DNA from: an uncultured Ruminococcus sp.
Lineage (GTDB): Bacteria > Bacillota > Clostridia > Oscillospirales > Ruminococcaceae
NCBI GenBank assembly: GCA_900315755.1
Contig: ONAI01000001.1
Span: 127,387-191,386, forward strand
Direction of reading: 5' to 3'
DNA: 64,000 nucleotides
Positions within the stretch are counted from its first letter, which is position 1; each line of letters begins with the position of its first letter. Both the position numbers and the translations under genes were made by a program. The notes under the pieces are model-generated. The model was not told where the DNA came from and did not search any database. It saw only the letters and a program-made list of their open reading frames with translations. Below, piece by piece: positions 1 through 64,000 of the stretch.

Positions 1-381
1 ATTGCTGTCGCCGAACAGATCCGTGAAACAGCTGGTGATATAGTCCATTTCAGTCTTTTTATCCGAATCGTCGGTATGGCTGTACACGTTGAACGTCGTG
101 AGGAAGTCGCTGTGACCTGCGTAGTCCTGTACCCGCTTTACCGAGAACGCGGTATTATTGGCGAGGAAACTGATACATGAGTGCCTGAGTTCGTGAAATC
201 TTATGTGCGGAAGCTCGTTTTCGTCGAGGAGTTTTATGAAGTAATGTGTTATACTGTCCGGCGTTATTAACGAACCTACATGGTTAACGCAAAGGAAATC
301 ACGATATTCATTCGTCTCCCTTATCATATTATCCTGCTCCGCTTTCAGAGCCTTAAGGTAGCTATAAAGAGCATCGTTCAT
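1..381 (-). pseudogene. Tyrosine recombinase (Tn916-type integrase), C-terminal remnant
   Basis: The reverse-strand frame is open from the left edge of the window to about 408, where an in-frame TAG (409-411) lies. The translation carries the C-terminal catalytic signature of phage/Tn916-type integrases: HELRH, then AGHS, then the tyrosine motif NVYSH. The segment before it (LYSYLKALKAEQDN) is typical of conjugative-transposon integrases. The N-terminal arm-binding and core-binding domains are absent, and the stop sits where the catalytic domain should continue upstream. The first ATG is at 379-381. The gene therefore looks 5'-truncated, probably a scar of a mobile element beside the defence genes. 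The true 3' end lies outside the window, so a frameshift rather than a deletion cannot be excluded. Confidence 0.75.
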
Positions 382-428
382 AGCGAGGCTTTCTGTTATC
401 GGGAAAAACTACATTTGCATATGAATAT

Positions 429-448
429 GTCCCCGCAGTTGCGGGGAC
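429..448. terminator. 8-bp GC-rich hairpin between integrase remnant and lipoprotein gene
   Basis: GTCCCCGC and GCGGGGAC (429-436/441-448) pair around an AGTT loop. It lies downstream of the leftward lipoprotein gene. No clear T-run follows on either strand, so its role as a terminator is only probable. Confidence 0.4.
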
Positions 449-509
449 TCTCTGTATCATTCTTCATAAGTTTTAGATTTATCATGGTACTAAGCTAAAT
501 CAGGAATCG

Positions 510-1025
510 TTACGATAAATAGTCTCTTACATTAAGTTTTTCTTCTGTACGCTGCTCCTCATCTATTATTCCCGGTACCAGCTCCGTAACATACGTTTCT
601 CCGGAAACCGGATCAATATAATATCGTGTTTGTGTAGCTGTATAGGTTCTGTACAAGACAACTATTTCATTAGCCTCATTTGTGCTAACATCCCAATATA
701 TATTATATTCTCCCGATTCTACCATACCTTTCAGATCCGGATTACGACTGAAACAATAATTCTTGATCGCATCCAGTGCCTGTTTCTCTGTGAGAGTATC
801 AGAGCTGCCGCCACTCAGCTCTACTGATGCAGCCTCTGTTTTATCAGCCAAAGTTGCGACAATTGTTGAAGCACTTTCTGATGATACCGAAGCAGTCGTT
901 AAAGCAGAGGTGTCGGCGTTGTTAATTGTGCCATTTTGAGAGCCCGAGCCAACCTTACCACAGCCTGTAAGGGAACATACTGCGAGTGTAAAAGCCAATG
1001 TAAGCATAAATGTTGTTCTTTTCAT
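510..1025 (-). CDS. Small secreted lipoprotein of unknown function
   Basis: This 171-residue protein begins with a lipoprotein signal peptide: positive MKR, a hydrophobic stretch, and a lipobox SLTGC with the acylated cysteine at about residue 22. A Ser/Thr/Ala-rich linker follows (about 28-75), then a globular region of about 95 residues containing YYIDPVSGETYVTE, which resembles the small PepSY-like or DUF-type domains of Firmicute lipoproteins, though I cannot assign a family. The start ATG has AGGA ten bases upstream and a good promoter lies at 1074-1102. It appears monocistronic. The protein would sit on the outer face of the membrane. Confidence 0.8.
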   Translation of the reverse strand: MKRTTFMLTLAFTLAVCSLTGCGKVGSGSQNGTINNADTSALTTASVSSESASTIVATLADKTEAASVELSGGSSDTLTEKQALDAIKNYCFSRNPDLKGMVESGEYNIYWDVSTNEANEIVVLYRTYTATQTRYYIDPVSGETYVTELVPGIIDEEQRTEEKLNVRDYLS

Positions 1026-1073
1026 TTTTCTAAAATCCTTTCTTAAAGCTCTTTATAAAAATGCAGCTTAATT

Positions 1074-1102
1074 ATTATACCATATCTCGTAAATAAAATC
1101 AA
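1074..1102 (-). promoter_or_regulatory. SigA-type promoter of the lipoprotein gene
   Basis: On the reverse strand TTGATT (1097-1102) and TATAAT (1074-1079) are separated by 17 bp, about 50 bp upstream of the lipoprotein start. Confidence 0.6.
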
Positions 1103-1214
1103 AGGCATATCGTTTTACTTCGATCATCAGTCGGACTGTAAAAAGCGGAAATTGGTCTGCTTTTTATTTGTGTTTCATTTATAAGGAAAGCCGAATAGAT
1201 ACAGGAATATCCGC

Positions 1215-2405
1215 TTATCCCGCATAATACTCATGTACCAGACTGCGCAGACCTAAACGGCGTATATCTTCATATCTGACATCAAATCTTGATTTTGTAC
1301 GCTTGCCTGTGATAAGGAAACGAACGCAATCTTGTGCATAGTTGTCAATATTACGCAAACTCTCATCAGTATTAATCAGCGAAAAGAACCACTTGTTCCA
1401 CGTCAGGTCATTATCTTCGGAAGCCTCAAAAAGCTTTCTGTTGAATATCCGTATAAAAGCGAGAGCCGCTTTTTCTGCATTTATTCCGCTGCGCTGCTTC
1501 CAACGCTGTAAGGCTCTTGCTTTGCGGCGCATTTTGCTTTTCATCTTTTTTACTGATACAGGCGCTATGTCTATAACGCCATTATTGTATGAAAATCCAA
1601 GGAAGCTCCAGGCTTCTCCCGGTGCACTTAGGGATTCCTTTGAAGGATTGATCTTTAATCCGCGTTCAGTAATAAAACCGTGCAGGAAGCCGACATATTC
1701 CTCACATTTCTGCTCTGACTCCGCAAACAGAATAATATCATCGGAGTAACGTCCATAGGGAATGTTATTTTCATAAAAATAACCGTCAAGCTCCATGAGA
1801 TACAGATTTGCATAAAAAGCCGAAAGCGGAGTTCCCGCCATTATACCTTTTTCCTCTGTAATAACGGCATTTCCGTCTATCACCCGAGGTTCTGAAAGAA
1901 GACCGCTGAGAAAAACATAAAGCTCATCATCATCATACAGAACTTCTTTCAGCATGGGCAGCAGCTTCTCTATTGGAATAGAATTAAAGTAATTGCTTAT
2001 ATCCGCTTTGTAAGAGTACATCTCGTTTATGTGCGGAGTTTTCGTTAGTTTTCTTATAGCATCCTTGGCAGTCCTGTTCGGACGGAAAGAATAAAGTCCG
2101 CTGCTGAACAATCCGTCATACTTCCTTAACAGCAGATGTGTCAGCAGCTTGAGCACCATGTTTTCAGCCGCCGGATATGTATATACGATCCGCTTTTTCT
2201 GAGTATCGAGCTTGCTTATCACAGACTTTTCCGGAAGCACAAAAGCTTCTCCGCTTCTTATTTTCTCACATACCTGAATATAAGCTTCGCCGTCAATAAA
2301 GCCTCTTAGCTCTTTACAGAATTTAGTGCTGCCGGTAAGCGAGCATTTGTATTTATAGAAAATTTCCCAGCTGTCACGCTGGAAAAGCTTATCAAGTATC
2401 GACAT
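1215..2405 (-). CDS. Stand-alone reverse transcriptase (retron/DRT-like or group II-derived)
   Basis: This is a 396-residue protein with a full reverse transcriptase palm: first catalytic Asp in YKADISNYFNS (about residue 133), GIMAGTPLSAFYANLYL (motif 4), and the catalytic box YSDD (about residue 220, a variant of YADD), then LKINPSKE and SFLGF. LYSFRPNRTAKDAI is the group II-intron-like motif YGFRPxRS. There is no maturase thumb/endonuclease typical of intron proteins and I do not see the retron NAxxH/VTG signatures. Length and lack of extra domains fit defence-associated 'unknown group' RTs. A structured non-coding region lies directly upstream (2426-2561). GAAGGTG precedes the ATG by about 5 bases. 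Probable role: cDNA synthesis from the adjoining RNA, perhaps in phage defence (inference). Confidence 0.85.
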   Translation of the reverse strand: MSILDKLFQRDSWEIFYKYKCSLTGSTKFCKELRGFIDGEAYIQVCEKIRSGEAFVLPEKSVISKLDTQKKRIVYTYPAAENMVLKLLTHLLLRKYDGLFSSGLYSFRPNRTAKDAIRKLTKTPHINEMYSYKADISNYFNSIPIEKLLPMLKEVLYDDDELYVFLSGLLSEPRVIDGNAVITEEKGIMAGTPLSAFYANLYLMELDGYFYENNIPYGRYSDDIILFAESEQKCEEYVGFLHGFITERGLKINPSKESLSAPGEAWSFLGFSYNNGVIDIAPVSVKKMKSKMRRKARALQRWKQRSGINAEKAALAFIRIFNRKLFEASEDNDLTWNKWFFSLINTDESLRNIDNYAQDCVRFLITGKRTKSRFDVRYEDIRRLGLRSLVHEYYAG

Positions 2406-2425
2406 TGCTTCACCTTCATAAAATA

Positions 2426-2561
2426 AAAACAGAAAGAGAAATCGTTAAATCCAAGAAAATTCTTGGAGGTACAAGACCGTACACGATCCGGCTGCCTGCG
2501 AAGCCGATCACAGGATCGTGCCTGATCCGTCACAGGCGCATAGGCGTTCTCTTTCTGTTTT
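2426..2561 (-). ncRNA. Candidate structured RNA closed by a 15-bp inverted repeat, upstream of the RT
   Basis: AAAACAGAAAGAGAA (2426-2440) and its exact reverse complement (2547-2561) flank a 106-base interior. Read on the reverse strand the interior folds into consecutive hairpins: GCCTG/CAGGC, CACGATCC/GGATCGTG with an inner GGCT/AGCC, GTAC/GTAC, and CCAAGAA/TTCTTGG. The repeat arms and position (between the upstream gene and the RT start, ending about 20 bases before it) match the a1/a2-bracketed msr-msd of retrons, or the upstream RNAs of DRT systems. The closing arm is followed by TTTTTATTTT, so a very long terminator is an alternative. No transcription evidence is available from sequence. 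Confidence 0.55.
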
Positions 2562-2571
2562 ATTCAGTTTA

Positions 2572-3081
2572 TCAGCCAGCGAGGGCATTATGTGTACGCT
2601 GTTTGACGTACTCTCTGGTGTTCCACCAACCGTGGTGATCGTAATAATAGCGAAGATAAGGAACGCCCTCTGCTTTGCAGTCAGCGCGAAGCTTATACAC
2701 GGAGCTTTTTCTTGAAAGCACTTCAACTACAAGGGCTTTTCTTCCGCCTTCCCAGAAGGTGAATATCACAGCCTTGCCGTTATAAGCATCTGAGGTTTCT
2801 ATTTTATAGTTTGAGAACTCGCTTCTGAACACATCATTAAAGTATTCCTTATATGTACCGTTGAAATTGTACTGATTTTCCTCATCAGGCATATCAGGTC
2901 CCCACGAAAAGCCCGACGGACCTGATTCAGGTACAGATTCTGTATATTCAGCAGTCTCAGGAACTGTATCAGCAGTTTCCCGCTCTCTTTCAATGCGGTC
3001 TAAAGTCTCCTGCCTTTTAGCGTTTGCAATATCATCAATTATACCGGCTTTTTCTCCGAAAAGCCTTGAAAACAATCCCAT
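2572..3081 (-). CDS. Hypothetical cytoplasmic protein, possible nuclease-like fold, in operon with the RT
   Basis: The 169-residue product starts MGLFSRLFG, has a charged, disordered segment (about 20-75) and a compact C-terminal domain (about 85-165). This contains AVIFTFWEGGRKALVVEVLSRK followed by a Cys, GVPYLRYYYDHHGWWNT and an Arg-rich tail. The beta-strand with VVEVL followed by a Lys/Arg-bearing helix is compatible with a restriction-endonuclease-like (PD-(D/E)xK) core, but I cannot confirm catalytic residues. No signal peptide or membrane segment is seen. It stops 11 bases before the repeat-bracketed RNA region that precedes the RT, so the three elements share one transcript from the promoter at 3324-3352. 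Confidence 0.7.
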   Translation of the reverse strand: MGLFSRLFGEKAGIIDDIANAKRQETLDRIERERETADTVPETAEYTESVPESGPSGFSWGPDMPDEENQYNFNGTYKEYFNDVFRSEFSNYKIETSDAYNGKAVIFTFWEGGRKALVVEVLSRKSSVYKLRADCKAEGVPYLRYYYDHHGWWNTREYVKQRTHNALAG

Positions 3082-3323
3082 ACGAACCCCTCTTTCTGTA
3101 ACAGTTCAGATGTGTATTTTATCTGTGTCTTCTGTCGTGACCTTTTTGTCTGTAAAGCGCTGATTTATCCTCATACGTAAACTTATCAGCTTTCTGATAA
3201 AGTCCTTCCGCTGTCTTAAATCAGCATTATGAAGAAACACAAACTGTTATATCATATTGTATTGGCAAGACGTTTTTATACAAATCATTAATCAATTATG
3301 CGAAATATTAGCTGCCAATCAAT
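3082..3323. other. Intergenic leader, no gene seen
   Basis: Between the small protein and its promoter lie about 240 bases of leader with AT-rich sequence. I see no convincing coding frame or terminator in it. Confidence 0.4.
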
Positions 3324-3352
3324 ATTATAGCACATTCCTTTCCGATTTTCAA
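3324..3352 (-). promoter_or_regulatory. SigA-type promoter for the 169-residue protein/RNA/RT transcript
   Basis: Reverse strand TTGAAA (3347-3352), 17-bp spacer, TATAAT (3324-3329). It is the only strong promoter upstream of the leftward unit. Confidence 0.55.
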
Positions 3353-3435
3353 TAGATATTTTGTTAAAATTAAACATTTTTGTGTCCTCTGCATATTTAT
3401 TAAATACGTATGTACCTTATTCCACGGAACGTAGA

Positions 3436-3464
3436 TTGACTTTTTTATGGATAATGAGTAAAAT
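3436..3464 (+). promoter_or_regulatory. SigA-type promoter of the XRE regulator gene
   Basis: TTGACT (3436-3441), 17-bp spacer, TAAAAT (3459-3464), about 40 bp upstream of the start codon. Confidence 0.55.
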
Positions 3465-3504
3465 TGAAATAAAGCCGGTAATAAAAATCAAAGGAGATGA
3501 AAAA

Positions 3505-4098
3505 ATGGATCAGATAAAGACAGGTCTGCTCATAAAACAGCTGAGAAGTGAATCAGGACTTACTCAGAAACAGCTTGCTGAAAGGCTGAATGTCAGCGAC
3601 AAGGCGGTATCAAAATGGGAATGCGGAAACGGATGTCCGGACATTTCTCTGCTCTCGGAACTCGCCGACATATTTGCAACCGACATTCAGACCTTGCTGT
3701 CTGGCGAAATAAATAAAAGAGAAAGCGAGAAAGGTAATATGAAAAAGCTGAAAATCTATGTATGCAGGAAATGCGGGAATATAATAACGGCAACTTCCGA
3801 AGCTGCTGTTACCTGCTGCGGAAGCATACTCTCACCACTTGAACCGGTCAGAGCTTCCGAAGACGAAATGCTCAAAGTTGAGGACATCGGCGGAGAATGG
3901 TTCATATCGTCCGACCACGAAATGAAAAAAGACCATTATATCTCTTTCGTAGCATATCTTTCTGATAATTCCGCAACTATTTTCAAACAGTATCCCGAAT
4001 GGAACATCCACATAACCATGCCTCTGTGCCGTTCAGGAAAACTTGTGTGGTACTGTACCGAGCACGGAGCATACTATCAGGACAAATGGAAAATTTGA
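3505..4098 (+). CDS. XRE-family regulator fused to a desulfoferrodoxin-like domain
   Basis: The start ATG at 3505 is preceded by AAAGGAG with an 8-base spacer. Residues 5-62 form an HTH_3 domain (LIKQLRSESGLTQKQLAERL, then DKAVSKWE). A short linker leads to MKKLKIYVCRKCGNI..CCG, the Cys4 N-terminal module of desulfoferrodoxin, and then to HYISFVAYL and CTEHGAYY, which match the neelaredoxin-like iron centre region with its Cys and His ligands. Desulfoferrodoxin/superoxide reductase reduces superoxide. Here the domain is shortened and probably senses redox state or iron instead (inference). The gene is monocistronic, with a promoter and a strong terminator. Confidence 0.75.
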   Translation: MDQIKTGLLIKQLRSESGLTQKQLAERLNVSDKAVSKWECGNGCPDISLLSELADIFATDIQTLLSGEINKRESEKGNMKKLKIYVCRKCGNIITATSEAAVTCCGSILSPLEPVRASEDEMLKVEDIGGEWFISSDHEMKKDHYISFVAYLSDNSATIFKQYPEWNIHITMPLCRSGKLVWYCTEHGAYYQDKWKI

Positions 4099-4112
4099 CC
4101 GCATACCTAACA

Positions 4113-4147
4113 AAGGGCGTGATAAATATGTTATCACGCCCTTTTTA
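4113..4147 (+). terminator. Rho-independent terminator after the XRE regulator
   Basis: GGGCGTGATAA and TTATCACGCCC form an 11-bp stem around ATATG, followed by TTTTT. Confidence 0.85.
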
Positions 4148-4204
4148 TTATATTATCATGAAACAGTGCTATTTATGAATAATGTGTAAAAAATTCAAAC
4201 ACTA

Positions 4205-4233
4205 TTGACTTCTGTTTGTGTGTATGATACAAT
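4205..4233 (+). promoter_or_regulatory. SigA-type promoter of the mcrBC operon
   Basis: TTGACT (4205-4210), 17-bp spacer, TACAAT (4228-4233), 35 bp upstream of the mcrB start. Confidence 0.6.
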
Positions 4234-4268
4234 TATTTTAGGATATTATTGGAAAGGCAGTAATAAAT

Positions 4269-6026
4269 ATGGATAAAACTAACACTTTTGACGAACTAAA
4301 ACGTAAAGCTGAGATACTACCTTATGAATTCGACGGTACGTACCGGTCTGTGCGAAAAGCGGTAGAGTGTTACGCCAAACTGCGAAAAACTACCCTTATC
4401 GACTACAATGACCTCGACCTGCTGTACTACCTTTCACTCGGAGTCTGGAAAAACGATAAAAACGAACGCAAGTATCACATTCAGAAAACCCATCTGCTTC
4501 ACAACGATAAGCTCCTTTTCGATAAGTATCTTGAGAAAATATGGAGCAAAAACTCGCGTATGCTTTTCAGCCATGTCGTTGAAAAACAGGAAATGGAGTT
4601 CCTTACGACTCCATTTTCATTCAAAGATCTGCCTATTGCTGAAAAATCTGAATCCATACAGTTCTTTTTCAAGCTGCTTATAAACCTTTCCGAACTCGAA
4701 AACGACATTATGCTGTTCGATACAGCCCAGAAAATGATTAATTCAAAGATCAGGGATTCCGGGCTGCCTGTGTTTGCTTTGTCAAGGATACTCCACTGCA
4801 TGAAGCCTTTCACATTCCCTATTCTTGGCGAAAGCGCTACCGATTCCACTGTATACAAAGAGCTCGGTATCGAACTGAAAAAAGTCGATGAAATAACGAG
4901 TTATATTCCGAACTGCCGCAAGATCCTCGATTTCCGAAATGCCAATTTCAAATTCAAAAATATGAAGCTGTTCGACATTATGTCGTGGCAGCTGCTCAGT
5001 GTCGAAGAAGAGAAACCTCCGTCAGCTGAACGTCTTTCAGACTATCAGCTTAAAACTCTGAACGCTCCGCTGAACCAGATACTCTATGGACCTCCCGGAA
5101 CAGGAAAGACCTATAATGTCGTTAAATACGCAGTTGAGCTTATCGAAGGTCAGAAGATACCCGAAGGCGAACCATATGCTTCAACGAAAGCAAAATATGA
5201 TAAATACGCTGCATCAGGTCAGATAAAATTCGCAACATTTCATCAGTCACTGAGCTATGAAGAATTTGTTGAGGGAATCCGTCCTGTCTTAGTTGACAAA
5301 TACGGCAATGATACTTCTACCGCACACGCTGATACTACGGTCATTTATCGCCCGTACAGCGGAGTTTTCAAGATGCTTTGTGAAAAGGCTGCCAAAAGTC
5401 CGCGAGTAAACTTTGTAGCTATAATAGACGAGATCAACCGCGGAAACATATCAAGGATATTCGGTGAACTTATCACTCTTATCGAAGAATCCAAACGTGG
5501 AACTTCTGTAATTCTGCCGTATTCACAAACCGAGTTCTCAGTTCCTCCGAATCTGTACATTCTCGGTACGATGAATACTGCCGACCGCTCGATCGCAATG
5601 CTCGATATTGCTCTCAGACGAAGATTCCATTTCATTGAAATGATGCCTGAACCTTCGCTCCTCGGAAAATTTGATGGTATTGATCTGTGTGAGCTGCTTA
5701 CCGCAATCAATGAGCGCATTGAGTATTATTACGACCGCGAACACGCTATCGGTCACGCATATTTTATGAATAACAATGGCTGTATCAAAAACATCTATGA
5801 ACTGAGAGAGGTTTTCTTAACAAAGATAATCCCGCTTCTTCAGGAGTATTTCTTCGATGACTACGAAAGGATCCGTCTTATACTGAACGATGAGAATACT
5901 TTCATTGAATGCATTACACCTAAATATGTCCAGCAGTTTGATTCCGGTCAGAAGCTTTATCGTCTCGGTAATCCTATGAACTGGAACAAAGAACACTTTA
6001 TCAACATATACAAGCATAATTCCTGA
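4269..6026 (+). CDS. mcrB: McrB-like AAA+ GTPase of a type IV restriction system
   Basis: The 585-residue protein has a variable N-terminal domain (about 1-255) and an McrB-type AAA+ motor. Walker A is GPPGTGKTYNVVK (about residue 274), the McrB consensus MNTADRSIAMLD and the arginine-finger region ALRRRF are present, and IIDEINRGNISRIFGEL is the Walker B segment. McrB hexamers hydrolyse GTP and recognise modified DNA through the N-terminal domain, recruiting McrC for cleavage. The N-terminal domain is not one I recognise and probably determines the substrate. AGGCAG precedes the ATG. mcrC follows after 15 bp. Confidence 0.88.
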   Translation: MDKTNTFDELKRKAEILPYEFDGTYRSVRKAVECYAKLRKTTLIDYNDLDLLYYLSLGVWKNDKNERKYHIQKTHLLHNDKLLFDKYLEKIWSKNSRMLFSHVVEKQEMEFLTTPFSFKDLPIAEKSESIQFFFKLLINLSELENDIMLFDTAQKMINSKIRDSGLPVFALSRILHCMKPFTFPILGESATDSTVYKELGIELKKVDEITSYIPNCRKILDFRNANFKFKNMKLFDIMSWQLLSVEEEKPPSAERLSDYQLKTLNAPLNQILYGPPGTGKTYNVVKYAVELIEGQKIPEGEPYASTKAKYDKYAASGQIKFATFHQSLSYEEFVEGIRPVLVDKYGNDTSTAHADTTVIYRPYSGVFKMLCEKAAKSPRVNFVAIIDEINRGNISRIFGELITLIEESKRGTSVILPYSQTEFSVPPNLYILGTMNTADRSIAMLDIALRRRFHFIEMMPEPSLLGKFDGIDLCELLTAINERIEYYYDREHAIGHAYFMNNNGCIKNIYELREVFLTKIIPLLQEYFFDDYERIRLILNDENTFIECITPKYVQQFDSGQKLYRLGNPMNWNKEHFINIYKHNS

Positions 6027-6041
6027 TGAACGGAGAATACA

Positions 6042-6845
6042 ATGTACACCAGACACATTTGCGTATCAGCCAATGAAAGTATCATAGACTCCTCTGCGGA
6101 AAACAGCGGACTTTCAGAAATACTCAGCGATATTTCCGAAATGTGCTCAGCTGAAGGCAAAAAAGTTATCACTGCAAGTAAAAAAAGCAGCACCGGACAT
6201 TTCATGGCAGGCTCTTACTGCGGATTCCTCTGCCTCGTTAACGGAACTCTGATAGAAATATTGCCTTGTACAGAGGGCGGTATCCCAAACGCCCGGAAGG
6301 CTCTATGTGAAGAATTCTGCAAACGATGCGGACACACTTTCAGCCTTTCAGATTTTGAGCCTGATAGAAACTTCATGGAATACTTCATATCCGTTTTCGC
6401 CGGCGAAACTATGAAAATCATTAAAAGCGGAGTTCTCTCAAATTATACGAGCCGTGAGGAAAATATGAAGTCGGTTCAGGGAACTATCCTGTTTTCTGAG
6501 AATATACGGCGCAATCTCGTGCACCGTGAACGCATTTATGTGCGTCATGACGTTTTTACTCCCGACCGTGCCGAAAACCGTATCATAAAAAAAGCTGCCT
6601 CTATGCTCAATAAGATCACCGCTGATCCGCATAGCTCGCACCTTCTGAAAGAATCGCTTTCTTTCCTCGATGAAGTACGCACTCCCCGTAATATAAACGC
6701 GGAATTCTCAAAATGTATCAACACAAGGAACACACAAAAATATAATACTACCCTTAGTATATGCAGAATGCTTTTTGATAAGAACGAAGATACTTTCTTC
6801 GCCGGAAAGCATATCTTATGCGCCCAGATCTATAAGCTTCCTTAA
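6042..6845 (+). CDS. mcrC: McrC-like protein lacking the C-terminal nuclease domain
   Basis: The 267-residue product matches the N-terminal and middle parts of McrC: GSYCGFLCLVNGTLIEILPC, FAGETMKIIKSGVLSNYTSREENMKSVQGTILFSENIRRNLVHRERIYVRHDVFTPDRAENRIIKKA. E. coli McrC is about 348 residues, and its C-terminal third carries the PD-(D/E)xK nuclease that cuts DNA. Here the frame stops soon after the Y-x3-L-x2-C region, and no nuclease motif follows in any frame before the terminator at 6865. Start chosen at 6042, with GGAG six bases upstream. The system either lost cleavage or relies on another nuclease. Confidence 0.75.
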   Translation: MYTRHICVSANESIIDSSAENSGLSEILSDISEMCSAEGKKVITASKKSSTGHFMAGSYCGFLCLVNGTLIEILPCTEGGIPNARKALCEEFCKRCGHTFSLSDFEPDRNFMEYFISVFAGETMKIIKSGVLSNYTSREENMKSVQGTILFSENIRRNLVHRERIYVRHDVFTPDRAENRIIKKAASMLNKITADPHSSHLLKESLSFLDEVRTPRNINAEFSKCINTRNTQKYNTTLSICRMLFDKNEDTFFAGKHILCAQIYKLP

Positions 6846-6864
6846 ATCTGATATAACGTAATAT

Positions 6865-6896
6865 GCCGCAGGAGTTTCCTCCTGCGGCTCGTTTTT
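6865..6896 (+). terminator. Terminator after mcrC
   Basis: GCCGCAGGAG and CTCCTGCGGC form a 10-bp stem with a short loop, followed by TCGTTTTTT. Confidence 0.85.
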
Positions 6897-6912
6897 TGCT
6901 TGACTATTTATT

Positions 6913-7707
6913 CTATCGTCCACCATAAAGTTTATAAAGTATATAGTTCTTGACTCTGCACGGAAGCAATCTGTCTGCAAGAACAGCCGCCTTATAGCCT
7001 ACCCCCATCGTATTGAGCGGGGCAGGATGCTTCCTTTTCACGATGTGCATTATATAGGAGGCAGCCGCCTGAGCTGTATAGCCTTCGCACTCATCTTTCT
7101 CCATTTTCCGGACAGAGCGGCTTATACATCCGCCGTATTCAGTATCGCCTTTTTCGGACTTCTTCCTCGCATTGGTAAAGCCTGTGCATATATCTCCGAA
7201 CATTATCGCACATACTGTTATGCCAAACTGCCGGACCTCATTTGCAAGTCCGCAGGTATAGGAATTTATGCCAGCCTTGCTTACCGAATACCATACCTGA
7301 AAAGGCAGAGGCATGACCGCAGCTACGCTGCTTATATTTATTATCCTTCCACGCCTCTGCGCCTTCATATACGGCAGCACCGCCTTGCAGACATTAGCCG
7401 TACCAATGAGATTGACATTTATCTGCCTTACCGCGTCCTCATGAGCAGTGAATTCGCAGGCGCCTGATATACCGTAACCGGCACAGTTTATCAGCAGGTC
7501 TATCCTTTGTTCACATCTGAATATACTGCGGACTGCTGCCGTTACAGCTTCTTCGTCTGCTACGTCAACAGTACAGTGCCTTATACCATGATGACTTTTT
7601 CCTGTTCTGGAAAATTCATATACCCGAAAGCCTTTTCTGCACAGCTTCAATGCAGCAGCTCTTCCGATACCGCTGCTGCCGCCTGTTATTATCGCCGTCC
7701 TTCCCAT
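6913..7707 (-). CDS. Short-chain dehydrogenase/reductase, last gene of the peptide natural-product locus
   Basis: The 264-residue protein is a classical SDR: nucleotide-binding TGGSSGIG at the N-terminus, NCAGYG, catalytic Ser in INISSVA, and YSVSK as the Tyr-Lys pair. Overall likeness is to ketoreductases of the 3-ketosphinganine or 3-oxoacyl type, NADPH-dependent and cytoplasmic. The start is taken at MGRTAIITGG because its ATG lies one base after the stop of the alpha-oxoamine synthase gene (TGATATG), a coupled arrangement. An alpha-oxoamine synthase followed by an SDR is the order of sphinganine-type synthesis, so reduction of the amino ketone made by its neighbour is the likely job (inference). 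Confidence 0.85.
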   Translation of the reverse strand: MGRTAIITGGSSGIGRAAALKLCRKGFRVYEFSRTGKSHHGIRHCTVDVADEEAVTAAVRSIFRCEQRIDLLINCAGYGISGACEFTAHEDAVRQINVNLIGTANVCKAVLPYMKAQRRGRIINISSVAAVMPLPFQVWYSVSKAGINSYTCGLANEVRQFGITVCAIMFGDICTGFTNARKKSEKGDTEYGGCISRSVRKMEKDECEGYTAQAAASYIMHIVKRKHPAPLNTMGVGYKAAVLADRLLPCRVKNYILYKLYGGR

Positions 7708-7708
7708 A

Positions 7709-8905
7709 TCAGCGCAGTGATAACAGGACATCAAGAGTTCTGTCAAGATCCTCACGGGTATGGCTGGCAGATATGAAGAACCTTATCCTTGCCTCGTTTT
7801 CCTTTACGGCAGGATACACTATCGGAAGTGCATTTATGCCTTCTCTGAAAAGGTCATTGGACATATCTATCGCCCTGTGAGAATCTCCCAGTATGATCGG
7901 TATTATAGGAGTACCTTCACTGAGACCTGTATCATAGCCCATAAGGCTGAGCTTATTCAGAAAATACTGCGAATTACTGTGAAGTTTTTCTATGCGGAAA
8001 GACTCCTCTTCAAACAGCTCTATTGCCCGGCAGGCAGCAGCTGTGTTAGCCGGTGTCATACCGCAGCTGAATACAAATCCGGGAGAATTATAGCGCAGAT
8101 ATTTTATGAATCTGCTGCTGCCGGCGATATATCCTCCGCAGCTCGCAGCAGATTTGCTGAGTGTACCCATAAGGATGTCCACATCTGCCGGATCAGCCTC
8201 ATAGTAACTCGTGATACCACGTCCGCAGTCTCCGATAGTACCAAAAGAATGAGCCTCGTCTATCATGAGCATAGCGCCATATTCCTTTTTCAGCCTGATA
8301 AGCTCCGGCAGGTCGCATATATCGCCGTCCATAGAGTATATACCCTCTGCGATTATCAGAACTCTTCTGAATTTCTCGCGGAATTTCTTCAATGTTCTTT
8401 CGAGATGCTCCATGTCATTATGCCGGAAGTGCATACGCTTTGCGTGTGAGAGTATACACCCCTGAACACTGCTGTTATGTGCAAGGCTGTCATGAAGGAT
8501 CAGATCCTGCGGACCTACAATATTTCCGATAATGTTGACGTTGGTGCTGTGACCTCCGACGAATACTATCGCATCCTCTGTGCCAAGAAATCCGGCTATC
8601 TGCCTTTCAAGCCTTTCGTGGAGTTCTATCTCTCCGCTAAGCAGACGGCTTCCTGAAACAGAAGTGCCATAGTGTTCAACTGCTTCCATGACGAATTCAT
8701 TTATCCTCTTGTCGCCGTTAAGACCAAGATAATTGTAGGTGGAATAGTTTATCTTTTCCTCACCCTCTATTATCATCCTTCCGCCGGCAATACCCTCATT
8801 CTTACGGAAATAGGCTATGCCGTACTTAACTGAGTCGTAGTATTTTTCAAATGCTGCTATCTCGGGGAAATCGTCAATAACACATTCTCTTGTTCTAGTG
8901 ACCAT
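7709..8905 (-). CDS. PLP-dependent alpha-oxoamine synthase (AONS/SPT/CqsA family)
   Basis: This 398-residue enzyme belongs to the family that condenses an acyl thioester with an amino acid, with loss of CO2, to an alpha-amino ketone. Visible are NYLGLNG near residue 57, GSRLLSG, the PLP-contacting IDEAHSFGTIG, and the cofactor lysine in MGTLSKSAASCGGY (about residue 237). Members include BioF, Kbl, serine palmitoyltransferase and the autoinducer synthase CqsA. Substrate cannot be read from sequence. No other biotin genes are near, so BioF is unlikely. Its partner genes (SDR, acyl-carrier-like protein) suggest a fatty amino ketone or amino alcohol made for the peptide product or as a separate signal. 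AGGAG precedes the ATG. Confidence 0.85.
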   Translation of the reverse strand: MVTRTRECVIDDFPEIAAFEKYYDSVKYGIAYFRKNEGIAGGRMIIEGEEKINYSTYNYLGLNGDKRINEFVMEAVEHYGTSVSGSRLLSGEIELHERLERQIAGFLGTEDAIVFVGGHSTNVNIIGNIVGPQDLILHDSLAHNSSVQGCILSHAKRMHFRHNDMEHLERTLKKFREKFRRVLIIAEGIYSMDGDICDLPELIRLKKEYGAMLMIDEAHSFGTIGDCGRGITSYYEADPADVDILMGTLSKSAASCGGYIAGSSRFIKYLRYNSPGFVFSCGMTPANTAAACRAIELFEEESFRIEKLHSNSQYFLNKLSLMGYDTGLSEGTPIIPIILGDSHRAIDMSNDLFREGINALPIVYPAVKENEARIRFFISASHTREDLDRTLDVLLSLR

Positions 8906-8960
8906 TCAATCTCAACTCCTGAACATCTTATATTAAGCCTTCCTGCGTATACGCTCCATA

Positions 8961-10784
8961 TCACACATAATACTGTGCCTGAGCATTCCAGAGAGAAAAA
9001 TATTTGCTGCCCTTCTCTGAAAGAAGCTTTTCGTGACTGCCTCGCTGAACGATGGATCCGTTATCGAATACAAGTATCTCATCGCAGAATTTACAGGAAG
9101 AAAGTCTGTGGGATACAAAAAATACAGTTTTGTCGCTGTTCATCTCATTTACCCGTGAATATATCTCCTCTTCCGATACAGGATCGAGAGAAGCGGTAGG
9201 TTCATCGAGTATAACGTAAGGTGAATCCTTGTAAACAGCTCTCGCAAGAGCTATCTTCTGTGCCTCACCGCCTGAGATCTCCTCGCCGGTCTCATCGTAT
9301 TCACGGTAGATCACAGTATCTGTTCCCTTTGCCATTTTTGAAAGTCTCTCGCTGAAACCAGCCTTATCAAGAGCAGAATAGACTCTGTCTCTGTCCTGAT
9401 CCATATCACAGGCTACATTCTCCCCGACAGATGCCGATACAAGTGAAAAATCCTGAAACACCACCGAGAACTTGTCATAATATCGTGTCGGAGAGACAGT
9501 GCTTACATCTGTGCCGTTCATAGAAACTACACCTGATGTAGGCTTATATAGTCCGCACAGCAGCTTTACAAACGTAGTCTTTCCACTGCCGTTTTCGCCG
9601 ACAATAGCGTACTTTTTGCCCTCTTTCAATTCAAGATCGACGTTCTTTAGTATATCTCTGTCGGAAGTGCGGTATCTGTAATACACATTGCTGAACCTGA
9701 TAGTTCCCTCAGAAACATCCCCGTCTTTTGATACGGCAGTTTCTGCATGGCTGCAATACGTATAAATGTCCTCAATGTAAGCAGCATTGTTAAGAAGTAT
9801 GCCAAAGTATATGAACATATTCGTGGCATTGGACACGAGCTGCTCAACTGCTCCGACATACTGTATGAACTTGCCCACGCTGAAAGCCTTGTAGTATACC
9901 TTTATACCAACGAACATATACAGAAAGAATCTCATAACGCCCATTGCCGCCATGTTTATAGTGCCGTATCTGCGGTGGATCCTATAAATATTCCCGATAT
10001 ACTTAGGATCGCGGGTATACTTATATATCTCGTCCATTACTACGTTATCCCACTTGTATATACGTCCGTCCATTGCCCATAGGTTATTACTGAGGTTAGA
10101 ACGTATATAGTGCAGCAGTCTATTGGACTCCGGCAAAGTGCGCCATTCTTCGTTTTCTTTTCTGAATTTCACACTGCTGCTCCAAACAGAAATGCTTATA
10201 CAAACCAGCATAAAAACTATAAACGCTGCTGTAAATGTTCCGGAATTCACCAGATCTGCGCTCTGTGAACCGGATTCCGCCATATTCACAAACAATCCGA
10301 CCGTCATAAATATGGATATTGTTATCGAGATGAAAGCAGTAAGCAGGAATGAATAGCAGGTTATCTGAGTATCAAGTCCGGCACCTGTCGCGTTCTGATT
10401 TGAGCGTATGCGGTTCTTGAGCAGCTGAAGCTCAGGATCCTCAAGATCGGCATATGGCATACGGTTGTTTATGTCACAGTAGAACTGCTCCTGCTTCAGC
10501 TGCCACTGAGACTGGTGAATCTCGGATCTTGCTCCTGCGATCTCCTTTATACCGTTTAACAGCATCTCTGCTGCAAGCAGCACTATAACGTACCTCATAA
10601 CGACACCGAAAGATGTTCCGGTGCTGATCCTGTCAACAATGGCAGAGGAAAAATATATCAGTACAAAAGGCATTACAGCACTGACTGCCGACTTGAGAGA
10701 AATATAGAACATATACTTCCCGTCTATACGGAATATCAGGCGGTATCCCCACAGTATCTTTTTTATCTTTTCTGAAAGCTTCAT
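8961..10784 (-). CDS. ABC exporter, fused permease and ATPase (half-transporter 1)
   Basis: About 607 residues. An N-terminal six-helix ABC membrane domain (about 15-330) is followed by an ATPase with Walker A GENGSGKTT, signature SGGEAQK, Walker B YVILDEPTASLDP and the H-loop VSHRLS. All catalytic elements are intact. The ATG at 10784 is chosen over an upstream GTG because GAGG lies six bases before it. It begins 15 bp after the second exporter gene, and both are of the heterodimer-forming lipid/peptide exporter type. No N-terminal C39 peptidase is present, so leader removal must be done by another protein, such as the subtilase of this locus. Confidence 0.85.
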   Translation of the reverse strand: MKLSEKIKKILWGYRLIFRIDGKYMFYISLKSAVSAVMPFVLIYFSSAIVDRISTGTSFGVVMRYVIVLLAAEMLLNGIKEIAGARSEIHQSQWQLKQEQFYCDINNRMPYADLEDPELQLLKNRIRSNQNATGAGLDTQITCYSFLLTAFISITISIFMTVGLFVNMAESGSQSADLVNSGTFTAAFIVFMLVCISISVWSSSVKFRKENEEWRTLPESNRLLHYIRSNLSNNLWAMDGRIYKWDNVVMDEIYKYTRDPKYIGNIYRIHRRYGTINMAAMGVMRFFLYMFVGIKVYYKAFSVGKFIQYVGAVEQLVSNATNMFIYFGILLNNAAYIEDIYTYCSHAETAVSKDGDVSEGTIRFSNVYYRYRTSDRDILKNVDLELKEGKKYAIVGENGSGKTTFVKLLCGLYKPTSGVVSMNGTDVSTVSPTRYYDKFSVVFQDFSLVSASVGENVACDMDQDRDRVYSALDKAGFSERLSKMAKGTDTVIYREYDETGEEISGGEAQKIALARAVYKDSPYVILDEPTASLDPVSEEEIYSRVNEMNSDKTVFFVSHRLSSCKFCDEILVFDNGSIVQRGSHEKLLSEKGSKYFSLWNAQAQYYV

Positions 10785-10799
10785 AGTTTTCCTCACATA

Positions 10800-12605
10800 T
10801 CACATATTCACAGCAGCTTCTTTGTAATACTTCGCCTGTATGTCAAACAGCTCCGCATACTTTCCGCGTTTACTGAGCAGCTCGCTGTGTGTACCGCTCT
10901 CAACAACTTTTCCGTTTTCGAGATAGAATATCTTATCACAGAACCTTGTCGAAGCAAGTCTGTGCGAGATGAAGAATGAGATCTTGTTATTTGAATACCT
11001 GCTGTAACTCTGATACATCTCCTCTTCAGCAAGAGGATCAAGCGCAGCAGTCGGTTCATCAAGTACCAGCACAGGACCATTCTTGTACATTGCTCTTGCA
11101 AGTGCAAGCTTCTGCATTTCACCGCCTGAAAGATCAACAGCCTTGCTGAAAACGTTCGGAACAAGATAAGTCTCTATGCCGTCTGAAAGTCCTTTTACTT
11201 TTTTGTTAAGACCGGATATTTCAAGACATCTGTCGAGCTTATCCCTTGAAAACTCCGAGTATACCACGTTTTCCCTTATCGTGAATGGCATGACTGATAT
11301 ACGCTGGAATACCGACGAAAAGCCATTGTAGTATTCATCACGGGCATACTCTGTCTGCTCATTGCCGTTCAGCTTTATACTGCCGCCGGTTGGATGATAC
11401 ATACCGCAGAGCAGCTTTATCAGTGTAGTTTTGCCGGCACCGTTAAGTCCTACGATAGCGACCTTTTCGCCGGAATGTATCTCAAAGCTGACATTGCTTA
11501 TCGTATCACCTTCAGCACCGGGGTATCTGAATGAAACATTATCGAACACAACGCTCTCGGCTTCATCACCTTTCATAGCGAGTTCGCCGCATATCCTGTT
11601 CTCAGTTCCCATAAATGCACGAAAATCCTTTGCGGAATAGTTTCCCTTAGTAAGCTGCTCAAAGCTCATCACTATCTCTCCGAGTATGTCCACAAATCCG
11701 GAGATGACAGAGAAATAAAGCACGAACTCAGCCGGAGTTATCTCGTTTGCTGCAACCTTTGAGATAAGGTAAACATAGGCAAAACCGTCTCTGGCAACTA
11801 TTACCAGCAGATCCGCTGCGGATGAAGCTATCTTTCTTAATGCAAGCTTGCTGAACAGCTTGTGATGCTCCTTCATCAGCAAGGAAAGGCTCTTCTTCAG
11901 CCATGTATTCAGTCCATAGAGCCTTATGTCCTTTCCGGTCTTGTAGTTTTCAGATAAACCTGCAAAATACTTCATCTTGCGTGAGATCCTGATACGCTCA
12001 TCTCTTGTTTTGTATTCGTAATTATCTATGTAAAGCATGGTGAGATACTCAAGCCCTGCTGTAAGTGCAAGTGCTATGAGCACAAGAGGATTGAAGACAA
12101 CTATGATAAAACAGAAAACCGCGAACTTCAGTATGCCCGTTATGAGCCGGCAGAAATTCTCCGGCATATGTACAAAGGGCGTGTGGTTGTTCATTACCGC
12201 TTCCTCAGCCTTATCGTATATGACCTTTGTCTGCGGATTTTCTATCATATCATAATCGACTTTCATTATCTTTGAATATATCTTTTCATGATAGTGAAGC
12301 ACCAGTTTGTGTTCTGCCACATATTTTCTTGCCTCTATCCTTGTGCTGATGATACCGGCAAGCGTTTTTACGAAAATGAGTCCGCCTATCGTAAGAATAA
12401 GCTCTCTCAGTCCGAAGCGGCTGTCAGACAGGATATATATTATACACGGAGTTATGACCATATCAAGCACCGGTATTATAAGCTGCATAAGTACAGAAAA
12501 AATATTGCACCAGAAAAGCGGACGGTCCACTCTCCTGACTTCGCCAAATACATATGCTATATTGCTGAAAAAGCCATTTTTACCTGTTTTTACTCTTTCC
12601 TTCAT
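10800..12605 (-). CDS. ABC exporter, fused permease and ATPase (half-transporter 2)
   Basis: 601 residues with the same layout as its neighbour: ABC membrane domain (about 25-320) and ATPase with Walker A GLNGAGKTT, signature LSGGEMQK, Walker B VLVLDEPTAALDP and ISHRLA. AAGGG precedes the ATG. The pair probably forms a heterodimer exporting the mature peptides or a lipid-like product across the membrane. Both ATP sites look competent, unlike many heterodimeric exporters with one degenerate site. Confidence 0.85.
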   Translation of the reverse strand: MKERVKTGKNGFFSNIAYVFGEVRRVDRPLFWCNIFSVLMQLIIPVLDMVITPCIIYILSDSRFGLRELILTIGGLIFVKTLAGIISTRIEARKYVAEHKLVLHYHEKIYSKIMKVDYDMIENPQTKVIYDKAEEAVMNNHTPFVHMPENFCRLITGILKFAVFCFIIVVFNPLVLIALALTAGLEYLTMLYIDNYEYKTRDERIRISRKMKYFAGLSENYKTGKDIRLYGLNTWLKKSLSLLMKEHHKLFSKLALRKIASSAADLLVIVARDGFAYVYLISKVAANEITPAEFVLYFSVISGFVDILGEIVMSFEQLTKGNYSAKDFRAFMGTENRICGELAMKGDEAESVVFDNVSFRYPGAEGDTISNVSFEIHSGEKVAIVGLNGAGKTTLIKLLCGMYHPTGGSIKLNGNEQTEYARDEYYNGFSSVFQRISVMPFTIRENVVYSEFSRDKLDRCLEISGLNKKVKGLSDGIETYLVPNVFSKAVDLSGGEMQKLALARAMYKNGPVLVLDEPTAALDPLAEEEMYQSYSRYSNNKISFFISHRLASTRFCDKIFYLENGKVVESGTHSELLSKRGKYAELFDIQAKYYKEAAVNM

Positions 12606-12655
12606 AATGTTAATCCCTTACTCCGCTAAGATCCCGTATATTAAAGGAACGTTCC

Positions 12656-12698
12656 GCATAGGGCGCTTTCAGTGAAAAAACGCTTCCGTGCCCTATGC
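12656..12698 (-). other. Intercistronic hairpin before the exporter genes
   Basis: GCATAGGGC (12656-12664) pairs with GCCCTATGC (12690-12698), and a GGAACGTTCC palindrome abuts it. No T-run follows on the reverse strand, so it is more likely an mRNA-processing or stabilising stem than a full terminator. Confidence 0.4.
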
Positions 12699-12725
12699 AG
12701 ATTGATCCTGAGATCCTGCTGATAC

Positions 12726-13196
12726 TTAATTCTCTCTGATATACTGATTCCCTATGTTATCAGTACTCTTGAAACCGCTTTTGCGGAATGCTGCTTTGTC
12801 ACTTATATAGTAGACAAAGTTTTCATTCTGCGCTATAATGTAGTAATCGCATGACAGATATTTTTCTTCGTAGTATTTAAAAGCCTTTAGCGCATCTTCC
12901 TTGCTGAGATTGTAGCATATGTCTATACAGCTGCTGCCATTCTCGGCATAAACTCTTTCGCCGGTGACATCAAGACCGTATATATCATTGAACTGACTTA
13001 TAGTATATCCTTCGTCTGTGAGATTACTGATAAGTTCGTCCTTTGAGGGGACTACACTTACTGCTCCGTTTTTTACTATATCTACTTTTTCTGATTTGTT
13101 GTGTCTGAAAAACATAACTGCTCCTATCGCTGCGATCACTATTATAAATGAGATGGCTGCTGTTCTCAGCTTGACAGCCTTATTTACACTTGTCAT
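12726..13196 (-). CDS. Membrane-anchored protein of the peptide locus, unknown function
   Basis: The 156-residue product has one N-terminal membrane helix (about residues 12-30, AAISFIIVIAAIGAVMFF) and a soluble domain of about 120 residues predicted outside the cell. Its ATG lies inside the last codons of the final precursor gene (overlap 17 bases), so translation is probably coupled. It sits between the precursor array and the exporters, where immunity proteins or exporter accessories are commonly found. I do not recognise a family; an immunity role is inference from position. Confidence 0.7.
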   Translation of the reverse strand: MTSVNKAVKLRTAAISFIIVIAAIGAVMFFRHNKSEKVDIVKNGAVSVVPSKDELISNLTDEGYTISQFNDIYGLDVTGERVYAENGSSCIDICYNLSKEDALKAFKYYEEKYLSCDYYIIAQNENFVYYISDKAAFRKSGFKSTDNIGNQYIREN

Positions 13197-13326
13197 TAAT
13201 AACCGGACAGCTGTTGACCTTTACACAGCTTCCATCGCAGTTTGTATCCTCTTTATAGAGAACTGCTGCTGTTGCTGTTTTATTCTCATTTACGCTGTTC
13301 TTGATGAATTTGTATTTGCTGCTCAC
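13180..13326 (-). CDS. Cys-rich precursor peptide 10
   Basis: A 48-residue peptide starting at GTG (13324-13326), chosen because AGGAGG lies eight bases upstream and the result aligns with the other precursors. Leader part: YKFIKNSVNENKTATAAVLYKED. Core: TNCDGSC followed by VNSCPVINDKC, with four cysteines. It belongs to the same core subgroup as peptides 6 and 9 (xNxC spacing, then N-[IS]-C and a final Cys). The gene follows peptide 9 and overlaps the start of the membrane-anchored protein gene. Confidence 0.8.
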   Translation of the reverse strand: MSSKYKFIKNSVNENKTATAAVLYKEDTNCDGSCVKVNSCPVINDKCK

Positions 13327-13339
13327 GATCCATTCCTCC

Positions 13340-13462
13340 TTAGCTGCATCCGTTATTTGTATACGGGCATATATTAACGACCTTGCATGGGCAATTTGTA
13401 TTCTCATCATACAAACAGAAGTCTGTGAGAGCTTCACTTATGATCCTTTTCTTGAAAATCAT
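13340..13462 (-). CDS. Cys-rich precursor peptide 9
   Basis: A 40-residue peptide with ATG at 13460-13462 and AGAGG seven bases upstream. The leader is shortened (KKRIISEALTDFCLYDEN) but keeps the conserved LY-x-EN, and the core TNCPCKVVNICPYTNNGC contains four cysteines, with a further Cys in the leader. It is close to peptides 6 and 10. The gene ends 13 bases before the start of peptide 10. Confidence 0.8.
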   Translation of the reverse strand: MIFKKRIISEALTDFCLYDENTNCPCKVVNICPYTNNGCS

Positions 13463-13480
13463 ATCTTTGCCTCTTTTCTA

Positions 13481-13666
13481 TTACGGACAATAGCCGGAAT
13501 TCTTACAAGGTGTATTCGTAGCATTGCAATAGCCGGAATTGTTGCAGTTAGAATTAGAACTTGTGCAATCCCCGCCATTTCTGCATGAGTCATTCTCGGC
13601 ATAAACGAAATAACTCAATAAGGATTCATTATCCTTTCTGACACCTTTGAAATTATACTTTTTCAT
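13481..13666 (-). CDS. Cys-rich precursor peptide 8, with three C-x-N-x-G-x-C modules
   Basis: This is the longest precursor (61 residues). GAGG precedes the ATG. Leader: MKKYNFKGVRKDNESLLSYFVYAEN. The core contains CRNGGDC, CNNSGYC and CKNSGYC, three copies of the C-x-N-x-G-x-C module found once in peptides 1-4, separated by Ser/Thr/Asn-rich linkers, plus two more cysteines. Seven to eight potential crosslink sites make it the most elaborate substrate of the set. Confidence 0.85.
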   Translation of the reverse strand: MKKYNFKGVRKDNESLLSYFVYAENDSCRNGGDCTSSNSNCNNSGYCNATNTPCKNSGYCP

Positions 13667-13684
13667 ATTATTACCTCATTTCCG

Positions 13685-13849
13685 TCAGCATGGCTGATTA
13701 ACGGTATGTGTATCACAATGATCGTTGATAGGAGCAGAAGGATATGCTGAACAACCTTTGTTCTTCTTTACATCCACATCCTCTGAGGCGTATAATGTTA
13801 CATTCTTGATCTCAGCTTCCGAGATCTGCTTCTTGGTAAATTTATACAT
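13685..13849 (-). CDS. Cys-rich precursor peptide 7
   Basis: A 54-residue peptide; ATG at 13847-13849 with AAGGAG nine bases upstream. Leader YKFTKKQISEAEIKNVTLYASED is clearly homologous to the others. The core has three cysteines in a divergent arrangement (KGCSAYPSAP, NDHC, NQPC-stop), ending on Cys. The C-x-N-x-G-x-C module is absent, so this is the most diverged intact core. Confidence 0.8.
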   Translation of the reverse strand: MYKFTKKQISEAEIKNVTLYASEDVDVKKNKGCSAYPSAPINDHCDTHTVNQPC

Positions 13850-13870
13850 GATACTATACTCCTTTATCCA

Positions 13871-14008
13871 TCAATCATCACAAGGCTTGTTTGTTGTAAC
13901 AGTGCAAATATTCTTTGCTACTGTACACGAACAATCAGTGTTTTCCTTGTATAATGAAACATTGCGGATGTCTTCGGATACGTTTTTCTTAGAGAATACC
14001 TTTTCCAT
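13871..14008 (-). CDS. Cys-rich precursor peptide 6
   Basis: A 45-residue peptide. The start at 14006-14008 is preceded by GGAAGGAG with an 8-base spacer, better supported than a longer in-frame ATG further upstream. Leader: VFSKKNVSEDIRNVSLYKEN. Core: TDCSCTVAKNICTVTTNKPC, four cysteines, same subgroup as peptides 9 and 10. Confidence 0.85.
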   Translation of the reverse strand: MEKVFSKKNVSEDIRNVSLYKENTDCSCTVAKNICTVTTNKPCDD

Positions 14009-14106
14009 TGTATTAACTCCTTCCGTATGTGTTTTATATGGAATAAAGGTGCGCCAAGAACGATAAAACATCATCTCCGCCCTGCTGTTAACGAACAGCG
14101 TGAGCT

Positions 14107-14175
14107 TTATCTGTTATACAGAACTCCGCCGGGTGTATCAGCGTCAACAGCTTGCTTTGTGAGATCTTATTTCAT
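14107..14175 (-). pseudogene. Broken precursor peptide (remnant 5)
   Basis: Between peptides 4 and 6 the reverse strand reads Met-Lys-stop, then DLTKQAVDADTPGGVLYNR-stop in the same frame. This matches the leader M-K-Y-x-FTKK-x-V-DE-x-NV-x-LY with a TAA in place of the Tyr codon and a second stop where the core should begin. AAGGTG precedes the ATG. It is a decayed member of the array with the core lost. Confidence 0.75.
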
Positions 14176-14221
14176 CCAGCGCACCTTTTTCTGAATTATT
14201 ATAACCTTATCGTTTACGGGA

Positions 14222-14347
14222 TCAAACACCGCATACGCCGTCTACATCACCGCAGATACCCTGATTCTTACAAGATCCGCCGTTTTCAGTATAGAGAGCA
14301 ACGTTCATTGCGTTCTCATCAACAGCCTTCTTTGTGAATTCGTACAT
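14222..14347 (-). CDS. Cys-rich precursor peptide 4
   Basis: A 41-residue peptide; start at 14345-14347 behind GGAGGAGG. Leader: MYEFTKKAVDENAMNVALYTEN. Core: CKNQGICGDVDGVCGV, identical to that of peptides 1 and 3, with three cysteines (C-x5-C-x6-C). Only the residues just before the core differ (GGS). The high identity of the repeated genes implies recent tandem duplication. Confidence 0.9.
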   Translation of the reverse strand: MYEFTKKAVDENAMNVALYTENGGSCKNQGICGDVDGVCGV

Positions 14348-14394
14348 TATGCGCACCTCCTCCCGTTTGGAAATCTGGTCATCCGGCTGTGCGA

Positions 14395-14520
14395 TCAAAC
14401 ACCGCATACGCCGTCTACATCGCCGCAGATACCCTGATTCTTGCAGTTACCGCTGTTCTCACCGTAAAGTGCAACGTTCTCTGCATTCTCATCAATGATC
14501 TTCTTTGTGAATTCGTACAT
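14395..14520 (-). CDS. Cys-rich precursor peptide 3
   Basis: A 41-residue peptide; start at 14518-14520 with AAAGGAGG upstream. Leader: MYEFTKKIIDENAENVALYGEN. Core identical to peptides 1 and 4 after a variable SGN. The 3' end and the downstream gap are nearly identical to those of peptide 4. Confidence 0.9.
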   Translation of the reverse strand: MYEFTKKIIDENAENVALYGENSGNCKNQGICGDVDGVCGV

Positions 14521-14581
14521 TATTTTCGCCTCCTTTTCATAAAATATTTCTTATAAAATTTGCAGAATATCAGTTAAACGT

Positions 14582-14749
14582 TCAGATCTTGCTTGTAGGT
14601 ATCGGAACACCCTCAGGATAGCAGATACCCTCATTTAAGCAAGCTCCGCCGTTCATTGGAGCAGGACAAAGAAGATCCTTGCCCTCCTTGTAAAGTGTTG
14701 CCTCTGTGAGGTTTTCACTTACATTCTTCTTTATGAGATCATATCTCAT
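14582..14749 (-). CDS. Cys-rich precursor peptide 2
   Basis: A 55-residue peptide; start at 14747-14749 with AAAGGCGG upstream. Leader: MRYDLIKKNVSENLTEATLYKEG. The core has four cysteines (LLCPAP, GGACLNEGIC, YPEG) and contains CLNEGIC, a version of the shared module, with a Pro-rich tail ending in TSKI. Confidence 0.85.
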   Translation of the reverse strand: MRYDLIKKNVSENLTEATLYKEGKDLLCPAPMNGGACLNEGICYPEGVPIPTSKI

Positions 14750-14798
14750 AGTAATACCGCCTTTCATATAATCAATGTAACTGTTGACGGTCAATTGA

Positions 14799-14933
14799 TC
14801 AAACGCCGCATACGCCGTCTACGTCACCGCAGATACCCTGGTTTTTGCAGTCTCCGCCGTTCTTGTTCTCGCCGTAAAGAGCAACATTCATTGCGTTCTC
14901 CTCAACGGACTTCTTTGTGAACTCGTATTTCAT
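14799..14933 (-). CDS. Cys-rich precursor peptide 1 (first in the array)
   Basis: A 44-residue peptide; start at 14931-14933 with GAGGAGG eight bases upstream. Leader: MKYEFTKKSVEENAMNVALYGEN. Spacer KNGGD, then the core CKNQGICGDVDGVCGV shared with peptides 3 and 4. It is the promoter-proximal precursor. The gene for the unknown 182-residue protein lies 200 bp upstream. Confidence 0.9.
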   Translation of the reverse strand: MKYEFTKKSVEENAMNVALYGENKNGGDCKNQGICGDVDGVCGV

Positions 14934-14987
14934 ACTTACACCTCCTCTGTTTTTTGTGGAAATACATAATCAGCCGGATATTTCTAT

Positions 14988-15001
14988 ACTGTCCGGACAG
15001 T
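14988..15001. promoter_or_regulatory. 14-bp perfect palindrome upstream of the precursor array
   Basis: ACTGTCCGGACAGT is self-complementary and sits about 55 bp upstream of the first precursor start. It could be an operator or a small hairpin; no good -35/-10 pair accompanies it. Confidence 0.3.
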
Positions 15002-15065
15002 TTACCCAGTGGGAATAAGTATCCAGCCTCTCTGCCTAAGCAGATAATTATGCATATGCCTTTAT

Positions 15066-15103
15066 TTTTATAAAGAACCGTTACCTGAACGTTTCTTTAT
15101 AAG
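15066..15103 (-). other. Long intercistronic hairpin before the precursor genes
   Basis: TTATAAAGAAACGTT pairs with AACGGTTCTTTATAA (one mismatch) around CAGGT on the reverse strand. No T-run follows. In RiPP operons such stems often end part of the transcription or protect the abundant downstream precursor mRNA; that role is inferred here. Confidence 0.45.
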
Positions 15104-15133
15104 CATTGGTTTGCTCCGGCAGCACTATACTGC

Positions 15134-15682
15134 TCAGCCTCCGTATACAGAAACCGCCATTATGTACATCTCAATATTGTCCGGAAGAACTATCTCTTCT
15201 ATATCAAAGCCTTCGAGAGGTATCTCACATTTGTAAAGGCTTACGTCTAAGTACCCATTTGCTGTCGTTTTTACAGCCTCGCTGCAAAGCTCGTTCATCT
15301 CGCTCGAATACAGCGTTTCTATGGACTGATTGATCCCGTAGAAGAACAGCTGCTCACTGTGCATACTGCCGTCTTTTCCGACAACTGTAAGCCTGTCGCC
15401 GTAATTGCCGAATTCATTGAAGCCGAGAAATGCTACCTTCTTTACATTGTTAAGTCCTATTTCTATATGCTGATACGCACATATGAGATTATCATTTTCT
15501 TTTGCCGTGCCGCAGAACTCAAACGGTACTCCGCCGCACTCCCTGTTCAGCTTTTCGCCGGAAAGTGATCCATCATTTATACAAATGCCGGATACTCCGT
15601 GTTCCTCACCGTCCTCCGGGAGAGAATCAAAGAGTATCTTATGATCGAGCAGCCTGTCAATGTTGATGCTATGCCATTTCAA
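15134..15682 (-). CDS. Unknown 182-residue protein of the peptide locus, beta-rich
   Basis: The frame begins with TTG (15680-15682), overlapping the end of the upstream gene, with GGGGTGG six bases before it. The sequence shows alternating short strands (KKVAFLGFNEFG, DRLTVVGKDG, YLDVSLYKCEIPL, EEIVLPDNIEMYIMAVSVYGG), suggesting a beta-sandwich as in carbohydrate-binding or jelly-roll domains. No signal peptide, membrane helix or catalytic motif is seen. Translationally coupled to the BtrH-like gene, it may act with it. Family not recognised. Confidence 0.7.
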   Translation of the reverse strand: MKWHSINIDRLLDHKILFDSLPEDGEEHGVSGICINDGSLSGEKLNRECGGVPFEFCGTAKENDNLICAYQHIEIGLNNVKKVAFLGFNEFGNYGDRLTVVGKDGSMHSEQLFFYGINQSIETLYSSEMNELCSEAVKTTANGYLDVSLYKCEIPLEGFDIEEIVLPDNIEMYIMAVSVYGG

Positions 15683-16643
15683 GTACAGCCACCCCTTTCA
15701 GTATGCCCTCAATATATCCGTTGAACAATCTGAACTGCTCTTCTGCAAGCTCAACGTGCTTTGCAAGCTGAGCATATACTCGCGCTGAAGGATAAAGACT
15801 GCACTTCATCACAAAAGTACGAACTATATTCAGCTGTTTTATAAGCTCAGTGCTGTCATAAGGCATACCTGCTGTTTCCAGCAGCCACAATTCACGCTGA
15901 CAATACTTGATTATCTCTGTAAATATCAGTACATAATCGCTCTCGAATTCCTCTTCGTGTACAGCTTCTTCCTTAAGTGTGTCCATCATGTGCATGAGGC
16001 AGCGGTTTGAAAGGTCAAAACCTGCAAGATTTCCGGCTCTTCTTTTCAGATATTCGCTCTGGAAATCAATATCAGTATCGACCTCCTCGATACGGCGCAT
16101 TATTATCTGACTCAGTGAGCTTTCTTCGCAGTCTTTATTGAGCGATCGGTAAGCATCAGCATAGTCATCAAACGGTATCCTGCAATGCTTATAGGCAGCT
16201 GCAACATTCGTCCTGTGTTCAAGGATGTCGAACTCTCTTGTTTGTTTGTCATATCCGTAGCACAGGATCCAGTGTTCAGAAAGACTTTTCTCTGTCTTGT
16301 AACCGGTCTCGACCTCATAAGCCTCTGCACCGGATACCTTCAGCATTATCAGAGCGCCCTCATCAAGACACTTCAGTATCTTATCTATGATATTCTCTTC
16401 ATATTCCATGACCAGTGTCGCTTCTATGCCATGAGACAGCATCAGCTTTTCAAAATCTGTCTGATCCGCTGTGCTGATGCAGAAGTGATTGTCCATATAG
16501 TGGAAATATGTCCATTTGTTGAGAAAATATTCAAATTCCGTTCCGCCGAAGTAGGTGAACATGGGAATATATCCATATTCCATGCAGGTTCCCAGTGCAA
16601 ACCGGTCAAACGGCTTTATATCATATATTCTTTTCTCTTCCAT
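15669..16643 (-). CDS. BtrH-like papain-fold protein (possible acyl/peptidyl transferase)
   Basis: The 324-residue protein has an N-terminal domain (about 1-165) resembling the BtrH N-terminal/C39-like papain fold: a Cys in FALGTCMEYGYIPMFTYFGG, and the His segment EHWILCYGYDKQTREFDILEH. BtrH moves an acyl group from an acyl carrier protein to an aminoglycoside in butirosin synthesis, so an enzyme of this type beside an acyl-carrier-like gene is suggestive. The helical C-terminal part (about 180-324) is unassigned. AAGGA precedes the ATG. A peptidase role in leader removal is the main alternative. The family call is from pattern, not alignment. Confidence 0.6.
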   Translation of the reverse strand: MEEKRIYDIKPFDRFALGTCMEYGYIPMFTYFGGTEFEYFLNKWTYFHYMDNHFCISTADQTDFEKLMLSHGIEATLVMEYEENIIDKILKCLDEGALIMLKVSGAEAYEVETGYKTEKSLSEHWILCYGYDKQTREFDILEHRTNVAAAYKHCRIPFDDYADAYRSLNKDCEESSLSQIIMRRIEEVDTDIDFQSEYLKRRAGNLAGFDLSNRCLMHMMDTLKEEAVHEEEFESDYVLIFTEIIKYCQRELWLLETAGMPYDSTELIKQLNIVRTFVMKCSLYPSARVYAQLAKHVELAEEQFRLFNGYIEGILKGVAVLEMA

Positions 16644-16660
16644 CAGTCTTATCCTTCGGC

Positions 16661-16882
16661 TCAGAGTGCATAGAGCTTTTCTATGACTGCCTTTACCTTT
16701 TCATTAGGGATGCCTACCATTGCGCCCATATTATCCTCGATGACCTCGCGCAGATTGTAATCAAGTCCCTCCTGAAATCTGGGGTGCATCAATGCAAGCG
16801 GGAATGCCTTCTTGATGACTGCTTTTCCCTCAGGATCGCTGATAACCTCTCTTAATGTGCTTGTTTCCGTAAACTTTGCCAT
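16661..16882 (-). CDS. Small helical protein of the peptide locus
   Basis: A 73-residue protein; ATG at 16880-16882 with AGGAAG eight bases upstream (an in-frame GTG nine bases earlier is less likely). The sequence TSTLREVISDPEGKAVIKKAFP..HPRFQEGLDYNLREV resembles the small helical domain, sometimes found at the end of glycosidases and in DUF1858-like proteins, that packs as a helical bundle. Function here is unknown. It starts six bases before the stop of the ABC gene. Confidence 0.7.
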   Translation of the reverse strand: MAKFTETSTLREVISDPEGKAVIKKAFPLALMHPRFQEGLDYNLREVIEDNMGAMVGIPNEKVKAVIEKLYAL

Positions 16883-16887
16883 TATTT

Positions 16888-19416
16888 TCACTTCCTTATT
16901 ATAGTTATAGGATCTACCTTTGTTAGCTTTCTTACTGATATAAGTACCGACACGATGACCACCAGCAAACTTGCAAGTATTATAGCCGCAAATGGTCTCC
17001 AGTCCGGATTTAGTATAGCAAGCTCTTTCAGACTTGTATGCTGGAAATAGCTCGTCATATTCTTGGAAAGTATGCTGTTTCCGATCTTTGCAAGCAGAAC
17101 GAACAGCAGTGATGTCGCTGCGGGGATGATGACTGCATACTTGAACAGTCCGGACATATACAGCTTTGTTATGTAATCCCTGTCAATACCCATTGCCCGC
17201 ATTATGCCAATATTCCGCTTCTGATCGTTGATTATGCCGCTGTAACAGGACGATATGAGAACAAGTTCGAGTACTATTATCACTACCACAAGTATCCACG
17301 AAAAGCGGTTGAATATCGCTACAACTCCGCGTATATCATATATCACGAATGAGTAGGGAAGTGAATAGAAATAATCTTCTTTGCCCATATTCCTGAGAAG
17401 CGCTGTCGTATCGCTGCGGTCTCTGTTATTATCGAATACGATACCGTAGAGATAGCACTGTGAGGCTGAGAATTCCTCGAAATACTCGTCAGAAACTACA
17501 AGAGCCATATCGCTTCTGATCTCATCATCAAATCCGGAAGGCATATCAAATACTCCGGCTATTCTTAGCTCTCCGCTCTCAAACAGTATATCAGGAGCCA
17601 TTCCCTCACCAAGAGGCATTGACACTGTGTTCGGCATAGTGTAACTCTGCGAAGGAGAGAACTCTGTCCTGAAATATGAGCGGAAAAAGTTTGCTGATAC
17701 ATATATATCGTTCTTGGCGGAAATTTCCGGAATGCCCAGCTTTTCGCCGTATACTGAGCTTTTTAATATAGACGCGTTATTGAATATCATCTTGTCAGTA
17801 TACACTGAGCCGAGGAAATCATCGCTTACAAATATCGCCATATATATGCCGCTGTTCACAAGATACCGGAAAGTCTCGGTGCGCTTATCGTTGTTGAGAC
17901 TTACCTTGTCCATATACACCATGTCTTTGTATTTTTCAGCGAAGCCGGTGTCTATTATGCCTGTAATGCGGTAAGACGATACACACATATCAATGTCGCT
18001 ATTCAAAAGAATTCTTTCAGGAGCATTTCTGAATTCAGCAATTCCTTCCGTTGAATCTATCTTCGCAGCCCATTCCTTACCGAACAGAGCTTCAAGAGTA
18101 GCTCCGTCAAGTCTTTTAAGACCGGCTCTTACCTTTTCATCATCGCTGAGTTCCTGTGCATTTTCAAGTCCGAGCCTTCTGTAAACATTATCCGGTGCAA
18201 GAGTATTGATAACGTAAAGCATATAGTCAGTTACGCATATCTCCTTAGGAGCGGAAGGATATGTTCCCCAGCCAAGAGAAGCACCGTACTTCGCAAGCCC
18301 TGCTTCCGAACCTTTTATTGCTATATTCACTTCTGAAGGCAGGAAATCATTCCCGCTCGAACCATTATAGAAGCTGAGTCCCATGACCATATAGCTTTCG
18401 TCATAGTCCTTGATGTCGTTTTCTGAAACGAAGTCCTCTATCTCGCTCTTTGTTATCATACGTGATGTACAAACGAAGTTTTTCGACTTATCATCGACAT
18501 AGCCTTTGTTCAGAAATATCGAGTTTACATTCTCAGAATCGAACAGCTTTGCCGACATCTTTTCAAAATTGAAATTGTAAAATGACACGCTTATTCCGAC
18601 AATAGATAACAGTATCACCGAAATACATACACTCACCAGCAGTCTTTTCCGCTTTGAACGGACAAGCTCACGCGAGATCTTCATAGCATCACATATCTGG
18701 ATATGTCCGGCTTTTTTGAGATCCACCTCACATCCGACAGGATCTTCCCTTACCTCTGAAGCGCTGTCCTCAGCGACCTTGCCGTCAGATATGGTTATGA
18801 TACGATCCGAATACCGCACACTGCTATCAACATCATGGGTAACTACAAGCACAAGGCGTTCATCAGCTATGCTTTTCAGCGCCTCAAATACTATTTCGCT
18901 GTTTCCGGAATCGAGATTTCCAGTAGGCTCATCGGCAATTATAATGCGGCTGTCTTTAACCAGAGCACGGGCTATTGCTGCTCTTTGCTGCTGTCCGCCG
19001 CTAAGTTCCGAAGCTTTTTTGTCTGCATTATCATATATGTCAAGCAGCCTGAGTATCCTTTCAGCTTCCTTTTCCTTCTGCTCACTTGCCTCAATGCCAA
19101 GCATTATATTCTCTTTTACTGTAAGCTCTCCGATGAGGCTGTGATCCTGAAAAATAAATCCGAGATTGTTCCTGCGGTAGGCATTGAGCGCATCGGCATC
19201 AAGCTCAGTTATAACGGTATCACCGTCTGATACAGTGCCGGATGTCGGACTGTCAAGTCCGGCGATTATGTTCAGCAGCGTAGATTTACCGCTTCCACTC
19301 TTGCCGGTAATGAATACCATTCCGCTTTTCGGGAACTCAAGATCTATATTTTTCAGAACCTGTTTTTCATTTTCCCTGCCCTCATTGTATGTTTTGCAAA
19401 TGTCATTCAGTCGCAT
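16888..19416 (-). CDS. MacB/FtsX-type ABC transporter, fused ATPase-permease
   Basis: 842 residues. The ATPase comes first (1-225): Walker A TGKSGSGKST, signature ELSGGQQQR, Walker B IIIADEPTGNLDSG. One membrane helix follows (about 265-285), then an extracytoplasmic domain of about 430 residues, then three C-terminal helices with the FtsX signature RNIGIMRAMGIDRDYI. Such proteins are mechanotransmitters or bacteriocin immunity/efflux pumps rather than type I exporters. In this operon it may give self-protection or release a processed peptide from the surface (inference). Only 17 bp separate it from the subtilase-fusion gene. Confidence 0.85.
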   Translation of the reverse strand: MRLNDICKTYNEGRENEKQVLKNIDLEFPKSGMVFITGKSGSGKSTLLNIIAGLDSPTSGTVSDGDTVITELDADALNAYRRNNLGFIFQDHSLIGELTVKENIMLGIEASEQKEKEAERILRLLDIYDNADKKASELSGGQQQRAAIARALVKDSRIIIADEPTGNLDSGNSEIVFEALKSIADERLVLVVTHDVDSSVRYSDRIITISDGKVAEDSASEVREDPVGCEVDLKKAGHIQICDAMKISRELVRSKRKRLLVSVCISVILLSIVGISVSFYNFNFEKMSAKLFDSENVNSIFLNKGYVDDKSKNFVCTSRMITKSEIEDFVSENDIKDYDESYMVMGLSFYNGSSGNDFLPSEVNIAIKGSEAGLAKYGASLGWGTYPSAPKEICVTDYMLYVINTLAPDNVYRRLGLENAQELSDDEKVRAGLKRLDGATLEALFGKEWAAKIDSTEGIAEFRNAPERILLNSDIDMCVSSYRITGIIDTGFAEKYKDMVYMDKVSLNNDKRTETFRYLVNSGIYMAIFVSDDFLGSVYTDKMIFNNASILKSSVYGEKLGIPEISAKNDIYVSANFFRSYFRTEFSPSQSYTMPNTVSMPLGEGMAPDILFESGELRIAGVFDMPSGFDDEIRSDMALVVSDEYFEEFSASQCYLYGIVFDNNRDRSDTTALLRNMGKEDYFYSLPYSFVIYDIRGVVAIFNRFSWILVVVIIVLELVLISSCYSGIINDQKRNIGIMRAMGIDRDYITKLYMSGLFKYAVIIPAATSLLFVLLAKIGNSILSKNMTSYFQHTSLKELAILNPDWRPFAAIILASLLVVIVSVLISVRKLTKVDPITIIRK

Positions 19417-19433
19417 ATAAAACCTCTTACAGC

Positions 19434-21194
19434 TTACTTGCAGTAATACTCTATGATAGTATCAAATATCCTGTCATCCTCGGCAAAGTCACCGGATACC
19501 ACAACGGGCCGCCCGATCTCATCAGTCATTTTTTTCTTGATCTCAGATATTTCCTCTTCTGTAAGTCTGACCTTTGATGAATTGATAACATAGTCATATT
19601 CTGTTCTGAAGGCATAAAGCGCAAGCATTATCACCTTTGCCTTGCTGAGGGCTTCTATCGCCGCTATCGACTTCTTTATATATTCCGGTTCATCTTCACA
19701 GCTGAATGAAAGTATAACTCCATCCGGCATTATACCATAGAGAAATGCGATCTGATTTATGTTGATATGACCGGTGTTGTACATAAGATGCGGGAAAAAT
19801 CCCGACTGTCCGCCCACAAGTATCAGATCATGATTCTTTTTATCAAGAAGATGTATCTTTTCGTTGAACGATTCTATTATCTCATCGCCGGTCTTTGAAC
19901 CGAGTTCTGCATCATAACCGATAACGAGCGTCTCATCACAGCCCATGAGCTCTGCATTCGGCTCTGTTCCAAGCACAGCAAGATCAATTCCTTTGCTTTC
20001 GAGTATACGCTTTATCTGCATCTGAAGCGTAAACTTTCCCTGCTTCTTATTTGTACCAAGTACGCACAGTATCGGAGTCTGTATCTGATAAAGCCTGCCT
20101 TCACGAGGCGTCCTTCTGAAATTGTCCGCGCAGATAAATACAAGCGATCTTTTTCTGAATTCCGGCTCATACTCCTCAGCAAGGAAACGATCATAGCAAA
20201 AAACGTTCTTGCCATGTTCAAGACAGAGGTCAAGCATCTTCTTCTTGGAATCATATCCGAGTATATAACTCAGTTCGCGCTGATGTCCGAGTATCATCGT
20301 ATCAAAGCTATCCCAATCGCATCTGTCGATGTTCTTTACGGTATAGCTTTTCTTTCCGGAAAAGCTCTTCAGTTCTCTTCCAAGATTGCCGGAATACTTT
20401 ATATCATATACACCCACAAGATCAACTGTAAGGCTATCGGCATAGTTAACAAGGGAATACATCTCCTTGTTAAGCGGATATAACACCGCTCTTGTTCCGT
20501 TAACAGAACTTCTCTCTGCCTTTACAGGACCTTTATAGCGGCTGTCGAAAAACAGCATAGCTTCGTCCTTATTTGCAAAGTTTCTGCCGGATCTCAGCAG
20601 CTTGTTCGTAACGTGCGAGGTAGCAAAGCTATTGCCCTCCTCGACTCTTCTTCCGTTAGAGCTTTTTGCGGCAACGAGCTGCTTGCCGTTCCTTGCATAA
20701 ATATCAATAAGTCCCGTATCGCAGGCTATGAGAGTATTCTTATCCTTGATATAAGGATTTCCGGATACTCCGATAACAAAATCCAGCGCCGCCGGAAATG
20801 ACATTGCTCCGCAGTTATCAAAAGCTGCGATTATCAGAACATTCTTTTCATTATATAGCTTGCTGAGTATCTCATACAGCGGCTGACTGTAAGCTCTTAC
20901 GCCAAAACTCATCTGTATGTACCGGCACTCTATATTATTGTAGACATATTCAAGCGCAGAAACGATATTATCTATATTGCTCATAACAACATCGGTAAAG
21001 CTCTTGAAAACAGCGGCTCTTACATTATCTATACCCTCGATAGCGAGGTTCATTACAGCTCCGCCGTGACCTACATCATCGGTATCATTGTCGGTCTGCT
21101 CCCACAAATCGCCGTTTCTGACATATATATCTACATTGCTTTTGCGGTCGTTTATCTCATAACCTGAATCGAGAAGCACCAGATCATAAAACAC
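19434..21194 (-). CDS. Subtilase (S8)-DUF1611 fusion of the peptide-maturation locus
   Basis: 586 residues from a GTG start. Residues 1-200 are a compact subtilisin-like domain with an intact catalytic set: Asp9 in LLDSG, His43 in VGHGGAV, Asn127 in AAFDNCG and Ser189 in EEGNSFATSHV. Residues about 230-586 resemble DUF1611: a divergent N-terminal part and a P-loop-like GTNKKQGKFT followed by LILVGGQSGFFPHL. No signal peptide is present, so the protease works in the cytoplasm, probably on the leaders. From memory, TIGRFAMs lists a similar protein (TIGR04066 family) next to clostridial Cys-rich peptide maturases. The DUF1611 half is related to ATP-dependent amino-acid-modifying enzymes. Confidence 0.8.
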   Translation of the reverse strand: MFYDLVLLDSGYEINDRKSNVDIYVRNGDLWEQTDNDTDDVGHGGAVMNLAIEGIDNVRAAVFKSFTDVVMSNIDNIVSALEYVYNNIECRYIQMSFGVRAYSQPLYEILSKLYNEKNVLIIAAFDNCGAMSFPAALDFVIGVSGNPYIKDKNTLIACDTGLIDIYARNGKQLVAAKSSNGRRVEEGNSFATSHVTNKLLRSGRNFANKDEAMLFFDSRYKGPVKAERSSVNGTRAVLYPLNKEMYSLVNYADSLTVDLVGVYDIKYSGNLGRELKSFSGKKSYTVKNIDRCDWDSFDTMILGHQRELSYILGYDSKKKMLDLCLEHGKNVFCYDRFLAEEYEPEFRKRSLVFICADNFRRTPREGRLYQIQTPILCVLGTNKKQGKFTLQMQIKRILESKGIDLAVLGTEPNAELMGCDETLVIGYDAELGSKTGDEIIESFNEKIHLLDKKNHDLILVGGQSGFFPHLMYNTGHININQIAFLYGIMPDGVILSFSCEDEPEYIKKSIAAIEALSKAKVIMLALYAFRTEYDYVINSSKVRLTEEEISEIKKKMTDEIGRPVVVSGDFAEDDRIFDTIIEYYCK

Positions 21195-21200
21195 TTTTTA

Positions 21201-21485
21201 TCACACTCCGACAGTTTCCTTTTTTTCTAAAGAAGGGCTTATAACATCTGTCCAGAAACTATTGAGAGTGAGTTCTGAAAGCCTCTTTGAATACACATCG
21301 TCCGGCAGGTAAAATCCGTATTTTTCCTCAAGTTCAACATAAAACGAAACGAGAGACATTGAATCAAGAATTATCTCATCCATTCTCATATCCGGTGTAA
21401 GTTCTTCAACAAATATTCCGATACTGTCAAGTATCTCTCCTATCTGTTCTATATCCTTTTCAGGAATGATAATTTCGTATGCCAT
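21201..21485 (-). CDS. Acyl-carrier-like protein of the peptide locus
   Basis: 94 residues with an acyl carrier fold. The motif MDEIILDSMSLVSFYVELEEKYGFYLPDD contains Asp-Ser at the expected phosphopantetheine site (Ser about 42) and the recognisable helix II/III pattern. AGGAG precedes the ATG. It sits between the radical SAM gene (4-bp gap) and the subtilase fusion (6-bp gap). TIGRFAMs records 'ACP-related' proteins in comparable bacteriocin cassettes (recalled). It could carry the acyl group used by the alpha-oxoamine synthase or BtrH-like protein. Confidence 0.8.
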   Translation of the reverse strand: MAYEIIIPEKDIEQIGEILDSIGIFVEELTPDMRMDEIILDSMSLVSFYVELEEKYGFYLPDDVYSKRLSELTLNSFWTDVISPSLEKKETVGV

Positions 21486-21489
21486 AATC

Positions 21490-22812
21490 TTATACTCCTA
21501 TTTCTACAAACAGTTCAGGCTTAGACTTGTAAAGTCCCTGAAGCTCAGCATCTTTCTTCTTGCAGGCTACATTTTTATTTGCAGCAACTGTATTTACCGG
21601 ACAGAGTATTCCGTAACAGTTTGCATACAGTCCGCAGCCTTCGCACTTAGAATCCGGACGAGCCGGAGGATTTGCCGGATACTGCCATCTGTCATAATAC
21701 TTTTCATTCTTGTCAATCTCACCGTTTTCATCGAGTTCACCAAGAATGTTATACTCGGAATAAAGGTTGACCGTACATCTGAGCATCTTTCCAAGCGGAT
21801 CAATCGTATATGTACCCTTCTTGGCTGCATAGCATATGTTAAGATTCTCAAAGAACTGATACCTTCCTGTGATATTGAGAGTAGTATTGAGCGCTGTAAC
21901 TCTGTCGATGAATTCTTCCTCGATATTGATGAGGCTTCCTTCGATAGATCTTACTGTATCACCGCCCCAGTTTCCGACAGCCTTGAAGAGGAAGGAGAAT
22001 CTGTTGTCTCCGCCGAAATTCTGTTCAAGTTCAGCTACCTGAGCTTCAAGATCCTCAGCAGTTTCTTTAGTAAGATTGCTTCTGAGAAGTATACTGAAAA
22101 CAGGTGAAGGACATTTTGTCTTGATGTCGATGAGGTTCTTCATTATCACCTCATATGTAGGACCTCCGCCTGCAAGCGGACGGGTCTTGTTGTGGAACTG
22201 TGCACGTCCGTCAAGAGTTATCTGATAGCTTGTAACGTGATATTTTCTGAACAGCTTCATAAAAGTATCATAGTCAAGAAGATAACCGTTAGTCGTCATA
22301 CTTGCGGTATAGCTCTTCTTGTAGGCTCTTGCAAGCTTCATAAGGCGCTCACTGAGCTTTTCTATAACAGACATTGCAACGAGAGGCTCTCCGCCGAACC
22401 AGCTTACATGAAGTCCCTTTGAAGACGGAACAACAGTCTTTGCAAACTTAACAACTCTGTCTATGACCTCATCACTCATAACGCCGTTTACTCGTTCTTC
22501 ATAGCAGTAAGGACATCTGAAATTACACATAAGTGTAGGGAGTATGATAAACTCTACATATCCGCTGTCTATCGTCTCCATATACTTGATGAGTGCTTTT
22601 TTGTCCTCATCGTAGTCCGTTCCACAGACTATTCCCTTATCCTCAAGCTTTTCAACAACATCTTCCGGGATATTGCTGAAATTTCCACAGTCGAGATCTT
22701 CATAGAAGCTCTTGTTCATAATGGCAAAAGTGTTGCGCAAGGAATTGAATATGACCGTTTTTCCATCGCAGTCAACACAGTAATTGAATTTTGAGACTTT
22801 ATAATCTGACAA
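21490..22812 (-). CDS. Radical SAM/SPASM peptide maturase
   Basis: 440 residues from a TTG start with GGGGTG seven bases upstream. The 4Fe-4S/SAM motif is C96-x3-C100-x2-C103 (LMCNFRCPYCYEE). The C-terminal SPASM region has the Cys cluster C390-x2-C393-x5-C399-x4-C404 and C417. The N-terminal 80 residues (CDGKTVIFNSLRNTFAIMN) may be a leader-binding domain. SPASM enzymes of this group install thioether or C-C bonds on Cys-rich peptides (sactipeptide/ranthipeptide type), so the ten-member precursor array is the likely substrate. It is the first gene of the leftward operon, directly behind the regulated promoter at 22884-22949. Confidence 0.88.
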   Translation of the reverse strand: MSDYKVSKFNYCVDCDGKTVIFNSLRNTFAIMNKSFYEDLDCGNFSNIPEDVVEKLEDKGIVCGTDYDEDKKALIKYMETIDSGYVEFIILPTLMCNFRCPYCYEERVNGVMSDEVIDRVVKFAKTVVPSSKGLHVSWFGGEPLVAMSVIEKLSERLMKLARAYKKSYTASMTTNGYLLDYDTFMKLFRKYHVTSYQITLDGRAQFHNKTRPLAGGGPTYEVIMKNLIDIKTKCPSPVFSILLRSNLTKETAEDLEAQVAELEQNFGGDNRFSFLFKAVGNWGGDTVRSIEGSLINIEEEFIDRVTALNTTLNITGRYQFFENLNICYAAKKGTYTIDPLGKMLRCTVNLYSEYNILGELDENGEIDKNEKYYDRWQYPANPPARPDSKCEGCGLYANCYGILCPVNTVAANKNVACKKKDAELQGLYKSKPELFVEIGV

Positions 22813-22883
22813 TATATTACACCCCTTTTAATGATATACTGGTCTTTTTTACCTTTTCGGTAATGTTCCTGTTTGGTTTCTAA

Positions 22884-22949
22884 ATGATAACAGAATAATG
22901 TTATGAAGTCAACACAAGTTTAGTTAAGGGATAACTTTTTTTAGTAAAC
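22884..22949 (-). promoter_or_regulatory. LytTR-type promoter/operator 1, driving the peptide operon
   Basis: Leftward -35 TTGACT (22907-22912) and -10 TATCAT (22884-22889) with 17-bp spacing. TTTAGTTAAG (22919) and TTTAGTAAAC (22940) form direct repeats exactly 21 bp apart, 7 bp upstream of the -35. The first repeat is close to the AgrA-site consensus (AGTTAAG). It lies about 70-135 bp upstream of the radical SAM start. Confidence 0.8.
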
Positions 22950-23038
22950 AGCATTTTTTATACAGCACCGCCAGACATCATCACTGTCTGCTGCGGAATA
23001 TATAAGAATATTGAGATACATCATATCAAATATGCAAA

Positions 23039-23154
23039 AAGGACAGCTAATAGAGAGCCCCCTCTGGCGAAATCGCGGCAAAATCACCGAGTCCATACTT
23101 TCGGGCTCGGTAACCCACTTTTCCGCTAAGGGTAGCTGACTAATAGCCGTCCTC
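23039..23154 (-). repeat. Structured miniature element, copy A, inside a terminator-like hairpin
   Basis: The outer arms AAGGACAGCTAATAG/CTAATAGCCGTCCTCTT can pair. The inner part (GAGCCCCCTCTGGCGAAATCGC .. CTCGGTAACCCACTTTTCCGCTAAGGG) is homologous to copy B at 52559-52675, while the outer arms differ. On the reverse strand it ends in GTCCTTTTT, so as an RNA it could terminate the transcript from promoter 2. Inner stems CCGAG/CTCGG and GCG/CGC change compensatorily between the copies. Confidence 0.55.
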
Positions 23155-23202
23155 TTTGCTTTGAATGTTTTGGAGTTGTTTCTTTAACCGGATATCAGTT
23201 CA

Positions 23203-23244
23203 TCAGAACAGATTTCCGATTGCTTTCATAATATCATTCCACAT
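23203..23244 (-). CDS. Possible 13-residue peptide (MWNDIMKAIGNLF)
   Basis: Downstream of LytTR-type promoter 2 (about 45 bases into the transcript) ATG (23242-23244) follows GTGAGGGATCAATT, a fair ribosome site. The frame encodes 13 residues: amphipathic, formyl-Met-Trp start, with Met/Ile/Leu/Phe on one face. It resembles very small secreted or modulin-like peptides. A product of this size under control of the adjacent AgrC-like system could be a signal. The evidence is only the ribosome site, position and composition. Confidence 0.4.
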   Translation of the reverse strand: MWNDIMKAIGNLF

Positions 23245-23294
23245 AATTGATCCCTCACTTTATGGTATAAATAACGTGTTTTAATGCTAAACTT

Positions 23295-23360
23295 ATACTA
23301 CTACAAAATCTTTCCAAAATCAACTGATATTTAGTAAACGTGCGGTTTAATTTAGTAAAC
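23295..23360 (-). promoter_or_regulatory. LytTR-type promoter/operator 2
   Basis: Leftward TTGATT (23318-23323), 17-bp spacer, TAGTAT (23295-23300). Two TTTAGTAAAC repeats at 23330 and 23351, 21 bp apart and 7 bp from the -35. The transcript would run over the 13-residue frame and end at the hairpin of repeat copy A. Confidence 0.75.
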
Positions 23361-23435
23361 AGTCATTTTCACCATAATAAACTGCCTAACCATATATCAA
23401 AATGATCCCGGAAAAGTATTCTCTTTAATTTAAAT

Positions 23436-23501
23436 ATAATACCACAATTTGTTCCGGAATTCAAGTAAAATTTAGTCAATGGATATTATTTTTTAGTAAA
23501 C
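23436..23501 (-). promoter_or_regulatory. LytTR-type promoter/operator 3
   Basis: Leftward TTGAAT (23459-23464), 17-bp spacer, TATTAT (23436-23441). TTTAGTCAAT (23471) and TTTAGTAAAC (23492) are 21 bp apart, 7 bp from the -35. The product is unclear; only a short leader lies before promoter 2. Confidence 0.7.
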
Positions 23502-23535
23502 AGCGCCTGCTTTGATAATTTTTTATACGAATCAC

Positions 23536-23564
23536 TTGCAATTATCTACAAATTGTTGTATAAT
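23536..23564 (+). promoter_or_regulatory. SigA-type promoter of the AgrA/AgrC-like operon
   Basis: TTGCAA (23536-23541), 17-bp spacer, TATAAT (23559-23564). A leader of about 165 bases follows. It lies back to back with promoter 3, so the operator at 23471-23501 could also influence it. Confidence 0.65.
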
Positions 23565-23736
23565 GATTAAAGTAAACATCCGGTTTTCTTAAAAAAGCAC
23601 GAAACACTGAAAAAACAGCAACACGATAGTTAAAGCTAATACTATCACTCTGAATTCGGTTGATCTTATAACCAATACTATCATTCACTGCCTGCGTCAC
23701 CGCTGCGATATGAAATATCAGGAGAGGGGATTTTCC

Positions 23737-24453
23737 ATGAAAATAGCTATCTGCGACGACGAAAAGATATACCGCTTAGACCTTATAAAAAAAACAGATG
23801 ATTATTTCCGAAATATTGGTATGGATGCCGTGTTCTTTGAATTCAGCGACGGCAATGAACTAATGGATTCAAATATCGACTTCGACCTCATATTTATCGA
23901 CCATAAAATGAAAAACAGAAACGGTCTTGATGCCGTTACTCACCTGAGAGCCCGCGGCAATGATACACACGTTATCTTCGTCAGCAGCTACAAAGATATA
24001 GTCTTTGATTCTATGAAAGTAAAGGCATTCCGTTTTCTCATAAAGCCGGTAGCAGATGACAAGCTCCGTGAAGCGCTCGATTCTTTTATCAAGGAAACTG
24101 TAAGATGTCCCTCTGTGCTCGTCCATGACGATTCAAACCTTGCAGTCTGTAATATCAAAGAAAATTCCATAATTTACGCTCAGGCTGAAAATGTCTATAC
24201 AAAAATATTCACTAAGGATAATGCCTATGTTTTTCGGAACACTCTTTCAAAATTTGAAGAAGAACTTAAAAGCAGCTTCTTTTTCAGAGTGCACAGGTCT
24301 TATATCGTAAATCTCAATTACATAGAAAGATTCTCTAAAACCGACATCCTGCTTTCTACACAGGAAAAAGTCCCAATATCCAAAAAAAGATACAAGCCGT
24401 TCCGTGAAGACTTTTTTGAATTCGTCAAAAAAGAAAGCCTCAATAAAATATGA
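23737..24453 (+). CDS. LytTR-family response regulator (AgrA-like)
   Basis: 238 residues. Receiver domain 1-120 with acidic pair ICDDE, phosphorylated Asp in LIFIDHKM and Lys in FLIKPV; LytTR DNA-binding domain about 135-235 (SIIYAQAENVYTKIF, FFRVHRSYIVNLNYIE). The start at 23737 is chosen because GAGAGGGG lies upstream of MKIAICDDEK. LytTR proteins bind paired 9-10 bp direct repeats 21 bp apart, exactly the sites seen at the three leftward promoters. Its stop overlaps the kinase start (ATGA). Confidence 0.9.
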   Translation: MKIAICDDEKIYRLDLIKKTDDYFRNIGMDAVFFEFSDGNELMDSNIDFDLIFIDHKMKNRNGLDAVTHLRARGNDTHVIFVSSYKDIVFDSMKVKAFRFLIKPVADDKLREALDSFIKETVRCPSVLVHDDSNLAVCNIKENSIIYAQAENVYTKIFTKDNAYVFRNTLSKFEEELKSSFFFRVHRSYIVNLNYIERFSKTDILLSTQEKVPISKKRYKPFREDFFEFVKKESLNKI

Positions 24454-25766
24454 TGATCAATTATATATTCTCTGTAATCTTCATTGCCCTGTCTCTTCTG
24501 TATGTCGTAAATATCAACCGCATATTATTTCTCATTGACGGCACCTGCTCGCCTTACAAGAAAGTCATACCGCTGCTGGTTTGTCTATCTGCCGCCAGCA
24601 GTGTATGCGGTTTTTTCAGCTTTTCCGATAATGTGCCTGTAACAGTCTCGCTGTTTACACTGCTGTTTTATGTGCTCGTATTCCTGATAGTCTATCTTAT
24701 GCACCCGAACAAGCGCAGCGCTCTCTATGTTACTGCTGTGTATATGTGCTTAGACTCTATATTGCAGTCGATGTGCAAGCTGCTGCTGGACTTTTTCTGG
24801 ACATCCGAAATGGTAAGCAGCATCTCTAAACTGGTATCACTTATCATCAACCTGCTGATACTGCTGCTGACTACCCGGTATATGGAAAAAAATGACAACA
24901 TCCTGCCGTTTACTGCAAAACTTATACCAACAAAGGTACATGGACTCGTTCTGAGTATGCTCATGCTGCTCGGTGAACTGTTCGGATGTTATCAGTCTAA
25001 ATTCAGCAACGAGACTCTTCAGAATAATATCCTCATGATAAGCACTCTCATCATAATCCCGATTATTTTTATGATGATAATATACCTTATCAAAAGCTGT
25101 ATATCAAAACAGTATTATGAGCTGATGTCTGATATTATGGAAAAAAACGTCAATGAACAGATCAGCTACTACAAAAAAATTGATACCATGAACAATGATA
25201 TGAAGAGGTTCCGCCACGATTACAAGAATCATCTTCAATGCATCAGTATGCTCATTGATTCAAAACAGTACAGCAAGGCATCCCAGTACATTCAGGACGT
25301 TACCAAGCAGGAGATAATCAGCAGCAAGACCTACTCCACCGGCAACTACATAGCCGATTCGATCCTCGATAACAAAAACGAGAACGCTCAGGCAAACAAC
25401 GCTGAGATAGTGTTCAGCGGCGCAATAGACAGTAACGCTCCGCTATCAAAACTGTCTACTATACTCTTCAACGCCCTTGACAATGCTGTTGAAGCCTGCG
25501 GCAGAATTAATTCCTCAGAAAAAATGGTGATAGATGTCCGGTGCGCAGTCAGCCACAATATACAGGTAATATCTATCTCAAACCCGATGCCGGAAAAAAG
25601 CCGCTTTGACAAAACTTCCAAAAGCGACAAGAAAAATCATGGCTTCGGTCTAATAAACATAAGAAAAGCCGTGAACGATCTGGACGGACAAATGAAAATA
25701 GATACTGAAAACGGAATATTTTCACTTACAGTGGAATATTCGCTTTCCGGATGTTCAATGGTATGA
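24450..25766 (+). CDS. AgrC/ComD-like sensor histidine kinase
   Basis: 438 residues. Six to seven membrane helices in the first 215 residues, then the dimerisation helix with FRHDYKNHLQCI (phosphorylated His about 256) and a GHKL ATPase (NALDNAVEACG, HGFGLINIRKAV). This is the peptide-pheromone receptor architecture of AgrC/ComD/BlpH. No AgrB or AgrD gene is seen nearby, so the ligand may be a locus product or the 13-residue peptide. A terminator follows. Confidence 0.88.
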   Translation: MMINYIFSVIFIALSLLYVVNINRILFLIDGTCSPYKKVIPLLVCLSAASSVCGFFSFSDNVPVTVSLFTLLFYVLVFLIVYLMHPNKRSALYVTAVYMCLDSILQSMCKLLLDFFWTSEMVSSISKLVSLIINLLILLLTTRYMEKNDNILPFTAKLIPTKVHGLVLSMLMLLGELFGCYQSKFSNETLQNNILMISTLIIIPIIFMMIIYLIKSCISKQYYELMSDIMEKNVNEQISYYKKIDTMNNDMKRFRHDYKNHLQCISMLIDSKQYSKASQYIQDVTKQEIISSKTYSTGNYIADSILDNKNENAQANNAEIVFSGAIDSNAPLSKLSTILFNALDNAVEACGRINSSEKMVIDVRCAVSHNIQVISISNPMPEKSRFDKTSKSDKKNHGFGLINIRKAVNDLDGQMKIDTENGIFSLTVEYSLSGCSMV

Positions 25767-25782
25767 TATTGATACGAAAAAA

Positions 25783-25834
25783 GCTCCCATACGATGTGAG
25801 ACCTACCATTTCACATCGCTGGGAGCCTTTCTGT
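25783..25834 (+). terminator. Terminator after the AgrC-like kinase gene
   Basis: GCTCCCA-TA-CGATGTGA pairs with TCACATCG-C-TGGGAGC, followed by CTTTCTGTATTTT. Confidence 0.75.
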
Positions 25835-25905
25835 ATTTTGAGTTGTTCAAGTGTATTGAATAAATGTTTATGCCTGTCCACTGCAAAAGCTAAAATAAGT
25901 CCTTT

Positions 25906-25956
25906 GTAAAAAGAAAACGAGCCTGCGAGTGCCAACGTGGAAGGGGGCGCAGGCTC
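25906..25956 (-). terminator. Terminator of tRNA-Thr
   Basis: On the reverse strand GAGCCTGCG pairs with CGCAGGCTC, followed by GTTTTCTTTTT, directly downstream of the tRNA. Confidence 0.65.
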
Positions 25957-25960
25957 TGCG

Positions 25961-26036
25961 TGGAGCTTGTGACGGGACTCGAACCTGCGACCTGCTCATT
26001 ACGAATGAGCTGCACTACCAACTGTGCTACACAAGC
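25961..26036 (-). tRNA. tRNA-Thr (CGT)
   Basis: 76 bases with the encoded CCA end. Acceptor stem GCTTGTG/CACAAGC, D arm with AGTTGGTA, anticodon stem CTCA/TGAG with loop TTCGTAA (anticodon CGT), and T arm GCAGGTTCGAGTCCC. All arms pair. Confidence 0.93.
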
Positions 26037-26059
26037 ATTATTAAATTTTTGAAGGAGAC

Positions 26060-26104
26060 CTGAACATTACGAATCAATTGCGCTACCAACTGCGCCACAC
26101 TAGC
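26060..26104 (-). pseudogene. 5' fragment of a second tRNA-Thr (CGT)
   Basis: Just upstream of the intact tRNA the reverse strand reads GCTAGTGTGGCGCAGTTGGT, then AGCGCAATTGATTCGTAAT: a normal acceptor strand, D arm and anticodon loop with CGT. After the anticodon loop the sequence no longer pairs and no T arm or CCA follows. It is a truncated copy, possibly left by an integration or deletion event. Confidence 0.7.
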
Positions 26105-26189
26105 ATATAGAATCAAATACAACACAATAATTATACACTAAAAGAGTTGCAATGTCAAGTAGCGACTTCAAAACATAATTATAGAAAGT

Positions 26190-26217
26190 GAAAGACCGTC
26201 CCTCAGGACAGTCTTTC
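26190..26217 (-). terminator. Terminator of the dnaX-ybaB-recR operon
   Basis: GAAAGACTGTCC/GGGACGGTCTTTC stem on the reverse strand immediately after the recR stop; followed by AC-TTTCTAT. Confidence 0.65.
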
Positions 26218-26220
26218 AAA

Positions 26221-26823
26221 TCACATATCATTTCTGTTTTCAAGAGCCTTAAACAACGTAACTTCATCAGCGTATTCAAGGATACCGCCAACAGGAAGTC
26301 CAAAGGCAAGTCTGGTCACCTTTACGCCAAGTGGTTTAAGCAGACCAGCCGCATACATAGCGGTGGCATCTCCCTCAACGGTAGGATTAGTAGCCATGAT
26401 AACTTCCTTAACGCCGCCCTGAGCAATACGTTCAAGCAATTCTTTGAAGCGCAGTTTATCGGGAGTAACGCCGTCCATAGGGGATAGCAAGCCGTGAAGA
26501 ACATGGTAAACACCGTTGTACTCCCTTGTACGCTCAAAAGCGGTGACATCCTTAGGACTTTCAACAACGCATATAACGCTCTTATCCCGCTCATCGTCGC
26601 TGCAAATCGGACATATCTCCCTTTCGGTAAGATTCTGGCAGCACTTACAGCAGCGAACATTCTTCTTAGCATCAATAAGTGCCTTAGCGAAATCCTCAAC
26701 AGCGGCTTCATCCATAGACATAACGTGATAAGCCAGCCTCTGGGCGGACTTCATGCCGATCCCCGGAAGCGAAGCAAACTTTTCCGCAAGGATCACAAGC
26801 GGAAGAGCATTATGGTCAGCCAT
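26221..26823 (-). CDS. recR: Recombination mediator RecR
   Basis: 200 residues, normal family length. N-terminal helix-hairpin-helix (LPGIGMKSAQRLAYH), Cys4 zinc finger (CCKCC..CPIC), Toprim domain with VICVVESPKDVTAFE, and Walker-like end VTRLAFGLPVGGILEYAD. RecR works with RecO/RecF in loading RecA at single-strand gaps. The gene is the third of dnaX-ybaB-recR, six bases after ybaB. Confidence 0.95.
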   Translation of the reverse strand: MADHNALPLVILAEKFASLPGIGMKSAQRLAYHVMSMDEAAVEDFAKALIDAKKNVRCCKCCQNLTEREICPICSDDERDKSVICVVESPKDVTAFERTREYNGVYHVLHGLLSPMDGVTPDKLRFKELLERIAQGGVKEVIMATNPTVEGDATAMYAAGLLKPLGVKVTRLAFGLPVGGILEYADEVTLFKALENRNDM

Positions 26824-26829
26824 TATTCC

Positions 26830-27177
26830 TTAAAACAGACCTGGGAGAGAAACTCCTCCGGTGATCTTGCTCATTTCGGATTCTGTTGTAGACTCAACAT
26901 TGTTTACAGCTTCATTTACAGCGCTTATGATGAGATCCTGAAGCATCTCAATATCCTCTGGGTCAACGACCTCAGGCTTGATTGTAAGAGACTTGATAGT
27001 CTTCTTGCCTGTTACTACAACTTCTACTGCACCGCCGCCGACAACTGCTGAGAAATCTCTTCCCTCAATATCTTCCTGAAGTTCTGTTATCTGATCCTGC
27101 ATTTTCTGTGCCTGCTTGATCATTGAATTCATGTTCTGAGCGCCGCCGCCCATATTCTTTGGTATTCTTGCTTTCAT
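26830..27177 (-). CDS. YbaB/EbfC nucleoid-associated protein
   Basis: 115 residues. Contains the family core: MIKQAQKMQDQI, then FSAVVGGGAVEVVVTGKKTIKSLTIKPEVVDPEDIEMLQDLIISAVNEA. Small DNA-binding dimer, partner gene of recR in most bacteria. A Gly-rich N-terminus (MGGGAQNM) is as usual. Confidence 0.93.
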   Translation of the reverse strand: MKARIPKNMGGGAQNMNSMIKQAQKMQDQITELQEDIEGRDFSAVVGGGAVEVVVTGKKTIKSLTIKPEVVDPEDIEMLQDLIISAVNEAVNNVESTTESEMSKITGGVSLPGLF

Positions 27178-27241
27178 TTCAAATTCTCCTTTTAGAATGA
27201 ATATTTTGTATTATAAAAGCGATATTACGCTTTCTTCAACA

Positions 27242-28843
27242 TTAACCCTGAATGCTCTCAACAGCAGTTTCGATATTATTTGCCTGAGCCTTTTTTATAA
27301 GTTCCTCAGCCATATTTCTCTGCTGATCGACGGTTGTGGCGCACTTTGCCTTGATAACGTATCTCTGACCAAGCACACGGGCTATCGTCTCACCGAGAGA
27401 AACTGCATTTTCCTTTGTCTTGAACAATGTTATGAAGAACCTGTTCTGTGAGGTTATAAATATGATATTACCGGCAGTAGCGGCAAATGAGCCATCAAGA
27501 CTTCCTGCAACAGCCGGATTCACCTTCTTGAACTCTTCCATGACCTCTTCCCAGCGTTCACACGGTTTAAGGTCTTCAGGACGAAGCTTTTTAATATCCA
27601 CACTCGGTGCAGGTTCTGTATCGGGTGCAGGATTCTTAGCGGTAAGTATCTCCTGTTCCGGCTTTTTTCTTACTTCCGCCGGAGCATTGCTGATCTTGTC
27701 CTCTAACTGTTTTATTTTATCATAAATTTCAGAATTGTCAATAGTTACAGTGTTATTTTTTACATTTCCGCAGAGTTTTATAAGAGTCATCTCAAACTCA
27801 ACTCTCTTGTTCATTACCTTCATCATGCGTTCGCGGCACTCCTGAAGCGCCGAAAGCCTGTCCATGACCGTATCCAGTTCTGATCTCTCTGCGATAGCCT
27901 TCAGCCTTTCAAGCTCATCAGGCATACAAACGATAAGCTTATCTGCATTCTGCGGCGACACCTTCATCAGCATTACGTTCCTGTACTGCGTTATCAGTTC
28001 CTCACACAGTCTTGTGAGATCCTTGGACATATCGTAGAGCGAGCCTGTTATCTCAAGAGCTTTTGCCGTATCTGAATCAACAATAGCATCAAGCATATCG
28101 TAAAGATAATCTCTTCCGGCAATTCCGGCGGTTTCGGAAACAGCAGCCGCATCTATTACCTCTGCACAGGCTGAACACTGATCGAGCAGCGATACCGCAT
28201 CTCGCATACCTCCGTCGGCAAGCTTTGCAATAAGTGCAGCACCGTCATCGGTAAGTGTGAGGGATTCCTGTTCAGCTATAAATTTAAGTCTTGCGGCAAT
28301 ATCCTCAGCTTTGATGCGCCTGAAATCGTATCTCTGACAGCGTGAAGCGATAGTTGCCGGAACTTTGTGTATCTCCGTCGTAGCAAGTATGAACTTTACA
28401 TACGGCGGCGGTTCTTCCATGATTTTCAGAAGCGCGTTAAAAGCTCCCTGAGAGAGCATATGCACCTCATCAATGATGTATATTTTATAAGCGCCGCGCT
28501 CAGGGGTATAGACCGCACCCTCGCGCAGATCACGGATATTGTCAACGCCGTTGTTTGAAGCAGCATCTATCTCGACAATATCTGTCAGCGAACCGTTATC
28601 CGCATCACGGCATATATCACATTCAAGACAGGGGTTGCCGTTTTTCATATTGCGGCAGTTCACGGCTTTGGCAAGTATGCGCGCACACGTAGTTTTACCA
28701 GTTCCGCGCGAACCGGTAAAAAGATAAGCATGAGCAGTCTTGCCGCTGATTATCTGATTTTTCAGCGTATCCGTAGTATGCTGCTGTGAAATGACATCAT
28801 CGAACGTCAGCGGACGCCATTTGCGGTATAGAGCCTTATACAC
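27242..28843 (-). CDS. dnaX: DNA polymerase III subunit gamma/tau
   Basis: 533 residues from a GTG start with GGGG upstream. AAA+ clamp-loader module: Walker A GSRGTGKTTCARIL, zinc-binding CRNMKNGNPCLECDIC, Walker B YIIDEVHMLS, and the sensor region LATTEIHKVPATIASRCQRYDF. Domain III and a proline-containing linker (about 380-430) precede the tau-like C-terminal region. Loads the beta clamp at the replication fork. First gene of the operon with ybaB and recR. Confidence 0.95.
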   Translation of the reverse strand: MYKALYRKWRPLTFDDVISQQHTTDTLKNQIISGKTAHAYLFTGSRGTGKTTCARILAKAVNCRNMKNGNPCLECDICRDADNGSLTDIVEIDAASNNGVDNIRDLREGAVYTPERGAYKIYIIDEVHMLSQGAFNALLKIMEEPPPYVKFILATTEIHKVPATIASRCQRYDFRRIKAEDIAARLKFIAEQESLTLTDDGAALIAKLADGGMRDAVSLLDQCSACAEVIDAAAVSETAGIAGRDYLYDMLDAIVDSDTAKALEITGSLYDMSKDLTRLCEELITQYRNVMLMKVSPQNADKLIVCMPDELERLKAIAERSELDTVMDRLSALQECRERMMKVMNKRVEFEMTLIKLCGNVKNNTVTIDNSEIYDKIKQLEDKISNAPAEVRKKPEQEILTAKNPAPDTEPAPSVDIKKLRPEDLKPCERWEEVMEEFKKVNPAVAGSLDGSFAATAGNIIFITSQNRFFITLFKTKENAVSLGETIARVLGQRYVIKAKCATTVDQQRNMAEELIKKAQANNIETAVESIQG

Positions 28844-28866
28844 TGAAAGCTTCCCCTTTCCTGATA

Positions 28867-29787
28867 TTAAGCGTTATGTGATACCGTATTTTCCTTTCCG
28901 GAATGCGATTCCAGCATAACAGCCGCCTGTACCTTTTTAAAATAGGTCGTAAACCCATGCGGATCTTCTATGTTATTGATAAGAGCCATGCGGAAATATT
29001 CCTCGCCCTTATGAAGGTCTCTCATGATAGTATATGCAAGAGCTGCTCCTCCGAGCGCGTCCGCATAGCATTCACGGCGCTCTATCGCCTCATTGAACCA
29101 TTTCAGTGCATTTTCACCGTCGTTGAGTTTGATATAGACCGAGCCGATCTCATATCTTGCACGGCAGCTGTACTTATGGTCCGTATCCATAATACCTTTC
29201 AGTATTTCTATTGCCTTGTTCGTAGCGCCTGTTGCAGCACAGCTTCTCGCCTTGAAGAGTGGGAGCTCCGGCAGTGAATAGCCGAATTTCTCGGCTTTTT
29301 CATAATTAACAACAGCATTAGGGTACATACCCATTATCTGATAACAGCGTCCGCGGTAAAATGAAAGAACTCCCTGTTCCTCGCGGCTGCATTCAAGATC
29401 ACTCGCATCGAGTTCTGTAAAGATATTCAAAGCGGCTTCAAAGTCTCCTGAATGAAGAGTCCACAGACCGCTCTCGAAGCGCTGTGATTTCTTTCCGAGA
29501 CCGGTAAAAGCGCCTCCGATCATATCTTCATCATAACGGTGAAATATCTTCTTTCCGTACTTGCCGACTTCAACGAAGAAGAATACTACAAACGCCGAAC
29601 TCATTACTGCCAGCATCAGGAGAATCGCTGTACTGACACTGAAAAGCGGCTCACCCTTGAAAGTCGTATACGAGATCAATACAAGCAGCATCGTTGCCGC
29701 ACTGAAAGCAAGGGCATTTATTGCCGCACGTCTCATGCAGATCATAACACGCCTTGTTCTTCTAAGCAATATTGTAAATAGCAGCAT
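28867..29787 (-). CDS. Membrane protein with tetratricopeptide repeats
   Basis: The start at 29785-29787 (MLLFTILLRR) is chosen because GGGAGG lies five bases upstream; a longer frame would run through the SRP RNA and is artefactual. 306 residues: two membrane helices (about 18-38 and 45-68), then TPR-like helices (GDFEAALNIFTELDA, YPNAVVNYEKAE, NKAIEILKGIM, ENALKWFNEAIE, HKGEEYFRMALIN). TPR proteins scaffold other proteins; this one would face the cytoplasm. Conserved position between SRP RNA and dnaX; function unknown. Confidence 0.8.
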   Translation of the reverse strand: MLLFTILLRRTRRVMICMRRAAINALAFSAATMLLVLISYTTFKGEPLFSVSTAILLMLAVMSSAFVVFFFVEVGKYGKKIFHRYDEDMIGGAFTGLGKKSQRFESGLWTLHSGDFEAALNIFTELDASDLECSREEQGVLSFYRGRCYQIMGMYPNAVVNYEKAEKFGYSLPELPLFKARSCAATGATNKAIEILKGIMDTDHKYSCRARYEIGSVYIKLNDGENALKWFNEAIERRECYADALGGAALAYTIMRDLHKGEEYFRMALINNIEDPHGFTTYFKKVQAAVMLESHSGKENTVSHNA

Positions 29788-29838
29788 TGTAACCTCCCGA
29801 AAATCAGCATAACTAAAACAAAAATTCCGGAACATAAA

Positions 29839-29936
29839 TGTGCAGGCTTGCTGCGGCACACAACACACACCGCTTAATGCTGCTCGGTCTCCCGCCTGAC
29901 ATGGTTCACGAGGTCTTGTTGCACAGGGCCCGCACA
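29839..29936 (-). ncRNA. ffs: Small SRP RNA (4.5S/scRNA type)
   Basis: The reverse strand contains the conserved apical part of bacterial SRP RNA: GTGAACCATGTCAGGCGGGA and GAGCAGCATTAAGCGG, within a long self-complementary rod whose ends TGTGCGGGC and GCCTGCACA pair. 98 bases, typical of the Alu-less form. A near-consensus promoter lies upstream, and the location next to dnaX matches other Firmicutes. Confidence 0.93.
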
Positions 29937-29979
29937 TTTATATTTCGGAATTAATTGAGAGACATACGCTCTAAGGGTA

Positions 29980-30008
29980 ATTATAACACAACACGTAACC
30001 TTTGTCAA
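29980..30008 (-). promoter_or_regulatory. Consensus promoter of the SRP RNA
   Basis: Reverse strand TTGACA (30003-30008), 17 bp, TATAAT (29980-29985): a perfect SigA promoter, as expected for a stable RNA. Confidence 0.8.
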
Positions 30009-30062
30009 GCATTTTTTCATAACAATCTCGTTATTGATGCCGCTCATTTTATTTTCAGGCTG

Positions 30063-30091
30063 TTGACACATCCCTCTTATAATGGTATAAT
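30063..30091 (+). promoter_or_regulatory. Consensus promoter of purB
   Basis: TTGACA (30063-30068), 17 bp, TATAAT (30086-30091), divergent from the SRP RNA promoter. Confidence 0.8.
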
Positions 30092-30138
30092 TATAATGAA
30101 ATAATATGCGCTATGCGCTGAAAAGGAGTATTTTTATC

Positions 30139-31578
30139 ATGAGCGGAAACAAAAACAGCTATGAAAGCCCATTCTGTACACGTTATGCCAGCGAAGAGAT
30201 GCAGTATATCTTCTCTGCTGATAAGAAATTCACTACCTGGAGAAAACTCTGGGTCGCTCTCGCAAGAGCCGAAATGAAGCTTGGTCTCCCTGTTACAGAA
30301 GAGCAGGTCAAGCAGCTTGAAGAACATATCAATGATATTGACTATGAAGCTGCCGAAGCAAGAGAGCGTATCACCCGCCACGATGTTATGGCTCATGTTT
30401 TCACATATGGTCAGGCTTGTCCTGACGCTGCCGGTATCATTCATCTCGGCGCAACTTCATGCTATGTAGGCGATAATACTGATGTTATCATCATGCGTGA
30501 TGCTTTACAGGTCATCCGCAGAAAACTCATAAACGTTATGAACAATCTTTCAAAATTCGCCGCTGAATACAAGGATATGCCATGTCTCGCATATACTCAT
30601 CTCCAGCCGGCTCAGCTCACAACTGTCGGCAAGAGAGCAACTCTCTGGCTCAACGAGCTCCTCATGGACTTCGAGGACCTCGAATATCGTATCTCTACTC
30701 TCAAGCTCCTCGGTTCAAAGGGAACAACAGGTACTCAGGCTTCTTTCATGGAGCTCTTCGAGGGCGACACCGACAAGATCAAGAAGCTTGAAAGCATGAT
30801 CGCTGAAGAAATGGGCTTCGACAGCGTTGTGCCCGTTTCAGGTCAGACATATTCAAGAAAGATGGATTTTCAGGTGCTTTCAGTTCTCAGCGGTATCGCT
30901 CAGTCAGCAAGCAAATTCTCAAACGATATGCGTCTGCTCCAGTCCTTCAAGGAAATGGAAGAGCCGCGTGAAAAGAAGCAGATCGGTTCATCCGCAATGG
31001 CTTACAAGCGCAATCCTATGCGCTGCGAGAGAATAACATCTCTTGCAAGATACGTCATGATCGACAGTCTCAACCCTGCATTCACAGCCGGAACACAGTG
31101 GTTCGAGAGAACACTGGATGACTCAGCAAACAAGCGTATATCCGTTGCTGAGGCTTTCCTCGGCGTTGACGCTATCCTCAACATCATGATGAACGTTACC
31201 GATGGTCTCGTAGTATATCCGGAAATGATAAGAAGACGTGTTATGGCAGAGCTCCCATTCATGGCAAGCGAAAATATCATGATGGATGCCGTAAAGAAGG
31301 GCGGAAACCGTCAGGAACTCCACGACCGTATCATGGACTACTCTATGGAAGCCGGCGCTAATGTTAAAGTACGCGGTCTCGATAACAACCTCTGCGAACT
31401 CATAGAGGCTGATCCTATGTTCATGGTAACAAAAGAGGAGCTCGATGCTGTACTCAAACCGGAAAACTACACCGGCAGAAGCTCACAGCAAGTAGAGGAA
31501 TTCCTCAATGACTGCATCAAGCCTATCCTTGAAGCTAACAAGGACATCCTCGGCGAAAACTTTGAAATGAAGAACTGA
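30139..31578 (+). CDS. purB: Adenylosuccinate lyase
   Basis: 479 residues. Fumarase/aspartase-superfamily enzyme that splits fumarate from SAICAR and adenylosuccinate in purine synthesis. Start at 30139 has AAGGAG ten bases upstream. Motifs: TSCYVGDNTD, the His-containing YTHLQPAQLTTVGKR, and the signature GSSAMAYKRNPMRCERI. No other purine genes are adjacent; rimM follows after 5 bp. Confidence 0.95.
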   Translation: MSGNKNSYESPFCTRYASEEMQYIFSADKKFTTWRKLWVALARAEMKLGLPVTEEQVKQLEEHINDIDYEAAEARERITRHDVMAHVFTYGQACPDAAGIIHLGATSCYVGDNTDVIIMRDALQVIRRKLINVMNNLSKFAAEYKDMPCLAYTHLQPAQLTTVGKRATLWLNELLMDFEDLEYRISTLKLLGSKGTTGTQASFMELFEGDTDKIKKLESMIAEEMGFDSVVPVSGQTYSRKMDFQVLSVLSGIAQSASKFSNDMRLLQSFKEMEEPREKKQIGSSAMAYKRNPMRCERITSLARYVMIDSLNPAFTAGTQWFERTLDDSANKRISVAEAFLGVDAILNIMMNVTDGLVVYPEMIRRRVMAELPFMASENIMMDAVKKGGNRQELHDRIMDYSMEAGANVKVRGLDNNLCELIEADPMFMVTKEELDAVLKPENYTGRSSQQVEEFLNDCIKPILEANKDILGENFEMKN

Positions 31579-31583
31579 TAACT

Positions 31584-32087
31584 ATGAAAAAACAATACCT
31601 CGAAGCCGGAAAAATAGTCACGACCCACGGCATCCGCGGGGAAGTGAAAATAATGCCATATACCGATTCCCCCGATCTTCTTTGTGAGTTCGACAGACTT
31701 TTTATAGGAAAAAATCACGATGAAATAATAGTCGAACGCGCCCGCGTGTTCAAAAATACCGTCATCACAAAGTTCAAGGGTGTCGATACTCCCGAAGCTG
31801 CTGAAAAGCTGCGTAACAAGCTGCTATATATGCACCGTGACGACCTCGAACTCGATGAAGACACCTATTTCATTCAGGATCTCATCGGTCTTGAGGTGCG
31901 TGATGCCGATTCAGATAAAGTTTACGGCAAAATAACCGATGTTATGCAGACAGGCGCTAATGATGTTTACGTCATAAAGAGCGATGAGCGCGAGTACCTC
32001 GTGCCGGCTATTGCAGATGTTATCATCTCAACTGATGTAGATGAAGGTTTTATGACTATCCGTCCGCTCGATGGTCTTTTTGACTGA
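31584..32087 (+). CDS. rimM: 16S rRNA processing protein RimM
   Basis: 167 residues with the N-terminal barrel (AGKIVTTHGIRGEVKI) and the PRC-barrel (DLIGLEVRDADSDKVYGKITDV). Helps maturation of the 30S subunit head. Placed directly before trmD, its near-universal neighbour. Confidence 0.95.
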   Translation: MKKQYLEAGKIVTTHGIRGEVKIMPYTDSPDLLCEFDRLFIGKNHDEIIVERARVFKNTVITKFKGVDTPEAAEKLRNKLLYMHRDDLELDEDTYFIQDLIGLEVRDADSDKVYGKITDVMQTGANDVYVIKSDEREYLVPAIADVIISTDVDEGFMTIRPLDGLFD

Positions 32088-32111
32088 GCAATAGTAAAAA
32101 GGAAGTTACCT

Positions 32112-32816
32112 ATGCATATAGAAATAGCAACCCTATTTCCGGAAATGTGCGAGGCTGTCCTCGGTGAGAGCATAGTCGGAAGAGCCAGAAAAGCCGGAAA
32201 GATCTCTGTACACTGCCGCCAGATACGTGAATATACTCAGGATAAGCACCGCCGTGTTGATGATACTCCCTATGGCGGCGGAATGGGCATGGTAATGCAG
32301 TGCGAACCTATATACAACTGCTATAAGGCAATCTGTGACGAGACAGGTGCAAAGCCGCATACAATATATATGTCTCCTAAAGGCAGGATATTCGATCAGC
32401 AGAAAGCCGTAGAACTCTCACAAATGGACAATATCCTCATCATATGCGGACATTACGAAGGCGTGGATCAGCGCGTGATCGACAAAATAGTTGACGAGGA
32501 GATCTCCATTGGCGATTATGTCCTCACAGGAGGGGAACTTCCTGCCTGCGTTGTAGCTGATGCTGTTGCAAGAATGTGTCCGGGAGTGCTGTCTGATGAT
32601 GTCTGTTTCACTGACGAGAGCATTTACAGCGGACTTCTTGAATATCCACAGTATACACGTCCTGAAGTATGGGAAGGCGAAGCTGTTCCGCCGGTATTAT
32701 TGACCGGTCACCACAAAAACATACAACAATGGCGCATGGAACAGAGCATCGCGCTGACAGAACAGCGGCGCCCCGATCTTCTTGCGAAATACAGGGAAAA
32801 AGCCGACCAAAAATGA
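32112..32816 (+). CDS. trmD: tRNA (guanine-N1)-methyltransferase TrmD
   Basis: 234 residues. SPOUT fold methylating G37 of tRNAs using SAM. Motifs: DDTPYGGGMGMVMQ, ICGHYEGVDQRV and SIGDYVLTGGELPA at the SAM-binding knot. AAGGAAG precedes the ATG. Last gene of purB-rimM-trmD; rplS is not adjacent. Confidence 0.95.
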   Translation: MHIEIATLFPEMCEAVLGESIVGRARKAGKISVHCRQIREYTQDKHRRVDDTPYGGGMGMVMQCEPIYNCYKAICDETGAKPHTIYMSPKGRIFDQQKAVELSQMDNILIICGHYEGVDQRVIDKIVDEEISIGDYVLTGGELPACVVADAVARMCPGVLSDDVCFTDESIYSGLLEYPQYTRPEVWEGEAVPPVLLTGHHKNIQQWRMEQSIALTEQRRPDLLAKYREKADQK

Positions 32817-33089
32817 CGTTTTACGCCAATTTGTGACCAAATTTTGCGATTTATATATATATTAATTTTATAGATATATATATATCCGATATTTCGTCAT
32901 TATTCCGCTAAAACCGAAACTCCTTTAGAAGATTCACACATATATCCACGTTGAATAATGTGCAACTTGACTAACAATTTTTTCTATTTTTTTGTAGTGA
33001 TAATCCACAAGCAGACCAACTAAATATCTCTCACATTTTATCGAAATGTAGAATTTAACCCCAAGTCAGCATTTATACACAAAAATCCG
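32817..33089. other. AT-rich intergenic region
   Basis: About 270 bases without a gene. It contains a palindromic TATATATA-rich stretch (32853-32890) that may act as terminator for trmD or simply as curved DNA. No small frame with a ribosome site is seen. Confidence 0.4.
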
Positions 33090-33118
33090 TTGACTATGCA
33101 GAAAAATGAATGTATAAT
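33090..33118 (+). promoter_or_regulatory. Promoter of ptsH
   Basis: TTGACT (33090-33095), 17 bp, TATAAT (33113-33118). The leader contains the hairpin GGCTC/GAGCC (33153-33172). Confidence 0.7.
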
Positions 33119-33200
33119 GATATTAGCAACTGAAAAAATTGCAACACCACATATGGCTCGGAAATAGAGAGCCGCATTAAAGAGAATAGGAGAGTTGTAT

Positions 33201-33473
33201 ATGTTTGTCAGAGAAGTAATGGTTAAGAATCAGGTTGGACTTCACGCAAGACCTGCAACATTCTTCATTCAGAAGGCTAATGAATTTAAGTCATCAATCT
33301 GGATAGAAAAGGAAGAACGCAGAGTTAACGCTAAGAGCCTTCTTGGTATTCTTTCTCTTGGTATCGTTGGCGGCACAAATGTAAAGGTTATCGCTGACGG
33401 CGCTGATGAGAAGGCTGCAGTTGACGCTCTTGTTGAGCTCGTTGACAGCGGTTTCAGCGAAGAGAACAGATAA
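33201..33473 (+). CDS. ptsH: Phosphocarrier protein HPr
   Basis: 90 residues. His15 in VGLHARPATFF is the phosphate carrier of the sugar phosphotransferase system. Ser46 in AKSLLGILSLG is the HPr-kinase site used in catabolite control. ATG at 33201 with GGAGAG upstream. It stands alone, with its own promoter and terminator, away from ptsI. Confidence 0.94.
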   Translation: MFVREVMVKNQVGLHARPATFFIQKANEFKSSIWIEKEERRVNAKSLLGILSLGIVGGTNVKVIADGADEKAAVDALVELVDSGFSEENR

Positions 33474-33484
33474 TTATTTATGTA

Positions 33485-33518
33485 TGGGCGTTACAATATG
33501 TAACGCCCATTTTGTTTT
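33485..33518. terminator. Bidirectional terminator between ptsH and spoIVB
   Basis: GGGCGTTACA/TGTAACGCCC stem followed by ATTTTGTTTTTT on the forward strand; it serves ptsH and can also serve the converging spoIVB. Confidence 0.8.
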
Positions 33519-34727
33519 TTAACGCTCAAGTTCAGATGCCATATTTTCTGCAAATATAGCATAGCCGCGCGTCGGATCAGCTACAAATACATGAGTGACC
33601 GCACCGATAAGCTTTCCATCCTGTATTACAGGGCTTCCGCTCATTCCCTGAACTATTCCGCCTGTTGCTTCGAGAAGTTCAGGATCGGTTATGCGTATGA
33701 CCATATTCTTAGCAGAATCATCGCTGTTATAATCTACATCTTCAATCTCTATCGAATAGCTTTTAGGCTTGCTGCCCTTGATCGTTGTATAGATCTCAGC
33801 ATCGCCGCGCTTTATATCCTGACGGTATCCGAGAGGATACTCCTTAATTTCAAGGTCATCAAGAGTTTCCGGTGAAAGTCTGCCGTAAACTCCGCTTTCC
33901 TTATTAACACTCAGATCACCAAGCTTTTCTCCGCGCCTGAATGTTCCGAGGAGCTCTCCCGGGATCCCTTTTTCGCCGCGCTTTGTTCCGCTTACCTCAA
34001 CAGGTACAGCTTCACCGCTGCTTACAGGGACCAGTTCACCGGTATCAGCATCACATATCGGATGTCCAAGACCGGCAAAACTGCCAGTCTTTTTGTTAAT
34101 GAAGGTCATCGTTCCGATACCGGCAATACTGTCGCGCACCCACATTCCGCCGCGCCAGCTTCCGCTTCTGCCTGAATATACAGGCTGGAGCTCTGTTGTG
34201 AATTCTCTGCCGCCGCGGTCTATTCTGAGCGATATTTTGTTTCCGCCGCTGCCGGAGATAATGGACTGAAGCTTCTCATTTGAAAGAACCTCAACTCCGT
34301 CTGCAAGACAGATAATATCGCCCTTCTCTATCCCGGCATCCTCAGCCGGACAGACCTTTTCGCCGTTTTCTGCCTCTACATCAGCAGTTCCGGTAACCAT
34401 AACGCCTTTCATAAGCAGCTTTATGCCAAAAGGCATTCCGCTTGCAGCATATACCGGAGTCTCCTCTTCGCAGACTTCAACATATTTGACCGGTATAGCG
34501 CCAAAAATTGACAGCGTTACATGGTCACTCGCGGAAGATCCATCCGAAACAGGATAGCCGCAGCAGCTTATCTCAGGATATTCAGCTATTTTAAGCGTTC
34601 TTCCGTTTTCAGACCGGACTTTATCAGGAAGCTTTCCCGAATAGTATCCGGCTGTTCCAAATGCACCGATCATTGCCGCAGAAAGCATTATCGCGGCAAT
34701 TTTAGATATTTTACGTCTCAGCTGCAT
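33519..34727 (-). CDS. spoIVB: SpoIVB-type serine peptidase (sporulation)
   Basis: 402 residues from ATG at 34725-34727 with AAAGG upstream. One N-terminal membrane helix (about 8-30), a PDZ domain (about 110-190: GIEKGDIICLADGVEVLSNEKLQ) and the S55 peptidase domain with HPICD and the catalytic GMSGSPVIQDGKLIGAVTHVF. SpoIVB is secreted from the forespore and triggers sigma-K processing, so its presence indicates endospore capacity. Length and domain order are normal. Confidence 0.92.
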   Translation of the reverse strand: MQLRRKISKIAAIMLSAAMIGAFGTAGYYSGKLPDKVRSENGRTLKIAEYPEISCCGYPVSDGSSASDHVTLSIFGAIPVKYVEVCEEETPVYAASGMPFGIKLLMKGVMVTGTADVEAENGEKVCPAEDAGIEKGDIICLADGVEVLSNEKLQSIISGSGGNKISLRIDRGGREFTTELQPVYSGRSGSWRGGMWVRDSIAGIGTMTFINKKTGSFAGLGHPICDADTGELVPVSSGEAVPVEVSGTKRGEKGIPGELLGTFRRGEKLGDLSVNKESGVYGRLSPETLDDLEIKEYPLGYRQDIKRGDAEIYTTIKGSKPKSYSIEIEDVDYNSDDSAKNMVIRITDPELLEATGGIVQGMSGSPVIQDGKLIGAVTHVFVADPTRGYAIFAENMASELER

Positions 34728-34856
34728 AACAGTATCCCTTTCTGGCTGCGTTACAGTACGCAGCAGATATATTATTTGTCTCTGCAAAAGCATTATTACA
34801 GTAAAAATCCCCGAGATACTTTTGCCATTTTTAGTTTTAACGCACAGGAGTTTCAA

Positions 34857-35396
34857 ATGAAAACAAGACAGCGCCTTCCGCGGAAAAAACATCCCTACCT
34901 TAACGCCTTAAAGGCGGTCACTCTCGTTCTTACCGCAATATATCCCGTCTTTATGACCATGATGACCGGTGCAGGTATTCTGTATAACCGCGGCAGCTAC
35001 GGCAGTTCTTTCGCCCGTTACGGCACTATTCTGATAGTTTCCGGCTGCCTTATGACATCAGGGACGATACTTTGTCTTTTCAGGAAAAATCTCACTTCAC
35101 TGCTATCTCCATTCTTTTCACTGACAGGTCTTGTAATGTGCATGGCCGTACTCAGGCGTCTCGTAAAACACGCCGATGAACACGGCTGGCACGGCTCAGG
35201 TATGTACGAAAACGTATCTGCGAGCTATACGTTCCAAACAAGACTCCTGCCCTGTATTCTTCCGGCGATCGCAGCCACTGTGACAGCCCTTTGCCAGTAC
35301 TTTTCCTATGATCTCAGCGAACTGCGCCGGGAACGCAAACGTCAGAAAGAAAACGCACCAGCTCCATCTATAATTTCAGATGATCAACAAAAATAA
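34857..35396 (+). CDS. Hypothetical membrane protein, four helices
   Basis: 179 residues; ATG at 34857 with AGGAG six bases upstream. Hydrophobic segments at about 17-40, 53-73, 80-100 and 131-150, with a charged C-terminal tail rich in Arg/Lys. Divergent from spoIVB, with promoters overlapping. Family not recognised. Confidence 0.7.
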   Translation: MKTRQRLPRKKHPYLNALKAVTLVLTAIYPVFMTMMTGAGILYNRGSYGSSFARYGTILIVSGCLMTSGTILCLFRKNLTSLLSPFFSLTGLVMCMAVLRRLVKHADEHGWHGSGMYENVSASYTFQTRLLPCILPAIAATVTALCQYFSYDLSELRRERKRQKENAPAPSIISDDQQK

Positions 35397-35516
35397 CCTT
35401 GATAATGATGTTATTGCACGCACACTTATTATAACCGAAATTATTTGAGAAATCCGTCGGCATTACGCATTGCCGTCATACGAAAGAAGGAAATTTTACG
35501 TCTGATAAGGAATATA
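35397..35516. other. Short intergenic region before the exonuclease
   Basis: About 120 bases; contains the AAGGA ribosome site of the next gene at 35507-35511 and no other recognisable element. Confidence 0.4.
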
Positions 35517-36469
35517 ATGGATATTTTTGCTTTGCAGATTTTGAATTCACCTGCGGAGCTTTCATAGACGATACAAAAAGCGAAGTCCTTTCCGTTGGGG
35601 CAGTCATATGCTCTCCGGACTACAAGATCGCTGAAAAATACTATTCAACCGCGCGTCCGAACAAGTTTCCGCGCATGACCAGACAATGCCGTGAATTGAC
35701 AGGTCTTACTCAGGCAGAGATCTCCGCTTCTCCCGACAGCAATGAAGCGCTCAGAGGTCTTGTTCAGCTCATGAAGCATTATAATATCACCGAGATCTAC
35801 GTATGGGGAAATTTCGACAAACCCGGCCTTGCAGGTGACATTAATCAGCACCGCAAAAAAAACGTCCCCCACGGGAACGTCAATTTCATATACAACAGCA
35901 TTAATGATATTCAGGCTGAGGTCACAGCTAAAATGCAGCTTCCGCAAGCTGTAAGTATAAGTGAGCTCGCTGCCGTTTTCGATTACGCTCCGGAATCCGG
36001 AAGCTTCCACAACGCTCTTAACGATGCGGAAGCGCTGTATACCATTCACAAAGCAGTTTATACGACCAATATTACTGCAAACGAAAAATTCATGCAGCTT
36101 AAACAGGAGCGCCTGAAAAAGATCGCAGAGGCTAAAGCAGCAACCGTCGAAAAGCTTCGTGCAGAGGCTCTTTCGCTCCCATTTACTCCTGAAGAGATCG
36201 GATTCTTTGAAGCGCTGAAGGCTGCAAACAACGAAAAGCAAGAGCTTGATTTTCTGCGTCTGCGGGTAAAATTCGTGAGAGCACTGAAACGTTCTCCAGA
36301 AACTGATGATTTCTTCTTAGCAGAATATTCCAATCCTCCGCGCATAAAAGTCCTTCCAGCAACCAAATTCAAAGGCAGTGCGCGCTATGTCTCAACACAT
36401 CACGAAGCCTTCAAGCGCCCGGATTTCAACCGCGTTTTTATCAACGAATACAAAAAACAGAAGCACTGA
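35517..36469 (+). pseudogene. DnaQ-like 3'-5' exonuclease with a frameshift at codon 4-5
   Basis: The ATG at 35517 sits behind AAGGA and reads Met-Asp-Ile-Phe, but then enters a frame with an early stop. The frame one base over continues as FCFADFEFTCG, the DEDDh exonuclease motif I, then ELTGLTQAEI, EIYVWGNFDKPGL and SGSFHNALNDAEALYTI (motif III with His and Asp). The two join if the T5 run at 35524-35528 were T6. The body (about 315 residues) is otherwise intact, so this is either a homopolymer sequencing error or a recent mutation. The next in-frame ATG, 35675, would drop the catalytic DFE motif. C-terminal region helical and Lys-rich, unassigned. Confidence 0.75.
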
Positions 36470-36494
36470 ACCTGCCTGCTTTCCGCAACAATCA

Positions 36495-36540
36495 AACGGA
36501 CGTACAATTAGTCATCTCCCATTGTACGTCCGTTTTGTTA
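36495..36540 (+). terminator. Terminator after the exonuclease gene
   Basis: AACGGACGTACAAT/ATTGTACGTCCGTT stem (14 bp) followed by TTGTT. Confidence 0.8.
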
Positions 36541-36562
36541 TGAATATTCACATAAAAAACAA

Positions 36563-36640
36563 GATCTTCATTGGTACCCTCTCAAAAACCAATGAAGATC
36601 AAGTTAATAAGAAACGCACCCTCTATACGTTTCTTCTTTC
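36563..36640 (+). ncRNA. Tandem hairpins sharing an ACCCTCT loop (candidate small RNA)
   Basis: GATCTTCATTGG/CCAATGAAGATC (12-bp stem, 36563-36600) has loop TACCCTCTCAAAAA; AAGAAACG/CGTTTCTT (36609-36635) has loop CACCCTCTATA. Both loops display ACCCTCT, complementary to purine-rich ribosome sites. C-rich loops are typical of Firmicute regulatory small RNAs. No clear promoter is seen, so confidence is low. Confidence 0.3.
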
Positions 36641-37335
36641 CGGCAACGCAATTCCGAAGCGTTTTATAGTCGATATGCTGTGATCAGACCGGTAGTTGAA
36701 CGTTTCAATTGATAAAAGCTGTTTTAGGCGATCAAACATATTATAGGCATTAATGTTCAATAACAGCTTATCAGCATGGTAGTATAATGTAACCGGTAGC
36801 TTAACGATCCGGCGGAGTTTATACCGGATAAGCAGGGATACGACTATTGCCGTTTTCACAGGACACAAAAATGTATCATTGTAATGTCAGTGAGTGAATT
36901 ATGTATATACCACTCCCAACAATTGTATTATAGATGATTGCACAAAAATATTCAATTGAAAATATTGCTCTCTTTTAGAATTATATTGCTACATATAATT
37001 CAAAAAATTATATTAAGTAATTATTAATAATACGCCACATTTAATTTTTGCCGCTATATACGTTGAAATAAAGCACTTTTTGATCTTTGATTTCATCTCT
37101 GTAACGCCCATCAAAAAAACGCCGTAATATTGGCAAATTTTGCTCATATTTGAAACTCATCTTTAATTATAAGTATTCATCAATTAATTGTTCAACAGCT
37201 TATTAGCTCATTGAGAACTCCAGTCAAATAATTTTAACAAAGCTTGCCGGATACAATTTTTATGAAATTATGAATATTTTTTTAAATTTCGCGAAAATAT
37301 CACTTTTGTGCTACACAGAATTTCATTTGTGTGCT
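36641..37335. other. Long intergenic region, no supported gene
   Basis: Roughly 700 bases. A reverse-strand frame of 81 codons (36623-36868) lacks a convincing ribosome site and overlaps the hairpins; it could be a decayed transposase but has no recognisable motif. The rest (36890-37330) is strongly AT-rich. Confidence 0.35.
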
Positions 37336-37364
37336 GACAAAAAACAGGAGCTGTTAAGCTCCTG
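37336..37364 (-). terminator. Terminator of the 236-residue protein gene
   Basis: Reverse strand CAGGAGCTTAACAGCTCCTG followed by TTTTTTGTC. Confidence 0.8.
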
Positions 37365-37369
37365 TGATA

Positions 37370-38080
37370 TTACAGTATTCCCTGCGCAGCTTCTTCGATG
37401 CGTTTTTCATAATACTCCTTGCTCCAGCTGAATTCAAACTCGCTGAAAAGCTTCAGACAGCTGTGAGTATTTGCCACTGCTTCTTCAAGACCGTCACGCT
37501 CTCCGGAATTTGCGAATATATAAACTCCCGTTATAAGCATTTCCAGCAGGGTAACATCATTTCTTCCATGCGGTTTATAGCCGAATCTCAGCAATTTGAA
37601 AGCATCATTGTATCGCTTTGCCGCACAATCCACAAGTGAAAGTGTCATGTACATTTCAGCAAGCTTCTTATCAGAATGCTTCTGAACATAGTTCTGGAGA
37701 AAATTGATATTCTCAGTTCTGAAATCATCGGCATCACGCCAATGGCCGAGTTTGCTCTTAGCCTTGAGCACCTCGATGCAGAATCCGAATTTATCGTCGC
37801 CGCTCAGTTTGCGTTCCATGAGCATATCAAGATAGAATCCGGCGCTCTTACTATCGTGAATGCGATCGTATAGCGAAGCGACCTGCACAATATCTTCAGC
37901 CTGAGGCTTCTTGACATCGTTAATAAACACATCCGCATAGTGTTCACACAGTTCCTTTGTATAACCGCCGCTCGAATAATCAGCGTAGACTTCTTCATAT
38001 TTTTTCATTTCAGCCCCGAATGAGGGCAGCAGAGTTTTAGCAAAATTACTTGATTTCTTGCGTTCTGACGGCGAAAGCAT
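37370..38080 (-). CDS. Hypothetical helical-repeat protein
   Basis: 236 residues; ATG at 38078-38080 has GGAGG nine bases upstream (an ATG nine bases earlier is possible). The sequence is helical throughout with TPR-like periodicity (EDIVQVASLYDRIHDSKSAGFYLDMLM, AEMYMTLSLVDCAAKRYNDAFKLL). No membrane segment or signal. Family and role unknown; monocistronic. Confidence 0.75.
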   Translation of the reverse strand: MLSPSERKKSSNFAKTLLPSFGAEMKKYEEVYADYSSGGYTKELCEHYADVFINDVKKPQAEDIVQVASLYDRIHDSKSAGFYLDMLMERKLSGDDKFGFCIEVLKAKSKLGHWRDADDFRTENINFLQNYVQKHSDKKLAEMYMTLSLVDCAAKRYNDAFKLLRFGYKPHGRNDVTLLEMLITGVYIFANSGERDGLEEAVANTHSCLKLFSEFEFSWSKEYYEKRIEEAAQGIL

Positions 38081-38437
38081 AAACATTTCCCTCCCCAAAA
38101 GATACTTTTATGCAAATTTTCGGTTCTTTATAATTCTATCACAAATCTTAAACTTAGTCAATATTTGTTAAGACACTTCGGTCAAAACTGTTGAAATGCA
38201 CAAAAAACGATAGTCTTTTTTTCCTAATCAGCAAATTTAATTTTTAACAATTTATACTTATTGCAACCGGTATTATCTAAGGTCACAGTTTTTTTGTCTC
38301 CATTTTGTTCATATCTACAAAATTTATTTGTTCAGCCTTTTTTTGAAAAATTATTAAGCCTATTTCAATATTTGATGTTATAATAGTATGTAAGATGTGA
38401 TATTATATTCTGTCACCGGAAGAAAGGAGCGATAACT
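38081..38437. other. Intergenic region with the divergent promoter area
   Basis: About 350 AT-rich bases between the leftward helical-repeat gene and the rightward response regulator. A TATAAT (38379-38384) lies about 55 bp before the regulator start but has only a weak -35. Confidence 0.4.
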
Positions 38438-39106
38438 ATGCGCCTGCTCGTTGTTGAAGACGAAATCCAGCTCGCTGATGCACTAAGCGAAATCTTAAAA
38501 CGCAACAAATACAATGTCGATACGGTATATAACGGTATCGACGGACTTGATAACGCTCTTACAGGCGTTTATGACTGCATTGTTCTCGATATTATGCTGC
38601 CGGGTATGAACGGCATCGAGATACTGAAAGAGCTCCGCAGCGAAAAGGTCTCAACTCCGGTCCTTCTGCTTACAGCAAGAAGCGAAATAGAAGATAAGAT
38701 AAACGGTCTTGACTGCGGTGCAGATGACTATCTCACAAAACCATTCGTGACAGGTGAACTCCTCGCACGTATACGCGCCCTCACAAGACGCAAAGGCGAA
38801 ATAATCGACGAAAACCGCCTTGATTACAACGGTCTCGAACTCAATAAGAATACAAGTTCTGTTATCTGGAAAGGCAATGATGTAAAACTCAGCCTGAAAG
38901 AGTATCAGATCATGGAACTTCTCATATCAAACCCTCACCAGATACTTCCCAAAGAGCGTATCATCGAAAAGATATGGGGCTATGAAAGCGATGTTGAATA
39001 CAACAATATCGAGGTTTATATATCATTCCTGAGAAAAAAACTCTCAGTCATATCCGCCCCGATACAGATAAAAACCGCCCGCGGGATAGGTTATTCTCTT
39101 GAATAG
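38438..39106 (+). CDS. OmpR/PhoB-family response regulator
   Basis: 222 residues. Receiver domain with VVEDE, phosphorylated Asp in CIVLDIMLPG and Lys in DYLTKPF; winged-helix DNA-binding domain (about 128-220: LKEYQIMELLISNPHQILPKERI, VEVYISFLRKKL). AAAGGAG precedes the ATG. Cotranscribed with the kinase 12 bp downstream. Confidence 0.93.
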   Translation: MRLLVVEDEIQLADALSEILKRNKYNVDTVYNGIDGLDNALTGVYDCIVLDIMLPGMNGIEILKELRSEKVSTPVLLLTARSEIEDKINGLDCGADDYLTKPFVTGELLARIRALTRRKGEIIDENRLDYNGLELNKNTSSVIWKGNDVKLSLKEYQIMELLISNPHQILPKERIIEKIWGYESDVEYNNIEVYISFLRKKLSVISAPIQIKTARGIGYSLE

Positions 39107-39118
39107 GAGGAATGAGCG

Positions 39119-41053
39119 ATGTTCAGGAAAGCCCAGCTGAAGCTTTTCGCAATTATCACCTGCATACTCCTTGCAATATTCGTTGCAGTTCTCGGCTCAA
39201 TAAACCTGATAATGCAGGCTATGATGCAGCGGCAGTCTATGGATGTTCTGAAAAAAATAGCGTCCGGCGTGGACTATTCCAATAACGGTTTCGTTATAAC
39301 ACGTCCCGAGGATTTCGGTCAGAAGCCAAACGATCAGCCGCCTTCTAAGCCGCCGGAAGAGACCTCGTCCACCGAAGCTTCTCAGAACACTTCCGAGGAA
39401 ACTTCAGAAGAAACTTCTGAGACCAATGTTACATCAGAAGAGACTTCACAGGCTTCACAGCCGCAGCAGTCTCCGGCTGTCGTTCAGACCTCACCGGCTG
39501 CTCCGGCACATACCGAAAGCCCTGAAGTAACTACGCAGACTCCATCCCCTGAGCCGGTCACAACAGCTCCGCCTCCGGAAATTACAGATGCACCGGTACA
39601 GACCTCTGCTCCGCCTGCTACAAAACACATAGAAACGTTACCCCCACGCCCCGAACCCACAACAGCTCATCAGCCTACTGAACCGCCTAAACCGACAGAG
39701 CCTTACGAATGGTGGAAGGATCCTAACAACTGGGGACAGATGCCTACATATCCGGCACCGTGGGACGGCGGCGGCGGTACTTATCCGCCATTCTATCCGC
39801 CTTACTGGGGCGGTTGGGGCAATTCCTTCTCATGGTTCGGTTCAAGCGCTCCACGGAATAACAAAGAAGAACAGCCAACTACTGACAGCTCTTATGAGAG
39901 TAATACTGAACCGACCTCGCCGACACCTCTCGCTCTCGCTTATACCGGCAGCGGCACGTTTCTTGATGACTCTACGGCATTCATAGACGATGGTATTCAC
40001 AAGCCGCCAAATGATAAACAGGATCAGAAACGAAATCCCGATAATATACCGAAATCTATCGGTTCTATCGACTTCTTCATCATCATGGCTGATAACGATG
40101 GCAACTATCTTGATATGATGAACAACGATGATCTCGATGAAGGTACTGCACAGAACTATATCTCCGCTATCCTCAAAGAAAAAGCAAGCAGCGGTATGCT
40201 GGAAAACAAGTATCAGTTCTATCAGATGAAAAAGAATAACGGCACTCTTATAGTATTCACCGACAAAAGTGCCGAGTTCAATATGCTTAGCAAGCTTATT
40301 CGTACTACTATTATTATCGGTACAGGAAGTCTTATATTCCTCGCAGCTGCTGCATACTTCCTGAGTAAAAAGATCATGCAGCCACTTAAAAGCGCATTCG
40401 AGAAGCAGAAGCAGTTTGTTTCAGATGCAAGCCACGAATTAAAAACTCCGCTGACCGTTATTTCAGCCAATGCAGATGTCCTGGCAGGAGAAATAGGCGA
40501 GAACCGCTGGCTTACCTACATAAAATCACAGACCGACCGTATGAACGTCCTCGTAAACGATCTGCTCAATCTCACAAGACTTGAAAACAATTCCGGCGAA
40601 TTCGTCCGCAGAGACTTCGATCTCAGCAAGGCGATCACTAATACCGCTCTGCCTTTTGAGTGTCAGGCTTTCGAATCCAATAAGAAGTTCGAGGTCGACA
40701 TCGAAGAGGGACTGACTATTAACGGCAGTGAACGCCATATCAAGCAAATGGCTGCGATATTTATCGACAACGCGCTGAAGTATTCAAACGAAGGCGGCAT
40801 CGTCAAGGTCGGACTAAAGAAGCAGGGCGACAAAAAAGTCTTCTCAATCTATAACACTGGTACAGGCGTTAAGGCAAAAGACAAAGACAAGATATTTGAA
40901 CGCTTCTATCGAAGTGATGAATCACGAAACCGCGCTACCGGCGGCTATGGTCTTGGTCTTGCTATCGCAAAATCTATCATTGATAAGCACAAATTCAAGG
41001 TTTATGTAGATAACGAAGAGGGCAAAAGCATTTGCTTTATAATTACAATGTAA
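39119..41053 (+). CDS. Sensor histidine kinase with a long Pro/Thr/Ser-rich extracellular region
   Basis: 644 residues. TM1 at about 8-32, then an extracytoplasmic region to about 385. Residues 60-190 are low-complexity (runs of TSEE, PPPE, PTEPPKPTEP), followed by an aromatic/Gly/Pro-rich patch with YPPFYPPYWGGWG and a small folded part before TM2 (about 388-410). Cytoplasmic: HisKA with SDASHELKTPLTVIS and HATPase (NALKYSNEGG, GGYGLGLAIAK). The disordered region looks like a wall-spanning stalk, which may present a sensor near the cell surface or to polysaccharide. No HAMP is evident. Confidence 0.9.
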   Translation: MFRKAQLKLFAIITCILLAIFVAVLGSINLIMQAMMQRQSMDVLKKIASGVDYSNNGFVITRPEDFGQKPNDQPPSKPPEETSSTEASQNTSEETSEETSETNVTSEETSQASQPQQSPAVVQTSPAAPAHTESPEVTTQTPSPEPVTTAPPPEITDAPVQTSAPPATKHIETLPPRPEPTTAHQPTEPPKPTEPYEWWKDPNNWGQMPTYPAPWDGGGGTYPPFYPPYWGGWGNSFSWFGSSAPRNNKEEQPTTDSSYESNTEPTSPTPLALAYTGSGTFLDDSTAFIDDGIHKPPNDKQDQKRNPDNIPKSIGSIDFFIIMADNDGNYLDMMNNDDLDEGTAQNYISAILKEKASSGMLENKYQFYQMKKNNGTLIVFTDKSAEFNMLSKLIRTTIIIGTGSLIFLAAAAYFLSKKIMQPLKSAFEKQKQFVSDASHELKTPLTVISANADVLAGEIGENRWLTYIKSQTDRMNVLVNDLLNLTRLENNSGEFVRRDFDLSKAITNTALPFECQAFESNKKFEVDIEEGLTINGSERHIKQMAAIFIDNALKYSNEGGIVKVGLKKQGDKKVFSIYNTGTGVKAKDKDKIFERFYRSDESRNRATGGYGLGLAIAKSIIDKHKFKVYVDNEEGKSICFIITM

Positions 41054-41081
41054 TATCTTCCAAAATGACGTAGCCAAAAAT

Positions 41082-41109
41082 TTACCGAGCCTTTATTCAG
41101 GCTCGGTAA
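41082..41109. terminator. Hairpin after the kinase gene
   Basis: TTACCGAGCC/GGCTCGGTAA, 10-bp stem. Its sequence and flank on the reverse strand (GCAGATTACCGAGCC) resemble the inner hairpin of the miniature element copies at 23039 and 52559. Confidence 0.6.
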
Positions 41110-41127
41110 TCTGCTTTATGCAAAAAA

Positions 41128-41155
41128 CAGCCGCACTTTTGTGCGGCTGTAATTG
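41128..41155. terminator. Terminator between the kinase and GH5 genes
   Basis: ACAGCCGCAC/GTGCGGCTGT stem. On the reverse strand it is followed by TTTTTTGC, ending the GH5 transcript. Confidence 0.75.
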
Positions 41156-41160
41156 TTATA

Positions 41161-43440
41161 TTACTTTCTTGAAAGGCTTGTAATAAGTTGAAGTGTAAAT
41201 CTCTGGATAACGAGTGCATCGTTTGCAGTAAGACCATCGTTACCGTCAACGTCAGCTGCGATCTCACCATCTCTTGTAATGCGATCCTCACTTGTACCGT
41301 CAACGCCGTACTTAGCTGGGTTAAGTGTTGCCTGCATTACCATAACAACGTCAGCCATATCAACAAAGCCATCGCCGTTTGCATCACCGTCTAATAAAGC
41401 ATCGTGTGCTGTCGGATCATCAGTTGCAGGATCTGTTACAGGATCTGTAACCGGATCAGTTACTGGGTCAGTTACAGGGTCAGTTACAGGATCTGTTACC
41501 GGCTGAGCAGATTTTACTTCAAAGCCTGCAAGATCAACATCTTCTGCACCGAGCCAGATCTGGATCTCAGCAGCTTCTACTGAAGCAGGGAAATTGCTCA
41601 TAGGAACCTCAACCTTGACTGTACCATTGCTGCCAACTGTTGCTTCCCATTCAACCTTCTCCCAGCCATTGCCGTTGAAACCAACGCAGCCGTTGATGTC
41701 AGTACCAGCTTTGCCTTCAATTGTCATAACAAGTGTGCCAGTTCTGTCTGTTGTACCGAATTCGATAGAATACTTCTTTGTCTTGTCGATCGGAACTTCG
41801 ATCTCAACATCCGGAGCATCGAGGAATACTATCTTCTCGATGTTTGTAACAGCGTTTGTTCTTGCCTGCATATGCTTGATGTTAGAAAGCTCGCCTTCCC
41901 ATATCTGAGGAACAGCCTTATCTACGAGGTAGTAAGCAATGCCGTTCTTTTCGTCGATCGTGTAAGGGCTCATTTCCTTCCAGCCCTTGTAATCCTTGTC
42001 AGAAACTGCAAGTACAGGTGTATCGCCTGTGTACTTGATAGCAACTTCCTTGCCCTTCATGTCATCCCATGTTACTTCAGGCTCACCGGGAGTTGTGTTC
42101 TTATATACATCAGCCTTGGCAACATCTATCTCAGTAGGTGTGCTTAAATATGCCTTACCCTGTGAGAGATCCTGATGTTCATACTCAGGCATTTTGCCTT
42201 CGCTGCCCCATACGATAGTATCATCGTTCATGATCTCCATCATCTTGTTGATGATAGGAAGGCTGGACTGGAGCCACTCACCTGTCACACGGTTGATATA
42301 GCCATGGCATTCACCGGGAGAATCAGGATTTGATTCGATGTTATTATCCCAGAGTACGCAAGGGATACCATACTTCTTAGTTGTTGTGAAATACTGAGTT
42401 GTCCAGTCAACACGAGCCTGTGTATTTCCGAAGTTGGAAGTACCCATTTCGCCGATAACTACCGGAATACCCTTGTTTACGAACATATCGCGGAAGTTCT
42501 GGAGGTTATAAGCGAGATCATTACTGAACTCAGCAGTGAATGTATCGTGATAAGCACCCTCATCAGTTTTTGTATTCATTGTGAAGTTGTAAGGTGTGTA
42601 AGCGTGGATAGAAACAGCTAAATAATCGTCATTCTCAGGAAGAACGATCTGATTGAGGAATGTCTTATCCGAGCTTGCTACATAGCCAGGGAGCATAAGG
42701 AGACGAGTCTTAGCGTAATCGCCGTCCATGCCTCTGATAAGCTTTACAAAGTCAGCCTCCAGCTTGTTGATAACGTCTGCCTCAGCAACAGGTGTTGCAG
42801 ACCACCATTCATGGTCTGTACCCTCAGCACGTGGCTCGTTCATGCACTCAAATATGAGGTGCTGATCGTAATCCTTGAATTCTGTTGCGATCTGCTCCCA
42901 GAGTTTCATGAGTCTGGGCTTGATATCGTCATAAGCTGTGGCAAGATCAGGTCTGTTGATCCAGCCCTCCTCATGGTGAACGTTAAGGATAACATACATA
43001 TCATTATTGATAGCGTAGTCAACTACCTCATGAACACGAGCGAGCCATGCAGGATCGATATTGTTCTGGGAATCAAGATGCTGGAACCATGTTGTAGGGA
43101 TACGAACAGTGTTGAAGCCCTTAGCCTTGATAGCATTAAAGAGTTCCTGTGTTGCCTTCGGGTTTTTCCAGCAGGTCTCAGTTTCAAGACCAGCGCTATC
43201 CAACGGGATATATTTGTCAGGATCATTTGGATCAGGCTTCTGAGCATAAGCATCGAGTGTATTACCCAGATTCCAGCCGACCTTCATTTCCTTTGTGATC
43301 TCGAATGCGGAAAGCACCTTATTAGCAGCGTCGGCCTCAAGGTAACTTGTTGGTGCAACGTTAAGTGAACTGAGCATACATACTGCTGCTGCAGAAATAC
43401 TTACGATGCGCTTAAAGCTTTTGGTGTCATTAAAAAACAT
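41161..43440 (-). CDS. Secreted GH5 endoglucanase with carbohydrate-binding module and dockerin
   Basis: 759 residues from ATG at 43438-43440 behind AAGGAGGGG. Signal peptide (1 to about 38), then a GH5 barrel with GWNLGNTLDA, acid/base Glu in CMNEPR (about 202) and nucleophile Glu in VIGEMG (about 331). Two further beta-rich modules follow (about 430-540 and 545-665), the second like a family of Ruminococcus CBMs (VGFNGNGWEKVEWEA). A repeated Thr-Asp-Pro-Val linker leads to a type I dockerin with two calcium loops (DGDANGDGFVDMADVV, DVDGNDGLTANDALV), so the enzyme docks on a cohesin-bearing scaffold. It hydrolyses beta-1,4-glucans outside the cell. GH5_4 subfamily is likely. Confidence 0.92.
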   Translation of the reverse strand: MFFNDTKSFKRIVSISAAAVCMLSSLNVAPTSYLEADAANKVLSAFEITKEMKVGWNLGNTLDAYAQKPDPNDPDKYIPLDSAGLETETCWKNPKATQELFNAIKAKGFNTVRIPTTWFQHLDSQNNIDPAWLARVHEVVDYAINNDMYVILNVHHEEGWINRPDLATAYDDIKPRLMKLWEQIATEFKDYDQHLIFECMNEPRAEGTDHEWWSATPVAEADVINKLEADFVKLIRGMDGDYAKTRLLMLPGYVASSDKTFLNQIVLPENDDYLAVSIHAYTPYNFTMNTKTDEGAYHDTFTAEFSNDLAYNLQNFRDMFVNKGIPVVIGEMGTSNFGNTQARVDWTTQYFTTTKKYGIPCVLWDNNIESNPDSPGECHGYINRVTGEWLQSSLPIINKMMEIMNDDTIVWGSEGKMPEYEHQDLSQGKAYLSTPTEIDVAKADVYKNTTPGEPEVTWDDMKGKEVAIKYTGDTPVLAVSDKDYKGWKEMSPYTIDEKNGIAYYLVDKAVPQIWEGELSNIKHMQARTNAVTNIEKIVFLDAPDVEIEVPIDKTKKYSIEFGTTDRTGTLVMTIEGKAGTDINGCVGFNGNGWEKVEWEATVGSNGTVKVEVPMSNFPASVEAAEIQIWLGAEDVDLAGFEVKSAQPVTDPVTDPVTDPVTDPVTDPVTDPATDDPTAHDALLDGDANGDGFVDMADVVMVMQATLNPAKYGVDGTSEDRITRDGEIAADVDGNDGLTANDALVIQRFTLQLITSLSRK
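41429..41500. repeat. 12-bp minisatellite coding for the TDPV linker
   Basis: About six imperfect copies of a 12-bp unit (GGATCTGTTACA and variants with silent changes) encode Val-Thr-Asp-Pro repeats between the binding module and the dockerin. Copy number may vary between strains. Confidence 0.85.
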
Positions 43441-43520
43441 AATAACAACCCCTCCTTGTAATAAATTTACGAACACCGACAGGAATACAGTGCAAATTTC
43501 CTACCGATAATTACAATCAC

Positions 43521-43549
43521 ATTTTATCACATCCGTAAAATTTTGTCAA
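43521..43549 (-). promoter_or_regulatory. Promoter of the GH5 gene
   Basis: Reverse strand TTGACA (43544-43549), 17 bp, TAAAAT (43521-43526), with an 80-base leader. Confidence 0.65.
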
Positions 43550-43679
43550 GTTTCTTTGTGCAGTTTGACATCATTTTGGATGTAGAAAAAACCTGTAAAG
43601 TTTTAGTAGTTTTGTATAAAGCCGCGCTATATCGGGGTAGAATATAATTAACATACTATTAATAAGTTTTAATGTTAAG

Positions 43680-43713
43680 CAAAAATCTCCGTACATCTAA
43701 CTAATGTACGGAG
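43680..43713 (-). terminator. Terminator of the nfnAB operon
   Basis: Reverse strand CTCCGTACAT/ATGTACGGAG stem followed by ATTTTTGC. Confidence 0.75.
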
Positions 43714-43731
43714 ACAAATGATATTATTTGA

Positions 43732-45117
43732 TTACTTGTTTTGCATATATGCGTCCATTGCAGCAGCTGCCTTTTTGCCGGCACCCATTGCAAGGATAAC
43801 TGTTGCAGCACCTGTTACAGCGTCGCCGCCTGCGTAAACGCCCTCCTTGGAGGTAAGACCTTCCTCGTCAGCAATGATACCGCCCCACTTCTGAGTATCA
43901 AGACCTTCTGTTGTAGCCTTGATAAGTGGATTCGGAGATGTTCCGATAGACATGATAACGCAGTCTGCCTCGATCTCAACAAATGCGCCTTCCTTCGGAA
44001 CAGGCTTTGCACGTCCGGAAGCATCCGGCTCAGAAAGCTCCATTTCCTGACAAACAACACTCTTTACCCAGCCGTTGTCAGTAGCCTTGATCTCAGTCGG
44101 ATTGGTGAGGAACATGAATTTGATGCCCTCTTCCTTAGCGTGTTCAACTTCTTCTGCTCTTGCAGGAAGCTCCTTTTCTGTACGTCTGTATACGATAGTA
44201 ACATCAGCGCCAAGTCTCTTAGCACATCTTGCAGCGTCCATAGCAACATTTCCGCCGCCGACGATAACTGCCTTCTTACCATGCTGAACAGGTGTTGAGC
44301 TGTCCTCTTTGTAAGCCTTCATGAGGTTGATACGTGTGAGGAACTCGTTTGCGGAATATACGCCGCTCAGGTTCTCACCCGGAATATTCATAAATCTCGG
44401 AAGTCCTGCGCCAGAGCCGATGAAAACAGTCTCGAAGCCTTCTTCCTTCATAAGCTCATCAATTGAGATAGTACGTCCGACAACAGTATTTGTCTCAACG
44501 TTTACACCAAGCGCTTTAAGTCCCTCGATCTCCTTCTGAACGATGTCCTTAGGGAGACGGAACTCAGGGATTCCATAGGAAAGAACGCCGCCAGCAACAT
44601 GAAGAGCCTCGAAAACAGTAACGTCATAGCCCTTCTTTATAAGGTCGCCTGCACAGGCAAGTCCGGAAGGACCTGAACCGATGATAGCAGCCTTGTGACC
44701 GTTTGAAGCCGGCTTCTCAACAGCAGTTTCCGGCTGAGCATTGTGCCAGTCTGCAACGAATCTTTCGAGACGTCCGATAGCAACCGGCTCGCCCTTGATT
44801 CCGCGAACGCACTTGCCCTCGCACTGATTCTCCTGAGGGCATACTCTTCCGCATACAGCAGGAAGTGAACTCGACTTTGTGATAACTTTATATGCAGCAG
44901 CAAAATCGCCCTTTGCCACCTCAGCGATAAATGCAGGAATGTCGATCTGAACAGGACATCCTGTTACACAAGGCTTATTCTTGCAGTTAAGACAGCGCTG
45001 AGCCTCGTCGATAGCCTGTTCCTCAGTGTAACCGAGTGCGACTTCCTTGAAGTTTTTATTTCTTACATCCGGATCCTGAACCGGCATTTCATTTCTTGTA
45101 GCTCTCATATTAGGCAT
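43732..45117 (-). CDS. NfnB/GltD-type NADPH oxidoreductase subunit
   Basis: 461 residues. N-terminal CxxC clusters for 4Fe-4S centres (CLNCKNKPCVTGCPV, CGRVCPQENQCEGKCVRG), FAD site GSGPSGLACAGDL and NADPH site GGGNVAMDAARCAKRLGADVTI. It is like the small subunit of glutamate synthase, but no large subunit is near and it follows an NfnA-like gene by one base. That pairing matches NfnAB, which couples NADH, NADPH and ferredoxin by electron bifurcation in anaerobes (annotated variously as GltA or SudA). Confidence 0.88.
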   Translation of the reverse strand: MPNMRATRNEMPVQDPDVRNKNFKEVALGYTEEQAIDEAQRCLNCKNKPCVTGCPVQIDIPAFIAEVAKGDFAAAYKVITKSSSLPAVCGRVCPQENQCEGKCVRGIKGEPVAIGRLERFVADWHNAQPETAVEKPASNGHKAAIIGSGPSGLACAGDLIKKGYDVTVFEALHVAGGVLSYGIPEFRLPKDIVQKEIEGLKALGVNVETNTVVGRTISIDELMKEEGFETVFIGSGAGLPRFMNIPGENLSGVYSANEFLTRINLMKAYKEDSSTPVQHGKKAVIVGGGNVAMDAARCAKRLGADVTIVYRRTEKELPARAEEVEHAKEEGIKFMFLTNPTEIKATDNGWVKSVVCQEMELSEPDASGRAKPVPKEGAFVEIEADCVIMSIGTSPNPLIKATTEGLDTQKWGGIIADEEGLTSKEGVYAGGDAVTGAATVILAMGAGKKAAAAMDAYMQNK

Positions 45118-45118
45118 C

Positions 45119-45958
45119 TTACTTTACCCCCTTGAACAGATTGCAGGTATCCTCATGAGCCTTGCGCTCAAAAGGCTTATACATTGCTCCTCTTGCCATA
45201 GCCTCATCGAAATCGATAAGGTGACCATCGAACTCAGGACCGTCAACACAGGCAAACTTTGTCTTGCCGCCGACTGTGAGACGACATCCGCCGCACATAC
45301 CTGTTCCGTCTATCATGATCGGATTCATGGAAGCAACTGTGGGTATTTCATACTGCTTTGTGAGCTGGCATACGAATTTCATCATGATGAGAGGACCGAT
45401 AGTAATAACGCGGTCGTACTTCTCACCGCTCTCGATAAGCTTCTTGAGAGCATCTGTAACGAGTCCCTTTTCGCCGGCAGTACCATCATCAGACATGAGC
45501 ACGAACTTTGATGAAGCAGCCTTGAACTCGTCCTCAAGGATAACGAGATCCTTATTTCTGAAACCAACGATAGAGTGTACCTCAACTCCGAGATCGTGGA
45601 GCTTCTTTGCAACAGGGTAAGCGATAGCACAGCCGACACCGCCGCCGACTACTGCTACCTTTTTAAGTCCCTCAGTTTCAGTAGCACGTCCGAGAGGACC
45701 AACGAAATCGTGGAGACATTCGCCCTCATTGAGGTGATTGAGCTTTTCAGTTGTAGCGCCGACTATCTGGAAAATTATAGTTACAGTACCTGCACTGCGA
45801 TCAAAATCAGCGATAGTGAGCGGGATACGCTCGCCGTTCTCATCTGTTCTGAGAATGATGAACTGACCAGGTTCAGCCTTCTTAGCAACCTTCGGTGCAG
45901 CAATTATCATAAGTGTAACAGTCGGGTTGAGACTTCTTTTTTCAAGTATTTCAAACAT
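45119..45958 (-). CDS. NfnA-like ferredoxin-NADP reductase subunit
   Basis: 279 residues. FAD/NAD-binding reductase with GQFIILRTDENGERIPLT (FAD) and VGGGVGCAIAYPVAKKL (NAD), and a C-terminal 2Fe-2S Cys cluster (GTGMCGGCRLTVGGKTKFACVDG). Also called sulfide dehydrogenase beta or PyrK-like. Overlapping operon with the NfnB-like gene. Confidence 0.88.
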   Translation of the reverse strand: MFEILEKRSLNPTVTLMIIAAPKVAKKAEPGQFIILRTDENGERIPLTIADFDRSAGTVTIIFQIVGATTEKLNHLNEGECLHDFVGPLGRATETEGLKKVAVVGGGVGCAIAYPVAKKLHDLGVEVHSIVGFRNKDLVILEDEFKAASSKFVLMSDDGTAGEKGLVTDALKKLIESGEKYDRVITIGPLIMMKFVCQLTKQYEIPTVASMNPIMIDGTGMCGGCRLTVGGKTKFACVDGPEFDGHLIDFDEAMARGAMYKPFERKAHEDTCNLFKGVK

Positions 45959-46054
45959 TGTCTTTACCTTCCTAAACGTATATTTGCAATGCAGGAACTT
46001 CCGTCATCATCGCCATTGAGGACAACGATACAAGCATTGCATGGGATAAATTAC

Positions 46055-46083
46055 ATTATACCACATATCCACGCGGATTTCAA
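46055..46083 (-). promoter_or_regulatory. Promoter of the nfnAB operon
   Basis: Reverse strand TTGAAA (46078-46083), 17 bp, TATAAT (46055-46060), about 100 bp upstream of the first gene. Confidence 0.65.
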
Positions 46084-46175
46084 GTGTATTTTCACACTTT
46101 AAGCTGTTAATATGTTAACGATCCGCCGCTGATACTATACAGAAGCTGACGTCCTGAACGAACTCATATTATATT

Positions 46176-47126
46176 TTATTTGTATTCCGCAAATGCCGAT
46201 TCATTGCGGACTTCATACAGCTTATTGACCAGTTCGAGTTCTTTTTCCGATAGTCTGTGGCCTGTTGAATAGATCAGAACATCCTTGAAGCTGTTATCCC
46301 GGAATGTACATTTACGCTGAACAAGTCCATACTTGCCGCAGAGACTCTCCGGAACAGGAGAATCCAACATGAACGACTGCGGAACAGTCAGCAGGAAATC
46401 AAGAGCGCTTCCGCGGTCATACATACACACACGTCTGACCGGAACATCCTCCGGACGGTTCTCGGAAAATAGCTTCTCCACAGCACCATTGACGTATGGC
46501 ACAGCATCATCGCCCTGACAGAGTTCAGTATAATCAGCCGAAAGATCAGCATAGCTGATATTCTCATTCTCAGCCGCAGGATGCTCCGCCGACATTACTG
46601 CCAGCATCTCATATTCCCACAGCAGCTTGCTTTCAAGGCTTTTCTCAGCAAGGAAGTCCTCAAAATACTTCTCATGCACTGTATTGAAGCGGATTATGCC
46701 GAAATTATAGCCATTCTCACGCACATTCTCGATAGTTCTGATAGAGTTTGTCTCACAGAAATAAATTTCCATGTCCTCTGGGTATTCCATTTCAGCAACA
46801 TATTCCGAAAAAGCCTTTGAAATATATCCTGCTCTGGGCACAGAGATCCTGAGCTTACGGTTTACAGGCTTATCCGGTGAATGGATAGCCTCCATGTTAT
46901 CTATCTGCATGAGTATCTGCTTGGCGTATTCAAGGAATTTGATTCCCTGATCCGTCGGTATAACGCCTTTGGAAGTTCTGCGGAATATCGTTATTCCGAG
47001 AGTATTTTCAAGTTCCTTGATAGCCTTGCTCAGATTTGGCTGAGCCATATAGAGGTTTTCGGCAGCCTGAGTGATCGAACGTGTTTTTTCGATCTCAACT
47101 GCATATTTAAAGTGTAGCGTATTCAC
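46176..47126 (-). CDS. LysR-family transcriptional regulator
   Basis: 316 residues. N-terminal winged helix (FKYAVEIEKTRSITQAAENLYMAQPNLSKAIKELENTLGITIFRRTSKGV) and a substrate-binding domain (about 95-300). Upstream of and in the same direction as nfnAB, but with its own spacing and the nfn promoter between, so it is not clearly its regulator. The effector is unknown. Confidence 0.9.
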   Translation of the reverse strand: MNTLHFKYAVEIEKTRSITQAAENLYMAQPNLSKAIKELENTLGITIFRRTSKGVIPTDQGIKFLEYAKQILMQIDNMEAIHSPDKPVNRKLRISVPRAGYISKAFSEYVAEMEYPEDMEIYFCETNSIRTIENVRENGYNFGIIRFNTVHEKYFEDFLAEKSLESKLLWEYEMLAVMSAEHPAAENENISYADLSADYTELCQGDDAVPYVNGAVEKLFSENRPEDVPVRRVCMYDRGSALDFLLTVPQSFMLDSPVPESLCGKYGLVQRKCTFRDNSFKDVLIYSTGHRLSEKELELVNKLYEVRNESAFAEYK

Positions 47127-47178
47127 ACTGTCGCCTCCTCACAAATGGTATTGTCGGAAATAGGTGATTTCCCATACA

Positions 47179-47892
47179 TTATTTCTTGACTTCTTCTATT
47201 CTGATGACCTTACGTTTTTTCTTATTCACAGGCTTTACCGTATTCACAGAAGCCTTCTTCTCTTCATCGGATCCCACAGCAGCCTGCTTCGCTTCAGCAG
47301 CCTTTACCTCTTCTTTTGAGATCTCAGGTATATCCTCACCCGGAAGCTTCTTAACCGGCTTGCAAGGATTTCCGACAGCCACAACTCCGGAAGGAATATC
47401 CTCAGTGACTACGCTTCCGCCGCCGATCACAACATTATCTCCGATAGTCACGCCCGGCATAACGCATACATTTCCGCCTATCCAGACATTGCTTCCTACC
47501 TTGATAGGCTTTGCATATTCAAGTCCCTGATTTCTGACCTTGTATTCAAGAGGATGACCGGCAGTATAGAAACCGCAGTTCGGACCAACAAACACATTAT
47601 CCCCGAACACTACCTCAGCGCAGTCAAGTATAACAAGGTTGTGATTTGCGTAGAAATTATCGCCCAGAACGATGTTATAGCCGTAATCGCAGAAGAAATT
47701 GGCTTCTATCCACGTATTTTCGCCTCTGAGAGCAACAAGCCTGTCGAGAAGGCGTGTCTTCTTCTGGTAATCGTTGTATTCGATAGCGTTATACTCAACG
47801 CAGAGTTTCTTTGCCTTAACTCTTTCCGCAACGAGTTCCTTATCGTTAGCGTTATAGAGTTCGCCTGCCTGCTGTTTTTCCTTTTCGGTCAT
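47179..47892 (-). CDS. Maltose/galactoside O-acetyltransferase-type enzyme with Lys-rich tail
   Basis: 237 residues. Left-handed beta-helix acetyltransferase (LacA/Maa/NodL type): GENTWIEANFFCDYGYNIVLGDNFYANHNLVILDCAEVVFGDN, catalytic His in FYTAGHPLE, and ending with VGNPCKPVKK. An additional tail of about 45 residues is Lys/Ala-rich and ends VNKKKRKVIRIEEVKK, not usual in the family. It acetylates sugars using acetyl-CoA. Confidence 0.88.
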   Translation of the reverse strand: MTEKEKQQAGELYNANDKELVAERVKAKKLCVEYNAIEYNDYQKKTRLLDRLVALRGENTWIEANFFCDYGYNIVLGDNFYANHNLVILDCAEVVFGDNVFVGPNCGFYTAGHPLEYKVRNQGLEYAKPIKVGSNVWIGGNVCVMPGVTIGDNVVIGGGSVVTEDIPSGVVAVGNPCKPVKKLPGEDIPEISKEEVKAAEAKQAAVGSDEEKKASVNTVKPVNKKKRKVIRIEEVKK

Positions 47893-47918
47893 TTTAAACC
47901 CTCCTTATATAACTGTTT

Positions 47919-48383
47919 TTACGTGCCTTTTTTAGTGAGCCACACTGCGAGTGCCAACGAACCTGCGGCAAACAAGACGAATAACAATCTCTGCCGCAAC
48001 GGCACTTTAGTACGCTCTCCGTTCAAGTCCTTTTTAGTATCGGCAAGAGCAAATATGAGCAATGCTGCGGAAAGTCCATAGAATACCAGAAATATCTTCT
48101 GAAAAATACCGCTTCCTGCAAAGGCAAGTAACATAACCGCAAACAACGGAACTCCGAGCTTATCGGATAACTTATTTGCAGAAGGCTCACTTGCTGTCTC
48201 ATCATCTGTCAGACCGCGGTTCTCGCGGCGCTTTGCTTCGAGCTGCTGCTTTGTAACGACTATCGGCGCGTCAACATCCTCCTTGTCAAGGAAGCGTTCA
48301 GTTTTTATGTCGTCAACAACTTCGTTGAGTTCTCTGTCATACCGATGCTTTTTGCGCCGCTGTATGTCAAAGTGCAGGCTCAT
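47919..48383 (-). CDS. Hypothetical membrane protein of the cell-wall operon
   Basis: 154 residues. Charged N-terminal half (RRKKHRYDRE, KTERFLDKEDVDAP) and three hydrophobic segments in the second half (about 77-91, 93-111, 131-150). Its start overlaps the ddl stop (ATGA). Function not recognised; context suggests envelope. Confidence 0.75.
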   Translation of the reverse strand: MSLHFDIQRRKKHRYDRELNEVVDDIKTERFLDKEDVDAPIVVTKQQLEAKRRENRGLTDDETASEPSANKLSDKLGVPLFAVMLLAFAGSGIFQKIFLVFYGLSAALLIFALADTKKDLNGERTKVPLRQRLLFVLFAAGSLALAVWLTKKGT

Positions 48384-49567
48384 CTCTTGCTGCCCTTAGC
48401 TCCGAAGCTTCCTCCCATTGCGAGGATATTTGTGTCGAATGAATAGTTTATCTTTGAATTCTGTCTGCTGCGCTTTAGTGCAAGCTGTATCATACGCTCA
48501 AGCAGTTCCTTGTACTTAACACCCTTCGGCTCCCAGAGGTAGAATGCGAGCGAGCCGGGGATAGTATTTATCTCGTTGATGTATACCTTATCTGTTGCCA
48601 TATCTATCATGAAGTCGATACGTGTAACGCCGTTGCAGCCGAGGTAACGGAAAGCGTCAACAGCGGTCTTTCTGATGAATTCGTCCTGTTCAGGAGTTAT
48701 GTCAGCAGGTATCTTTCTCTTCAGTGAAGCCATACCCTTGCTGCCGCCGGACTTTCCGCCGCCGATGTACTTCTGATCGAAGCTGAGGATGTCCTCATCC
48801 TTAGCCTGTACCGGCTCTTCGCATACGGATGCTTCTGCGGACTCGCTGTCGCCTACAACGGAGCAGTTGATCTCCTTGAGGTCAACTACGCACGGTTCAA
48901 CGAGGATACGGTCGGAAAACTGGAAAGCGTCCTCCATAGAGGAAATAAGGCTGTCGTGATCCTTAGCCTTAGAAATACCGACGCTTGAACCAAGATTGAT
49001 AGGCTTAACTATCATCGGATAGCCAAATTTAGCCTCAGCCTGCTTTGCGCAGTCCTCGATGCGGTCTATCTCATATGCGGAGAAGCGGCAGCAGTCAAGA
49101 ACAGGGAAGCCGGCATCCTTGAGGAGTATCTTCATAACGAATTTATCCATTCCGACAGCCGAAGCAAGTACATCACAGCCGACATAAGGCAGATCAAGTG
49201 TCTGGAGATAGCCCTGAAGTGCACCGTCCTCAACATTAGTTCCGTGAACGATCGGGAACGCAATATCTACATCCGAAATCACATTTGAGCCGAATTTCTT
49301 CATTTTCTGGCGAATAAGCTGTACCTTTCCTGCGCTTCTTACGAATACACATTCGGTAGATTCTGCAAGAAGTGCCGGGATGTCCTTGAACGAATTGATG
49401 TCCATGAGCTTTTCACCGGTATAGAATTCGCACTTCTTGGTCATATAGACCGGAATGATGTTATACTTTTCCTTGTCCATGCTTGCCATAGCCTGAACTG
49501 CTGAGATGACGGAAATCTCATGTTCTACACTTCTTCCGCCGAAAATTACTGCAAGATTGATCTTCAT
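48380..49567 (-). CDS. ddl: D-alanine-D-alanine ligase
   Basis: 395 residues, longer than the usual 300-360 because of inserts. ATP-grasp: VIFGGRSVEHEISVISA at the N-terminus, HGTNVEDGALQGYL, PMIVKPINLGSSVGISKA, and VYINEINTIPGSLAFYLWE at the active site. Joins two D-Ala for the peptidoglycan stem. The PGSLAFYLWE end is typical of clostridial Ddl. In operon with murF. Confidence 0.9.
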   Translation of the reverse strand: MKINLAVIFGGRSVEHEISVISAVQAMASMDKEKYNIIPVYMTKKCEFYTGEKLMDINSFKDIPALLAESTECVFVRSAGKVQLIRQKMKKFGSNVISDVDIAFPIVHGTNVEDGALQGYLQTLDLPYVGCDVLASAVGMDKFVMKILLKDAGFPVLDCCRFSAYEIDRIEDCAKQAEAKFGYPMIVKPINLGSSVGISKAKDHDSLISSMEDAFQFSDRILVEPCVVDLKEINCSVVGDSESAEASVCEEPVQAKDEDILSFDQKYIGGGKSGGSKGMASLKRKIPADITPEQDEFIRKTAVDAFRYLGCNGVTRIDFMIDMATDKVYINEINTIPGSLAFYLWEPKGVKYKELLERMIQLALKRSRQNSKINYSFDTNILAMGGSFGAKGSKR

Positions 49568-49693
49568 TATGATTTTCTCCTTTATGTATATTTATCTGTT
49601 ATAGGCAGTGCTGTTAGCGAGTACGTGTACGCCTATCTGCCAAAGTAAGCGGTGAAACAAGCGACAACGTTGAAGCCAGCGGGGGCTCCCCGC

Positions 49694-51346
49694 TTAATAG
49701 TTGTCGGGAAGGTCGTTTTCGAGAAGTACGACCTTCTTCTTCGAGGTCTGGTAAGCCTGTACCTTCGCAAGAGCCTCGTTGAGGTTATCTGCAACGAATA
49801 CCTGTTCCATATTATAGCCGGCATCCTTGATGCCGTTGTAGATCGGAACGGTCTGATTTTTTCCTACAAGCACGATATAGTCACAAGCTTTTGCCGCTTC
49901 CTGTCCGAATTCAAAATTGAGTTCTTCCTGCTTTGCACCAAGCTCAACCATTCCGGGAGTTACAAGTATACGGCAGGCATCGAAAAGACTGAGTACGTTA
50001 AGAGCCGCACGGCAGCCGTTAGGATTGGAATTGTAAGCGTCGTCGATATAAGTGACGCCGTTGCCCTTGTCGAGGAGCTGAAGCCTGTGCGGTACTGCCG
50101 CGATACGCTTTACAGGCAGAAGCAGCTTATCGAGCGATATTCCTGCACCGTGAGCGTAGGCGATAGCGCCAAGTACATTCTGGACATTATGCTCACCGAG
50201 AAGCTTCATAGAATAACGTAAGCTTTCACCATCAGGAGCTGTCACAGTGAATTCAGTACCCTTGTCGGAAACTGTAATATCTGTTGCACGGTAATCATTA
50301 CCTTCCTGAAGTCCATAGAGGACGGTGTTTTTGTACTCCGGAGCTTTTCTGCGTATGAGTTCATTATCGCCGTTAAGGTAGATTTTTCCGCCGGCAGCCT
50401 GAACAGCATCGGCAAGCTCGAATTTTGTATTAAGTACATTCTCGATGGAACGGAAAGTTTCAAGGTGCTGAGGTCCGACAGAAGTAATAATGCCATCATG
50501 AGGATTTGCGATGCCGCAGAGTTCCTTTATCTCATGGACACGCCTTGCTCCCATTTCACAGATGAAATACTGATGTGTGGGGCGGAGGTCGCGGCGTATC
50601 GTTATGGTGACACCCATTGGAGTGTTGAAGCTCTCAGGTGTTTTCAGCGTCTCATACTGTGAGCTGAGAAGCTCGCTGAGATAGAATTTCATGCTGGTCT
50701 TGCCGTAGCTTCCTGTAATGCCTACCTTGTGAAGAGAAGGCATATCCGCAAGCTTTTTCTTTGCGTCGTTTATATACCAGTTCTGAACAGCCTTCTCGAC
50801 CGGCTTATTGATAAGGTTCGAGAGCGGAACGAGTATAGGTGTGAGGTAGAGTGCTGCGCCCACAAAGATGAAGGGAAGCACATTCGTGAACCTGTATGCT
50901 CCCTCGAAATCCACTCTTTTTGCCGCGAAGAATGCGCCTGTGAATGAAGCGGCTATGAGTATGAAGAAGGTCACTAACATTCGTTTCACACGGGCGGTAT
51001 AGACGAAAGGCTTCTTGAATTTTTTGCCGGGCTTGTTGGCAATGGCAACGCCGATGTTTGCAATACTGAGAGCGATCGTAAGGACGATAGCGATTTTATT
51101 TTTGCCGGAGTTCAGAACGTGCTTTTCGCTGTCCCATATCAGTATGCGTTCAAGGGGCAGCAGCATGAGCTGTATCACCAGAAACGCGATAAGCGGTATG
51201 TAGCGGCTGAAATTTTTCTTCATCCAGCGCGAATGCTCGGGAGTTTTATAGCCATTGAGCTGGAGCATATGGAACTCTCTAAGACTTAAAAATACTATTG
51301 CGGCAAGGGTAACAGCCGCATATATTATCCATAAAACCAAATTCAT
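49694..51346 (-). CDS. murF: MurF with an N-terminal membrane domain
   Basis: 550 residues. Residues about 1-185 contain five hydrophobic helices, then a Mur ligase: P-loop HKVGITGSYGKTSMKF, central PHDGIITSVGPQHLETF, and C-terminal domain AYNSNPNGCRAAL. MurF adds D-Ala-D-Ala to UDP-MurNAc-tripeptide. Standard MurF is soluble and about 450 residues. The membrane anchor would hold the last cytoplasmic step next to MraY. The alternative that the enzyme has another amide-ligase specificity is not ruled out, but ddl follows directly. Confidence 0.85.
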   Translation of the reverse strand: MNLVLWIIYAAVTLAAIVFLSLREFHMLQLNGYKTPEHSRWMKKNFSRYIPLIAFLVIQLMLLPLERILIWDSEKHVLNSGKNKIAIVLTIALSIANIGVAIANKPGKKFKKPFVYTARVKRMLVTFFILIAASFTGAFFAAKRVDFEGAYRFTNVLPFIFVGAALYLTPILVPLSNLINKPVEKAVQNWYINDAKKKLADMPSLHKVGITGSYGKTSMKFYLSELLSSQYETLKTPESFNTPMGVTITIRRDLRPTHQYFICEMGARRVHEIKELCGIANPHDGIITSVGPQHLETFRSIENVLNTKFELADAVQAAGGKIYLNGDNELIRRKAPEYKNTVLYGLQEGNDYRATDITVSDKGTEFTVTAPDGESLRYSMKLLGEHNVQNVLGAIAYAHGAGISLDKLLLPVKRIAAVPHRLQLLDKGNGVTYIDDAYNSNPNGCRAALNVLSLFDACRILVTPGMVELGAKQEELNFEFGQEAAKACDYIVLVGKNQTVPIYNGIKDAGYNMEQVFVADNLNEALAKVQAYQTSKKKVVLLENDLPDNY

Positions 51347-51374
51347 ATTTATCTCCTTGAATTCCGGATTGAAA

Positions 51375-52154
51375 TTATTCTTCTATATTCATAAAGCTGC
51401 ACATTACGCGGTTGAACGTGAACTGCTGCTCTAAGAAGGAGTAATGTCCGGCATTTTCAAGCCTGACAAGTCCGGCATCGGGAATTAGTTTTTCCATTTT
51501 CTCGCCGTCCGAAATGGGAGTTGCGGTATCATTCACACCCCACACAAGAAGGGTAGGACACTTGATATTCGGCAGATACGGCTCCAAGTCCTCGTTGACT
51601 ACCTTAACCATTACCTGTCTCATCATAGGCGAAGCGGCTGCATAGTCAGCACTACCCATTTTCTTACGGAAATTTTCAAGCGCATCGGGAGCGAGCTTCT
51701 GTACCAGCTTAGTTGAAAGCACGGCTTTTCCCATTTTGTAGTATCTTGTGCGCCAGCTCTTTTTATTGGATTTTGGCGGCATAATACCTGCACTGTCAAC
51801 GAGGATCACCTTTTTGACCTTGAACGGCAGCGATTCACGCGAGTGCATTTTTATGATAACTCTACCGCCGAAAGAATGTCCGAGCAATGTAACTTCCTTA
51901 GTGTCATAGTCTTTCAGGAAATCTATAACGAACTGGACGTAATCATCCACGCACCACGGCGTTTTCGGCTCTTCACTCTCTCCGAAGCCCGGCATATCCA
52001 TTGCAACGACTGTATATTTGGCAGAAAGGAGGTCTATCAGGTTGGCAAACAGCTTAATATTACTGCCCCAGCCATGAAGGAGAACAACGAGTTCACCGCT
52101 GCCCTTCTGTTCATAATTAATGCCGATACCATTTACTGTTTTTCTCAATTTCAT
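51375..52154 (-). CDS. Alpha/beta hydrolase
   Basis: 259 residues. HGWGSN oxyanion region, nucleophile elbow GHSFGGR, Asp in LLVWGVNDTATP and His in ENAGHYSFLEQ. No signal peptide. First gene of the apparent hydrolase-murF-ddl operon. Start taken at ATG 52152-52154 with GGAG close by; an in-frame GTG nine bases earlier is possible. Confidence 0.85.
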   Translation of the reverse strand: MKLRKTVNGIGINYEQKGSGELVVLLHGWGSNIKLFANLIDLLSAKYTVVAMDMPGFGESEEPKTPWCVDDYVQFVIDFLKDYDTKEVTLLGHSFGGRVIIKMHSRESLPFKVKKVILVDSAGIMPPKSNKKSWRTRYYKMGKAVLSTKLVQKLAPDALENFRKKMGSADYAAASPMMRQVMVKVVNEDLEPYLPNIKCPTLLVWGVNDTATPISDGEKMEKLIPDAGLVRLENAGHYSFLEQQFTFNRVMCSFMNIEE

Positions 52155-52300
52155 TATCTCCACATATTTATTTGTTCCGCTATCAGCGGATACACATACA
52201 CAATTTATTATATCACGCTATGAAATCAATGTCAATCAAATAACGTCAATAAAATAACGTGCTCTCAAAAAAATATGTATATCAAGCGTTATATAGAACA

Positions 52301-52323
52301 AAAAGGACTCCCGAAGGAGTCCT
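52301..52323 (-). terminator. Terminator hairpin in the 52.2-52.7 kb repeat region
   Basis: AAGGACTCC/GGAGTCCTT stem; on the reverse strand followed by TTTTTGTTC. The same stem arms flank repeat copy B. Another stem, GGGAAAGCCCT/AGGGCTTTCCC, lies at 52352-52380 and CAGTCCA/TGGACTG at 52391-52405. Confidence 0.7.
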
Positions 52324-52448
52324 TGCAGCTTGTCGAAAAGTTCTGTTTTTAGGGAAAGCCCTCTCTTACAGGGCTTTCCCTCTTTCAAAGCAGTCCACTG
52401 GACTGTTTTGAAATTCACCCTTTGCAGAGCGCTTCTAAGGCAATATAT

Positions 52449-52518
52449 GGGGCTTTGCCCCACACCCCACCAGAGGCGCCGCCTCTGGACTCTGCTAAAG
52501 GGGTGAAACCCCTTTAGC
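52449..52518. repeat. Extragenic palindromic repeat unit (three hairpins)
   Basis: GGGGC/GCCCC (52449-52461), CCAGAGGCG/CGCCTCTGG (52470-52488) and GCTAAAGGGG/CCCCTTTAGC (52494-52518) follow each other. This composite is of the kind scattered through Ruminococcus genomes (recalled). It does not code. Confidence 0.7.
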
Positions 52519-52558
52519 ATCCTATTATTTATCAAAACATACTTTATTAACAAACTAA

Positions 52559-52675
52559 AAGGACTCCCGAAGGGGAGCCCCCTTTGGCGGAATCGCAGGT
52601 TACCAAATATGAGCCGTTACTTTACGGCTCGGTAGCCCGCTTTTTCCGTTAAGGGGAGCAGCCTAAGGAGTCCTT
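52559..52675. repeat. Structured miniature element, copy B, inside a terminator hairpin
   Basis: Outer arms AAGGACTCC/GGAGTCCTT repeat the terminator at 52301-52323. The inner part (GAGCCCCCTTTGGCGGAATCGC .. CTCGGTAGCCCGC .. CCGTTAAGGGGAGC) matches copy A at 23039-23154. The inner ends CCCCTTTGGCGG/CCGTTAAGGGG form an imperfect inverted repeat. It lies directly behind secF. Confidence 0.6.
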
Positions 52676-52682
52676 GATATTA

Positions 52683-53651
52683 TTATTTAGCAGCAGCTTT
52701 TTTGACCTTTTCTCTGCCCTTCCACCATGACCATGTTACAGGTGCAACAAAGAGTGAAGTGAAAGTACCTGAGATAAGTCCTGCCATAAGCGGAACTGAG
52801 AAGCCGAGCAGTGAAGAATAGCCCTTTATCAATACAACTATCGTAATGATGAGCATTGTGGAGATAGTTGTTATGGATGTTCTGATAGAACGTGTAAGTG
52901 ACTGTGAACAGCCTGTATTGATAAGCTCGTTAAGAGTAGCCTTTGGCATAAGCTTGCGGTTTTCTCTGATTCTGTCGTAAATAACGATAGTGTTATTGAT
53001 AGAGTAACCGAGGATAGTAAGTATAACAGCGACCGTGTTCGCGCTGAACTCAAATCCGAAGATAAATGATACAGCCATTGCAGCAACGAGGTCGTTGAGA
53101 AGTGCAAATACTGAGCACATACCAGCAGACCAACCGCCGATGTTTCTGAATCTAACAGCGATGTAGATGATGATGACGATAGCTGCAAAGATAACTGCAA
53201 TAACACACTTGAAGAGGAATTCCTTACCTGTTGTTGAAGTAACGTTGACAGCCTCAGCATCCTTAAGGTCATTCTCAGCGAACTCAGCCTTGAGCTTTGT
53301 TGCAAGCTCAGCCTGTCTGTCGGCATCGAAATCGCCGGTAGTCATTGAGATAGTGAACTGTGCATCACCTGTATTGATGTCTTCGCCTGAACGTACTGTT
53401 ACGGATTCGCCTGTAACGTCCTCAACGATTTTCTTGACATCGCTTGTGCTAAGATCACCGCTGTAAGTATAAGTGAGCATCGTACCGCCCTTGAATTCGA
53501 TAGAACGGTTATCGCCGCGGATGATGATACCAACTATGAGTGCAACGAATAATGTGACACAAACAACAAGTATCAGCTTTTTCTTTCCGCAGAAGTTATA
53601 AACCTTGCCATTGTAAGCCGGCTTTTCAGGGGTTTTCTTCTTTATACTCAT
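52683..53651 (-). CDS. secF: Protein translocase subunit SecF
   Basis: 322 residues. Six membrane helices with the SecF motifs SIEFKGGTMLTYTYSG and ALLNDLVAAMAVSF; C-terminal SLTRSIRTSITT. RND-related partner of SecD that uses the proton motive force in protein export. Its start overlaps the secD stop (ATGA). Confidence 0.95.
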   Translation of the reverse strand: MSIKKKTPEKPAYNGKVYNFCGKKKLILVVCVTLFVALIVGIIIRGDNRSIEFKGGTMLTYTYSGDLSTSDVKKIVEDVTGESVTVRSGEDINTGDAQFTISMTTGDFDADRQAELATKLKAEFAENDLKDAEAVNVTSTTGKEFLFKCVIAVIFAAIVIIIYIAVRFRNIGGWSAGMCSVFALLNDLVAAMAVSFIFGFEFSANTVAVILTILGYSINNTIVIYDRIRENRKLMPKATLNELINTGCSQSLTRSIRTSITTISTMLIITIVVLIKGYSSLLGFSVPLMAGLISGTFTSLFVAPVTWSWWKGREKVKKAAAK

Positions 53652-55060
53652 TTAACGTCACCTCCGTAAAGCTTTCTGTTCTTAAAGCACTTGAACTTTG
53701 AAAGTGAAGTTACCATAAGTCTTGAAGCAAACACACCCATGATGAAGTTGAGGATAACACCTGCGAGGAGTGTGAAGCCGAATGAATATACGAAGCCTTC
53801 AGCTGTTGCGCCGAATGCACGGAAGATAGTCTTGTTGAGTATATTTGAGAAGAAGCTTGTAGGAACGCCGAACGCACCCATGAGTATAACTGCAACAAAT
53901 ACGTTTGTAATATTACCATCGAGGATAGCAGAGAATGCTCTCTTGTAAGCGATCCTTATAGCTGAATCGAGTGACTTTCCTGTGCGGAGTTCTTCCTTGA
54001 TACGCTCACCTGTAATGATATTAGCGTCAACGCCCATACCTACGGCGAGGATAATACCTGCGATACCCGGAACAGTAAGTGTTGAACCGTGCATGAAGCC
54101 GAACCAGCCTGTAATAGCTGCGATACTTCCTGCAACCTGTCCGATAAGAGCGATAACTGCTACGCAGCCGGGCAGACGGTAGAGAACTATCATATAGATA
54201 GCAATGAGACCGAATGCGATAGCTGCCGCAAGAAGGATAGCATCGAGCGAACCTTCACCCATTGTAGGTGAAATGGTATTTGTGCTTACAGTTACCATCT
54301 TGAACGGGAGCGCACCGCCATTGATCTGATCGGCGAGCTTCTTAGCAGATTCACCTGTGAAGTTACCAGTGATAACAGCGCTTCCGTCAGTGATAGCATT
54401 GTTTACTGTCGGAGCGGAGATCATGTAGTTATCCATCCAGATCGAGATAGGTGTGGATGATCCTGCGAGTTCAGAAGTTGCAGCTGCGAACTTTGAAACG
54501 CCTGAGGAATTGAGTTTAAGATCAACCACCCATTCAGGATCGCTGGTCTGATTCATCTGTCTGTATATGTAATCTGCATTATCAATGTCCGTACCTTCGA
54601 GGACTATCTCGCCCTTAGGTATAACGTTGCCATCGGCATCAGTTTCTGTTTCAGTACCTTTTCTGAAAGTAAGCTGTGCCATGTCGCCAAGCTCCTTAAC
54701 AGCGGCTTTAGGATCAAAGTTATCCTCGCCAGCCTGCCACGGGAAACGAACAATGATTCTGTTGCTCTTATCGTCGCTGTAAACCTCATTATCAGTTATA
54801 CCAAGGTTTGAAAGTCTTGTCTTGATGATCTGAGTAGCAGCGTCAAGCTGTGATTGGCTTGCTTCATAGCCATCAGCAGGCTCAAAGGTAGCGTCAACGC
54901 CGCCCTTGATGTCTATACCGAGACGAATATCATCAACACCCTTGATATAGGTTTTTGTCTTGTCGCCGAATGCGTAATCGAGACCGATCACCGACGAGAA
55001 GGTAAATAATGCGATAAAAGCAACGACAATGAAGAAAGTAGATTTTCCGATCTTTTTCAC
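53648..55060 (-). CDS. secD: Protein translocase subunit SecD
   Basis: 470 residues. GTG start at 55058-55060 with AGGAGG seven bases upstream. Helix 1, then LGIDIKGGVDATFEPAD, the periplasmic-type P1 domain, and six helices with GMGVDANIITGERIKEELRTGKS. Split SecD and SecF, as in many Clostridia. Confidence 0.94.
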   Translation of the reverse strand: MKKIGKSTFFIVVAFIALFTFSSVIGLDYAFGDKTKTYIKGVDDIRLGIDIKGGVDATFEPADGYEASQSQLDAATQIIKTRLSNLGITDNEVYSDDKSNRIIVRFPWQAGEDNFDPKAAVKELGDMAQLTFRKGTETETDADGNVIPKGEIVLEGTDIDNADYIYRQMNQTSDPEWVVDLKLNSSGVSKFAAATSELAGSSTPISIWMDNYMISAPTVNNAITDGSAVITGNFTGESAKKLADQINGGALPFKMVTVSTNTISPTMGEGSLDAILLAAAIAFGLIAIYMIVLYRLPGCVAVIALIGQVAGSIAAITGWFGFMHGSTLTVPGIAGIILAVGMGVDANIITGERIKEELRTGKSLDSAIRIAYKRAFSAILDGNITNVFVAVILMGAFGVPTSFFSNILNKTIFRAFGATAEGFVYSFGFTLLAGVILNFIMGVFASRLMVTSLSKFKCFKNRKLYGGDVK

Positions 55061-55106
55061 GGTCATGCCTCCTAAAAATATATGTGTCTGTTCGACAATT
55101 ATTAAT

Positions 55107-55135
55107 ATTGTACTATAATTTTGCAAAAAAGTCAA
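55107..55135 (-). promoter_or_regulatory. Promoter of secDF
   Basis: Reverse strand TTGACT (55130-55135), 17 bp, TACAAT (55107-55112), about 45 bp upstream of secD. Confidence 0.65.
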
Positions 55136-55259
55136 GCAGATACACACAAAAACTTGACTTTTCAAAATAATGCACAAAATACACAGTTCTGATAAGTGCA
55201 TAGTGCATAGGCAGACGCATTAATTATACGCATTCACCTATGCACACAATAAATTATTT

Positions 55260-55670
55260 TTACTTAAAATGCTTCTGCGATACTTTAAGACGGTTCATTG
55301 CGCGGTTAAGCGCTGCCTGTGTCTGATAATACTCCTTTATGCTCTGCTTCTGGCGAAGTCTTTCCTGAGCACGTTCACGAGCCTCCTGAGCACGTTTTAT
55401 GTCGATCTCCTCAGGAAGTTCGCAGTTATCTGCAAGTATTATCGAGGAATCCGGCATAACCTGTATAAATCCGCCTGAAATAGCCGCATAATTCCACTTT
55501 CCGTCCACCATATACTTCAGTTCGCCGGTCGGCAGAGTTGTAACGATAGGCTCATGCCCTGCCATTATTCCCACAAGACCGTCGATAGCGGTAATAACGA
55601 GATGTTCGCAGTCGCCCTGATAGAAAATGCGGTCGGTAGCGATTATCTCAAGATGAAAGGTCTTAGCCAT
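55260..55670 (-). CDS. atpC: ATP synthase epsilon subunit
   Basis: 136 residues. N-terminal beta-sandwich (HLEIIATDRIFYQGDCEHLVITAIDGLVGIMAGHEPIVT) and C-terminal helical hairpin that regulates F1. Last gene of the operon. Confidence 0.94.
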   Translation of the reverse strand: MAKTFHLEIIATDRIFYQGDCEHLVITAIDGLVGIMAGHEPIVTTLPTGELKYMVDGKWNYAAISGGFIQVMPDSSIILADNCELPEEIDIKRAQEARERAQERLRQKQSIKEYYQTQAALNRAMNRLKVSQKHFK

Positions 55671-55684
55671 GATAGCGTCTCCTT

Positions 55685-57097
<1,413 letters not shown>

Positions 57098-57490
57098 TTA
57101 TAACAGGCTTTCTCCCGCGCCCATAACTGCTATGTCAACAGCCTTTGCGTCTTCAAGGTGGAAAGCCATAAGCTTGTTTCCGGTCTGTTCGTTGTAAATG
57201 CTTTCAAGATGTGCATTTCTGATCATTGCCTGAGCGTATTTTGTATCTGTTTCAAAAACGGCTTTTCCCGTATATCTCAGCCAGTGACCATCCGGCTTGC
57301 AGGCAGCTATCTCAACAAGCGGATTTGCTTTAAGCTGCTTGTAAACGTCCTTGAAATCGCCAACACCGAATATTATCTTACCGTCTTCCTCAACGAACGC
57401 TCCGAGCGGACGCAGCTTCGGCTGAGCGCCGTCGGCAGTTGCGAGGAAAAATACGCCTGTTTCTTTTAAAAATTCACCTATTTTACTCAT
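57098..57490 (-). CDS. Pyridoxamine 5'-phosphate oxidase-fold protein inserted in the ATP synthase operon
   Basis: 130 residues; ATG at 57488-57490 with AAGGAG seven bases upstream. Split-barrel FMN-binding fold: FFLATADGAQPKLRPLGAFVEEDGKIIFGVGDFKDVYKQLKANPLVEIAACK, then WLRYTGKAVFETD. Such small proteins bind FMN or F420 and reduce or sense small molecules. It sits between atpG and atpD in the same direction with tight spacing, an unusual place. Confidence 0.85.
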   Translation of the reverse strand: MSKIGEFLKETGVFFLATADGAQPKLRPLGAFVEEDGKIIFGVGDFKDVYKQLKANPLVEIAACKPDGHWLRYTGKAVFETDTKYAQAMIRNAHLESIYNEQTGNKLMAFHLEDAKAVDIAVMGAGESLL

Positions 57491-57510
57491 ATTATCGCTC
57501 CTTATCAAGA

Positions 57511-58419
57511 TCATTCACCAATAGAAGCCGCGCCGCCGCATACCTCGGTTATCTCCTGAGTTATAGCAGCCTGTCTTGCGCGGTTATAGAGCAGTGAAAG
57601 ATCCTTTATCATATCCTTTGCGCTGGTAGTTGCCGCATCCATAGCGGTCATACGCGATTGCTGCTCACAGCAGAATGCCTCGACCATTGCGCCGTATATA
57701 ACGCCCTTTGCATAGTTGGGGATGAGTTCAGCCATAACCTCTTCAGGTGAAGGAAGGAACGAAGCCTTCGGCAGCTTTTTGAGCGTACCGTCTTTATCCT
57801 TTCCGAGGTGTTTGCGCTCGAAAGGAAGAAGTCTGACCTTTCTCGCTTCCTGTGTATTGGCTGTGACCATATCCGTATAGATAAGATATACCTCATCGAG
57901 TTCGCCGCTCTCGAATTTATCAAGAACGAGCTGAGCTATTTCCATAGCTCTATAAAGAGTAGGATTCTGCGTTGTATAAAGAAATTCACTGTCTACATAG
58001 GCTTTCTTGCCTGATCTCATACGGTTCTGGAAGTACATTCTGCCGACCTGTCCCATAACGAAAAGCGAGCAGTTATCAATATCCGCAGCCTGCTGAAGCT
58101 CATTCTCAGTGAATTTGAGTATATTGTGGTTATAGCTTCCGCATAGACCTTTATCGGCTGTGATGACGATATATCCCTTTTTACGCTTCTCCTCAGGTAT
58201 ACCGGAACGTCTGTCGAAATAAAGCTGTCTTGTATGAGGGGTATGCTCAAGAATACTGTCGATAGTGGTCTGGAGCTTATAGAAATACGGCTCTGTGTCC
58301 TCAAGAGATTTTCTTGCCTTTTTGAGCTTTGATGAAGACATCAGATACATCGCATTGGTGATCTTGAGTATCTGCTTGATACTGTCTATTCGCTCACGTA
58401 TCTCTCTGATATTAGCCAT
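57511..58419 (-). CDS. atpG: ATP synthase gamma subunit
   Basis: 302 residues. Conserved ends: IREIRERIDSIKQILKITNAMYLMSSSKLKKA and the C-terminal AMDAATTSAKDMIKDLSLLYNRARQAAITQEITEV. Central rotating shaft of F1. Confidence 0.95.
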   Translation of the reverse strand: MANIREIRERIDSIKQILKITNAMYLMSSSKLKKARKSLEDTEPYFYKLQTTIDSILEHTPHTRQLYFDRRSGIPEEKRKKGYIVITADKGLCGSYNHNILKFTENELQQAADIDNCSLFVMGQVGRMYFQNRMRSGKKAYVDSEFLYTTQNPTLYRAMEIAQLVLDKFESGELDEVYLIYTDMVTANTQEARKVRLLPFERKHLGKDKDGTLKKLPKASFLPSPEEVMAELIPNYAKGVIYGAMVEAFCCEQQSRMTAMDAATTSAKDMIKDLSLLYNRARQAAITQEITEVCGGAASIGE

Positions 58420-58432
58420 ACAGAGTCACCGC

Positions 58433-60460
58433 CTATTCTTCAAATGCTGTTACTATGCGCTCTATACGCTCTGCCAGATCATCTGTGAGGACCTTGTTCT
58501 GCTCGATCTCATCTATTATATCCTGACCATAGGTGCGGATATAGTTCATAAGTTCAATGCGGTACTCTCTGAGTTCGCCGATCGGTATACCTTTGAAGAG
58601 ATCGTGCTGTGCAGCATAGAGAAGTATTACCTGTTCATAGTGCGGGAGCGGATTATAGAGCGGCTGCTTGAGAAGCTCTGTAAGCATATGACCATGCTCA
58701 AGAAGTTCTGTTGTTGACTGGTCAAGCTCCGATGAGAACTGTGTGAATATCTCCATTTCCTTGAACTGTGCAAGGTCGATACGAAGATTTCCGGCAGCCT
58801 TCTTCATAGCCTTGGTCTGTGCAGCACCGCCTACACGCGATACAGAAAGACCATAGTTCACAGCCGGACGAAGTCCGGAATTGAACAATTCGCTTTCAAG
58901 GAATATCTGTCCGTCAGTGATAGATATGACATTGGTAGGGATATAAGCTGAAATATCACCGGCAAGAGTCTCGATTATCGGGAGAGCAGTCAGTGAACCG
59001 CCGCCGTGCTCGTCATCAAGACGGCTTGAACGCTCAAGAAGTCTTGAGTGAAGATAGAATACGTCACCCGGATAAGCCTCACGTCCCGGCGGACGGTGAA
59101 GCAGCAGTGACATCGCACGGTAAGCTACGGCGTGTTTTGAAAGATCATCATAAACGATCAGAACATCCCTGCCCTTGGACATGAAATATTCCGCCATAGC
59201 AGTTCCCGAATAAGGCGCTATATACTGGAACGGTGCCGGATCGCTCGCAGAAGCAGAAACAACTACCGAATAATCCATTGCGCCGTATTTTTTGAGTGTG
59301 TTTACGACCTGCGCTACTGTTGAGGACTTCTGTCCGATAGCAACATAAACGCAGATAACGTCCTTATCCTTCTGATTGATGATAGTATCAAGAGCGATAG
59401 AGGTCTTACCTGTCTGGCGGTCGCCTATGATAAGTTCACGCTGACCTCTTCCGATAGGGAACATCGAGTCGATAGCAAGGATACCTGTCTGGAGCGGTAC
59501 ACTTACAGACTTACGCTCGATAACTCCCGGAGCTTCACGCTCAATAGGGAAGTAGTCCTCAGCATTGATACTGCCGAGACCGTCGATAGGAGCGCCGAGA
59601 GCGTCTACAACTCTTCCGAGAAGAGCATCACTCACGCCTACGCCGGCACGTTTACCTGTTCTGATAACAGAAGAGCCCTCTGTAAGACCGTGATCGTCTC
59701 CAAGCAGAACAACGCCTGCGGTCTTTTCTTCGAGGTTCTGAACGATACCTCTGATACCTGTTTCAAATTCAACGAGTTCGCCGTACATTACTGAATTCAT
59801 ACCGCGCACTCTTGCGATACCGTCGCCGAGACGTGTTATGTAGCCTGTCTCAGTAGCGCCGGACTTTATATCGAAGTCTCTTACCTCAGTTTTCAGAACA
59901 GAGATGATGTCTCCTGAACCAATCTTTCCGCCTTTATCTTTTTCAGAGAGTTCAGCGGCTTTGTTATGGAGTGAATCCCTCATTGCTCTCAGACTTGTAC
60001 GATAGCTCTTATCGTATTCAACATCGCCTGCATTAAGGATAAAACCGCCTATGATGTCAGGATCGCGGCGGTATTCTATGGCAACATCGTCCTTAACGAA
60101 TTTCTCCATGATAAACTTACGCAAATCAGCCTGCTGAGACTCCGTAAGCGGTGTAACATAGCGCACAACGGCTCTTATGCTGCCTTCCTTTTCAAGGAGA
60201 ATATCGGTATATTCATCAAATATCTCGCTGATACTTCCGATCTCACCCGAGCGCACAACGCTCATGATGAATTTATGCATACTCTCAGGGAATATCTTTG
60301 AGATAACTGTATTCTTTTCATCGTGGGTAACAAGCGGATTTCCGAGAGTATCCGCAATATCCGCGCAGGATTCAAGAAGTCTTCTTGTATCTTCAACATC
60401 CTGTGCAGGAACATTCAGTCTTACAAGGTCATTAAGAAGTTCTTTTGCCTTATCGTTCAT
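58433..60460 (-). CDS. atpA: ATP synthase delta-alpha fusion
   Basis: 675 residues, about 170 longer than normal alpha. Residues 1 to about 175 are a delta subunit (AtpH/OSCP): helical N-terminal part and C-terminal [42 protein letters not shown]. Residues about 180-675 are alpha: P-loop [49 protein letters not shown]. There is no stop or ribosome site between, and no separate atpH in the operon, which supports a genuine fusion of the stator joint to F1. Confidence 0.93.
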
Positions 60461-60947
60461 TGTTTACACCCTCCTCTTCTGAGAGGAACTTGTCTACAAG
60501 ACGACGGTTCTTTTCATCATCAACGTTCTCACCGATGACCTTTGATGCAGCTTCAATGACCAGATCTGCAAACTCAGTCTGAGCCTGTGCGATAACTCTT
60601 CTGCGTTCGTTCTCGATAGTTTTTCCGGCATCGGCAACGATACGTTCAGCCTCTTCATGAGATTTTTTTATGATAGCAGCCCTTTCGGTCTCTGCATCCT
60701 GATGAGCCTTATCGATGATCTTCTGAGCCTCTTCCTTAGCGCCGCTGATGTCATCCTGATACTGCCTGAGCAGTTCATCAGCCTCTTCCTTTGATCTCTT
60801 AGCTGAATCGAGGTCATCCTGCACCATCTTAGTGCGCTCATCCATCATTTTTCTGACCGGTTTGAAGAGGAATATCTTCATAAGTATGAACAGCAGGATA
60901 AGGTTTATCGCTGCCCAGATAAAATTCCAGATATCTATATCCAGCAT
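60450..60947 (-). CDS. atpF: ATP synthase b subunit
   Basis: 165 residues. One N-terminal membrane helix ([21 protein letters not shown]) and a long charged coiled coil. Stator stalk. Its end overlaps the delta-alpha gene start by 11 bases. Confidence 0.94.
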
Positions 60948-60993
60948 TTGCTTTCCTCCTTAAAATTGCTCCTTATATTTCGCTGAAAGATTC

Positions 60994-61215
60994 TTATTTA
61001 AGGAACAGAATAATAAGGATAGCGATAACGAATCCATAGATAGCAGTTGCTTCTGCGAGCGCACATCCAAGGAGGAGCGCCTTGTTTATATCGCCCTTTG
61101 CTTCCGGCTGACGTGCGATAGCCTCAGCAGCCTTGGAAGTTGCGATACCTATACCTATACCTGCACCTAAACCTGTAAGAACAGCGATGCCTGCACCAAT
61201 TGCTAAAAGTCCCAT
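60994..61215 (-). CDS. atpE: ATP synthase c subunit
   Basis: 73 residues. Two helices joined by ARQPEAKGD; the ion-binding Glu is in ALAEATAIYG. The Gln of helix 1 that marks sodium-binding c rings (Gln32 of Ilyobacter) is Ile here (GAGIGIGIATSKAAEAIARQ), so proton coupling is more likely. Confidence 0.95.
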   Translation of the reverse strand: MGLLAIGAGIAVLTGLGAGIGIGIATSKAAEAIARQPEAKGDINKALLLGCALAEATAIYGFVIAILIILFLK

Positions 61216-61280
61216 AATTATATACCTCCATTTGATAATTCACCGGTCATACCGCCGGCAAGCAAATAACTTTGCTGATC

Positions 61281-61970
61281 CTATTCCTCTTCCATAGCCT
61301 CAGACATAAACAGTGAGGTGAGGAATACAAATACATATGCCTGTATACATCCATCAAACACATCGAAATAGAAGCTGAATACCAGCGGAACTCCGACAGG
61401 TACAAGAAGCTTTATGAACTCCATGATAACGAATGCACCGAGGACATTTCCGAAAAGTCGCATACAAAGTGAGAGCGGCTTGATAACAAGTTCAAGAAGA
61501 TTCAGCGGAAGCATGAAAGCCATCGGCTCTGTGAAGCTTTTCAGCCATTTCTTCAAGCCTTTTTCACGAATACCGCTGAACTGTATCAGCAGTATCGAAA
61601 ATATAGCCAGAGTTGCAGTAACACCGAGGTCTTTTGTCGGCGGGCGAAGCCCGAAAAGACCGATAACGTTTGAAATACCTATGTAAATCAGAAGTGTTTC
61701 CAGAACAGGCAGATACTTCTTTCCCTTTTTGCCGAGTATTTCAATAAAGAAATCGTCCATCCAGCATATAAAGCCTTCGATTATACACTGTGCTCCTTTC
61801 GGAACTATTTTCATGGTTTTTGTGAATATTATTGAAGCTATCACCAGAAAAGCCATTATTATCCATGTCATAACACAGGATTCAGGAACGGGGATTCCTC
61901 CGAAGATCGGTATCTCAAAAGAAGTCCGGCATTCCAGTTCTTCCATAAGCTTATCGGCAAGATCACCCAT
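61281..61970 (-). CDS. atpB: ATP synthase a subunit
   Basis: 229 residues; ATG at 61968-61970 with AGAAGGTG upstream. Five helices; conserved essential Arg in LSLCMRLFGNVLGA and C-terminal FDVFDGCIQAYVFVFLTSLFM. Ion channel of Fo. First gene of the operon, behind the promoter at 62053-62081. Confidence 0.94.
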   Translation of the reverse strand: MGDLADKLMEELECRTSFEIPIFGGIPVPESCVMTWIIMAFLVIASIIFTKTMKIVPKGAQCIIEGFICWMDDFFIEILGKKGKKYLPVLETLLIYIGISNVIGLFGLRPPTKDLGVTATLAIFSILLIQFSGIREKGLKKWLKSFTEPMAFMLPLNLLELVIKPLSLCMRLFGNVLGAFVIMEFIKLLVPVGVPLVFSFYFDVFDGCIQAYVFVFLTSLFMSEAMEEE

Positions 61971-62052
61971 TTTAACACCTTCTTTCCCACTCAAATCAAG
62001 CAGCTTTTACCGGCATTATCTTATAATGCACTGCCTTTAACCGCCACTATAA

Positions 62053-62081
62053 ATAATATAACATAAATGCTGAAAAGTCAA
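62053..62081 (-). promoter_or_regulatory. Promoter of the ATP synthase operon
   Basis: Reverse strand TTGACT (62076-62081), 17 bp, TATTAT (62053-62058). Confidence 0.7.
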
Positions 62082-62122
62082 GTATTTAACACTAATTCAA
62101 CAATATGAATACGGATATACTC

Positions 62123-62467
62123 CTATTCTTCCGGCTTTGAATTTTCCTCTGCAATACGCAGTGCATTGCTCAGGCGCTCGACTGTGCTCGAATTCAGTTT
62201 TTCAGAAAGTCTGACGCGGTCAAGCTCCTTCTTGAATGCGCCAAGTTCCTCAGCTATCATACGCATATTCTCAGTTGTCTGTATCTGCTTGTCTTCAAGC
62301 GCACAGACACGCTTTATGAGATCATTGATATTTGCGCCGAGGATTTCGTTAGCTTCATTCTGCTTGCTGCCGAACTCCATAAGCTTAGCCGAAGCCTTGA
62401 ACGTTCCTATTTTTTCATGGCCGTCAAAAGTGTGCATTTTTTCATTTGTCAGCTTTAATTCGGACAT
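62123..62467 (-). CDS. Small coiled-coil protein
   Basis: 114 residues, soluble, with heptad-like helices (about 45-105: INDLIKRVCALEDKQIQTTENMRMIAEELGAFKKELDRVRLSEKL). No catalytic motif; family not recognised. 32 bp after the lipoprotein gene and probably cotranscribed. Confidence 0.75.
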   Translation of the reverse strand: MSELKLTNEKMHTFDGHEKIGTFKASAKLMEFGSKQNEANEILGANINDLIKRVCALEDKQIQTTENMRMIAEELGAFKKELDRVRLSEKLNSSTVERLSNALRIAEENSKPEE

Positions 62468-62499
62468 TTCTATCTCCTTTCACGAGACATCCCTGATTA

Positions 62500-63174
62500 T
62501 CAGTCCACTTTGGTGAATTTATATTTATCACCTGAACTGTTACTAATTGAGAGCTTATCGCCGCTCAGATCATATTCCACCATACCAAACAGCATATTCT
62601 CAGATAATACAGTCTTGGATTCAATAAACATCGAACTATCGTATATCTCAAGATTCAGAGGGAATCTTATCTGCATAACGGATTTATCTGTTCCAAGATC
62701 AATATAAACATCAAGAGCGCCTTTTTCAAGTTTTATATCATTATTTGTTTCTGCTTTCTTGTTATAGCCGTTATATACAGAATCGTATACCTGTCCGCTT
62801 TTAAGCTTATATCTTCCGGCAACCTCATCCGCACTTCCCGGCTCGACCTTAGTCATATTCAGTACAGTTTTTCTGTTAACTTCCAGAACAAGCTTTTCGC
62901 CATCGAATTTATAATCGTCCTTTGAAAACGTAGAAGGGCTCATCATGAGACTTCCGTCATCTTTAAGGCACAGAACATCACTGACATCCTGTTCAACGCC
63001 TATCCATCCGGTCGTATCATTTTCAACCCCAAAATCCAGCTTATCTCCGTGCCATTCACCAACAAGCTTTGAAGCATCGCCCTTTTTAAGAGAAGAAGAC
63101 TTGCTTTTTCCGCAGCCGGCTAATGTTCCTGCCGCAACTGCACACCCCATTAATACTGCCAATAATCTCTTCAT
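62500..63174 (-). CDS. Lipoprotein of unknown function
   Basis: 224 residues; start at 63172-63174 with AGAGG eight bases upstream. Lipobox TLAGC (Cys about 19) and a Ser/Lys spacer, then a beta-rich domain (LVGEWHGDKLDFGVEND, SGQVYDSVYNGYNKKAE, LSGDKLSISNSSGDKYKFTKV) of the kind seen in Ruminococcus surface lipoproteins. Role unknown. Four bases after the dehydratase gene. Confidence 0.85.
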   Translation of the reverse strand: MKRLLAVLMGCAVAAGTLAGCGKSKSSSLKKGDASKLVGEWHGDKLDFGVENDTTGWIGVEQDVSDVLCLKDDGSLMMSPSTFSKDDYKFDGEKLVLEVNRKTVLNMTKVEPGSADEVAGRYKLKSGQVYDSVYNGYNKKAETNNDIKLEKGALDVYIDLGTDKSVMQIRFPLNLEIYDSSMFIESKTVLSENMLFGMVEYDLSGDKLSISNSSGDKYKFTKVD

Positions 63175-63178
63175 ATCA

Positions 63179-64000
63179 TCAACCTCTGCACTTTTCGCGC
63201 CAGTAATCAAGCGTATCCTTGATAGTCTGCTCGATAGATATTTCAGCCTTCCAGCCTGTATCAGCATTTATGCGCGAAATATCCGGCTCGATCAAAGGAA
63301 TATCCGAAGCTCTCATCCTTGCAGGATCGTGCTTTACTTCGATCGGAGTTTTTGCCATACCGACCGCAGTATCAAGGATATACTGTATCGTAACAGCTTT
63401 TCCGCGTCCTACGTTATATACCTTTCCGCTCACGCCCTTTTCACCGAGAAGCTTATAAGCCTTAACAACATCCCTGACATCAGTGAAATCTCTCATTGCA
63501 GAAAGGTTTCCCACGGACATAACAGGCTCGTGCATACCAGCCTCGATCTCGGCTATCTGCTTGCAGAAATCAGCGATCACGAATATCGGCAGCTGCTCAG
63601 GACCTGAGTGGTTGAAGGCTCTTACCATAACGATGTCCATTTTATACGCTCTTGCATATATTTCACCGATCATGCCCTGACAGGCTTTTGTTGCGGCATA
63701 GATATTGCCCGGATTAAGAGGCTCGCTCTCGCTCAGCGGACAGGCACCTTCACGAATGAAGCCGTATTCCTCACCCGAACCTATCAGGAGTATCTTCATA
63801 TCCCTGCGCTCGGCATCTCTTGCGGCTTCAAGCACGTTTATAGTGCCGATAATGTTTATCTCGGCAGTAAGCTGAGGCTTTTTCCATGAGACCGATACTG
63901 AACTGAGAGCCGCAAGATGATATATCACATCAGGCTTTATTTCGTCAAGCAAGGGCTTGATCTCGTCTTTTGAAAGAATATCAAGCTTATAGGCTTTACA
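63179..64000 (-). CDS. Extended SDR, GDP-mannose 4,6-dehydratase-like (5' end outside window)
   Basis: The frame continues to the right edge, so the start is missing. Visible: PDVIYHLAALSSVSVSWKKP, catalytic Ser in LLIGSGEEYG, Tyr-Lys in NIYAATKACQG and FTDVRDVVKAY. This matches GDP-mannose 4,6-dehydratases/RMD reductases making GDP-4-keto-6-deoxymannose or rhamnose for cell-surface glycans. The nucleotide-binding GxxGxxG is beyond 64000. Lipoprotein and coiled-coil genes follow on the same strand. Confidence 0.85.
   Translation of the reverse strand, partial: CKAYKLDILSKDEIKPLLDEIKPDVIYHLAALSSVSVSWKKPQLTAEINIIGTINVLEAARDAERRDMKILLIGSGEEYGFIREGACPLSESEPLNPGNIYAATKACQGMIGEIYARAYKMDIVMVRAFNHSGPEQLPIFVIADFCKQIAEIEAGMHEPVMSVGNLSAMRDFTDVRDVVKAYKLLGEKGVSGKVYNVGRGKAVTIQYILDTAVGMAKTPIEVKHDPARMRASDIPLIEPDISRINADTGWKAEISIEQTIKDTLDYWREKCRG

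Follow-up and report, generated by a model that had tools for sequence, protein, structure and literature searches.

What could be made by a gene cluster that combines a radical SAM peptide cassette with genes recalling bacterial sphingolipid synthesis, and do both sets serve one product? The question is raised by a locus of an uncultured Ruminococcus sp. (contig ONAI01000001.1), from which a stretch of 64,000 nucleotides, here called the window, was analysed. Our analysis points to a RiPP cluster under quorum control that is a divergent member of the SacP23 kind and carries an extra carrier-protein and lipid-amine branch, a reading to which we give close to even chances. Judged from its sequence, the cluster probably makes sulfur-bridged small peptides of the antibacterial type, and it seems equipped to link these to a fatty or amine group. 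If true, the product would be of an unusual type.

The cluster is intact and occupies the minus strand at 6913-22812, reading leftward from 22812 with mostly tight spacing (Table 1), just as the first-pass annotation had described. The open reading frames named there were checked against Pfam and NCBIfam profile cut-offs. Radical SAM, DUF1611, ABC, FtsX, aminotransferase-fold (oxoamine synthase) and SDR domains scored above the Pfam cut-offs. The subtilase half, the ACP and BtrH_N scored below the Pfam and NCBIfam cut-offs, so for these identities we rely on homologues, matching folds and the conservation of catalytic residues. No NCBIfam cut-off was reached by the radical SAM, ACP, subtilase-DUF1611, oxoamine synthase or SDR proteins. 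Conservation of the gene neighbourhood, a check suggested earlier, was found in the Ruminococcus flavefaciens MAG SIG534 (L032/G452), where a near-identical locus has the identical gene set and order. All 21 compared genes align without gaps, and dN/dS is 0.02-0.13 across all 12 larger genes (point estimates, based on few changes for the ACP and 76-aa genes). Based on this common order, the gapless alignments and the low dN/dS, the locus is beyond chance. A decaying locus or an assembly artefact, to which one precursor remnant and the MAG assembly might point, is contradicted by the full-length gapless orthologues, the low dN/dS and the second MAG, and is very improbable.

Table 1. Features of the cluster and of its flanks, with positions in the window.
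Feature	Position	Strand	Basis or remark
Hairpin between SDR and convergent McrC	6865..6888		10-bp stem
Short-chain reductase (SDR)	6913..7755	-	Ketosphinganine-reductase-like
Alpha-oxoamine synthase	7709..8905	-	3a2b/8guh 261.8 bits
ABC exporter 2	8961..10796	-	Best model MsbA, below cut-off
ABC exporter 1	10800..12605	-	Best model MsbA, below cut-off
156-aa protein	12726..13196	-	One hydrophobic segment (12-30); dN/dS 0.06
Precursor p9	13180..13326	-	GTG start
Precursor p8	13340..13462	-	
Precursor p7	13481..13666	-	6 Cys, CxNx[GS]xC-type repeats
Precursor p6	13685..13849	-	
Precursor p5	13871..14008	-	
Precursor remnant	14107..14175	-	Leader-like
Precursor p4	14222..14347	-	
Precursor p3	14395..14520	-	
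Precursor p2	14582..14749	-	
Precursor p1	14799..14933	-	SD, leader end NVALY, 3 Cys
182-aa protein, no family	15134..15682	-	dN/dS 0.13; no profile match
BtrH/CtaG/CcbD-like protein, 324 aa	15669..16643	-	BtrH_N; Foldseek
76-aa protein, no family	16661..16891	-	dN/dS 0.12; no profile match
ABC ATPase-FtsX permease fusion	16888..19416	-	PF00005, PF02687
Subtilase (S8)-DUF1611 fusion, 586 aa	19434..21194	-	Conserved residues; fold matches
Acyl carrier protein, 94 aa	21201..21485	-	DSM motif; ACP models <=27.3 bits
Radical SAM/SPASM peptide maturase, 440 aa	21490..22812	-	PF04055 60 bits; TIGR04334
Three GTTTACTAAA-type repeat pairs	22919..23502	-	23497/23476, 23356/23335, 22945/22924
13-codon ORF MWNDIMKAIGNLF	23203..23244	-	SD; conserved in SIG534 locus
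Divergent LytTR response regulator and GHKL histidine kinase (AgrA/AgrC type)	23710..25766	+	PF04397, PF00072, PF14501

By its sequence, the core of the cluster is a divergent relative of the published radical SAM/TIGR04066/TIGR04069/subtilase cassette. Adjacent radical SAM, ACP, S8 and DUF1611 parts, ABC proteins and short Cys-rich precursors are all present, as in TIGR04066-type cassettes. Among 53 models, Clo7bot TIGR04334 was the best for the maturase (170.6 bits, cut-off 600); the ranthipeptide maturase PapB (NF047865) and SacP23-type CcpM (TIGR04068) models gave 116.8 and 86.4 bits, under their cut-offs of 340 and 500. TIGR04066 (cut-off 200) scored 66.9 bits on the DUF1611 half and 70.4 bits on the homologue L034. 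The ACP-related model TIGR04069 (cut-off 70) had no match to the window ACP at E 0.1, and it matched the ACP of homologue L033 with 28.5 bits. Since the TIGR04334, TIGR04066 and TIGR04069 scores all lie below cut-off, we regard the cassette as a divergent relative of the Clo7bot and TIGR04066-TIGR04069 families. The likeness to Clo7bot drawn by the first-pass annotation is thus retained at this sub-threshold level. Its likeness to FibroRumin is not, as TIGR04136 gave 36.8 bits (cut-off 400) and ranked 23rd of the 53 models.

That such cassettes are known only from TIGRFAM models, as had also been stated, does not hold, because they are in print for Roseburia intestinalis and Paenibacillus polymyxa. 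The cluster of R. intestinalis L1-82 shares radical SAM (there TIGR04068), TIGR04066, TIGR04069, subtilase and ABC genes with the window; no precursor was found in it, and the window adds extra genes and nine precursors (PMC4573289). The SacP23 cluster of P. polymyxa #23 likewise has radical SAM, TIGR04066, TIGR04069, subtilase and ABC transporter genes with a Cys-rich precursor, all with counterparts in the window, including the TIGR04069-type ACP-related protein (PMC10731318). It differs in its TIGR04068-type radical SAM protein (the window's best model being TIGR04334), its separate subtilase and TIGR04066 genes, its one precursor as opposed to nine and, in its list of eight genes, the lack of the FtsX-ABC, BtrH-like, oxoamine synthase and SDR genes; its product structure was not solved (PMC10731318). 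These four genes and the two proteins of no known family were likewise not seen when 15 stretches of 11-20 kb with homologous cassettes were compared. No paper on a cluster with the same full gene content, which would have spoken against novelty, was found among the matches listed from open-licence PMC papers.

The precursor set consists of nine intact Cys-rich ORFs and a remnant. Ten members had been counted before; the tenth is the remnant, which runs into a stop at codon 3 and lacks a Cys core. A common leader was evident: eight of the nine precursors have LY directly ahead of the core, and five have NVxLY. This leader, the gene content, the conserved catalytic residues, the matching folds and the low dN/dS are what the sequences show; each chemical step below, the substrates and the use of both branches for one product are inferred. 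The radical SAM protein would read the leader and put thioether-type cross-links on the Cys-rich cores. An N-terminal extension precedes its radical SAM domain, and Cys 96/100/103 as well as Cys 327, 346, 390, 393, 399, 404 and 417 are invariant in 12/12 aligned sequences (window included).

Removal of the leader would fall to the subtilase half of the fusion, in which D9/H43/S189 and N127 are invariant, as is the P-loop GTxxxQGK of the DUF1611 half (14/14 aligned, window included). The subtilase half scored 73.1 bits with the QhpE model (cut-off 165) and the DUF1611 half 44.9 bits with PF07755 (cut-off 25). The predicted structure of the fusion (pLDDT 81.6, pTM 0.61) matched DUF1611 structures, the N-acetyltransferase DgcN (7xrj, E 5.1e-11) and subtilisins including PagA; the protein therefore has both the domain and the fold of the DgcN type. 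The S8 fold and triad are shared with the maturation subtilases QhpE and PagA, which, unlike the window protein, are not fused to DUF1611. We suggest that the DgcN-like half would then acylate the amine thus exposed, the ACP serving either as donor or as a partner. A DgcN-like fold is not proof of acyl transfer, and on this modelled structure the acyltransferase role is put forward as a proposal. It is rather unlikely that the DUF1611 half is instead a nucleotide-dependent enzyme, a protease regulator or an immunity protein. No activity is named for the closest folds (2g0t/2obn), the invariant P-loop would suit such a function, and the SacP23 authors guessed immunity for TIGR04066 and a modification factor for TIGR04069 (PMC10731318). 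However, of the DUF1611 proteins among the 50 matches listed only DgcN has a named activity, fusion to a leader protease would be odd for an immunity protein, and the N-terminus of antibacterial SacP23 was blocked to Edman degradation (PMC10731318).

The DgcN-like fold of the DUF1611 half, new here, would explain this blocked N-terminus, for which the SacP23 authors offered other causes; for their product of m/z 3404 they did not find or report an acyl group, which speaks against this explanation (PMC10731318). Together with the protease fusion, the fold evidence gives TIGR04066 and TIGR04069 proteins testable roles as acyltransferase and acyl carrier. The Ser of the ACP's DSM motif, likely the phosphopantetheine serine, is kept in 6/6 homologues (phmmer set, read by eye). 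PP-binding scored 19.8 bits (cut-off 20.8), and the search for an ACP gave none for 8 of the 15 homologous cassettes.

The BtrH-like protein is likely a carrier-to-amine acyltransferase, as judged from its model. BtrH_N (PF14399) gave 18.8 bits, below the gathering cut-off of 29.7, and homologue L102 passes with 31.9 bits. Across its five models pLDDT was 50 to 81 (best 81.1), and Foldseek matched it to AziU2-U3, CtaG and CcbD with E 2.8e-8 to 2.3e-4 (10-14% identity and TM 0.46-0.57 in the 19 best rows). Cys20, His124 and Glu142 are likely catalytic, Glu142 being the presumed third residue; C20 and H124 are invariant in 8/8 aligned sequences, and in a second alignment the Cys is found in 10/10 and the His in 9/10. 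The window protein thus has the fold and the conserved Cys and His of the CtaG, CcbD and AziU2-U3 type. CcbD was solved together with a carrier domain (PDB titles), and PKS/NRPS genes are fused to or near the BtrH-like relatives in 4/4 loci examined with Pfam (10 fetched). CcbD, AziU2-U3 and BtrH (butirosin) serve non-ribosomal or aminoglycoside pathways. CtaG, which takes its acyl group from a carrier, serves the non-ribosomal closthioamide pathway, in contrast to the peptide cluster here (PMC6772006). In our scheme the enzyme would link a carrier-bound acyl group through an amide bond to an amine, which would be a long-chain base or the peptide.

The long-chain base would come from the oxoamine synthase and SDR, which may build a long-chain amino alcohol from acyl-ACP and an amino acid. 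The closest solved structures of the synthase are serine palmitoyltransferases (3a2b/8guh), and the best SDR model is the 3-ketodihydrosphingosine reductase KdsR (NF049977, 220 bits, cut-off 400), by about 41 bits. Bacterial SPTs are fed by specialised ACPs (PMC9386255), and in the AcpR/AasR and SgaAB systems an oxoamine synthase works with a carrier or PKS, as here (PMC9386255, PMC12134224). The KdsR-like reductase adds to this likeness, whereas the window synthase sits in a Ruminococcus RiPP operon. Its top match outside the genus (394 genomes of the order) is itself part of a fusion protein with AMP-ligase and PP-binding (ACP) domains, and an SDR (204.7 bits) comes next.

It is quite unlikely that what the carrier and the BtrH-like enzyme attach is an amino acid or a short acyl group, with the synthase and SDR making a small beta-hydroxy-amino unit. 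Butirosin is a precedent for such an addition (as in closthioamide). The bioF (360.1 bits) and gly_Cac_T models score about equal to SPT (SPT-CFB 348.5 bits, cut-off 640; bioF also under cut-off), and a proposed role of CtaG is to transfer hydroxybenzoate from CtaH (PMC6772006). The SPT structures and the KdsR lead argue against a short unit, as does the lack of an adenylating enzyme in the cluster; the 11 AMP-binding matches lie on other contigs of the genome. The cluster has no acyl-ACP ligase, a point against our main scheme, and no acyl-ACP synthetase or ceramide synthase was recognised in it either.

The lipid branch may also be separate, since an orphan synthase (72% identical) occurs without a cassette in genome G450 and the lipid and BtrH-like genes were not seen in any of the 15 cassette stretches. 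Two pathways on one transcript, a plain radical SAM peptide and an independent sphingoid-type lipid linked by promoter or chance, are possible but on the unlikely side. The 55-bp gap 5' of the synthase is wider than most large-gene gaps, and cassette and synthase lie on different contigs in G273, G147 and G111. Against this, the genes share one strand, the listed terminator-like sites include none between 8905 and 8961, their order is repeated in the second genome, the synthase is rare in the genus (2/60 sampled genomes), and such synthases can need acyl-ACP, for which the operon has an ACP.

Should the lipid branch feed the peptide, an anaerobic rumen commensal would have a new way of making lipidated ribosomal peptides. 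Lipolanthines, goadvionins, lipoavitides, selidamides and nostolysamides are ribosomal peptides joined to acyl groups by GNAT acyltransferases on lanthipeptide or proteusin scaffolds, in contrast to the DUF1611 domain, BtrH/CtaG-type enzyme and radical SAM peptide considered here (PMC9505594, PMC13060382). In its most specific form our proposal is a doubtful one: a cross-linked peptide amide-joined to a sphingoid-like amino alcohol or fatty acyl group by a carrier-dependent CtaG/CcbD-type enzyme recruited from non-ribosomal chemistry, with the whole TIGR04066 class, SacP23 included, capping the subtilase-freed N-terminus by means of a DUF1611 acyltransferase and ACP, here as one fused protein.

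The ABC proteins would export the product and protect the cell, and export or self-protection is the predicted role of the FtsX fusion. Beyond the SDR, the hairpin is a terminator for the plus strand and has no T-run on the minus strand. Upstream, a GHKL kinase, a LytTR regulator and paired repeats make up an Agr-type two-component system, and the AgrC/AgrA-type pair would turn the operon on. An AgrB processing gene had no match in the same genome (92% complete). The GTTTACTAAA-type repeats, 21 bp start to start in each pair, are likely LytTR sites, which come as pairs with such spacing. The 13-codon ORF MWNDIMKAIGNLF is a candidate signal or leader peptide and lies within a 155-nt run (23348-23194) identical in the SIG534 locus, a run length reached in 0/5000 uniform permutations.

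The window is part of contig C80 of a 2.45-Mb MAG, and our analysis confirmed the cluster noticed in the first-pass annotation. Its genes are intact, all 12 larger genes and the nine precursors align without gaps to a second copy of the locus in R. flavefaciens MAG SIG534 (rSAM identity 99%), and dN/dS between the two is 0.02-0.13 across the 12 larger genes. Precursor values, calculated with p2 left out, were 0.28 (p4), 0.49 (p5) and 0.87 (p6), with few changes behind each. The DUF1611 part was present in two of 125 genus genomes (E 1e-10), the window's own and G453; G453 and SIG534 were counted as one, the contig number and position of the match being identical. Leftward from 22812 the order is rSAM, ACP (after a 4-bp gap), subtilase-DUF1611 fusion, ABC-FtsX, a 76-aa protein, the BtrH-like protein and a 182-aa protein, followed beyond a 200-bp gap by the precursor array (nine plus a remnant), a 156-aa protein that has a single hydrophobic segment, two ABC exporters, an oxoamine synthase and an SDR. 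Past the SDR there is a hairpin, whose T-run serves the convergent McrC strand and not the operon. An Rfam scan of 6500-26100 found tRNA as the sole family. A plasmid-borne locus is unsupported, as tblastn of the subtilase-DUF1611 and BtrH-like proteins against PLSDB gave no match for either. Of the 318 positions in the Pfam model, the neighboring McrC matches just 3-212, and at 267 aa its counterpart in the second genome is no longer; the C-terminal part thus seems to be absent in both.

Coordinates of features in the window and in other contigs and genomes
Feature	Location	Positions	Strand	Remarks
McrB-like AAA protein and McrC	window	4269-6845	+	
Hairpin past the SDR	window	6865-6888		T-run on plus strand only
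Precursor remnant	window	14107-14175	-	stop at codon 3
GTTTACTAAA-type repeats	window	22919-23502		three pairs, 21 bp apart within each
13-codon ORF with SD	window	23203-23244	-	just after second repeat pair, in longest conserved intergenic block
Second rSAM relative (L002)	G000 (genome of the window), C123	1041-2240		27% identical; 5.7-kb contig
Ligase-carrier-synthase fusion, then SDR (L099)	G154, contig 68	5128-9238		5′ end cut by contig edge
Orphan oxoamine synthase (L052)	G450, contig 14	20791-21996		no SDR or cassette nearby

In this cluster a known kind of cassette appears in a new form, and its parts can be given specific, testable roles. The earlier interpretation was partly supported: the core belongs to a known cassette kind and the extra parts make it a variant, while the proposed likeness to FibroRumin cassettes was rejected on model score. 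With the DUF1611 half as query, 17 of 394 order genomes, own included, had matches, and 15 strong matching places were fetched from 12 other genomes. An rSAM gene lies beside the fusion in 13 of these 15 stretches (a partial frame in L042), and none was found within the fetched stretches L035 and L041. ABC exporters occur near the fusion inside all 15, with that of L047 about 4 kb upstream; the overlap rule of this gene survey could hide a gene overlapping another. The S8 triad is kept in 14/14 aligned fusions (short frames L041 and L042 left out) and the cluster Cys residues in 12/12 aligned rSAMs (L035, L041, L042 and L046 left out, the frame being absent, partial or over-long). ACP was recognised by phmmer in six stretches and a seventh candidate, with Glu-Ser, by motif (L045); the other eight gave none by either method. 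The genome of the window also carries a second rSAM relative on a separate contig.

The view that such cassettes are uncharacterised in print is ruled out by papers on the SacP23 and Roseburia clusters. According to the available text of PMC10731318, the SacP23 cluster of Paenibacillus comprises an rSAM (TIGR04068), TIGR04066, TIGR04069, a separate subtilase and an ABC transporter, and the whole cluster cloned in B. subtilis yielded an antibacterial peptide of m/z 3404, below the predicted size. This peptide elutes in a 60-70% acetonitrile gradient and its N-terminus is blocked to Edman degradation, for which modification or circularisation in general was offered; TIGR04066 was guessed to confer immunity (PMC10731318). 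The Roseburia cluster shares all five of these parts, its precursor not found (PMC4573289, available text). In contrast to the separate subtilase gene of SacP23, that of the window is fused to DUF1611. The late elution and blocked N-terminus, unexplained in the available text of PMC10731318, would fit N-acylation. Because of these two papers, we lean slightly more than before towards a quorum-regulated RiPP cluster of the SacP23 kind with a carrier-protein/lipid-amine branch, the best explanation, which we put just short of an even chance. The rival in which the DUF1611 half is not an acyltransferase lost a little ground and appears quite unlikely.

Because searching the PDB by sequence yielded no useful hit for the subtilase-DUF1611, BtrH-like or 76-aa protein, comparison was made by fold instead. 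The fusion was modelled from 14 sequences (mean pLDDT 81.6, pTM 0.61) and matched, in order, two DUF1611 structures without a named activity, DgcN (7xrj), an N-acetyltransferase by its PDB title, and subtilisins. Since the DUF1611 half matches DgcN and stands beside a subtilisin half, the model suggests cutting followed by acylation within one protein: the subtilase half would cut and the DUF1611 half would acylate. Such an order of steps would agree with the blocked N-terminus of SacP23. The available text of PMC12363236 names dgcN and not DUF1611.

A divergent LytTR regulator and a GHKL kinase adjoin the operon, and related HK/RR genes lie near two of the 15 homologous cassettes, L034 and L046, the L046 kinase being a putative assignment. 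All three exact copies of the 11-mer TGTTTACTAAA in the window lie in the intergenic region with the paired repeats; with two mismatches allowed, its count equals chance (24 vs 22.6 expected). The two genomes share, without a difference, a 155-nt run that contains the 13-codon ORF; 0/5000 uniform permutations gave a run of that length, and the first 23 nt of the ORF were found in the same two of 125 genomes as the DUF1611 part. Its product is possibly a leaderless linear inducer, or quorum peptide; alternatively, the ORF may serve as a translated leader, or induction may come from the mature RiPP. Neither L034 nor L046 has a 13-codon ORF like that of the window or such 21-bp repeats, and L046 has one unrelated pair with 20-bp spacing. 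AgrB gave no match in the genome of the window, where the LytTR-type pairs stand beside the short ORF.

Precursor-like ORFs (basic start, Cys-rich end), chosen by eye, occur in 12 of the 15 loci; [VIL]x[LI]Y before the core is clear in seven (L033, L035, L036, L037, L039, L040, L043) and looser or altered in the other five. The form [VIL]x[LI][YF] is present in 10 of 14 small ORFs, a filtered set that is descriptive and not an independent control. LY precedes the core in eight of the nine window precursors (VY in p7), and five have NVxLY. Cores of p1-p4 and p7 are of the type CxNx[GS]xC, those of p5, p8 and p9 start with CxC or CxxxC followed by NxC, and p6 fits neither. No NCBIfam model scored over cut-off against the window precursors; p5 reached 15.2 bits with AC3_0185 (E 0.016, below cut-off). 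When aligned, the remnant's counterpart in the second genome reads open, likewise without a Cys core.

The BtrH-like protein falls below the Pfam cut-off; homologues were found in 0/393 other order genomes (E 1e-3) and 9/390 other class genomes (E 0.01). Ten loci were fetched from eight of these nine, L108 giving no match on rescan, and four were examined with Pfam. The BtrH-like gene adjoins an NRPS in L104 and lies about 4.5 kb from a condensation-domain protein in L102. In L100 and L107 the domain is part of a fusion, joined close to the end of a hybrid PKS-NRPS and of a ketosynthase protein respectively; these are apparent carrier-acting domains in Clostridia. The model built from eight sequences (one of five, pLDDT 50-81) matched the folds of AziU2-U3, CtaG and CcbD. 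Cys20 and His124 are invariant in 8/8 sequences, the near-identical one of the second genome among them; another alignment, of 10 sequences, places the His of L106 one position away.

Serine palmitoyltransferases are nearest to the oxoamine synthase among solved structures, and KdsR is the best model for the SDR. Both proteins score under model cut-offs, so any assignment of acyl length or amino acid to the synthase would be tentative. Matches to it occur in 72/394 order genomes, own included (E 1e-60), the best other match in this sample being L099, where one chain comprises AMP-binding, PP-binding and oxoamine synthase domains and an SDR resembling that of the window comes after it. This fusion ties such synthases to carrier-bound acyl groups. 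The available texts report that, for bacterial SPTs, a dedicated acyl-ACP can be the favored substrate (PMC9386255) and that sphingolipids are made by a PKS-linked oxoamine synthase (PMC12134224). In the window, 55 bp separate the synthase from the second ABC exporter and the SDR, intact in the second genome, overlaps it by 47 bp. That the pair has no linkage to the peptide is favored by a lone synthase copy in G450, 72% identical to the window's, and by three genomes with cassette and synthase on different contigs; we consider this reading doubtful. L099 could itself be a compact pathway to long-chain amino alcohols; it is not the closest in the order, as G450, of the same genus as the window, is closer. 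By eye, the gene before the G450 orphan resembles one for a UTP-glucose uridylyltransferase.
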